From: Amphibalanus amphitrite
Lineage: Eukaryota; Arthropoda; Thecostraca; Balanomorpha; Balanidae
Length of the DNA: 64,000 nt
Reading direction: 5' to 3'
NCBI RefSeq assembly: GCF_019059575.1
Contig: NW_024882999.1
Span: 62,001 to 126,000 of the forward strand
The translations under genes and the position numbers were made by a program. Below the pieces are notes generated by a model. That model saw only the letters and a list, made by a program, of their open reading frames with translations. It did not search any database and was not told where the DNA came from. How positions within the stretch are numbered: position 1 is the first letter of the stretch; each line of letters begins with the position of its first letter. Below, piece by piece: positions 1 to 64,000 of the stretch.

Positions 1-1694
1 TTGGTCAACGCGTGATAAGCTTACGCGACAAACATCATGTTATATAGAACAGTTGTTCCTATGTATATTAAAACACAGAAAATAATTTTTTTATAAAAAG
101 ATTTATTCATATTTTATTTTCTGATCATTTTGAGCATAAAAATACTAAATCTATTTAAAAACTAATTTAAGGAAAGTGAACCTTTACCCTTTACCTACCG
201 ACCAATTACTCCCTTTAAGCGCTCGGCGGATCAAAAATGGACGGTGTCTTTGAAAGGTGTCACGGTTGTCTGGTTTCGTCGGAGGGGTCTGTCAATCCCT
301 GGTGATTGATGAGGAAAGTTATCTGAAGATGGTTATCTGGGAACTGAGGACCACAATCCCTAGAACTTTATTTGGTGGGGTCCTAAAGTTAGCGATTTCT
401 CGATATTACGACACGAATGCAGTGCAACGGCTGCATTTCGGTCATTGTTCTAAGTAATGAGACAACAAGCTTATATTATACAGAGCAAGGTCCACTTTTG
501 TAAATCCGTTGACGATAACAGGCTCACTACGCCCCGGCGGTGCGTGGCGAACGCGAAATTTTGAGCGACCAATTTGGACTCACCGGTGGTCAGGCCCGCG
601 CACAGCTGGTGGCGGGCGCGGGGATTCCCGGATAGCGGCGGCTAATGACAGGGGAGGGTACGCCGGTCAGTCAGTGGCGGCGGAAGCAGGGGGGCAAGGG
701 GGGCAGCTGCACCCTAAAGCTATGGAAATTGGAAAGGGGCGCCTCGAAAATCTGTAGAGGAGGCAGGAAGTTAAGAGGTGCGGCAGCCATAAAGCTGAGC
801 AGTGCGAGGCGACACCGCAACTGATAAAGGCACTTGTGACACGAAGAGGGTGGCAATGACGTGGGAAAAGTATCTTTTGATATGCTGAAGAGTGGAGGGC
901 ATCCTTATCTGAAACAAAGGCAGATGCTGCCGACCCTGTCGAATATAATCTTGCCAGGCGATAAAGGCTAGGAGGGCGCAGCTACTCGAGAAGCGCGCCA
1001 TGCGGAAGAGGGGCGCCTGCATGCGAAAGAGGGACGCCTGTGTGTGGGACGAAAAAGAAACATTTATGGAGACGTCTTTGAAGGCGATAGCCTCCGAACG
1101 CCAACACGAACATATGAGGGCTTATAGCGTTGCAGGCTCCATGCGACAAAAAGGGGCGCCTGATGGCCGATATGCGAGAGGAAATTAGTTTGTGTAACAT
1201 TTATCGGGGGTGGTTTGCCGTTTACAACATATGAATGTTAAGGGAGGTCCGAGATTGGGGCCTGTAAAATTGCACTGTCCGTATGGGCGGTTACACCCCT
1301 AGTGCTAGGGCGTATTTTGCGTTTTTTTTTTACTGGGGAGATGATTATGACCAGGAATAGCACTCTGCAAACTTCTATGGGCGCCTGTATAGGGGTGAAA
1401 CTGATTTTCCAGTGCAGGGACGGCCATCGGCATGGTAAGGGGCGCCCAGCGGGAAGGGGCGCTTCAATATCGTTTGCACCCCTATCCTAGAATACCTTCC
1501 GCCGCCACTGCGGTCAGTTTGTCGCGATAGGGCACATATGTAATGCGATTCTGTCATATTTGAGATTGTAGTCTTCCATCTGTGGAACCGAAACAATCAC
1601 AATGCCGCGGGAGCGGTATTTGACTACAGGAATCCGTAGATACCTACCTACATATGGTGATGATTGATGAACGATCTCGATTCTGTCGATGATT
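1..1694. other. No gene recognised; spacer with recurring GGGGCGCC motifs
   Basis: No exon or known element is recognisable here. The first 200 bases are AT-rich. Between about 730 and 1480 the short motif GGGGCGCC(T) or close variants recurs about seven times (for example near 736, 1010, 1030, 1153, 1380, 1438 and 1456) on an otherwise ordinary background. This may be a decayed repeat. The short open frames look random in composition. Confidence 0.5.
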
Positions 1695-2378
1695 ACGGAG
1701 CGAGCGAAGCGAGCGAAGTCTTTCCTTAGATTAACGGAAATTTCTGAGTATGAGCGGCCGGCCGGCCGGCCGTGCGGACGCTTTTGCGAGGCTTATATCT
1801 CAGCAACCACTTGACCGATTTACATGCGGTAATTTTTGTAGGGTAGCTTCATTCCTTCTACCAAGTATTGGACTATTTCCGATACAAGTGGGTGACCCCT
1901 TATGCACGTGCCACGTGCAAAACGAAGAGGTGTCAGTTTTGTAATTGTTGCAATATCTCGGTAACTACTTGGCCAATTGCGCTGAAAGTTGGCATGTAGG
2001 TAGGCACCCACTAGGCACTGCATATCCATGTGCCAGAAATGGGGTGCTGCTGCACGTGCGCACGTGCATAGGTCGTTTCCAGATCTCGAGAACGGCTCGA
2101 CCGATTGCGCTCAAATTCGGTACACGGTTAGGAAGCAGTTAGTAGGGTGCCGTGCACAAGTCAGTTGGGACCCATTTTGCACGTGCGCACGTGCAGGGTG
2201 CCGCTTCCAGATCACGAGAACGGCTGGGCCGATTGTGCTCAAATTTGGCACATCACTAGAGACCGGTTAGTAGGGTGCCGTGCACAAGTCAGTTGGAGGT
2301 GCCCCCTCGAAATTTCGCACGTGCAAGGCCCACCCTCTCGCTCGCTCCGTTAGTCGCCCCAAAAGGCGTTATACTGGT
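1695..2378 (+). repeat. E-box-rich interspersed repeat, copy 1 (GAGCGAGCG family)
   Basis: One of three copies in the window (others at 23629-24467 and 49914-50593). It opens with ACGGAGCGAGCGAAGCGAGC and closes with CGCTCGCTCCGTTAG, so the ends are short inverted repeats. The interior holds two to four degenerate units of about 120 bp. Each has a palindromic double E-box (GCACGTGCGCACGTGC) followed by a module reading about AGATCTCGAGAACGGCTGG and CCGATTGCGCTCAAATT. No transposase is encoded, and short open frames across it are repeat translations. Its transposon class is unknown. Confidence 0.8.
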
Positions 2379-2940
2379 GATCTCGATGTGGTGAGCATTC
2401 CGCCGGACGACAGTGACGAGGATGAGGGCAATGACGAATGCACCGGTGTCGCCGAGGTGGCAGACGTGCCTGGCGAGGTGGAAGTTAATTTCCAGACACC
2501 GCCAACTGAAGACGACACGCCTCCGCCGAAGAAACAACGACGCACGGATCAAGGCGCTCCCACCTGGCGTAAACAACAACCGGAATACAGTGACTGGCAG
2601 GCGCCTTCTAACGGACCGGAGGAAGCTCGGGAGAAGATCGCCAGCGAGCTGAGTGGGAGTACGGCTGTGGAGATTTTTGAGAAAATTTTCACACCTGAAG
2701 TGTTGCATCCCATCCAGCTGGAAACCATTCGGTATGCGAGAGATGTAGAAAAAAAACGACCAGGCTGTTCTCTCTGTCCGACCATGAGCTGCAGGCGTTC
2801 ATCGGCGTTTCATCGGCGTTGGCGTTCAAGAGATAAAAGTCCGTGGCTTCAAGGTGCGTCCGCTTCTGGATATCATCAAGTCCTTCCAGCAGTTTCGTAT
2901 TTTTCAGTTCAAGCTAGCCGTCGACGAGATAATTGTGAGG
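2379..2940 (+). pseudogene. piggyBac-type transposase fragment (dead)
   Basis: The open frame here starts with an acidic stretch (DDSDEDEGNDE) and a PPPKKQRR basic patch. A region typical of piggyBac transposase N-termini follows (EIFEKIFTPEVLHPIQLET, then YARD). After about 2765 the frame changes: SLSDHELQAFIGV continues in another frame, and after a stop (TAA at about 2836) a third frame carries FKVRPLLDIIKSF and LAVDEIIV, matching the start of the catalytic DDE region around its first aspartate. Roughly a hundred residues usually found between these two parts are missing. An 11-base tandem duplication (TCATCGGCGTT) lies at the break near 2800. The rest of the catalytic domain is absent, so the copy is non-functional. 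Confidence 0.75.
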
Positions 2941-3479
2941 TAGGGGAGAGTGGGGCAAATTCGTTTTCAGCAGTTTATGGGAACACGAGTGACTGCACGA
3001 GCTAAAGGTAAATTATGAAAATATGTCTATCATTGCCGCCCTTCGTTCACTGTAGAAGACAACACTGTACCTGCTGTCATGCTTGATAAAAACGCAAATT
3101 TGTCATATTCGTGGGCTTTCCAAACTTTTCTCTTATCATAATCATCTATTTTCGTGATCCTGACTCGGAAATGTGGTTTAACTTTTCAAGATTGGGTCCG
3201 AAGAAGCTCACTTTATTCACGGAACTGCTGCAAACTTGTTTGTTGAAAAACTCATTTTTTCAATAAGAAATTTTGAATTATATTACAAATAACGTTGTGG
3301 GGCAGGTTCGTGCACGCACTGCCTAAAGGCACATTCCTGCATATTTTTTTCGTTTTTGCGATTTATGACTTTATCAGTAGTAGTGACGTTCGCCTCAGTC
3401 TCGGCTGCTTGCGACGTCGTGACAAGTAATTCACAAATTTATATGATCGAAGCTAGGGATTACACTTCTTTTGAGTATG
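2941..3479. other. Non-coding; starts with a transposon-terminus-like sequence
   Basis: The piggyBac fragment stops at TAGGGGAGAGTGGGGCAAAT (from 2942). This resembles the TA-flanked termini seen at 44793 and 49750, so it may be one end of a related element. I found no matching opposite end before the LINE remnant. Nothing else is recognisable. Confidence 0.35.
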
Positions 3480-3655
3480 ATTCAGCGAGTGAACCCTGCA
3501 AGAAGGCCCAGGATACAGTCCATCATGCAGCACTCCGAATAGCCACCGGAGCATTCCGCACCTCGCCCAGGAGCAGCATTCTTGCCGAGGCGCACGAGCC
3601 GCCCTTTTCTCTCCGCCGTCAGACGCTGGGGATGCGCTGTGCTCTTAAACTACTA

Positions 3656-4271
3656 TGGACGTCAAACCCCTTGAGACCCCACTTTTTTGCGATAATTTTT
3701 AAATGCGTCAACTCTCGTTGACAATATTCTGGCAATGTGTGTTTTAGAACCTGCCGAAACTTTTATTACTAAGGTATTTTGACGCCAAACGATTATGAAA
3801 GGTACTTCTCATTCACTCGTAATGTTAAATTTCACGGAACGAATCTGCTGTTTGGGTAGAGGCTGCGCGCTCATGGGGCGGAGCCACGCAATGACGTCAG
3901 CGCTAAGCTCCGCCCTACCCCTCCGGCGCTCCTTGCCCGGCGACCGGTCACTCGCGTCTCTCGCTCCATTCAGGCTTGATGGTGGGTGGTAGCTGGTAGC
4001 GGTAGCGGGCGCTGGTAGATGGCATTTAGAGCAGATGGCGCTGGTGGCGGGGCTCGAGTGTGGCCGAGCGCAAGCCTCTGCCCGGGCCTGAATTGACCTT
4101 AGCATTACGAGTGAATGAGAAGTACCTTCCATAATCGTTTGGCGTCAAAATACCTTAGTAATAAAAGTTTCGGCAGGTTCTGAAACATACATTGCCAGAA
4201 TATTGTCAACGAAAGTTGACGCATTTAAAAATTATCGCAAAAAAGTGGGGTCTCAAGGGGTTTGACGTTCA
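3656..4271. mobile_element. TA-flanked MITE A, copy 1
   Basis: A 616-bp element with inverted ends of about 150 bp (TGGACGTCAAACCCCTTGAG at the left, its complement at the right), flanked by TA on each side (3654-3655 and 4272-4273). It is inserted in the LINE remnant. A second copy at 16847-17461 has its internal segment in the opposite orientation relative to the ends. It has no coding capacity. TA flanks suggest Tc1/mariner-type mobilisation, which is an inference. Confidence 0.85.
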
Positions 4272-4340
4272 TAGTAGGTACGTCAATTCCCGACGCACCC
4301 GACGTACCCGTACGTCTTTTCGCGTCGCCTTGCCTCATCC

Positions 4341-4570
4341 GGGCCCAGTTTCACCAAGTGCGGTAAACTTAAGTTGGGGTAAAATACGAAACTACCCCAC
4401 TACGTAACTACAAAAATACTACCCAAAAATTGAGTTTAGGTAATTAACTTGGTGAGATTAGGAACTTGGTTCAATCTCACAAGTGGGGTAAACTCAATTT
4501 TGGGGAGTATTTTTGTAGTTACGCAGTGGGGTATTTTACCCAAAATTGAGTTAACCGCAACTAAAGGCCC
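4341..4570. mobile_element. Palindromic MITE B in the LINE remnant
   Basis: About 230 bp that fold back along nearly their whole length. The left arm runs GGGCCCAGTTTCACCAAGTG and on through a CTACAAAAATACT segment, and the right arm is its complement. The loop is near 4445. It lies between the two LINE pieces. Its terminal motif GGGCC..GTTTCACC is shared with the MITE at 29189-29489, so the two are probably related families. Confidence 0.75.
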
Positions 4571-5100
4571 TGGCCCTGTTAAACCCTGTTAAACTAGGCC
4601 CTGGTAATGGGACGAGTCATTCATTCGGAGCACGCGTAAGAGGTTTATTCTCTACATCGAATATAGCCTGGCGCGGCGTTCTGCGTTATCTGGGGAACGC
4701 CTTCTCCACCCTGGAGAAACGCCCCACCGCAGGTGGACCTCTCGCTTTCTGAAGTAAAAAATGATAGCCTACTGCCCTATAAAGCACAAACCAGAGCCTG
4801 GAGCATATAGCCTCGTATGATGGTTTTATTTCGGTCTATACAGACGGCTCAAAAACATCCGAGGGAGTGGGTTGCTCTTTTGACGCTGGTCGGGACACCC
4901 GCTGGTTTTCCCTTGTTTTCCCTTCCACCCAGCGCCTCGGTGTTTTCCTCAGAGCTAGTCGCCATCGAAAAGCCTCCGTGTTTTATGGAGGTGTCTGACG
5001 GTTTTTTTCTATTTGATTTTATCCGACTCACTTAGCAGTCTATTGGCTTTACGGCGGTTTAATCCTATCCGTCCCTGATTACCGTTTTCCCCCTGGCGCT

Positions 5101-5550
5101 CAAGACGGTCCCAAACAGTGTGTAAAGATCAAGGCAACAATGAAGAAATTTATATCGAACAGCATGAAGCACATAATACAGGGTAGGAGAAGAAATGCTG
5201 AATAATCTGATTGCACCGAAGGCCACACGACGCCCATGCGGCTGGTGCTGCAGCAGTGGTACTGGTGATGACGCCCTCGCTGTTGTTGTGACTGTTGCTG
5301 CCGTACTGCTGCTGCTGCAGTACTGCCGCCCGCGTGACTCACAGGAAGGTCACTGATGGCTAGTTGCTTCTGAAAAGGAAGAGACGAATGTTTCTCGTTA
5401 TTTACAGAATCTAACGGTTCAACGGATTCTAGAAAATAAAAATGAGACCTGCTTTTTAATCTTAACAGTCTCCGATTACTGTCATTAATATTTATCGACA
5501 TCCGTGCTCGGTATCGCTCCACACTGCTACCGCCCCCCCCCCCCCCCCCA
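5101..5550. repeat. Low-complexity CTG/GCTG stretch and C-run
   Basis: CTG/TGCTG-rich sequence at 5235-5330 gives poly-Gln or poly-Ala-like frames on the minus strand. A run of about 17 C follows at 5533-5549. No gene is supported. Confidence 0.5.
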
Positions 5551-5551
5551 C

Positions 5552-7320
5552 CGCACAGTGATGCAAATGGGGTTCACGAGTGGCCATAAATACCGAAAAG
5601 GCCCAATTTTCAAGTTCCCCTAATAATCGAATAAATCGTAATATGGCCAGTCAGGCAAAATGTTTGGGGTGTCTCAAAAAAAAAAATCATGTTTTTGTCA
5701 AAACCGGTCTCATGTATGATTGTCAGAAGTCGTGACGTTTTCTATGTCGTAAAATGACTGTCAGATACTCGCAAGTTCAAACGCCGTTAGCGTGCGTTCA
5801 TTTCATACCAATGGCAAAAGTTATGCATGGCAATGATCCCCAAAGCCTGCTGCTTCTAATGCCGGGTCACCAAAAGCCGGATCTCTTTTGGTTTGGCGTT
5901 GATCTAACGATTTGTCATCATGTTGCAATCGCAGTTTTTACTAAAAAAATATTTGCTTTCGTTTCACCTACAGCGGTTTACACAGTGTGTGCCCGTTAGT
6001 CCACCATACCATAGCATTCCCTAATCATTTCTGAGCCGCACTGTGAAGAATTAACCCTCGCCAGCCGAGGGGGGGGGGAGCGGGTGCCGCCCCCCCCATA
6101 GGGTCTTGTTTCGTGATAGTTCCGAACACGCTGGCGATAGAGAGCTGAAACTTGCACACCTGACCTTTGATTCAAGCCGGATCTTTTGACACCAACCGCA
6201 TTTTCGGGTCAGGTTAGGTCACTGACCTATGACGTCATAAGTGAACCTCTGCACGGTCTTCAGATGTCGCAACTTCGCAACGCCCTCACTGCCAGAGAAG
6301 CTTTCACAGAGAAATGAAACTTGCAGGATCTAGTATCCATTAGGAGTCTCACAACTTCTATATTTCGAACTTTTCCTAAAGGTCATATGAGGTCAGGTCA
6401 TTTTCGTAACCTCACCATTATAAGTCAATGGGGAAAAATGAAAACTGCTATTCTGGCGCGGGGCCTTAAAGGCCCCCCCGCCCGGAATAGGGTTAAGTTT
6501 TCGTCCGTTGCGGTCGGGTGCCGCGGCGCGGGCGGGCGGCCACAGCGAAGGTTCGTCGGTGCATACCTCTGCTGTTCCTAAACGAAGCGTCCTAGCGCCT
6601 CGCGACAAAAACCAACGGATTGCTCTTGACAAGATCTCGCGAGTGAGCATATTACTTTTGACTTAAGGTCAATATTTGACCTACTTGTAGCAGGTCAAAG
6701 TCAAACGTCTGTCGAAATTGCAAATCCTCGGTTAAAGCAATTCGCCCACCCGCCGCCCACCGCGACACCTGACCGTGCCGGACAAAAACTTCAATAGCGC
6801 CGGTCTGCCCTGTGCTAGCGCCTTTAATTCTTTCACGGTGTGACTCAGAAATGATTGGGGATGGCTAAGGCATAGGGGACTAACGGGCACACACTGTGTA
6901 AACTGCTGTAGGTGAAACGAAAGCAAATAATTTTAAGTAAAAAACTACGATTGCAGCATGATGACCGATGGTTAGATAACCGCCAAAACAAAGAGATACG
7001 GCTTTTTGTGACCCGGCATTAGAAGCAGAAGGCCTTAGGGATCATTGCCATGTACACTTTTTTGCAGTTTGCATGAAATGAACGCACGCTAGCGGCGTTT
7101 GAATTTGCAAGTACCTGACAGGCATTTCACGACATAGAAAATGTCACGACTTCTGACAATTATACACGAGGTCGGTTTTAACAAAAACATGAAAGCTGTG
7201 TGCTTTCAGATTCCCCAAACATGTCTTTGTTTGGCCATACCGCGATTTACTCGGTTTGGTAAACCTGACTTTTTGGTATCTATGGCCACTCGTGAACCCC
7301 ATTTGCATCACTGTGCACCG
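5552..7320. mobile_element. Foldback element with arms of about 490 bp
   Basis: The left arm (5552-6052, starting CCGCACAGTGATGCAAATGG) is the imperfect inverted repeat of the right arm (about 6830-7320). The arms match up to a central TTAA, where a TTAA-specific element (6051-6496) and about 330 bp of other sequence now sit. This looks like an originally near-perfect palindrome opened by insertion at its centre. There are no coding regions. The 82-residue frame in the left arm is not supported by anything protein-like. Confidence 0.8.
6051..6496. mobile_element. TTAA-bounded hairpin element, copy 1
   Basis: It begins TTAACCCTCGCC and ends CGGAATAGGGTTAA. Each end carries a G-tract/C-tract hairpin (about 6068-6098 and 6458-6480), with different inner palindromes: GCGGGTGCCGC on the left, GGCCTTAAAGGCC on the right. 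The interior contains AGGTCA-type half-sites and a TGACGTCA. It lies at the centre of the foldback element. Confidence 0.75.
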
Positions 7321-7436
7321 CACAGTTTAGTTCTGCCGGTATTTAGTACATAACCTACTCCGTTGGCATTAACTGTTGAGATAATATTTAGCTGTATTTC
7401 TGAGCATGTGGCAAACGGTCTTGCTAGTAGTTTAAA

Positions 7437-26374
<18,938 letters not shown>

Positions 26375-26399
26375 CTGTAAATGACACAAATACGAGCAC

Positions 26400-27090
26400 C
26401 ATCAATATTTATCGACACAAAACATTAATTACTTCTATTGTCATTATAGGTACTATTGTGGGGCATCCCCGTCCTAACGTGCATCTTTTGGTAAAAGACC
26501 ATGATCGTGTCTGTTATGCTCTAATCTCGGCGGCTCGACGGAGTACGTGCTCACACGGCGGCTCCCGGCATAGATCTGTATTCAACTAACAGACGTCTTT
26601 GGTAGCACCACTATCGCAGCGTGATGCAGCGGATGGACATAACACAGCGACATGTCAGCTTAAAGGAATTGTTTGGATTTAGGAAGCATCAGACTGCCCA
26701 ATTTTGATGTTCTTTGAATTCGCGAGACTAGTTAGGATAATACCAACAGTGCAATGCAACTGAATAGAGCCGAATAGAGCTCCTTTCTACAGTGATGCTA
26801 TTACTTATGTTACCATATTCTTTTCTCTTCAAATCGTCGAGAAAATACAAAATTATATATTTCACCGGGAACAGAATCGAGAAAATGTCATAAAATGAAT
26901 GTTCGTCTAACCCAAGATTCCCAGCATTGAACCAAACAAGTTCTAATTTACTTCTTATTTCTAGAGACATTGGAAGCAGGAAATATCCTAAAAATCTTGC
27001 TAATGTATTGCCAAGAGCCTTTGGAGAAACTGGTACAAGTAGGTACTTGCAAACTTTGGGTGTGGCCAAAATTTGGAGTGTGAAGATCTC
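26400..27090. other. No gene or element recognised
   Basis: Upstream side of the KDZ gene. I found no promoter motif or exon I would defend. Confidence 0.4.
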
Positions 27091-28228
27091 TTAACCCTCG
27101 CCCCGTTGGGGGGGGGGCCATTTTGGCCCCCCCCCTGTGGTTTTTCCTGAATATCAAGAAAACGGCGGCGCGCAGCGCCGCCAAATTTTCAGTACCTTCC
27201 CGGGCATCAATTTGACACCTTCACACCAAATTTCAAGTCTTAGGTCACCTTAGGTCAGGAGTTATTGAGGTCAAACTGAGGTCATGTTCGAGCAAAAATG
27301 AGCAAAAAACATGCAATCTTGAAACGCTCACCAAATCTACAGTTATCAAGCAATTTCAAAGTTCTTTATATGGTCTAGTAGACAAAAAGCGGCGCTACAA
27401 AACTGCTATCTCGGATTTTCAAAATTTTTGGTTTTTGACAAAAAAAAATCAAAAAATTGATTTTTTTAGAAAAACTTTGAAAAAATCCAAAAATTTTCCG
27501 AATTTCGAAAAAAACCGGAATATATGTGATAGTCCCAGCGCTCTTCTATATACATACCAAATTTCAGATCGATATCTCGTATTTTGGCCAAGTTATAGCG
27601 AAAAAACTGTTCAAAAATGATGACGTCAAATTTTTGAACTCAATTTTTAGCATCGATTCGATACCCATTTTATGCAAAAATATTGACTTTGAAATTTGAC
27701 CTAATTTGACCTGACCTTGACCTGACCTTGACCTGACCTTGACCTGACCTTGACCAAAACGTGATCTAAGCTGGCCCCAAAGGCTGCCTGACCCATATAA
27801 TCGCATTTGTCATGTAAAATGGACCATAAAACATGTATTACACGACACTTTCATATTGTGACCCCCCCGTGACCTGACCTCTGTGACCTGACCTGGTATC
27901 AGTGACCTCAAATAGCAAAATATGTGTTTGAAGAACATTTCCCCATCGATGATTTTCAATGAAATGCATTTTACTCGATTTTACAACGCATTTCTTGAAG
28001 TGCCTGTAAACGGTGAAAATTGGACCTTTGACCTGACCTGTGACGTCATCGGTTTGACCTAGGTCAATAAAATTGGGTCACAAGGTAGTTCCCCGTTGGG
28101 GCTATCCAACGCCGTTTACCGCTTGTCGCTATGTTGCGTGGTTCTCGAGATCTTAGGGGGGGGGGCCAAAATGGCCCCCCCCCCAACCGGGCGCGTTGCT
28201 CGGCAGAGCCCAACGGGGCGCGGGTTAA
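27091..28228. mobile_element. TTAA-bounded hairpin element, copy 5
   Basis: Starts TTAACCCTCGCCCCGTTGGG and ends CAACGGGGCGCGGGTTAA. The end hairpins have the inner palindrome GGCCATTTTGGCC and its inverse. The interior has GACCTGACCTTGACCTGACC runs (27705-27760), a TGACGTCA and a GAATATCAAGAAAACGGCGG module next to the left end. Confidence 0.85.
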
Positions 28229-28473
28229 ATGATAAATAGGCATTTTTGAGGTGAGTGTACTGGGGTGTCATAAATTTCACAATGTGAAAGAATAAGAAGT
28301 GCTTAAAACCATGATGATGATGATGAGGCGGTATAGGACGCGTAGCAGATTTGGTCCAAGCGTCCAACTTCAGTGGCTTCTTCTCAGTCGGTGTTCTCTT
28401 CAGCGGTTGCAAAAAGGTACTAAGCAGGGTCACGGAAAGGTTTGGTTATAGCAGTGGAAAGGAACGCAGGGGT

Positions 28474-28766
28474 AGTGTCCCAAAAATTGTTGATTTGGGT
28501 GGGAAACGACATTTAAATGAAAATCATTTTCCACTCTCACGTCCAATTTATAGGTGACCAATTTTCCACTCCCAATTCCACGAAGGAAGAGTAGGCTGCG
28601 TGGATGGTTGTTTTGCATTCTCTTTCTGCCACAATAGTAGATAAATTAACGTTTTCATCCTTTCCCACTCTTTGGGCTTCTTCTGACCAACAATTTTTCA
28701 CCCAACCTTTTTGGTCAGCAATTTTCTCCTCTAGCACCCAAGCAAAAATATAATTTTGGGACACTG
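28474..28766. mobile_element. Candidate MITE with AGTGTCCCAAAA ends
   Basis: Left AGTGTCCCAAAAATT, right AATTTTGGGACACT; further inward the arms match only weakly. About 293 bp. The minus-strand 75-codon frame across it (28537-28764) reads into the end and is not supported as a gene. Confidence 0.5.
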
Positions 28767-29188
28767 GCAGGGGGAAGGATGAATGTGCTTAAAACCAGTA
28801 TTTGGGGAAATCGCCAATTCTTTAAAGGAACTGGGACATCATAAAAAGAGCAACTTCAAGTCAGATTTGCTAGAAACCAGTATAAATTGGGCCATGTTAT
28901 GAGGATATTAACACTTACCCTGAAACTTCCTTTGACCAGGCCGTTTTCCAGGCATACTTCTGCCTTTCCCATTGCCAAGGCAGCACAAATGGGGTTGTTT
29001 TGGCGGCTTACTGCTGATAAATATTCTTTCATTGTGAAGAAACTCCTCTGGAAAATAAATTAAGGGGTCTGTTGATCACCACACTCCAACAAACAGTATC
29101 CAACATCTCAAGCTTATGAGCTAATGAAGGATCAAAGAAATTAGAAAAAAACATCAACCTTGTGACTTATTCAAGTGAAGGAGGTCCA
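28767..29188. other. No gene or element recognised
   Basis: Unassigned spacer between two MITEs. Confidence 0.4.
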
Positions 29189-29489
29189 GGGCCGTTTCAC
29201 CGGTGATAGCAACACGCTACTATCTAATTGCTCGAGCTGACGTAATGTATGATGTCACACTAATGACGTTTCGTGTAATCCGTGAGCTTTTCATAGCTGC
29301 ATTTGGAACAGAGTTGCTGTCTTGTTGATTGCGTTTGTTACATTTGTTTGATCGCACAGCTGTGAAGATGTTAGCAGCACTATTTGATGACATCACACAG
29401 ATTGACAATGTCATGGTTTGTTGTTTCCATGGAAACTCAATTTGACACATGTAATAGCAGCGTGCTGCTATCACCGGTGAAACAGGGCC
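29189..29489. mobile_element. Palindromic MITE (GTTTCACCGGTGATAGCA ends)
   Basis: About 300 bp with ends of about 35 bp containing GTTTCACCGGTGATAGCA, exact or nearly so in inverse at 29458-29485. The outermost GGGCC..GTTTCACC is shared with the MITE at 4341-4570. No clear target duplication. Confidence 0.8.
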
Positions 29490-31552
29490 TTGAAGGCTTC
29501 CCAATCTTCATCGATCAACTTCATTCAAATCGAATAACATTAAAACCCATTTATAATATATTAAATGAAGCCCATTTTACCCTTACCAGGGCATGGCCTT
29601 TTCCATCATGCGGCTGGCTGAGGGCGGATTGCTATACCTAACCCCTTGGCATTTCCAAAATACCAAGGGGTCATAGACGTAACAAAAAACAAATGAAATA
29701 TGCAAGTCAGGAAATGAAAGAAAGAAATTATGCTATGAAGATCAGATTATAATGCAGAACCCCACAAATTACTTGCATTGGTGAGAAAACACTACTAGGA
29801 AAATTTTAGCATCGTTTCATGACATGTAGCGCAGACACTTCAAAGTTTGTCTGTATCAAAGGTGTCTGGTGTTCTAGTCTCCAATGGCGGAGCGTAGTTG
29901 CAGGCGGTGCCTGACACCAGGTGACGTGGGAAACTCCTCTGTTCAATGTTTGAGCTAATAGACGGATTTTTAAGGTGTGGAACAGCGTATTTATTATGCC
30001 TTCTTTATCTGAGTTTTTGCCTCTATCCCCTAACCCGGAAACTAATCTTAAAACTGGGTTGTGAACCATAATGAATCTTTGCTATACCTGTTAATCTATG
30101 ACAAACCAGATGCCATACTGTGAAAAGAACATTTAAAACGCAATGCACAATGCCTAGCATTTTTTTGTGATGCTGTAGCTCAATAATTTCAGTAGTTATG
30201 GGCCTGTATTTCTGATAAGAACATAACAACTAAGAAAATAAGGAGATTGGATAAAGAAGACATAGCGAAAATGTGTTGTTCATCACCACGAAATACAGTC
30301 AATAATCTTGAATAGTGCAGGGCTGGGATTGGGCTCAAAATATTCTCCCTCCCCTTGGAAGTGAGGTTATGGAAATAATATAGTAAGGTGCAGGTTATCT
30401 GACTTGGAGCAACCATTGCTTTCATGTGTTGATCGTCAAGCAATGATCAGGACATTTCTCATTTTCCCAGATTGAAGCATGCGGTATTAACAGCTTGAAA
30501 TTCGAGTGTAAACATTGGCAGCATTTTCCTTCTGTAGCACTCATAAGCAGAGCTCTGTTCGTACCCCGTTTATTTATCAGCAGGCTGCGACCATGCTGCT
30601 GCTTCTTGGCTCCTCATTGGTTGAATTCAAGAATTCACACCCCCTATCCCTGAGAGCCTAGCCTGTATCCCGACACAAGAGCTCGATGAGAGCGGGATCC
30701 CCAGGCCAAGTGGCCTTTATAAACCCGATCACCACAAAGGTAAGGTAAAGTAAGGTAAGTGGTCTATTCATTAGACCAATGGGAGGCCAAGCCGCGCCAG
30801 CAATAACTTCCTGATATGGGGAAAACCGACAGCACGCTGATATAAAAACAGCGACCGAACAGGGCCCAGGTAAGGGTTTCGGGGTGACACTCGTTCATCA
30901 ACGGCATCTATGGGTGAACAGCTGAAGCAGCCACAATAAGTGACTGGATTTATTATCCGAGGACTTATAAAGCGGATTCCACTGTAGTGTTTTCTCACCA
31001 ATACGCATAGGTATCTTGCGGGGTTCTGCATTATAATCTGAAAACTCGTTTTTTTACTCACCCTAAAAAATACAACAGGTATTCAGAGCACTAGCCACAG
31101 CCACTTTGTTGACTTACCCATGACAAATCCGATAGCAAAGTATCCACTATCAAGAAACAACCTGAACAGAAATGGACGCCGACCAAGGACGCCGACGAAA
31201 CGCCAACGATTTGAATAGTCAAAGTGAAGTGCTGAATTAAATTATATAATTCACAAACGCATCAACAAATTTTTTGATAAAATGATACCTCAACCATAAA
31301 ATTTGGAGAACGAAAAACAATTCAATACATTCATAATCTGTATCGCTTTTAAATTCATACACAAATTATTAACTAATATTCATAATATTAATAAAATATC
31401 AATCACACAATCATCACTAATCGGTCAATCTTCCGGTTCCCGGCTGTCCCTATGCTAAATGCCACCCGCGACGTTTACTACAATATGGTGCTAAACACGG
31501 CCGTGTTTACTACGAATGAGTGGTAAAAATCCCTTTCCCTGTTACTACAGAT
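29490..31552. other. No gene recognised; a pogo-like terminal fragment
   Basis: The segment 30760-30986 resembles the pogo-like fragment at 12142-12275 and ends AAGCGGATTCCACTG next to TA. The rest is unassigned AT-rich DNA without supported exons. Confidence 0.4.
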
Positions 31553-34500
31553 CAGTTGGTGACATACCAGGGAAATAAGCTAAAATTAGAGCGCTCTTTT
31601 TATTGCTCCTGCCCCATGTTGAAGAGATACCCCTAAAAGCGTGATCTTTTATCGGCCCTTACGCGGCAGGGCAGTAATTCTCAGACCGGTGGATGGTATC
31701 AATAGAAAGAGAATGCGTCAAAGATTAACATGAATTAATTAAAATAACATTAAAATGTCAATTAAGCGTGGAAATTAGTCCCAAACATAAGCTGATTATT
31801 GCTCCTACCTCGGCGACGGCGCTCCCCGCAGTCGGCGGAGAAGCTAAAATAAAAGCCACCATCCTCCTCCGTAAGTCAATTTTAGAGCGGCCGAGTGGGC
31901 CGATGCGGGGCCACCAAACTGAGGTGAGACGTGGCTAGTAATTGCAAACCGCCATAGAAATCAATATCTTAAGACGTACAATATGGGATGATTACTCTGA
32001 AGCTGGAGTGAAAGCATGAGTAGATTGCAAGAAACGAAATGCATAGATTGGTTGAATTATGTACAATAGGCACAGCTCAGATGAAGCCATTTCTATGATG
32101 TTGACATATGACATAACCCTTCCTCTCTTCACCTATGACCTAAGTGCATTGGCAGTTACCGGCATAGTTTTTGAGCACGAGTGTAATTCGCCATCGGACC
32201 GCAATACATGTTGCTAGGCTGCTGCAATTACAACGAACATACGAATACTGCCTTCATTTGTAGACGTTTGTTTTTTAGGCGGTCTTTGACGTGCAAGGGG
32301 GCATACCTGTCGACAACTTGAGTTTCTCCGAATTTCAAAAACTCCCAGAATTTCAATTCCTTATGCACTGTTGTAGGTACAGCTATGTTCACAAGTTTTC
32401 GTTTCCCCCTGTTCTAAAAAGGATGATATTTGTCGATTTCGTGCGTCGCTGATAGGAGGGTGCGTTTAATAATTAGGCCCAACGCTTTCTGCATCCGCGA
32501 GTACCTTCAAAAGGGAACAACAGTTTCCATTTATTACACTATGGGACATGTGACAAAATGACCACTGGAACACGCATGAAACGGAGCTCATATTCCTAAA
32601 AATGTCTACAATCACTTCTTTTCTGACACTATTAGCAAATACCATCTCAAGTTAGGTGGTTGACAGACAGTCAATGGAGATCTGGGGAGACTGAGTGATG
32701 CCAATTCACCACTTAACTGATAATGAGGGCCGAGGGAAGAGAAACATGCAACATGCACAACTGACAACTTGACAAGTGACAAAACACTACCACTATTGCG
32801 CAGTGCACAACAAATTACAGCAGCCAGCCCAAAAATGCTTTTGGTGGCTAATTGCAAAACAAGTCACTAATAAATGTCTTAGTTGCAGCTGAACACTGCA
32901 CAATAATCACACTGTTCACACATTGAGTGAGATGCCACAGGTGGTTTGAATCACACTTTGGTTCAACTGCAAATCTGAAGTGTTGTCATGAGATTCATGC
33001 CTCCATGATCACAGCACTTTGGTTGTGATTGGCATAACACTTGTAGTCTGCAGAGTTCCACATGAACTGCAGACACCTCATCTGGTGGTCTTCATGTTGC
33101 TCAACTTCTTCAGGAGGCAAATGTCGACCACCCAGCGGAAGCATGGTCCTGCAGAAAAGAAAGGTAATGCATAAGGTACAAACATTATCTGCTGAAACAG
33201 CTCCTTCTGTTGGCTGTTATTAGACTTTTAACATAGGTAACATAACAACATGTATTCCATGTATATTACATTTGTTGAAGTAAAATACTGCCGGCTATTT
33301 CAAAACCAGAAAATGAAATTATATTGTGGCATAATTCACCTGCTCAGCTATCAGTATCAAATAATAATTAATTAAATATTTGGCATATTCTATATAACAC
33401 ATTCATAGAATATTCTACTTCACGTCACAAGGACTCACAATCTTTCTGTTGGCTGTTTGATTGACGCATTAACTAAGTTTGTCTTAGGTTTTATTATTGC
33501 AAAAAATTCATATTGCATTATTGTATCAAAATACTGCCAGCAATAACAAAACAAGAACATGAAATGCCAATGAGCAAGCCGCCTTTCCATAAAATGGATT
33601 ACTTTGAAAGGAATTTTAGTTTCTTTTAAGGAAAAGGAGAAATGATTATCAGGTAATTATCAGAAAACCACTCAACCAGCAAGTGGCTGGGTGGTTTCAC
33701 AGCAAACATCAAGTCAAAACATATACTAACATCTATCTAACAATTGAGCCATTTGACTACTACAAGGATATGTGAGCAAAATAAGAATCCAATTATCCAA
33801 TGTTGACTTCCTTGCAAAGTTTATGCCTTATTTTATGAAAATGTGTCACTAGAATATGATACTTTTCATCGAATATTATTTAATTTACGATTTATTTCGA
33901 TCGGAATGCACATGGAGTCCCGCGCCATTTTCGTCGACGATGAATATGATCGTGTTTCATGAAGAGATAAGGGGTTTCAATGGTCTTTCAAAGCAATAAT
34001 TTGATGCAAAAATTTGTAGGAAATAATATGAAGCTGGTTCAAATGGCCATCAACCATTTAAAACACCGAAAATACTCACAACTCCGTCCCGACGACCACG
34101 CAGCACCGCGCACGCCACACTACTGGCACAATGCCAAAACTGCTGTCACAGCGGAAATGTTTTTTTTCTCGATTGCAATTGTGGAATTATTTATTAAACA
34201 GAAGATGATCTTTCCGAAAAACCGACTGATTTCATACACAGATGCATGGAAAATAAAAAAATCCCGGTAAGTTTATTTGTATTGTTTTGTCGATTTTGAC
34301 ATGCTCCTAGTTTGCAGCCATATTTCGATTTGTTCTACAGGGAGTTCAGAATTATTTCAGGACCAATCTTTTCCTCATTCATTTTCCCGTCGATCATGAA
34401 ATTTTTAGAGCGGAACAATTGGTTTCCAGGCGGTCCGAGCGGTTTTCGTGAGAAGGGTGCAAAAATCGGCGTCATTTTTAGAGCCTCGACACCAGCTCAA

Positions 34501-34589
34501 CACAGGACCCTATGGGAGACGGTGAAGTAGCGGGAGCAACAAATAGAGCGCTCTAATTTTAGCTTATTTCCCTGGTGTGTCACCGACTG
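31553..34589 (-). mobile_element. 3.04-kb DNA transposon with 4-bp target duplication, copy B
   Basis: Inverse-orientation partner of 17744-20790, nearly identical over its length. It starts CAGTTGGTGACATACC and ends GTGTGTCACCGACTG, flanked by AGAT on both sides (31549-31552, 34590-34593). The different flanking duplications show two independent insertions rather than one segmental inversion. The 49-codon frame is retained at 32995-33144. Confidence 0.85.
32995..33144 (-). CDS. Small conserved ORF in transposon copy B (unknown)
   Basis: Same 49-codon frame as at 19188-19337, open in both copies. The two differences I noted are both amino-acid changing (TTT to TAT, CTC to CAC), so there is no sign of purifying selection from this pair alone. 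Preceded by the same splice-acceptor context. Confidence 0.3.
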   Translation of the reverse strand: MLPLGGRHLPPEEVEQHEDHQMRCLQFMWNSADYKCYANHNQSAVIMEA

Positions 34590-34593
34590 AGAT

Positions 34594-35311
34594 GGGTAGT
34601 AAAAACCTTCGAGGATGTGTTGGAAAAATCATATGACTGATGCTCTATCCATGCAAGAATAATTAAAGGATTGTGGTGTGCACAAAAAAAAACATGGGAA
34701 CTGAATTAAATCTAAAACAGGCATGCCAAGCAAATCTACCTTTGGTGCCGCCTATTCTTCATCAGCGTCAACAGTGCAACATGTCTAAGGCTAACGTAGC
34801 CAAATTACAATAGATAAGCATATTTCAGCACTTGTTCCACAGTCTACACATTCCAAAGAATGCCGTGAACAAAAAAGATTAGCACTTTTCGGTCGAAAAA
34901 TACCACAAAATCAGTCTCAAATACCCCCCCCCCCCCCCTCCCGTAGTGTTTACACAGCGCCGCAGATTCCCGCCCTCACAAACATGGCGGCCAGTCGCAC
35001 GCACTAAAACACTGCCAATGTCCCATCTAGTCTTTTATATCTATGCGTATCTTGGTCCTATTCGCTTCTAAGCCTGTTTCCCAGCGGATTTTGTTCGGAC
35101 CGCCGATTCGTATTAGCAGGTGGATACATGAGTCGGTAGTACGCTCCTGATTCGCATTAGCGGTGAATCCGATCGTGATACGTATTTGCTTTGCTCATGT
35201 AACCGCGGATCGGATCGCCGATTCGTACTAGCAGGTGGCTACATGAGTCGGTAATGCGTTCCTAATTCGAATTAGCGGCTAAATACGTATTTACTGTGCT
35301 CATGTAACCCC
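34594..35311. repeat. Spacer with C-run and a 117-bp dimer
   Basis: A run of about 15 C at 34924-34940. From about 35101 to 35311 a unit of about 117 bp beginning GCCGATTCGTATTAGCAGG is present twice, each ending TGCTCATGTAACC. That end motif is the terminus of the small MITE at 36053-36169, so this is likely a dimer of a related element. No gene. Confidence 0.5.
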
Positions 35312-35483
35312 GATATATAACTCAGGAACTACTGGACCGTCGGAACGAACGAAACACCATTCGAATCAAGGGGTACGATCTTATCAGCCGTTTCGAAGCT
35401 CGTGACCCCAGGTGACCTCGGTGACCTCAACAGGTCTACTCGGCATTGACGCCTAATGCAGCCATTCTATAACTCAGGAACTA
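35312..35483 (+). repeat. 153-bp satellite, diverged fragment
   Basis: One diverged unit plus part of the next (ATAACTCAGGAACTACTGGA and GGTGACCTCGGTGACCTC motifs). The CGACGTCGG transposon copy 1 interrupts the second unit at AACTA/CTG. Confidence 0.75.
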
Positions 35484-35779
35484 CCCAGTAAACATGCCGA
35501 CGTCGGCCCAACGTCGGTTCAACCTCGGCCCGACATCGGCTGGACGTCGGATATGCCCGCATGTTCCGATGTCCAGCCGAAGTCCAGCCGACGTCGAGCC
35601 GACGTCGGGCCGAGATCGTTTGGTGAGGTTGACGAGATCGTTTGTCGTTGGACCGACGGGGCCGACGTCGGCATGTTTATTGGGACAACGCGCCAAAAAT
35701 ATCAACCGGCGGCGGGATTCGAGCCCCCCAGTCGCCGACGTCGGCATGTTTACTGGGACAACACGCCAAAATCATCGGC

Positions 35780-35849
35780 CGGGGATGGGATTTGAACCCC
35801 GTGTCATTCGAACGCGAGGTTAGTGCGCTAACCACTACACCACGCAGCC
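35780..35849 (-). repeat. tRNA-derived SINE head, copy 1
   Basis: On the minus strand: GGCTGCGTGGTGTAGTGGTT, an A-box-like start, then CTCGCGTTCGAATGACAC and the B-box GGTTCAAATCC. The 3' acceptor half does not pair with GGCTGCG, so it is not a functional tRNA gene. It is the Pol III head of a SINE-like module within the CGACGTCGG transposon. Confidence 0.7.
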
Positions 35850-36052
35850 AGCTAACGAAGTTGGTTTGTTTTGTTGGGTTATGCCCTTTCGGTCTGACAA
35901 GACCATTTCAGAGCCGGAAGGATCATAGGATGGAGACATTGATCTTCTTGGCGAGCACCCTGGGTCCAGTTCATATAGAGTCCCTGGTCCCATTGCTGTT
36001 ACGTGACACTTATTGGAAAGGGCGACCCCACAATGGATTCATATAGCCACTC

Positions 36053-36169
36053 ATATAGGTACCGGGGTTACATGAGCAAGTAAATGCGTATCAGGAACGG
36101 ATTTTCCTATTCGCTCACCATTGTAGTCCGTTTGTAATGCGTATTAACTCTGCTCATGTAACCCCGAGC
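36053..36169. mobile_element. 117-bp MITE with an empty-site counterpart
   Basis: Ends CGGGGTTACATGAGCA and TGCTCATGTAACCCCG. The paralogous stretch at about 40048 reads GCCACTCTTACAC without it, so the insertion is directly visible. It has the same terminal motif as the dimer at 35101-35311. Confidence 0.85.
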
Positions 36170-36766
36170 TTACACACCTGCACCAACGTTTCCCAAAGTG
36201 TCCCTTTGATAAGTGGCACTTTGGCAAAGTGACACTTGCCGACTGGCCTTTTATATGAACTGGGCCCGGCCCTGGTGAGTTGCCGGGGCTGAGCCTGACC
36301 AAAGGATAGGCCGAGCAGCCCCCAAGCACTCACCGCACCCGGCTACGGGCGAGCTCGGCTTACGGGCAATCCCAACCAAATGGGATAAAGTTTCCCGTCC
36401 AGTCCGGAGCAGGGGGTTGCGGCGTGGAGGAAGATTTGAGTTTCCTGGGGATATTTTGAATACAGAAGCTCTTTATGAAACATGAAACATGTATTTTATA
36501 TTATTTTAACGGTCAAAACAGCGGCCGATGTCGGTCCGACGTCGCCCCGACGTCGGCCCGACGTCGACTGGACCTCAGCAATTGATCTCGGTCCGACGTC
36601 GGCTGGACCTCGGCTGGACGTCGGAACATGCGGGCATATCCGACATCCAGCCGACGTCGTGCCGAGGTTGGACCAACGTCGGGCCGACGTCGGCATGCCG
36701 ATGCCGAGTTGCCGACGTCACCCCGACGTCGGCCGACGTCGGGCCGACGTCGGCATGTTTACTGGG

Positions 36767-37501
36767 TACTGAGCCGATCGCGACGAAAACACCACCAGTC
36801 GAATCAGCGTTTGCGATTTCACCAGCCGTTTTGAATATGGTGACCTCAGGTGACCTCGGTGACCTCAAAAGGTCAACTTTACGTTTTCGCCTATTGCAGC
36901 CATTCTATAACTCAGGAACTACTGGGCCGATCGCGACGAAAACACCACTAGTGGAATCAGCGTATGCGATTTCATCAGCCGTTTCGAATATGGTGACCTC
37001 AGGTGACCTCGGTGACCTTGGGAGGTCACATGACCGTTGTGGCCTATGGCAGCCATTCTATAACTTAGGAACTACTGGGCTGATCGCGACGAAAACACCA
37101 CCAGTCGAATCACCGTATGCGATTTCATCATCCGTTTCGAATATGGTGACCTCAGGTGACCTCGGTGACCTTGGGAGGTCACATGACTGTTGTGGCCTAT
37201 GGCAGCCATTCTATAACTCAGGAACTACTGGGCCGATCGCGACGAAAACACCACCAGTCGAATCAGCGTATGCGATTTCCTCAGCCGTCTCGAATATGGT
37301 GACCTCAGGTGACCTCGGTGACCTTGGGAGGTAACATGACCGTTGTGGCCTATGGCAGCCATTCTATAACTCAGGAACTACTGGGCCGATCGCGACAAAA
37401 ACACCACCAGTCGATTCAGCGTATGCGATTTCATCCGCCTTTTCGAATATGGTGACCTCAGGTGACCTCGGTGACCTTGGGAGGTCACATGACCGTTGTG
37501 G
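36767..37501 (+). repeat. 153-bp satellite array, forward, about 4.8 units
   Basis: The phase marker TGACCTCAGG falls at 36841, 36994, 37147, 37300 and 37453, an exact 153-bp period. Each unit has ATAACTCAGGAACTACTGGG, CCGATCGCGACGAAAAC and three AGGTCA half-sites read on the minus strand. As 153 is divisible by three, open frames run through several units, which explains the long predicted proteins here. Confidence 0.95.
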
Positions 37502-37721
37502 CCCAGTAAACATGCCGACGTCGGCCCAACGTCGGTTCAACCTCGGCCCGACATCGGCTGGACGTCGGATATGCCCGCATGTTCCGACGTCCAGCCGAAG
37601 TCCAGCCGACGTCGAGCCGACGTCGGACCGAGGTCGTTTGCCGAGGTTGACGAGATCGTTTGTCGTTGGACCGACGGGGCCGACGTCGGCATGTTTATTG
37701 GGACAACGCGCCAAAAATATC

Positions 37722-37794
37722 AACCGGCGGCGGGATTCGAGCCCCATGTCATTTGAACGCGAGGTTAGTGCGCTAACCACTACACCACGCAGCC
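37722..37794 (-). repeat. tRNA-derived SINE head, copy 2
   Basis: Same A-box/B-box arrangement as at 35780-35849, with B-box GGCTCGAATCCC on the minus strand. Copy 1 carries an extra partial duplication of this part that copy 2 lacks. Confidence 0.7.
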
Positions 37795-37914
37795 AGTTAG
37801 CGAATTTAGTTTGTTTTGTTGGGTTATGCCCTTTCGGTCTGACAAGACCATTTCAGAGCCGGAAGGATGATAGGATGGAGACATTGGTCTTCTTGGCGAG
37901 CACCCTGGGTCCAA

Positions 37915-39109
37915 TTAACCCGCGCCCTGCTGGGGGGGGGTGTTTGAACACCCCCCCTTGTGGTTTTTCGCGAATATCTCAAAAACGGCGGCGCGGAGCG
38001 CCGCCGTTTTTGGTACACCTTATCATACATCAATTCTACACATGTTGTGAAAATTTCAGACCAAGGTCATTCAAGGTCAGGTCACCAGGTCACTTGAAGT
38101 GACCTCACCTCATAAAAAGTTTCAATGTCTGTCATAGCTACACCGAGTGACCGATCGCTTTGAAACTTTCAGCGATTGCTAAGAGCAATAGCATGTACAA
38201 AATGTATATCTCAGAATTTTGATATCGATGACCTAAGGTCAGGTCAATTTTGCGACCTCCCCATTATAAGTCAATGGGAGAAAATTGAAATGCGCCTCTT
38301 TTGGACAAAAGACATTATAAACACTCCCTAACACCAAATTACAAGTGTTTTAGACACACTGAATATGAAAATGGTGTCCGTGACCCTTGTTTGTGCCCTG
38401 AGGTCATCTTAGGTCACGAATGGTATCTAACAGTTTTTCGCAAATAACTTTTGATAGAGGCATGCTAGAGCGATGAAAACGCCTTATATGTGTTCAGCTC
38501 GACGATACGGATCGACTGATATGCAACATGACCCTTTCCGGTCAGGTCATGACCTTGACCTGAGGTCAAATTTTCAAGTTGACCTTTCAAGGTCAAGTTA
38601 TAGTTCATTCGATGCGTCTTGACGAGAGGAACACGATGCCGGTAAAAGTAAGCTCGTACAATGCTTGGGTCAAAAGTTATTGCAGAAAAACTGTTTCCGA
38701 AAAAATCGGCCATTTTTGCAGTTTTTGCCCCCTGCAGGCAAAACCGTTGACGTTAGGTCAAGTCTGAGAGAATTATTCAGAAAGGGCGTTAATAGGGCTA
38801 TCGAATGCGCTTTTCCGCGGCGCTGTAGCTCTATTGGTTCCCGAGTTATGCGTTAGCTTCTTGGAAGTTTTCGACATTCGACCTGGAAATCGGCGAAATT
38901 TTGCCTTCAATGACCTCTGGTGACCTGACCTTTGACCTGACCAAAAAATTGACCGAAGTGATTTCGTCATTATTTTTTACGCTCTTTCGAACGCCGCCTT
39001 CCGCGTATCGCTACGTGGCCCAGGAGCCGAGTTACAAGGGGGGGTGTTCAAACACCCCCCCCCCCAGCAGGGCGTGGAAATCCAGGACCCCCAGCCGGGC
39101 GCGGGTTAA
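37915..39109. mobile_element. TTAA-bounded hairpin element, copy 6
   Basis: Starts TTAACCCGCGCCCTGCTGGG and ends GCCGGGCGCGGGTTAA. End hairpins with inner palindrome GTGTTTGAACAC and its inverse. The left end is followed by GAATATCTCAAAAACGGCGG. Inserted in transposon copy 2, and its right TTAA is shared with the next element. Confidence 0.85.
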
Positions 39110-39968
39110 AGGTAGTGTGCCAGCTTTCTTGGACCGTATGGAGTTAATGGCCCAGATAAGGAGAACCGGATTTTTAGAACTTATCCATACCTTCAAAACT
39201 CATGGAAACGTCTTAAATTCTTCAAATTTTGAGTACCCCAGTGCGAAATTCGCCCCGACGGGTTGTCGGTCGTACCCCAACCACATTTCACACCACTATG
39301 AACAATAAATGCACACACTGAAATCGCTATTACCGATATGCTCATCCAATCAAGTTTCGATAAACCCGTTCATCATCATCTCCTGCGGTTTCGAACACGC
39401 CTGTTAGGTGGCTTCTGATGCTCGTTGAGGTCGGAATTTCCAAATACGCGTGGTGCGTCGGGCCGCGCGCTCTGACTTCGGCCAAGAAAAATGCGTCAGC
39501 TGATCATTGTCATTTCTGCCACTTGCGTGTGGTGAAATGGGGTCATAACTTATAAGACGGCTTTTTCATATCAATTATTTTACATAAAATCATATTTCAA
39601 ACCATAAATAATGTTCGACAGCCAAATAAAAGAAACAATACCAATACGGGCTTACAGTTTAAGGCTCGACATTGTGTTGTCTACGATTAGACAGCTGATA
39701 ACTCATTCCCGTACGTCGTATGGTCGTAACACTATAATGACCTTTGCTTATTGTCACAAGTGCGCCGCATTCGCGATTGTTGCCCGACGCCTGTTTGCAG
39801 GTGAGCCCACTACAGTTGTTATACATATCTAAAAACCGAAAAACTTTTAGGCGAAAAAGGCACTATTCCAGGCCCATTTTTGATTTTTTTGCGATATTAG
39901 GTAAAAACAGAAGCTTCTTATCCTAGGAAAAATAAAATGGGAAATCTTTCAAAGGTGGCACACTACCT
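39110..39968. mobile_element. TTAA-flanked element with AGGTAGTGTGCC ends
   Basis: 859 bp. Left AGGTAGTGTGCCA, right TGGCACACTACCT, TTAA on both sides (39106-39109, 39969-39972). No coding sequence. A different family from the hairpin elements but with the same target site. Confidence 0.85.
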
Positions 39969-40659
39969 TTAATATAGAAGTCCCTGGTCCCATATTGCTG
40001 TTACGTGACACTTATTGGAAAGGGCGACCGCACAATGGATTCATATAGCCACTCTTACACACCTGCACCAACGTTTCCCAAGGTGTCCCTTTGATAAGTG
40101 GCACTTTGGCAAAGTAACACTTGCCGACTGGCCTTTCTATATGAACTGGGCCCGGCCCTGGTGAGTTGCCGGGGCTGAGCCTGACCAAAGGATAGGCCGA
40201 GCAGCCCCCAAGCACTCACCGCACCCGGCTGCGGGCGAGCTCGGCTTACGGGCAATCCCAAATGGGATAAAGTTTCCCGTCCAGTCCGGATCAGGGGGTT
40301 GCGGCGTGGAGGAAGATGTGAGTTTCCTGAGGATATTTTAAATACAGAAGCTTTTTATGAAACATGAAACATGCATTTTGTATTATTTTAACGGTCAAAA
40401 CAGCGGCCGATGTCGGTCCGACGTCGCCCCGACGTCGGCCCGACGTCGGCTGGACCTCAGCAATTGATCTCGGTCCGACGTTGGCCCGACGTCGGCTGGA
40501 CCTCGGCTGGACGTCGGTACATGCGGGCATATCCGACATCCAGCCGACGTCGTGCCGAGGTTGGACCGACGTCGGGCCGACGTCGGCATGCCGATGCCGA
40601 GATGCCAACGTCACCCCGACGTTGGCCGACGTCGGGCCGACGTCGGCATGTTTACTGGG

Positions 40660-41817
40660 CCACGACGGTCATGTGACCTCCCAAGGTCACCGAGGTCACC
40701 TGAGGTCACCATATTCGAAACGGCTGATGAAATCGCTTACGCTGATTCCACTGGTGGTGTTTTCGTCGCAATCGGCCCAGTAGTTCCTGAGTTATAGAAT
40801 GGCTGCCATAGGCTACAACGGTCATGTGACCTCCCAAGGTCATCGAGGTCACCTGAGGTCACCATATTCGAAACGGCTGATGAAATCGCATACGCTGAAT
40901 CGACTGGTGGTGTTTTCGTCACGATCGGCCCAGCAGTTCCTGAGTTATAGAATGGCTGCAATAGGCGAAAACGTAAAGTTGACCTTTTGAGGTCACCGAG
41001 GTCACCTGAGGTCACCATATTCGAAACGTCTGATGAAATCGCATACGCTAAATCGACTGGTGGTGTTTTCGTCGCGATCGGCCTGGTAGTTCCTGAGTTA
41101 TAGAATGGCTGCCATAGGCCACAACGGTCATGTGACCTCCCAAGGTCACCGAGGTCACCTGAGGTCACCATATTCGAAACGGCTGATGAAATTGCATACG
41201 CTGATTCGACTGGTGGTGTTTTTGTCGCGATCGGCCCAGTAGTTCCTGAGTTATAGAGTGGCTGCCATAGGCCACAACGGTCATGTGACCTCCCAAGGTC
41301 ACCGAGGTCACCTGAGGTCACCATATTCGAAACGGCTGATGAAATCGCATACGCCGATTCCACTGGTTGTGTTTCGTCGCGATCGGCCCAGTAGTTCCTG
41401 AGTTATAGAATGGCTGCCCTAGGCCACAACGGTCATGTGACCTCCCAAGGTCACTGAGGTCACCTGAGGTCACCATATTCAAAACGGCTGGTGAAATCGC
41501 ATACGCTGATTCCACTAGTGGTGTTTTCGTCGCGATCGGCTCAGTAGTTCCTGAGTTATAGAATGGCTGCAATAGGGGCCACAACGGTCATGTGACCTCC
41601 CAAGGTCACCGAGGTCACCTGAGGTCACCTTATTCGAAACGGCTGATGAAATTGCATACGCTGAATCGACTGGTGGTGTTTTCGTCACGATCGGCCCAGT
41701 AGTTCCTGAGTTATAGAATGGCTGCAATAGGCCAAAACGTAAAGTTGACCTTTTGAGGTCACCGAGGTCACCTGAGGTCACCATATTCGAAACGGCTGAT
41801 GAAATTGCATACGCTGA
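40660..41817 (-). repeat. 153-bp satellite array, inverted, about 7.5 units
   Basis: The same satellite as at 36767-37501 in reverse orientation. Each unit has AGGTCACCGAGGTCACCTG then AGGTCACC on the plus strand. It ends abruptly at about 41817 where a truncated TTAA element begins. Long minus-strand frames are satellite translations. Confidence 0.95.
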
Positions 41818-42441
41818 ATAGCAATTCTAGACCTCGTAGCGCAAAACAAAGACCACCATTAGACTCCTCGTGACGAGCTGCATCGAATCAATACCCATCT
41901 TTTTTTTTGCAAAATATCAACTTTGAAATTGGACCTAACTTGACCAGACATTGACCTGACCTTCACCAGAACATAACCTAAACTGGCCCCAAAGGTTGCC
42001 TGACCCACATAAATCATTTGCCATGTAAAATGGACCATAAAACATGCATCACACGACACTTTCGTATTGTGACCTTCAGTGACCTGACCTCTGTGACCTG
42101 ACCTGGTGTCAATGACCTCAGATAGCAAAATATGTGTTATACGGACCATTCCCCCAGCGATGATTTTCAATAACATGCCTTTTACTCGATTTTACAAGAC
42201 ATTTCTTGAAATGCCTATAAACGGTGAAAGTTCGACATTTGGCCTGACCTGTGACGTCATCGGTTGAAGCGAGGTCAATATAATTTGGTCACAAGGTAGT
42301 TCCGTGTAAGGGCTATCCAACGCCGTTTGAATTTTGAAAATCGGCCGGTAACTTTCCGAGATCCTAGGGGGGACCGAAACGCCCCCCCCCCCCTTACGGG
42401 TGGAATAGGGTCAACCGATAGCCCTACGGGGCGCGGGTTAA
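41818..42441. mobile_element. TTAA-bounded hairpin element, truncated copy
   Basis: Only the right-hand half of the family is present, joined to satellite at its broken left edge. It ends GCCCTACGGGGCGCGGGTTAA with a G/C-tract hairpin at about 42367-42394. It contains TGACGTCA and GACCTGACCT runs. Confidence 0.75.
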
Positions 42442-42744
42442 CTGCACCTCTTTTAGCAGAAGACTGACAAACATAATGAAATGTCGAACAAACGCAAGGG
42501 GTGTCTAACCACCCCCCTCCCGGCCCGGCGCGGGATATGTAAGCATACCTACCATAGCTAGAGAGCACAATGCAGTGACCACCGCGGACGATTCGCCAGC
42601 CTACAGGTATATATGTAAGTACCTGATAAGTATGTACAGTAACAACCAGCCGCGGCAGCATGGGAATGTCGGCGTGCGACTGCTCGGGCCAGCGTCACTG
42701 CCCGGCGACGGGAGCCGCGGCGCGGCGGGACGTCGCATTCCGCC

Positions 42745-42945
42745 ATGACGCCCCGTGTCGGCCGGGCGGGTCTGGGCACGGTCGCCGCTCTCTGCGCGCT
42801 GCTGCCGCTGGCCTCTGTCGTCTCGGCCGCCCGTGGGGTGTTGGGGATGCCGTCCGCTGACAGAACACACCTCCTGCGACAGCGGTACTACCCGTCCTAC
42901 CACGTCCGTCTCTACAGTGACACCACGACTCCACGACGGTACCAG
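42745..42945 (+). CDS. C-type lectin exon 1 (signal peptide and linker)
   Basis: ATG at 42745 begins MTPRVGRAGLGTVAALCALL. A likely cleavage follows VSA (residue 28). The rest is a Tyr/Arg-rich linker (LLRQRYYPSYHVRLY). Donor GTAAATAAT at 42946. The same AGGTAAATAATC string recurs at 43250-43261, marking an insertion just after the exon. I chose this ATG because it directly precedes the hydrophobic core; an in-frame upstream start was not evident. Confidence 0.85.
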
Positions 42946-45900
42946 GTAAATAATCCGAAATGCTTAAGACGAGGTGTTAGTATTACTAATGTTTGTTGTC
43001 GGACTTTCATTCCCATCTTGAGGTGAAATGTTAGTTTCACAACGTTTCAACCAGTTACTTTTCCGGCCGGCGTCAGGTGTTCTTTGCCCTTAGAAAGACC
43101 CAAAGAATTAGAAGGACTCCACAACATCCAGGTTCTTGTAAAAGCCAAAGAACACCTGACGACGGCCGGAAAAGTACTCTGGTCGAAACGATGTGAAACT
43201 AACATCTCACCTCAAGAGGGGACGGAGTCCGACAACCAACACCAGCAACAGGTAAATAATCGCCCGCCCTCTCTATCGTCGGCGGTCAGGATAAAACTGT
43301 TCACATTTTTGATCGCATGACTTTGTCACTTTGGTCTGGGTCTAAACTGGACTGACTCTCTGGCCGAGGTCATGTGATGACCGTGGAAATGTGATGGAAT
43401 GACCCGTACCTGATGACCGATGTACCTATGTTATACGCGGTGACCATTTTAGCAGGCGAGTGGCCTGTCCCATCGATAAGTTTTCGTCCTAACAGGAAGA
43501 CGTCAGCCACCCCAGGCCCAGTGATCCCGAAGGTGATCAACTCGGCCCTAATGGCTCCCGCGACTCGTTGGGATGGGCCCAAAGGGCTCACTCTGTGTTT
43601 TTTTTTTTGCAGAAAATCAAAAGCGTCCACAAATTTTTTGACTTGCCGTCTTCACTACCTTTCCGGACATCAATTTTGCGCATCTCCTAGTAGGGTAAGG
43701 TGCCTAATTAGCGACCCACTTAATTTGAACCGTCATTGCTCACGCTCTGTAGGTGCCACTGTGTTACTGGCTTGATTTTCGGAGAGATCGTTCATTTTTC
43801 TATTAAAATATAGTCATTTTCTGCCCCAATATTCACTAACTTAATTGTAGTGAGCATTTTGGCAAACCATTGCAAAAAACGCTAATAGGGAACTCTTCCC
43901 GATTAGCGACCGGGGAGGGTCGCTAATAAGTCTATGGGTTTCCCCATGTTAAAAATGGCAAAAAATGCGACGCCTGTAAAGATGAAATATGATCTCAAAA
44001 AAGGTAGCCTATACGCAAAGCACTCAATTACTCGAACAGGAACGTTCATCCAACACATTTACGTAAGTAAAAACTGATCACGTGATGCACCGAAGGCGAA
44101 AAGAAGGCGGAAACCCAAATTTTGCGGGCTATCTTGTATGATATTCGAGGTCCGCGCTGAATTCGGCACCCTTGCAGTCGGTGACGACATTTGGCATCCC
44201 CTGCCACACATTGCAAGCTTCACCAACACCTCATTTTTATTTCTCTCTTTTCCCCTTTCTTTCTCTTCTTGAGCTATTTGCGACCATGTCAGGCGCAAAT
44301 AGGAAATATCAGTTGCGACACATTTTTAACCGCCATGCTATGCACAGTTGAGCGATCCACTATGGGAAAACGGCAATCAATTAAAAAAGGAATGTCGATT
44401 AAGAATAAAGAAGGTGCATCATCCTAATGTGCATCGCTTTTCGTCAGAGAGGGCCCAAATACACACGTTTTGGATAAGAAACTCGTTATTTTTATTTAAA
44501 CTCACCTGAAATGTCCCACCAGAAACATCGACTACCGGAAAATAATTTAATTTGATAACCAAAGTATGGCTGACCTTTTGACGATGTTTTTACCCCGTTT
44601 TCTCCTGCCAGTTTTTCTGTAGGGAGGTAGGTCGCAAATCGGAAAGGGTCGCTAATTAGGCACCTTACCCTAATTGGGAATTGGTCATCCCTGGTCATGA
44701 CATATAGGTACCGGGTGACCCAGGAAAAAAACGTTTCTAATTTTGAAAGCCTATCCAAAATTTCCGAAATTTCCGATTCGATCCGAAATTTAGGGGAGAG
44801 GCGGGAGAATTGTGTAGGTAGAGTGGGCAGGTAACACAATTAATGAGAGCATTATTAATAGCCCGAAATAAACGATTTGAAATACCACTATCAAAAGGCG
44901 ACGTAAAGTCATGGCTTCTTTATAAGTCGTAACGTCACAAAGTAACAAGTTTTTCGTGGTATTTATGCATGTAAATATCAAGTAAATTAGCAAGTTTTCA
45001 GTACATTAGCAAATAGCAAGTAACAGATGTTACAGCTAGCTGGCAGGTATTTTGGCAAGTTCAACAAGATTTTTTAGCGAATTTTTCGTGGTATTTAGCC
45101 TTTAGGCATGTGAATACCAAGCAAATTAGCAAGATTTTAGTACATTAGCAAGTTTTCAGTATATTAGCAAGTAACAGGTGATATGGCAAGCTGGCAGGTA
45201 TTTTGGCACGTTCAACAAGTTTTTTTTTTCGCGAATATCTAAGCTTCTAGACGTCCGATCAACACGGGGGAACACCAATCGGTCCAAAAAATTCCTTAAC
45301 CCTATTCCTGGCGGGGGGGGGCTCAGGAGCCCCCCTGAGGTTTTTAGGTTATTTCTCCCAAACGCTTTGAGCTAGGAAGCTCAAATTTTCTGACTTTTTC
45401 TAAAAGGCTTTTACGCAACATTGCTGAAAATTTTGAGTTGATCTGACCTCAGGTCAGGTCACCAGAGGCGGTTTGGTGACCCTACCTCAGAAAAGTTTGC
45501 AATCACGCCAGAGCTAGAGTTTTTTACCGATCAATTTCTTCTCTTCAGGCTTTAGTTAGGGTACCAGTATGTGCAATTTGTATATCTCAGACTTTTAATA
45601 TCTGTGACCTGAGGTCAGGCCAGACTCGTGACCTTTACATTGCAAGCCTATGGGAAAATATTGAAACGCCTTCTGCTTCGTGTAAACGAGTCAAAACCAC
45701 CCAATTCTTTCAGTATTATGGAAGATTATCTCATCGGTGATGATCCTGGTGCCGCTGATTGACAGGGGCACCGGCAAAGGTCATCTGAGGTCATGTGACG
45801 TTATAAATCGTTTTTCTGTCAATAAATCACGACATTAGCACGTGCTCGGCGATCGGTGGTACGAGTAACCATCATATACCAATTTTCTTTTGGCGCGACT

Positions 45901-48900
45901 CGGTCTCGACTCCTTTCACGCCCTCTGTCGATCAGCGTCCTGCATGGGGTCAGTGCCGTGATTTCTTGCTGAAAGACGAGACGGACTGATGAAAGGAGGA
46001 GACAATGGGTTTGGAGGGAAGATAATGTAATAGTGGGGGAGTGGGGAGGAGGTGGGGAAAGATGGTCCCTCTGTGATGGTTTGTCAGCAAAGGGAAGGGT
46101 GCAGTTCGTGGGGCGCCGCCGCCTGTAGTCACTTCCACGTCAGTGCAATGTCTGGCCGGCCGCTAGGTGTCACTGGGTGTTTCATATGAGTCATGGGTTC
46201 ACACAATGCCGCCGCCGAGTACGTACGGGCGTTTGCGGCGCCGATGTGTGTATGGCTGTGGGCCTCGCCGTTCTAATGAATCTTACAGTCTCATCCGATC
46301 CAGTAAGGTGCCATTAGCACGTGCTCGGCGATCGGTGGTACGAGTAACCATCATATACCAATTTTCTTTTGGCGCGACTCGGTCTCGACTCCTTTCACGC
46401 CCTCTGTCGATCAGCGTCCTGCATGGGGTCAGTGCCGTGATTTCTTGCTGAAAGACGCCAAAGAAATTGCCAAATGTATGGGAAAATTAGGCCGTAGAGG
46501 TCGCGATCGCCATTCGCCGGGACACCACGCAGGTACATACCCGGCCGGGGTGAGCGGCGGGTACCTCGGCTGACCGCGGAGGCCGGCGGAGGGAGGTAGG
46601 CGGGGAAAGACTACCTCGGCCACCGACACTACCGAGGAGCGCGCGGCGGGCGCACGAAGTGCGGTGGCACTGACAGTGGGCAGTTTCAGGCCACGGGGAG
46701 GAGGGGGCTGGCAGGAGGTGGAGGGGATGGTGCCGAAATTAAGGAAACCGACCGTTCCGGTGGGGAGGCAGCGACGTCGAGGGGTGAGGGATAATAACGT
46801 CCGAGACCGCTTGTGGCCGCGCAGTGATGCGATGGCGGAGCTAGAGGAGCACTCGGAGCTGCCGGCGGTGTCTTTGCTTGCCCAGTCGGTGGTGTCCGGG
46901 CTGCTGCTGCAGCTTCGAGCGTGGCGGCCGCGAGACGGCTGTCGGGAACGCTGTGACGAGCCGAGTAGACCCAGCTCGGGGAGCGGTATCGCGCGTGGTG
47001 CAGATGGGGCAGGCACGGGCGAGGCAGACTGTTGACACGCCACACGGCGGCGGCCGGTCGGTGCATCATCGTTCGTTCTGCGCGGGCCGGTGCGGGCGCC
47101 GCGGCGGCTCTGAAGGTTAGTCGGTAATCCTGTTTCGGCGTGGAGAGAAGGAATGGCGGCTGATTCCACCGCCGCTGCCGCAGCGGCACGGGGACCTGTA
47201 AGTCGCCCCTGACGTTAGTCGAATGAATAGGTGACTCATCGGGTAGTTGGTGCTGGGGGGAGGCTAGCCCAGTTCTGCGGTCCACTTAGTCCAGCAGAAC
47301 CCCCGGCGGCAACCGGCTGGTGGGCTCGAGAAAGTGGACCGTTTGACGATCTGGTGAGTGTGGGCTCCAGCAGGTTAGTAAGGGAGACGTGACAGACAGC
47401 GGATAGGTATGGTATGGTCAGCGGACCGGTGACAGTGGGCGCTGCTCCATATCCAGCCAGCGTGCCGCGGAATGGGTACGGTCAGAGGACCGGTGAGTGC
47501 CAGACCCAGCGGGCAGAGGAGGGCGCTTCCAGTCAGCGGGCCGTGGAAGTGGGACGGTCAGTGGACCGGTGAGTGTCACTGCCAGCGGGCAGAGGAGTTC
47601 GCTTCCAGCCAGCGGGCCAGGAAGTGGGACGGTCAGCGGACCGTTTTTGAGATCTGTAGTTTTTGAGATCTGAAGGGGGGGGGGGCCGAATCGGCCCCCC
47701 CCGCCAGTTTCTTGTCCCGGCGGAGCCCGCCAGGAATAGGGTTAATCATTTTATGGCCAACGGGACGCGGAGCGAGCCATATCTTGCAGACCACTATCAG
47801 AGGTCGATAAAATGCTTGGAGTTGCTCCAACGAACATCTTAGTCCCACCACTGTCTCCAACTTAGCCCTCGCCTGGCGGGGGGGGAGCAGCCTCCCTAAG
47901 TTTTTTTTCGCGAATAGCGTAAAAGTTGGTGTCGCGTAGCGCCGCAAAATTTGGCACAACGTCTGGGAATGAGCCTTTTGCTACCTATCCTGAAAATTCA
48001 CTGCCATCCGCCGCGTCGGCACACCGGTATCTCCTCACCTTCTCCCCACGCGGCCTTGACTCCCCAACTCACACCATCACACTACTGCATACGGTGACCG
48101 GTCGCACGGTGGATCTGAATGCCAACGTTTGCGCGCCAAAGTCTGAAACAACTAACGATTATCATAAGCTTTGAGATGTTGAAATTTAACATTTTAAAGC
48201 TTCTAATTCAAAAGTTTATATCTGTGCTTTAACGCACTTGTCCTTATTGATTGAGAAAAGAGCGGACTTTTTATCGTATTACCTAATGCGAAGTAACGCA
48301 ATCGAAGTGTGATTTCGGTCCACTGTGCGTTTTCAGGCGCGCTCGATAAAACGCCCAGGCCTGGAGAAAGTTGGAAGGGTGATTTTCTGATCCTCCTTAC
48401 CACAAAATGACCCTAAGCGAAGAAATGCCCGCAGGGCGCTGCCAACGCGTGCCAGCGGCCCTGCTAGTAAGGGCGAAAATCAATGTATGTGTATGCGGAG
48501 CACACCCTTAGCGCTACGATGGCTCCTTGGAGACACCTGGAGAAACCTGTCCCGGCAGAAGGGTCAGGTCCCTCGCAGACGGCGCGGCACGGCGAGAGCT
48601 CAGCGGGTGGCCTAGCCGGAAAGAGGATAAAAATAGCCGACTGGCCCGACCCAGCGAGGAGTGACCGAAGGGTGACCAGGAGTGAATGAGGGAACATACA
48701 CGCGGTACTTACCGAGCAGCCGATAACAGCACCGGACGATTAGAAAGTCACACTATATATGTAGTGGTCTATTATATATTTTTTAATTTTCAAAATTCGG
48801 AATATCCGAGATAGCAATTTGATAGCCACGTTTATTTCTAGTCCACTCATGCAAAGAAATTAGATCTAGCTTACAAACGGAGCTCTTGAAAGCGATTGCC

Positions 48901-51900
48901 GTAGATAAATGTTTTGCATAAAAATCGGCCGACATGACGTCACTCTGGTCATTTTCGGCCGACCTATGGTAGCTAGAAACTTGAAATTTGGACACAAAGT
49001 GTCAAATTCATACCGCTGAATGTACTGAAAGTTTCGTGGCGATACGTTAAACGGTCTTAGGAAATATTGCCGAAATACGAAAGGGCTCTGTAGAGCCCCT
49101 TCCCAAATCATGCGCGAGTTTAACGAAACAGATATTGTGAAGATAAGTTCCAATATTTCAAATAATTACCTAGACGTAGACACGACAAATAATTAGAGAT
49201 AATGTCGGCCAAATACCCAATTTTTATGTGTCCCAATTCAGCCTCGTGTCGTCCTTTTTATCCTGCGTGTGTCCCTATATATTCTCCCTAAAATGAGTGT
49301 TTTTGTTTCTGTCCACGTATAACCACAATCCACACCACTAGACAGGCTCGGTTTTTATGATGGCATGATGCGGAGAAATGGCCTGCCTTTTACTGGTGCT
49401 CAGCACAAAACAGATTGGCTACAACACTTTTCAATAACTACCTCAATAAGTACGGCCTGAGAAATAGGTCCCAATTCTCCCGCCTCTTCTCTAATCGCTG
49501 GCGCGACTGGGCGCTGTTGAAAGACAAATATTGGCCCTGTAATTAAGGCTGGTACGCATAGTGGAAACTTTAACCGTCTGAACGAAATTATGCACAGAAA
49601 CTCGTGCCAAAGTGTCATAGTATCGACAAGAATTCCGACCCGGCCCGATAAATCCGACAAAAAAAAAATGCCCTGTAGATCTCTCCAAATATACCTGTAT
49701 AGTGTGTGTGTATACCATAAATATACCTACGAGTATATGTATGTATGTAGGGAAAAGTGGGGTAAGGCGGTCAGGGTAGGTAAGACGGGCACCCCTTCTG
49801 CAGACCACACCAATAGCGCTACGAGCGACAAAAATTAGGACCAGAATTGCCTTTCCCACTACATACCACCATTGAAGTCTGGTGAATTTGTGATCAGTCG
49901 ATAATCTTTTATGACGGAGCGAGCGAAGCGAGCGTAGTCTTTCCTTAGATTAACGGAATTTTCTGAGTATGAGTGGCCGGCCGTGCGGACGCTTTTGCGA
50001 GGCTTATATCTCAGCAACCACTTGACCGATTTACACGGGGTAATTTTTGTAGGGTAGCTTCATTCCTTCTACCAAGTATTGGACTATTCCCGATGCATGT
50101 GGGCGACCCCTTATGCACGTGCCACGCGCAAAACGAAGAGGTGTCAGTTTTGTAATTGTTGCAATATCTCGGTAACTACTTGACCGATTGCGCTGAAAGT
50201 TGGCATGTAGGTAGGCACCTACTAGACACTGCATATCCATGTGCCAGAGTTGGGGTGCTGCTACACGTGCGCACGTGCAGGGGTCGTTTCCAGATCTCGA
50301 GAACGGCTGGACCGATGGCGCTCAAATTTGGTACACGGTTAGGGACCAGTTAGTAGGGTCGGGTGCCGTGCACAAGTCAGTTGGGACCCATTCTGCACGT
50401 GCGCACGTGCAGGGTGCCGCTTCCAGATCTCGAGAGCGGCTAGGCCGATTGTGCTCAAATTTGGCACATCGCTAGAGACCGGTTAGTAGGGTGCCGTGCA
50501 CTAGTCAGTTGGAGGTACCCCCTCGAAATTTCGCACGTGCAAGGCTCACCCTGTCGCTCGCTCCGTTAGTCGCCCCAAAAGGCGCTATACTGGTTTTGAT
50601 TTCTTTAAAACACTCATTTCCAGTGGCGTATCCAGGATCTTGAAAAGGGGGAGGCCAAACCTGCTCAAGGGGCCCCACCCCTGCCTTAGGGGCCCCAGTA
50701 GTAGCGTACTTAACTCACGCCCAGGTGCGGTTCTTTGCCACTTTCGCCGTGTGAGAGAGCCTTTTTAGGCACACTCGGCAATCTAAAAAAGAATGTTAAA
50801 ACGTGAAAAAGTCATCGATATCGATAGCTCTGTAGCGTACAATTTATTTCAGCAGTAGGCATAGTTTTTTTTTTGCTTTGGTCGTCGCTAGGGTAACTGA
50901 AGATTATCAAAAGCAAAATGTTTTTGTCAATTTTTTTTAAAGATTGAAACATTTTTCAAAGGGCAGCTTCAATCTCTTCTTGCGCTGGTTGGGGGTTGAT
51001 ACCCTTAACTTTAGAAGGGCCCGACTCGGGTTGAGCTCTGATCTAGACTCTGATGGCTCTATGTCGCCCACATTGGCCTCACTCCGACCTCTGAAGGCTC
51101 ATTCTGGCCTCTGAAAGCCCCACACCGGCAACAGAGTGAACCACGCTGGCCTCCGGGCCTCACAATGGCCTAAGGAGACCCATGCTATGGCTGACCTCAC
51201 AGGCCCCCCCGCTGGCTCTTGGAAGCCTTTGAGTCAGTCTCCGATGTCCCTATGCCGCTCTCGAACCCACGCCGGTCTCTAGAAGCCCATGATGCCCCCT
51301 GAGGGTCCCACGCCCGCCTAAGGGCCACTCCTACCTCAGGGCCTCAGGGGGCCCAAACATGCATGAGGTCTGAAGAGTGACTGCCGAGGCCCTCGAGGTG
51401 GCCTTTAATGGCCCGACGCCAGCCTATGAAGGCCCGCGCTGGCTTCTGAGGGCCCAGCACCAGCCTCTGAAGTTTGAAGTCAGATGACAGATGACCCCAC
51501 GCTGGCCTCAGAGGGCCCACTCTGGCCTAAAAGGGCTCCAAATTGTCTTCAGAGGGCCCCAAGCTTGTCTCTGTGGCCAATGGGCCTCAATCTGACCTAA
51601 GAAGGCCCCATGTCTCTGGGCTTAAAAGACCCAATGCTGGACATAGACGGCCCCACGCTGGACATAGAGGGTCCCACACTGGCCTTAGAAGGCCTCACAA
51701 TGGCCTTAGAGGGTCCCACGCTGGCCTTAGAGGGCTGAACGCTGGCTCTTAAGGGCTCTATGCCAGCGTCAAAGGGTCCAACGCTCAAGTCTAAGCATCC
51801 TTATGCGGTGCGAGCGACTTTAGCGAGTGTCATTTGAGCGAACGTCATTTGAGCGAACCATTTTCAGCGAATGGCAATTCAGCGATTATCAAGTTCATCG

Positions 51901-54900
51901 ATTATCAAATATAGCGATTATCAATTTTAGCGAAAGCTATGTTTCAGCGACATCTATTTCGTCGACTACAATTTGAGCGACTGTCAGTTCAGCGAAACAT
52001 TTCATCGTCCTGTAACGGTGGATTTTTTTCTTTTGCGAGCGTATCCGTACGAATGTTTCCAGAATTTCTCATGGTTATCCGGAACGGGATGGCGGATGTC
52101 GCGCGTTTGAAAGGTCAGCCATTGAGCTCCAAATTTAATGCTACATTTGTCAAAATTTCCAACGGTTCAATTTCACCCCCTCCCTACGCCACCCTGCTCT
52201 TTGTCAATAATGGTGACCAAACGTTTGTTCAGAGATCAATATTGCTTTTGCTTTTTTCGCGAAATTGCCCCGCTTGAATTTGGATCAGTTCCCCATGTTG
52301 TAAAATTTGTTCTTACCCCAAGCACCATACGAATGTCCAGATATTTGGGTGAGGTCCCTGAAACATAGACTGGATTCCCCTGTGCCATCTCTCTAGTTTA
52401 TGATTGGTCCTTGGCATTCCTTCCGTCGCCCTATCTCTTACGTTCCACATTTTCAATTCAAATTTTGCCCGCCTCCTTTCCCTCCCATGCACCCCTTGTT
52501 GGTCGCCCGATGTACATATGTGTCTTTAAAATTCAAATGATGCGTAAAGAGGTGCAACAATTTCCGAAAAGTAGCAAATGACTGACTTTCGTCGCGTTCT
52601 GTCATTCGCTGTAACTGCATCGCTCAATTGGTCTCCCACTGACCACCATATATTCGCTCAATCTGGTTTCGCTGATTCTGGTCCTCGCTAAAGTTGATAA
52701 TCGCTGTGATTGAATTCGCCGACTTGACAATCGCTGAAAAAGCCAATCGCTTAAATTGATAATCGCTGAAAATGTTTCGCTTAAATGTCGTTGGCTGAAA
52801 TGACGTTCGCTCAGGTGTCGCAGAACCATCCTTATGGCCGCCAAAGCGACCTCTGAGGGCTCCACGCTAGCCTCTGGGGGCTCGGCCATGGCCTCTGAGG
52901 GCCCTACGCTGGCTTATGAGGGCCATCAAATGGCATTTTAAGATAGTTTGACGCAGTTTGACTTTATTTATGCTTGGGCCAGTACTTCGGATGAGGCCCT
53001 AAAGGTCGTTTCTCCTGGGACACTCAAGCATGCACGTACCCAGGATTTCGCCCAGGAAGGGGCCACCTGCTCTCGAAGGGGCCCACGGGTCACCCGGGGC
53101 CACTGTCAACCCAGCCAGGGGCGTATCCAGAACCTTTCGATGAGGGGATTGGGCACAATGGGTCCGGTCCCCCTTGCAGACGGGCCCCTCTGTCTGTCTG
53201 TCCGTCTGTCTGTCTGTCTGTCTGTCTGTCTAAGCCCTGAGAAAATGTGGAAAATTGGCAGGTAATTTTTTTTTTGCATGAGAAGTGTCACAGATAACAG
53301 TAGTACTGATAACAGTAGTACTACTGTTATCTGTGGAAGTGTGCATAAAATGTACGGTATTTTATGAGGAAGTGAAGCGAGCGAGCGCCTCAGAGTCACC
53401 TGTGTTGGTCCTTCAGAGGTGTCGGTGAAAGGCCGTCAGATGCGCTGGTGTGGGGTCCTCACAGGCGCCGTTGTGGGGGCCTTGGGGCTTAACCCGGCAG
53501 TTGCTGGGGTATTTCGCCACCCACCGTTTGCTGGGGGGGGGGGGGGGGCGTTAAACGCCCCCAGCCGATAACTCGAGAACCAATAGGCGCAGCGAAACGC
53601 ACGAGGCGGCAACCGAAAGAGCGCGACGAGACGCTTCAGATGAGTACTTTAAAGTTGAATTTTGAGGTCACAGGTCGGGTCAAGGTCAGGTCAAACACCT
53701 GAAATCGGGCTTTCAGTAGCATGGACTTCAGGACTTCGCGATGGGCGCCTTTCGCCATAAACTCTGTCAAAACGGTGCACAATCCATCTTATAAGGCCTA
53801 CAAGAGTATCAGCTTCATATAGGGGTCAGCCAAGCATAGGTCAGGGTCAAGGTCAGGTCAACCGGGTAGGCACATATCCCCGAAAATCAAAACTGATATT
53901 CGCAGCCTGTGACACATGTTTTATAGGTAATTTGGGGCGTAGAACACGATGGTGACATTCATTTTATCATATGTGTACGTGTTTGGCTTAAAAACTTCAA
54001 TTTAAGAAATTCATGTATCATGGTCGTGAAGTAGTCACGAAAAATTGCCAAGATTCAGTTCAAGATTTTGGAAAATGCGGAACGATAATCAATAATCGAA
54101 GATAGCCATTTGATTGATCATGGTATTGGCAGTCTAATGGCATTTACGGCATGTCTGTATGTCTATTCTGTGATTTTATATGATTTTTTGAACATATGCC
54201 GTTTTTGGTCGAAAACTCAGAAATCATGACGTCACTAAAACCTCGATATCTCAAAAAATTTCCGACCGATTTTTTTGAAACTTTGTCACAATAAACTTCA
54301 ATCAATTCCCTACAGGTACCCAAAATTTGGCGCGCCTGCGGCGCGCCGTTTTTATGCTATGGCCCGGCGAAAAAGTGGGGGCGTTTAACGCCCCCCCCCC
54401 AGCAACTCGCGGGTTAAAGAACTGGTGGGGGCCATCATAGGCGTGTGTAGGGCCCTGAAAGTTACTGTGGCCCTTCATAGGCCGGCAAGGGACCCTCAGA
54501 GGCCGGTAAGAGGCCCTGAGAGTCGCGGGTAAGTGACCGTCAGATGCGCTGGCATAGGGCCCTCGGAGGCGCCGGTGTGCGGGCTCTCAGAGCCACGGAA
54601 GTAGGCCCTTAGGAGGTACTGGTGTGGGACCCTTAGAGGTGGCAGTGAAGGCCCTCGCAGGCCCAGTTGTGCTGGCCCTCAGAAACACGGTGTGGGCCGT
54701 GGGGCCATAGCAAACGGGTATGGGGCCCTTACAGCTGATCCCTCATTGGCCAACAAGGGTCCCTCAGAACCCGGCGTGGGGCCCTTCTGGAGACAAGTGT
54801 GGCTTCACAAGAGCCCATGGGGTGTTCTCACAAGCCCTGTGGTCTCCTTTCCAGTTGAAGCGTTGCCAGCGCGGGCCCTCTGCCGCCAATTGGAACCGCA

Positions 54901-57900
54901 GGGCCTCTCGGGCCCGAGTGGACCCTAAACCCTATAACAGACACGTGCCCCCTCGCCCCTGGCTATACCATTGAATCCAAGTGATCAGGGGCCATTCAGG
55001 TGATCAGGGGCCTCTCAGGTGACCAGGGGCCTTTCAATTGACCAGGGGCCCACCAGGTGACCAGGGGACCCTTTGATGACCAGGGGCCGGTTATACCAGG
55101 GGCGCCACGGGTAACTAAGGGCCTTCATGTGACTGCAGGGGCCCTTCATATAACCAGGTACTCCCCGGGTAAACATGGGCCCCTCAGGTGACCAGGGTTT
55201 CTTCAGGTCACTGTCCAGGGGCCACCCAAGGGGTCAGGGGCCCCTCAGGTAGCTAGGGGCCCCTTAGATAGCCAGGGGCCCCTCATATACCCAGAGGCCC
55301 CTCTGGTAACCAGGGGCCTCTCAGATAACCAGCGGCTCTCAGGCAATCACGGGCCCCTTAGGTAATCAGGGGCCACTCAGATAACCAAGGGTCCCTCAGG
55401 TAACCAGGGGCCCCTCAGATAGCCAGGGCCCTCAGGTAACCAGGAGTCCTTCAGATAACCAGGGGCCCCTCAGATAACCAGGGTCCCTCAGACAGCCAGG
55501 GCCCCTCAGACAACCAGGGGTCCCTTAGGTAACCAGGGGCCGCTTAGGTAACCAGGGGCCCTTCAGATAACCAGGGGCCCCTCAGGTGACTGGGGGACCC
55601 TCAGGTAACCAGGGGGTCCCTCAGGGCCCCCGTGGCCCCCCTTAGGTACGTCACTGCACTCAAGTGACCCAAACGGCCCACTTGCATGCTTGATGCCAAA
55701 GGGGGAGGCCATGGCCTCTTGGCCTCCCCCCTGGATACGCCACTGCTCATTTCATTCAAAACATCCATAATGTATTGTGCAAGCTTTTGTGTGCAGCACT
55801 ATGGAGTTAAAAATTTCACTTGTGGTACACTCATATGCCACCAGTGCTCATTTACCGCGGATTTGCTTTGTCTGCATCAAATTGTCCACAGAGAAAAATC
55901 GTGCTGAAATTCTGACCTTGAGTTAGACGGGCAACTATGAATCCAATGGGTCTGTAATGGTGAAAATATTTTTGTTGCTGCAGGAAAAAAAGAAGCATTT
56001 CTAATAAGAATATGTTCGATTGCGATACTCACAGACATGTTAACCCGCGAGTTGCTGGGGGGGGGGGGGGCGTTAAACGCCCCCACTTTTTCGCCGGGCT
56101 ATAGCATAAAAACGGCGCTCCGCAGGCGCGCCAAATTTTGGGTACCTGTAGGGAATTGATTGAAGTCTATTGTGACAAAATTTCAAAAAAAAAATCGGTC
56201 GGAAAAATTTTTGAGATATCGAGGTTTTAGTGACGCCATGATTTCTGAGTTTTCGACCAGAAATGGCATATGTTCAAAAAATCATATAAAATCACAGAAT
56301 AGACATATAGACATGCCGTAAACGGCATTAGACTGCCAATACCATGAACAATCAAATGGCTATCTTCGATTATTGATTATCGTTTCGCATTTGCCAAAAT
56401 CTTGATCTGAATCTTGGCAATTTCTCGTGACTACTTCACGACCATGATAGGTAGGGTAGACCGGGGCAAGTCGCCCCGCCGAGGTAAAACGCCTCACCGA
56501 TGTTTCTCGGAACTGACAAGGTTCTGGGGAAACATCCTCTCTTCTATAAAACGTGCACTATATGATCATTATATGAGCAGACTGGGAACAAATTGTGATG
56601 ACTCTTTAGGGAGATATAGCCAAAAATTTGAGTGATTTTTATGTTTTGTAGTCAGATTATGCATCATGGCGTTCTTTTATGGTCCACATCAGGTTAACGA
56701 CTTGTATGTATTTTGAACAGCTAGTGTTCAACGCTTATAATAATGGGTTGGTCCGTTTTAAATTATCTCTTGCTGGAGTGCAAGGCGTTGTTCTCTGACC
56801 GAACCACGTGATGGGGTAAAACGCCCCAGTAGGTCGCGGGGCAAAAAGCCCCATGGGGCGTTTTACCTCATGTGTTGTACCGAATACCCACTTCCTAATG
56901 CTCGGTAACTGGCGAACAGTAAGTTTCTATGCAATTTTATGTGCTTTTCTCAGCAAATTAATGGTGAAGGAAGTATTTTGTTAACATTTGCATTGCAATA
57001 ATTTATTATTTGGCCTTATGAGGCAGGTGAAAAACCTGTACATACAATAGTGTCATAGCTGAACACCTGACAGGATGGAAGGTGCTAACTTCTTCAGTGC
57101 CGTGCCTCCCAAGGTCTAACGGGCCTCTCATATAAGATTTAGTCAACTAGCACGTTTAATCTTCGATCCAGAGTATGGGGCTTCTTGCCCCAGGCCGTGG
57201 GGCGTTTTGCCCTGGGGTTGGGGCAAAATGCCCCATTTGCAGTTGCTTCACAAATCACTTCCTAGCTGGGAGTTCGATCATAAGTGAATGAATTTGAGGG
57301 GTGGAATTCAAAGTAAAATGTCCAAAGAACGCATTGAGCACAAATTTGGCCTTCCAGGTGATGTGGGACAACAGTTATGTAGCAAAATAAATTATCTGGG
57401 GCGTCTTGCCCCAGGCAACGCCCTACATACATTTCTTAAATTGAACTTTTTGAGCCAAACACGTACACATATGATAAAATGAATGTCACCATCGTGTTCT
57501 ACGCCCCAAATTACCCATAAAACATGTGTCACAGGCTGCGAATATCAGTTTTGATTTTCGGGGATATGTGCCTACCCGGTTGACCTGACCTTGACCCTGA
57601 CCTATGCTTGACTAACCCCTACATGGGGCTGACACTCTTGTAGGCCTTATATGATGGATTGTGCACCGTTTTGACAGAGTTTATGACGAGAGGCGCTCAT
57701 TGCGAAGTCCTGAAGTCCATGCTACTGAAAGCCCGATTTCAGGTGTTTGACCTGACCTTGACCCGACCTGTGACCTCAAAATTCAACTTTAAAGTACTCA
57801 TCTGAAGCGTCTCGTCGCGTTCTTTCGTTTGCCGCCTCGTGCGTTTCGCTGCGCCTATTGGTTCTCGAATTATCGGCTGGGTGCGTTTAACGCCCCCCCC

Positions 57901-60152
57901 CCCCCCAGCAAACGGTGGGTGGCGAAATACCCCAGCAACTGCCGGGTTAAAGGGACCCTCCCACCTTCAAAAAAGTTAATGAATTGGCACGAAAGTGATG
58001 TCGCTCGGTTCAGAAAGAGCGAAAACGAATATCTACCAAATTTCATCGAAAAATATTCACCGGTTTTCAAGATATTAGACTTTTACTTTTGTTTACTTTT
58101 TGGGATCTCCGCTGTTCCTAGCGACTTTATTTGAAAGTGCGGCATTTGTTGCGCGCAAAGCCGCATATACCACCGCGTGCTACCAAACGCTTTAGTAAAA
58201 GATTTAAAAATCGTTAGATCTCCGCTGACGTCACAAATTCTAAGGGGGCATACCAATGCACTAGCCCCTTAGAATCCGAAAACTGCAAGTTTGAAATTCC
58301 ATATCTCCGAATTAAAGCATTTGTCGATGTTGTGAGTGCCCAAACCGGTATTTGCAGGCCATGGCCACCAATTTGGCTATCTCAACTCAAAACTAATGTT
58401 AAGGTGGGAGTGTCCCTTTAACAATATTCCTTCGGCACAGTTTATTCTCGAATAATGAATGTGAAAAACGGTTCTACAATCTACATGGCTTCTGAACTAG
58501 GGCCTATATGCGAGCATACGCCTTCTGCACGAATCTCGTATACATACTGCCATTTCTGAAGCACTTGAGACCAACGAGCGACTGTATCAATGCAATGCGG
58601 CTAATCTCGGGCATTTGTTGCGAGATGTGCTGGTCGGTGAAAGAAGCTGGCCGTCTTGCCCTACCCATGTGACCGTCTTACCCCATGGGGTAGGGTAAGA
58701 CGGGTTTTTGCAAGGTTTTGCAAAAATAGCTGCGGTTTATTTGTTGAATCAGGTCTAAGTCTCATCTTCTGGCAAATGGAAGTAAAATGTCTAAAAAAGG
58801 TTTTCACTCAGTTTCCCGTTTCTATATGATGTTTCTAACCGGCCGAAAAATGGCTCCAAGTTAAGGTGCCCGTCTTACCCCACTTTCCCCTATGCATGTA
58901 TGTGTGTAGGTATACTGTATGGTTAAAACACATATGTGTATTATGTGCATTGACACTTCTAGTTCTATCCTATAACAACAACGTTGTGACATTGCAGCAC
59001 TGCTATGGTAACCGTCGGGACATTGGCTGCCTGTGCTCCAAGGATTCACATTGTGTGGGCAGGTCCAAGTGCATCAACTTCCTGTGCGGAGGCGAGGTGA
59101 GCAGCCATAGTGCCTAGTGGGCAGAATATGAATTAGTGATTATCAGAGGCCAATAAACGTTCGATAACGGCCGAAAAAGAAATAATATCATGCGTAGTAT
59201 TTGAGTCAAGTAGGTAGGTGAAGGTATGTATAAGTTATGTACACCCAGTCTTAAAAGTACCGCGCATCGGTGTGGTGAATCAACCAAGCCCGACTGCGGA
59301 AGGGCTGTTAAATTTGAGTGACCGAACCGTTGGACATCCTTACCTATACATCCCCCAGGTTGGGGGTGCTAAAACTGAGTGACCGAACCAATTGACATCC
59401 TCATCCATCCCCCAGGTCAAATGGTTCGGTCACCCTCAAATTTAGCAGCTCTACCTCAGTCGGGCTTGATGAATCCACCGCACCGACGCGCGACACTCTC
59501 GAGACTGACTACGTTCAGAAATGGGAAGAAATTCAATCGGTTCCCAGATGAATTTGTTAAAAAGTCATATCTGGTGTGCTATCCCATCACAAATGTGAAT
59601 GAACCGTTTTGTACGAGGATAATCATTCTGACATGATTGGCATGTCATGGCATGGCATGACGTTCTGATCTGTATTTTAAGTGAACATCGCTGCCTTTTC
59701 AGGACCCGTACTGGCGGTACAACTGTCCGTCGGGCTTTATCGCGTGCGCGGGCCGGTGCTACGCGCGCCTGCACGTGCCGGTCGAGTACGGCCAGGCGGA
59801 GCTGGACTGCGCCGCCGTGGGCGCCATCCTGGCCGTGCCGCGCACCCGCGACCAGAACCTGTGTGTGGGCGGCCTGGCCGGCCTCGAGGGCGTCTGGCTG
59901 GGCATCACCGACCGCCAGGAGGAGGGCGTGTTCCAGGGCGCCGACGGCCGTCCGGTGACGGCCACAGAGGGCCAGACCTGGGCCACAGGCAACCCCGACA
60001 ACAACGGCGGCAACGAACACTGCGTGGAGATCAGAAACCAGCCGCCCAACTTCCAGTTCGCAGAATGGAACGACTGGGTGTGCACGGGGGTTGTCAATTA
60101 TCCTATGTGCCAGCTGCCAAACGTCAAATATAAACATAGACCTCAAACATAA
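42745..60152 (+). CDS. Secreted C-type lectin, three exons
   Basis: Exons 42745-42945, 58998-59096 and 59703-60152 (all phase 0) give 249 residues. Residues 1-28 are a signal peptide (AALCALLPLASVVSA core). Residues 68-100 are a six-cysteine module, and residues 103-239 a C-type lectin domain with WLGITD (165-170), NPD (197-199) where EPN or QPD is usual, CVEI (207-210) and WND (222-224). C136/C236 and C207/C227 fit the two canonical disulfides, and C108/C119 an extra N-terminal one. Expected to bind a sugar in a calcium-dependent way outside the cell, probably in defence or adhesion. Ligand specificity cannot be called because the key triplet is altered. Intron 1 is about 16 kb of nested elements; intron 2 is 606 bp. 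An undetected exon inside intron 1 cannot be excluded. Confidence 0.9.
42956..43249. mobile_element. Foldback insertion at the lectin exon 1 donor
   Basis: Arms of about 94 bp (42994-43087 and 43147-43238, TGTTGTCGGACT at one end, AGTCCGACAACC at the other), with a loop of about 60 bp. It is flanked by a 12-bp direct repeat AGGTAAATAATC (42944-42955 and 43250-43261), which includes the exon 1 donor, so the insertion duplicated the splice site. A 12-bp duplication is long for a cut-and-paste element. Confidence 0.65.
43262..43690. other. Lectin intron 1, unassigned
   Basis: An open frame on each strand (43413-43775 plus, 43370-43630 minus), neither with a recognised motif or good splice borders. 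I do not call a gene. Confidence 0.35.
43693..44670. mobile_element. 978-bp TA-flanked element with GGGTAAGGTGCC ends
   Basis: Perfect 25-bp inverted ends that start GGGTAAGGTGCCTAATTAGC, flanked by TA (43691-43692, 44671-44672). No transposase frame. Length and TA flank are like the 977-bp insertion at 56450-57426. Confidence 0.9.
44945..45225. repeat. Tandem duplication, about 133 bp
   Basis: TTTTTCGTGGTATTTA...AAATTAGCAAG and TGGCAGGTATTTTGGCA both occur twice at the same spacing. The internal AGCAAGTTTTCAGTA motif recurs more often. Confidence 0.65.
45833..46457. repeat. 146-bp direct repeats spaced 479 bp
   Basis: 45833-45978 and 46312-46457 appear identical (CATTAGCACGTGCTCGGCGA to GCTGAAAGACG). 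The 333 bp between them is unique. This could be a tandem duplication or a very short terminal-repeat element; the repeat does not begin TG or end CA as LTRs do. Confidence 0.8.
46480..47300. other. GC-rich block inside lectin intron 1
   Basis: GC- and CpG-rich, with long overlapping open frames on both strands (for example 46429-47169 and 46686-47285 minus, 46664-47035 plus). None has a recognised motif and high GC alone yields long frames. It might be an alternative promoter or captured host DNA. Confidence 0.35.
47390..47645. repeat. 75-bp tandem repeat, about 3.5 units
   Basis: GGTCAGCGGACCGGTGA-type starts at about 47417, 47480, 47556 and 47631, with AGCGGGCAGAGGAG and CGCTTCCAG between them. 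Confidence 0.75.
47863..48780. other. TTAA-family end fragment and unassigned DNA
   Basis: TTAGCCCTCGCCTGGCGGGG at 47863 and a GGGAGCAGCCTCCC hairpin, then TTTTTTCGCGAATAGCGTAA, mark a decayed left end of the TTAA hairpin family. I did not find its other end. The rest is unassigned; a 68-codon frame at 48483-48689 has no recognised motif. Confidence 0.4.
49914..50593 (+). repeat. E-box-rich interspersed repeat, copy 3
   Basis: Nearly identical to copy 1 over its whole 680 bp, including the GCACGTGCGCACGTGC palindromes and the CTCGCTCCGTTAGTCGCCCC end. Copy 3 lies in the lectin intron, about 48 kb from copy 1. Confidence 0.85.
51806..52826. mobile_element. Foldback element with AGCGA subterminal repeats
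   Basis: 1021 bp. The left 200 bp has about 13 units of roughly 17 bp around (T)(C/T)AGCGA(TTATCAA). The right 230 bp has a similar number in inverse (TCGCT, TTGATAATCGCT). The ends match (GGTGCGAGCGA / TCGCAGAACC). It is flanked by a 10-bp direct repeat CATCCTTATG (51796-51805, 52827-52836). Tandem-repeat arms with a 9-10-bp duplication recall Foldback/MULE-type elements. No gene in the central 580 bp. Confidence 0.8.
53195..53232. repeat. (CTGT)n microsatellite
   Basis: About nine tetramers of CTGT/CCGT within the hAT element. Confidence 0.85.
53489..54417. mobile_element. TTAA-bounded hairpin element, GCGTTAAACGC subfamily, copy 1
   Basis: Starts TTAACCCGGCAGTTGCTGGG and ends CAGCAACTCGCGGGTTAA. 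Both end hairpins have the inner palindrome GCGTTAAACGC between G- and C-tracts. The interior matches 56040-57950 in reverse and lacks the 977-bp insertion found there, so it is the empty-site reference. Inserted in the right arm of the hAT element. Confidence 0.85.
54975..55640. repeat. Degenerate 20-bp tandem array
   Basis: About 30 units of the form CAGGGGCCCCTCAGGTAAC, with GATAACC/GGTAACC/GGTGACC variants. Forms the right subterminal arm of the hAT element. Confidence 0.85.
55754..56039. other. Lectin intron 1, unassigned
   Basis: No element or exon recognised between the hAT element and the next TTAA element. Confidence 0.4.
56040..57950. mobile_element. TTAA-bounded hairpin element, GCGTTAAACGC subfamily, copy 2
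   Basis: Starts TTAACCCGCGAGTTGCTGGG, ends CAGCAACTGCCGGGTTAA. Reverse-orientation relative of 53489-54417, with a 977-bp insertion at 56450-57426. Its right TTAA is shared with the next MITE. The interior includes GGTCGAAAACTCAG-type and AGGTCA motifs. Confidence 0.85.
56450..57426. mobile_element. 977-bp insertion with GGGGCAAG.CGCCCC ends
   Basis: The interrupted sequence is intact in the relative at 53489-54417 (CATGATACATGAA), so the borders are visible. The ends are GTAGGGTAGACCGGGGCAAG and the inverse of GTAGGGCGTTGCCTGGGGCA. The duplication is ATA or TA. Many internal GGGGCAAAA/GGGGTAAAACGCC motifs. No transposase frame. Confidence 0.85.
57951..58417. mobile_element. TTAA-flanked MITE (AGGGACACTCCC ends), copy 2
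   Basis: Inverse-orientation copy of 13364-13852, flanked by TTAA (57947-57950, 58418-58421), the first shared with the preceding element. 467 bp. Confidence 0.85.
58998..59096 (+). CDS. C-type lectin exon 2 (six-cysteine module)
   Basis: Acceptor ACATTGCAG, donor GTGAGC, 33 codons, phase 0. Six cysteines with spacing C-x8-C-x-C-x5-C-x5-C-x4-C (HCYGNRRDIGCLCSKDSHC and on to NFLCGGE). It resembles EB-type or knottin-like disulfide modules; the exact family is uncertain. A symmetric phase 0 exon that could be skipped without breaking the frame. Confidence 0.8.
59256..59491. mobile_element. Palindromic MITE in lectin intron 2
   Basis: Arms of about 80 bp. Left CGCGCATCGGTGTGGTGAAT with CAAGCCCGACTG, right the inverse ending CCGCACCGACGCGCG. 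The repeated GAGTGACCGAACC lies inside. Takes up over a third of the 606-bp intron. Confidence 0.75.
59703..60152 (+). CDS. C-type lectin exon 3 (lectin domain)
   Basis: Acceptor CTGCCTTTTCAG. It encodes the full domain from DPYWRYNCPSGF to MCQLPNVKYKHRPQT and a TAA stop. GC-rich third positions contrast with the surrounding AT-richer introns. The long minus-strand frame over the same bases (59565-60146) is a shadow. Confidence 0.95.
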   Translation, partial: DPYWRYNCPSGFIACAGRCYARLHVPVEYGQAELDCAAVGAILAVPRTRDQNLCVGGLAGLEGVWLGITDRQEEGVFQGADGRPVTATEGQTWATGNPDNNGGNEHCVEIRNQPPNFQFAEWNDWVCTGVVNYPMCQLPNVKYKHRPQT

Positions 60153-60835
60153 GGCTGGCCCAAGTCGTCTGTCGTACTGAAGAGTACCTACACCTGCTGT
60201 TTCATTGTTTCACATGGACTCTTGGCATACATTACCACCCGACATGATCCTTTGTTATAAATTCACTGGTGACCTTTCCTTTCTTGTTCTTATGTACGCT
60301 CTGGGACCTGTGTCATGGACTCATGCAATTTCTAAATGCTAATAGTTCGATACGGAATTGGTTTGACCGTTTTTTTTTTTCTAAAACGCAATCGTTTTGT
60401 ACCTATGCATGAACATATTGTGATAGCGGCATAGCGCGCACAAGCGCTCATTGCTCAAGTTTGGCAGTACTATCTTGCCTGGAGACTGGAGCCATGCGAT
60501 GCGACTGGGAAGGTCCCTCACAAGTTTTAAATATAGCTGATTGTAAACTCTATGAAATAGGAGCCTATTTGACACATTAGATCACGCAGCACACACCTTA
60601 ATTATTTAAACCAACGCATGGAAATGGAACACTTTGTCGTGTGTCATGCCAAGCGAATCCTTAAGAATAGGCGACCCCAGCTGTGATCCTTCACCAATCG
60701 ATACTCTTCGACGAAGTGCGTATCGGCGTTTCTTAGCCCTACTAGAGTTGTGCAAATGAGACCTTTTTGACTTGTTATGCTCTAACTTTTACGTGACGAA
60801 GTGTATGATTGGGTCGCGCCTGTTCACGGTAGCAA

Positions 60836-60841
60836 ATAAAG
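60836..60841 (+). promoter_or_regulatory. Candidate polyadenylation signal for the lectin gene
   Basis: AATAAA about 680 bp after the stop. No closer canonical hexamer is evident. Plausible but unproven. Confidence 0.3.
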
Positions 60842-60852
60842 TACTAAAATCT

Positions 60853-61960
60853 CGCCAAGCATTCGATCACCTATACCTACAGCTGATTTTCGGGAGCTCT
60901 ACGGTGACAGCTTTCTTCCCGTCAGATACTCTTAAGCCTCCTCTGACACGAACACCGTGACCCCGACCCGAGCACCGTGACCCCCTCTAACCCCCCGACC
61001 CGAGCGGCCGCACTAGGCGAGTTCCACCGACCTCGGCTGTATTTCCCGATACCCCACAGCGCGGAGGAGACAGAGACAGGACAGCAGACACGCGAACAGA
61101 CAGTCGGACAGGCTGGAGCTCGGCCGGGCTCGGGCCAGAAGGCGCCGCGCCCGCCCGAGCCCACTTTCAGACAGACGGGAGTGTGAAAACTGTTAGATGA
61201 CATGTATAGCGTACATGTGAAAACTAGCGACCCTGCCGGCACGACTTTTAACAGTAACAGTCACCTAATTCGTTTCCATATATGCTCGTAGGCAGCGAAC
61301 ATTATTTAACAGATTCAACAACAGCATACTGACAATTTGGTTTGCGCTATATGAATTTTCATTTTTTACAAGCATGCACATTACACTCACAATGAAAATC
61401 ATTAGGAAACATAACCAAAAACATTGCCAAAGTAGATATGATGTCCCCAAAGCATCTAGACTGTTTGCTGGGAGGTAAGGTCACCCAAAAACCAACAGAA
61501 ACGCACATCCGACCACATTGCGCTGAAGCTTTGCGTGAGTGCAACCTGTACCAAATCTAGATGTGTCCCAGACTAGGGCGCCCCACCCTTCTACCGGGGT
61601 TATACAAACAATACTCTATAGAAGCTCGCCATGCCCAGCAGGCAGACTGATCAGACAAGCAACGGATAACAAACGAGCGTTCCACTCTGGACCGGAGCGA
61701 ATCCGCCGGTTAAATCACACCATCTGCTGCCAGGCATTCTGGCATATAAACCCTCCAGCAACGCACCCCATTTCAGCACAGCGCCACAATACACGCACTC
61801 CGATTTCCTGGACATGTTAACGTCAGTCTGTATGTTTTAAAGCAGACAGCGGGCCGATACGGCTGCTCTTTACGCGATTACTGCACTTTACCATGCTCAG
61901 CCCCCGGGTGGCGAGTCCTCAATACTATAATATGTCACCGCACTGGTGAGTCCAAACAGC
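60853..61960. other. No gene recognised; GC-rich patch
   Basis: 60940-61180 is GC-rich with a short duplicated GACCCGAGC(A)CCGTGACCCC unit. It may be a promoter region. The remaining sequence to 61960 has no recognisable feature. Confidence 0.35.
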
Positions 61961-61977
61961 GCCAATCACAAGCTGAT

Positions 61978-62140
61978 AAGTCCACGTCTGTTTCGGAGTC
62001 ATTTGATAGTTGAATCCGCACTTTTCAGTCATTGGATAAGCGAATTCCATCATTTTCAGTCACTGGATTACCATAGCCGAGCCTTTCTCAGTCTCTGGAT
62101 TAGCGCGTTGCCTTTCTCAGTCTCTGGATTAGCACGCTCT
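61978..62140. repeat. Tandem repeat, about 38 bp, four units
   Basis: Units end in (T)TTTCAGTCA(T)TGGATTA(A)G. The last two (CCTTTCTCAGTCTCTGGATT) are nearly identical. Confidence 0.75.
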
Positions 62141-62362
62141 CGCAGCGTCCTCCGTCGCTGGAGCACCGGCTGCGGGTGCGCCCGCTGGGCGGCGCGGTCA
62201 TAGCCGGTCCGGGCTGGCGTCGGCTCCGTCCGGGACGAGCTGCCGGCCGGCCCGGGCACGCCCGCCGCCACAGGCCGTGCTGCCCGGCCGGCTAGTTGCG
62301 CGCGCCCCGGCCTCGTGCGCGGTCCCCGCCGCGCGCTGCCGGGTCGCCCTCCTCCTGGTGGC
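62140..62362. other. CpG-rich block
   Basis: Very GC- and CpG-rich sequence without a convincing frame. It could be a promoter or first exon of a gene that continues beyond what I can recognise. Confidence 0.35.
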
Positions 62363-62369
62363 CGAAACA

Positions 62370-62700
62370 GATCAGGTCAAACCAGGTCAGGTCACACCAG
62401 GGTAGTTGGTCAAACCAGGGTAGGTCCAACCAAATCATGTGAATGCAGATCAGGTCAAACAAAATCATGTTAAAGCAAGTTAAGTCAAACTACGTCAACT
62501 AGGGTAGATAGGTCAAACCAAATCACGTTAAATCAGGTCAGGTTAGACAAGTAGTCACGACAGACCCAGCCATATTCGGTCAGGTCACGTCAGTCACGAA
62601 GGCCAGGTGACCACGAAGGCCAGGTGACGTTAGGTGAATATGGTCACGTCAGGTCGGTTCATGCCGCGTCAATCACGATAGGTCAAGTCAGGTCAAGTCG
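62370..62700. repeat. Degenerate AGGTCA repeat block
   Basis: Repeated CAGGTCAAACCAGGTCA-like units and variants (GGTCACGTCAG, AGGTCAAGTCAGG). Many are exact AGGTCA, the nuclear-receptor half-site. Probably a decayed simple repeat. Confidence 0.7.
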
Positions 62701-64000
62701 CACTACACCTTTTCTCAATCCGAATCGGCATCCGGTCAGTTAGTTTCGGCAGATCTGCATTAGGAACGTCAGCCGGAGTGCGCTTTCGACAAACCACGCT
62801 CCAAACTCGGCATAGTGCAGAGGCGTGACATGCGGCATTTAATTTCGACACTGAGTGTGGTTCCGACACTGGCCAATGGATTTCGGCACACGGCATAGGG
62901 CTGTGACATCGGGCATTGGAAAAAGGCAAATTTCATTTTACAATGGCAATGGTCATTCAGTTTCGTTGCCGTTATAACAAGCAAAATTAAGCAAATTTTA
63001 TACGACATTTTGTATATTGATGTATTTCCAATGCTTACCACTTGAATTTATGGCATTTCATCCTTTTGTTAGACTTCCCTTGGTTAATGGAACACAAAAT
63101 ACGCCAAGGCCGCGGTTTTAAGGTCTGAACGTTTTTTTTTTCTTCTGTGAATGGAGGGTGAGTAGACTAGCAAGCCATGTCAGAGTCGTGAGATGAGAGG
63201 ATCATGCGGAGGAAGCATCATTGGGTGTCTACCAGTGACCGGTGAGCTGCGGCGGCTGACAAGGCGCCGGTATAAAACTGTCTCGCTACGGATATGCAGC
63301 CAAAGCGATCGATGGGTCAGCCCGTAGGGTTTCCACCTTTCCAGAGGGCAGTTTTTTTTTTTGTCCAGAAATACAGTTGACCATGACTGACCAAACCGCC
63401 GTCCTGCAAACATTGTTGCCGCTCTCCGGTGACACGCCCATTCCCATCTCGGCAGACCTGAACCATCCGCGTTGGCGGTCAGCGCCACTCACAATGTGTC
63501 GACAGATCGACACAAATGAAAAAATCAATATTTTTGTTTTTCATGCAAGAAATACGGCTAAAACATTGTCAACTTTAGATGCGTTGAAAGGAGCGAGGCC
63601 CCGAATGACCCCCGTCAACCTTTGGATTCGCCTGGAGCGTGGCCCCGAATGACCCCCGTCGCCCTTTGGATTCGCCAGTGCTTCCACATTGTCACAGAGT
63701 GACGCAAGGATGGTGACCTCGAGTGAGGTCAGCTTGTGTGCCGGAAGCGGTTGATGTTAGGGACGAACCGGTGTTAAGGTTCCAGAGCGACTGACGAAAT
63801 TAGGTGCCCGTTGCCGTATTCGAATGAACGGTTGCCGGTTCGGATTGAAAAAGGTGTGGTTACTTAGCAACCAAGCGCCCATATTGAGTGTCTCTTTACA
63901 GTACCGTGGTACATTTTAACGCACATTCTTAAAATGCCTTTCCAAAAAAGATAAGAGTTGCTTAAATCACTGATGAGATAAATTGACCATTGTCTAGCTT
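62701..64000. other. No gene recognised; one 48-bp tandem pair
   Basis: At about 63592-63685 a unit with GGCCCCGAATGACCCCCGTC and TTTGGATTCGCC is present twice. No exon or element end is supported in the rest. Confidence 0.4.

Follow-up and report, generated by a model that had tools for sequence, protein, structure and literature searches.

The TTAA-bounded elements of a 64-kb stretch of the Amphibalanus amphitrite genome (C1502:62001-126000, the whole stretch that was analyzed, hereafter the window) are very probably non-autonomous, MITE-like members of the piggyBac superfamily, whose family-specific terminal palindromes would serve two-fold recognition by a protein and not a fold of the DNA. 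Their boundaries are TTAA, their tips are CCC, and their two ends are asymmetric, the long end carrying the tip motif in near-duplicate. Full-length elements of the same layout contain an open piggyBac frame, with the T. ni-type motif of the cysteine-rich domain (CRD) wherever that region is readable, and the arms of the palindromes covary at the level of families. What had appeared as an odd 'fold covariation' becomes a testable recognition code.

TTAA-bounded elements of the window

Ten TTAA-bounded elements with 19 ends make up ∼12.1 kb by summed coordinates, about 19% of the window, which confirms the earlier observation of TTAA-bounded elements with terminal palindromes. TTAA starts all 19 ends, on both sides of nine elements and on one side of the tenth (E7), and is followed by a CCC tip at 18 ends and by CCT at one (11862, strand -). 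The window contains 19 copies of the string TTAACCC, against a shuffle mean of 9.75 (a count of 19 is reached in 2 of 100 shuffles), and all matches except that at 8660-8666 are element ends (18/19).

E1 (6051-6496, no strand assigned) is bounded by two short-type ends of different families, with tips TCGCCAGCCGA and TATTCCGGGC, and is probably a mosaic. E2 (9654-10663, + strand) is non-autonomous, with the short-end palindrome TCGGATCCGA at about 9681-9690 and a long end at 10663 whose core is degenerate (TATT); a long end at L014:507 combines the E2 tip with the core TCGGATCCGA. The non-autonomous E3 (10660-11862, - strand) has the core CATTTTTTG at its short end (hairpin 11817-11845) and CACTTTTTTG at its long end, and is 89% identical to E4 (14007-15204, + strand), likewise non-autonomous, with the core CTATTTTTTG at both ends. 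E2 and E3 have the TTAA at 10660-10663 in common, as do two elements at locus L034 with theirs, an arrangement expected if one TTAA-specific element inserts into the TTAA that borders another. E5 (27091-28228, + strand; core CCATTTTGG at both ends, palindromes 27109-27135 and 28156-28184) and E6 (37915-39109, + strand; core TGTTTGAACA at both ends, palindromes 37934-37957 and 39038-39061) are both non-autonomous. Only the right-hand part of E7 is present (41819-42441, + strand), with a long end at 42441 (core CGTTTCGGT); its left end is missing, and 153-bp tandem repeats lie left of about 41819. These tandem repeats, in opposite orientation, also flank E6 (36767-37525 and 40521-41892), the second block abutting the truncated E7. 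E8 (45296-47745, + strand) has the same tip at both ends and palindromes that differ, CTCAGGAG at the short end and CCGATTCGG at the long end (47678-47702). E9 (53489-54417, - strand), non-autonomous, and E10 (56040-57950, + strand) belong to one family with the core CGTTAAACG, found at both ends of E9; E10 contains an extra internal stretch and is 94% and 96% identical to E9 in two aligned parts.

All seven inner palindromes named in the preliminary description are present in the window, and the unlike palindromes that it reported for the two ends of E8 are real, recurring in another copy of the family (L039, 976-1970; cores CCTCAGGAG and CGATTCGG). Its statement that each palindrome remains self-complementary was too strong: the arms beside the G and C tracts do pair, but the central one to three bases are often unpaired (CCATTTTGG, TGTTTGAACA), and imperfect or broken ends, at 10663 (TATT), 42441 (CGTTTCGGT), 14007/15204 (CTATTTTTTG) and 6051, contradict universal self-complementarity. 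Three points were absent from that description, namely the existence of two kinds of end, the repetition of the tip motif in the long kind, and the widely varying length of the G tract.

Two kinds of end with a common geometry

The short end has the layout TTAA-CCC-(family tip motif)-G tract-core-C tract. The long end reads TTAA-CCC-(tip motif)-G's-spacer-(tip motif again, identical or similar)-G tract-core-C tract. Ten of the 19 window ends are of the short type and nine of the long type, the latter with a spacer and duplicated tip motif, comparable to the insertion and duplicated motif in the right end of T. ni piggyBac.

The geometry was read from the 95 short and 37 long ends that could be parsed under a minimum G run of 6 and a maximum core length of 11 bases. 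The core is centered at bp 24.5-34.5 in short ends (n=95) and at bp 52-63 in long ends (n=37), and most of this scatter is the length of the G tract: after subtraction of the G-run length, the median center is 18.5 (sd 0.64, n=95) for short and 45.5 (sd 1.16, n=37) for long ends, a long-minus-short offset of 27 bp. Among the short ends, the 28 whose G run is no longer than 8 have the core centered at 24.5-28. Core size is 8-11 bp in 94/95 short and 34/37 long ends, and G tracts measure 6-18 and 6-16, respectively, limits that are partly built in because the parsing cut-offs imposed them.

A second hairpin stands at short (left) ends of nine tip families, from about bp 62-85 after the TTAA. Examples lie at window 54329-54347 (-), 45366-45385 (+), 27164-27182 (+) and 37980-38012 (+), and in L039 near 6400 (-). 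Its stems, of 7-15 bp, are family-specific (GGCGGCGC, CGCGGCGC, GGCGCGCC, TTTGAGCT), its loops are mostly GCA, GGA or GTA, and in one copy (L090) the loop is inverted. Among 33 long ends, scanned over at most their first 130 bases, only that of E8 has a stem at all, 6 bp long and unrelated. The second hairpin is possibly an extra binding site or a real DNA hairpin. By eye, a motif like TATCTCNRGAACC also recurs just inside several palindromes (for example near window 10590, 15119 and 28148) and is common to otherwise diverged families.

Genome-wide abundance and covariation of the arms

Pattern searches of the genome (807,550,619 bases, 2,644 contigs) document a very large load of TTAA elements, with more than 40,000 short-end matches in 807.6 Mb. 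The pattern TTAACCC-N11-GGGGGG matches at 20,272 forward and 20,211 reverse places (40,483 in all), against 19 + 27 = 46 for its reversed control. The tip-free pattern GGGGGG-N7..11-CCCCC gives 276,155 and 280,961 matches against 3,996 and 5,391 for the control, totals that include overlapping matches, often several per place.

Covariation was assessed in 80 short ends of contig C1, drawn in positional order from 100 listed genome-pattern places (the first 82 listed, minus those at 42924 and 1729057). Parsing succeeded for 69 of them, with 11 unparsable, and yielded 27 tip types, some only one base apart; the 25 types with a core of 7-11 bases entered the pairing count and hold 23-25 distinct core types. 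When the commonest core of each tip type is taken, the outer arm positions pair in 59 of 75 cases, against a shuffled mean of 25.4 and maximum of 44 (0/10,000 shuffles reach 59), and counting distinct cores only (n=23) gives 53/69 pairs against 23.1 (0/10,000), in shuffles that treat families as unrelated and so ignore kinship. A sample independent of the tips behaves alike. It was built from 44 hand-read places of the tip-free pattern by removing repeats, reverse complements and cores outside 6-11 bases, and its 31 distinct cores, a set that still holds some unrelated G/C stretches, pair at 61/93 positions against 32.1 shuffled (0/10,000). Since pairing lies far above the shuffles, palindromes of unrelated sequence obey a common symmetry rule. 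The covariation noticed beforehand therefore stands at the level of families (59/75 and 61/93 pairs, and a table of 17 families considered below). Inside a family the core is nearly clonal, as for TGTTTGAACA (10/12 in tip GCGCCCTGCTG), TAAATTTTA (6/6) and CGGATATCCG (6/6).

Full-length piggyBac relatives

The genome contains 116 matches to PF13843 (DDE_Tnp_1_7), many without stops, and 50 of these regions were read for ends. G-tract ends in the layout of the window elements flank a transposase at six loci in three families, so the autonomous relatives with matching termini whose search had been proposed do exist. One family accounts for four of the elements (L032, 2343-6317; L034, 1215-5185; L035, 1239-6057; L036, 1155-5131), and the others are at L039 (510-6482) and L050 (1533-6255). 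In 6/6 elements, the transposase frame begins on the side of the short (left) end and runs toward the long (right) end. The L039 element carries the E5 tip motif and cores similar to those of E5 (CCAATTTG and CATTTTGG). In the L032 family, the tip motifs differ between the two ends. Three G-tract families have a full-length partner with both ends seen, and the 50 regions read, out of 116 matches, contained none for most of the MITE families.

The encoded proteins match PF13843 with E-values of 9.3e-60 (L050), 2e-64 (L039) and 2.2e-69 (L034). For the L050 protein, the closest solved structure is T. ni piggyBac (6x67/6x68, E=1.2e-56), with an alignment that extends through the CRD; piggyBat scores 4.6e-21. 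The catalytic aspartates of PB are D268, D346 and D447, and the aspartates aligned with these positions (D294, D378 and D477) are invariant in 4/4 aligned proteins. The signature CxxC-CxxC-CxxH-CxxC is invariant in L050, L039, L034 and L028 and is also present in L036; it corresponds to the published motif of the T. ni CRD (PMC8086355). The CRD is readable with this motif in 4/6 full-length loci, and is unreadable in the open frame of L032 and L035. Judged by its sequence, the domain is predicted to be PHD-like, of the T. ni type.

A tree built from 25 distinct proteins (27 of the 50 loci; a motif filter left out the other 23) places L032, L034, L035, L036, L039, L050 and L028 in one clade, with support 1.000. 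For L028, the only candidate long end found is at L152:1025 (core TTGGTGCGA). TTAA at both boundaries, CC(C) tips, a PF13843 partner (for three families) and the aspartates all agree with membership of the piggyBac superfamily. Kolobok is another TTAA superfamily.

A further group, L014-L024, was considered as a partner, as L020 lies between G-tract ends, and was rejected, since the L020 element carries tips of its own and sits inside a G-tract MITE. These 11 loci represent a 2,681-bp piggyBac element without G-tract ends, and the 99.3-100% identity of the listed alignments among them indicates recent activity.

Lineages without G tracts and the class of the CRD

Other piggyBac lineages of this genome lack G tracts and have tips such as TTAACCCATTAG. 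Both ends were paired for eight such families, the L002 pair being doubtful in that sequence common to L002 and L003 begins no earlier than 1018. In 4/8 families, L001, L027, L041 and L042, a palindrome is clear (at least 7/8 pairs); the four sequences are all different, and each is centered at bp 24.5 of the end upstream of the transposase. The left ends of L005/L007 and L014 reach 6/8 pairs and are not counted as palindromic, because the right ends of L014 and L042 also attain this level; L002 and L011 have 5 or fewer pairs of 8. No right-end palindrome of at least 7/8 pairs occurs among the eight families. Further lineages without a usable end pair (L012, L025, L026, L029-L031, L033, L037, L038, L040, L043, L045-L049) are uncounted. 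The order of Cys and His residues, compared by eye, is closer to the Pgm/pBat kind in L001, L002, L005/L007, L011, L014 and L027; in L041 and L042, the C-terminus is unreadable.

These observations permit a tentative generalization, possible rather than probable, that in this one genome the class of the CRD predicts the layout of the ends. A PB-type CRD would go with palindromes at both ends in PB spacing, and a Pgm/pBat-type CRD with a single palindrome, near bp 24.5 of the left end; in the PB clade, about two dozen core types would have arisen as up to four half-sites and the tip motifs changed in concert. The comparison sets 4 loci in 3 families against 2 families (L001, L027) that have both a clear palindrome and a readable CRD, so a correlation is suggested, short of established. 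A passage of a 2021 paper states that no straightforward correlation between end organization and CRD fold was known (PMC8086355), and the link suggested here is the one described there as not seen. If true, the coordinated change of half-sites and tips amounts to a natural library of transposase-site pairs.

Proposed recognition of the palindromes

A transposase had been mentioned earlier as one possible user of the palindromes, and it is indeed the likely one; full-length elements with the same layout encode piggyBac transposases. Nothing observed speaks for the replication or insulation role also suggested there. Under the proposed mechanism, full-length piggyBac elements of this genome would supply in trans the transposase that moves the non-autonomous ones. 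The transposase core would read the family tip motif, in one copy at the left end and in two at the right, and the two CRDs of a transposase dimer would, like their T. ni piggyBac counterparts, sit in neighboring major grooves, on half-sites composed of G tract and arm. Half-site spacing would be set by the core, 8-11 bp flanked by the G and C tracts, and the center of this core, often A/T-rich, could bend; folding of the DNA would be unnecessary. A single type of CRD reading two half-sites with two-fold symmetry would make both arms change together, and the use of one enzyme at both ends would tend to couple their changes as well. Because the piggyBac layout is reproduced in the features open to comparison, among them the center of the left end (in ends with a G run of at most 8) and the 27-bp offset, the palindromes can be read as CRD-dimer sites, and their symmetry probably stems from a protein pair and not from folded DNA.

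The preliminary description instead suggested that the fold matters and the sequence does not; in this reading, the palindromes would work as a cruciform or a single-strand hairpin recognized by structure. The covariation of arms between families fits this idea, as do the very stable stems that G and C tracts would give and the two different palindromes on one element, E8. The two ends of an element, however, usually carry the same arms. In a table of both ends of 17 families, compiled by hand from fetched ends, the first three core bases are alike at both ends in 13/17 families (shuffle mean 1.5; 0/20,000) and the last three in 12/17 (shuffle mean 1.3; 0/20,000), which is beyond what a fold-only rule demands, and which common descent of the two ends could also explain. 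All three outer arm pairs form in 14/17 left ends and 9/17 right ends, the rest being imperfect, and unpaired arm positions are kept unchanged between copies: the long end TTGTTACGA is imperfectly paired yet unchanged in 5 copies over 4 loci (L032, L034, L035, L036), and the long end CGGGTACGA, also imperfectly paired, is constant in 2/2 copies (L141, L145). In the TGTTTGAACA family, 52 copies have changed on the 5' side alone against 1 on both sides, a ratio for one arm position of one family that counts 5'-side singles only. At this single position, the palindrome behaves as a clonal subfamily sequence with no independent compensation, the outcome named beforehand as refuting use of the fold. 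The CRD dimers of T. ni piggyBac and piggyBat, moreover, are described as binding such palindromes in duplex end DNA. Recognition of folded DNA is not supported by these data and appears highly unlikely.

The same changes bear on a purely mutational origin of the symmetry, in which strand switching in quasi-palindromes flanked by G and C tracts would template one arm from the other, selection playing no part. Such hairpin-templated copying should make two-sided changes common, against the 1 versus 52 one-sided changes found at one arm position, and it is at odds with the four lineages that lack G tracts and still have a palindrome in a fixed place. Perfect arms, and cores whose center is inverted from one end to the other (L035 has CAGAATCTG in its short end, L041 CAGATTCTG in its long end), are its expected trace, and the single two-sided change found is complementary; we nevertheless regard strand switching as a very improbable source of the palindromes. 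If only the G and C tracts and their spacing mattered, the cores could also be neutral spacers that became fixed within each family through a founder effect. Near clonality of the core within families, free differences between families and G tracts common to all are consistent with such spacers, which would not be expected to be self-complementary; with 53/69 pairs in 23 distinct cores, against 23.1 shuffled, this account has little probability.

Recognition by a CRD dimer has its own counterpoints. The E8 family (tip TCCTGGC) presents two different palindromic sites, so that either the CRD tolerates both or the element is a mosaic, and the end differences of the E8 and L032 families together suggest a tolerant enzyme or mosaic elements. 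The right-end inner arm TACGA, in families CGGCCGA, CGGCACA, ACGCCTA/ACGACCA and AGTGGCA, is unlike the left end in all four. If the arms are CRD half-sites, one genome holds about two dozen natural end variants, some with their own transposase; such variants would be a lesson in how piggyBac CRDs choose DNA and bear on orthogonal piggyBac vectors.

Other features of the window

A repeat of ∼3 kb is present in two copies of opposite orientation (17740-20792 and 31551-34593), whose aligned pieces are 96-98% complementary; it ends in CAGTYGGTGACA-like inverted repeats and looks like another DNA transposon. A 19-bp imperfect tandem repeat (CAGGGGCCCCTCAGGTAAC-like) spans 54952-55623, between E9 and E10. 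The open stretch 59685-60152 contains a C-type lectin domain (PF00059, 6e-12). The open frame 7857-8672 (-) has weak matches, below the cut-off of 26.6 bits in each case, to MobB (19.8 bits) and to KDZ transposase (12.9 bits) and is adjoined by an 8-bp tandem repeat (8661-8996). An Rfam scan of the window returned no match at gathering thresholds.

Comparison with known systems

In the titles and abstract openings listed by searches of open papers, no description of G-tract palindromic piggyBac MITE families was found. The coral CMITEs, which are TTAA MITEs, are also non-coding and attributed to piggyBac-like transposases, and neither G-tract palindromes nor covariation between families appear in the abstract, introduction and part of the methods of that report (PMC2872659).

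The piggyBat element of Myotis lucifugus has imperfect palindromes at its left end and none at its right end (PMC11707139); the left-end palindrome, near bp 19-32 by an inferred position, is bound by a CRD dimer and has an A/T-rich center (PMC11707139, PMC13405395). With a palindrome at the left end only, piggyBat resembles the four palindromic families of this genome that lack G tracts. It differs from the G-tract elements in its CRD fold and in the lack of a right-end palindrome; the right-end palindromes and PB-type CRD motif of the G-tract families do not fit the piggyBat type, which L001 and L027 fit better.

The closer counterpart is T. ni piggyBac, with ends LE35 and RE63 and a CRD dimer on a palindromic repeat at bp 17-33, centered at about 25. 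Its right end has a 17-bp insertion and a duplicated motif, and its CRDs occupy adjacent major grooves, the minor groove between them being narrowed (PMC7351741). The barnacle elements share the TTAA target, the asymmetric ends, the right-end insertion and duplicated motif, a palindrome at both ends with the left-end center at about bp 25, and the CxxC-CxxC-CxxH-CxxC CRD; the offset between their ends is 27 bp, against 28 bp for T. ni piggyBac as inferred from the two published lengths, 35 and 63. Unlike T. ni piggyBac, which uses one 19-bp repeat sequence, they place the palindrome within variable G and C tracts and change it from family to family, and nearly all copies seen here are non-coding.
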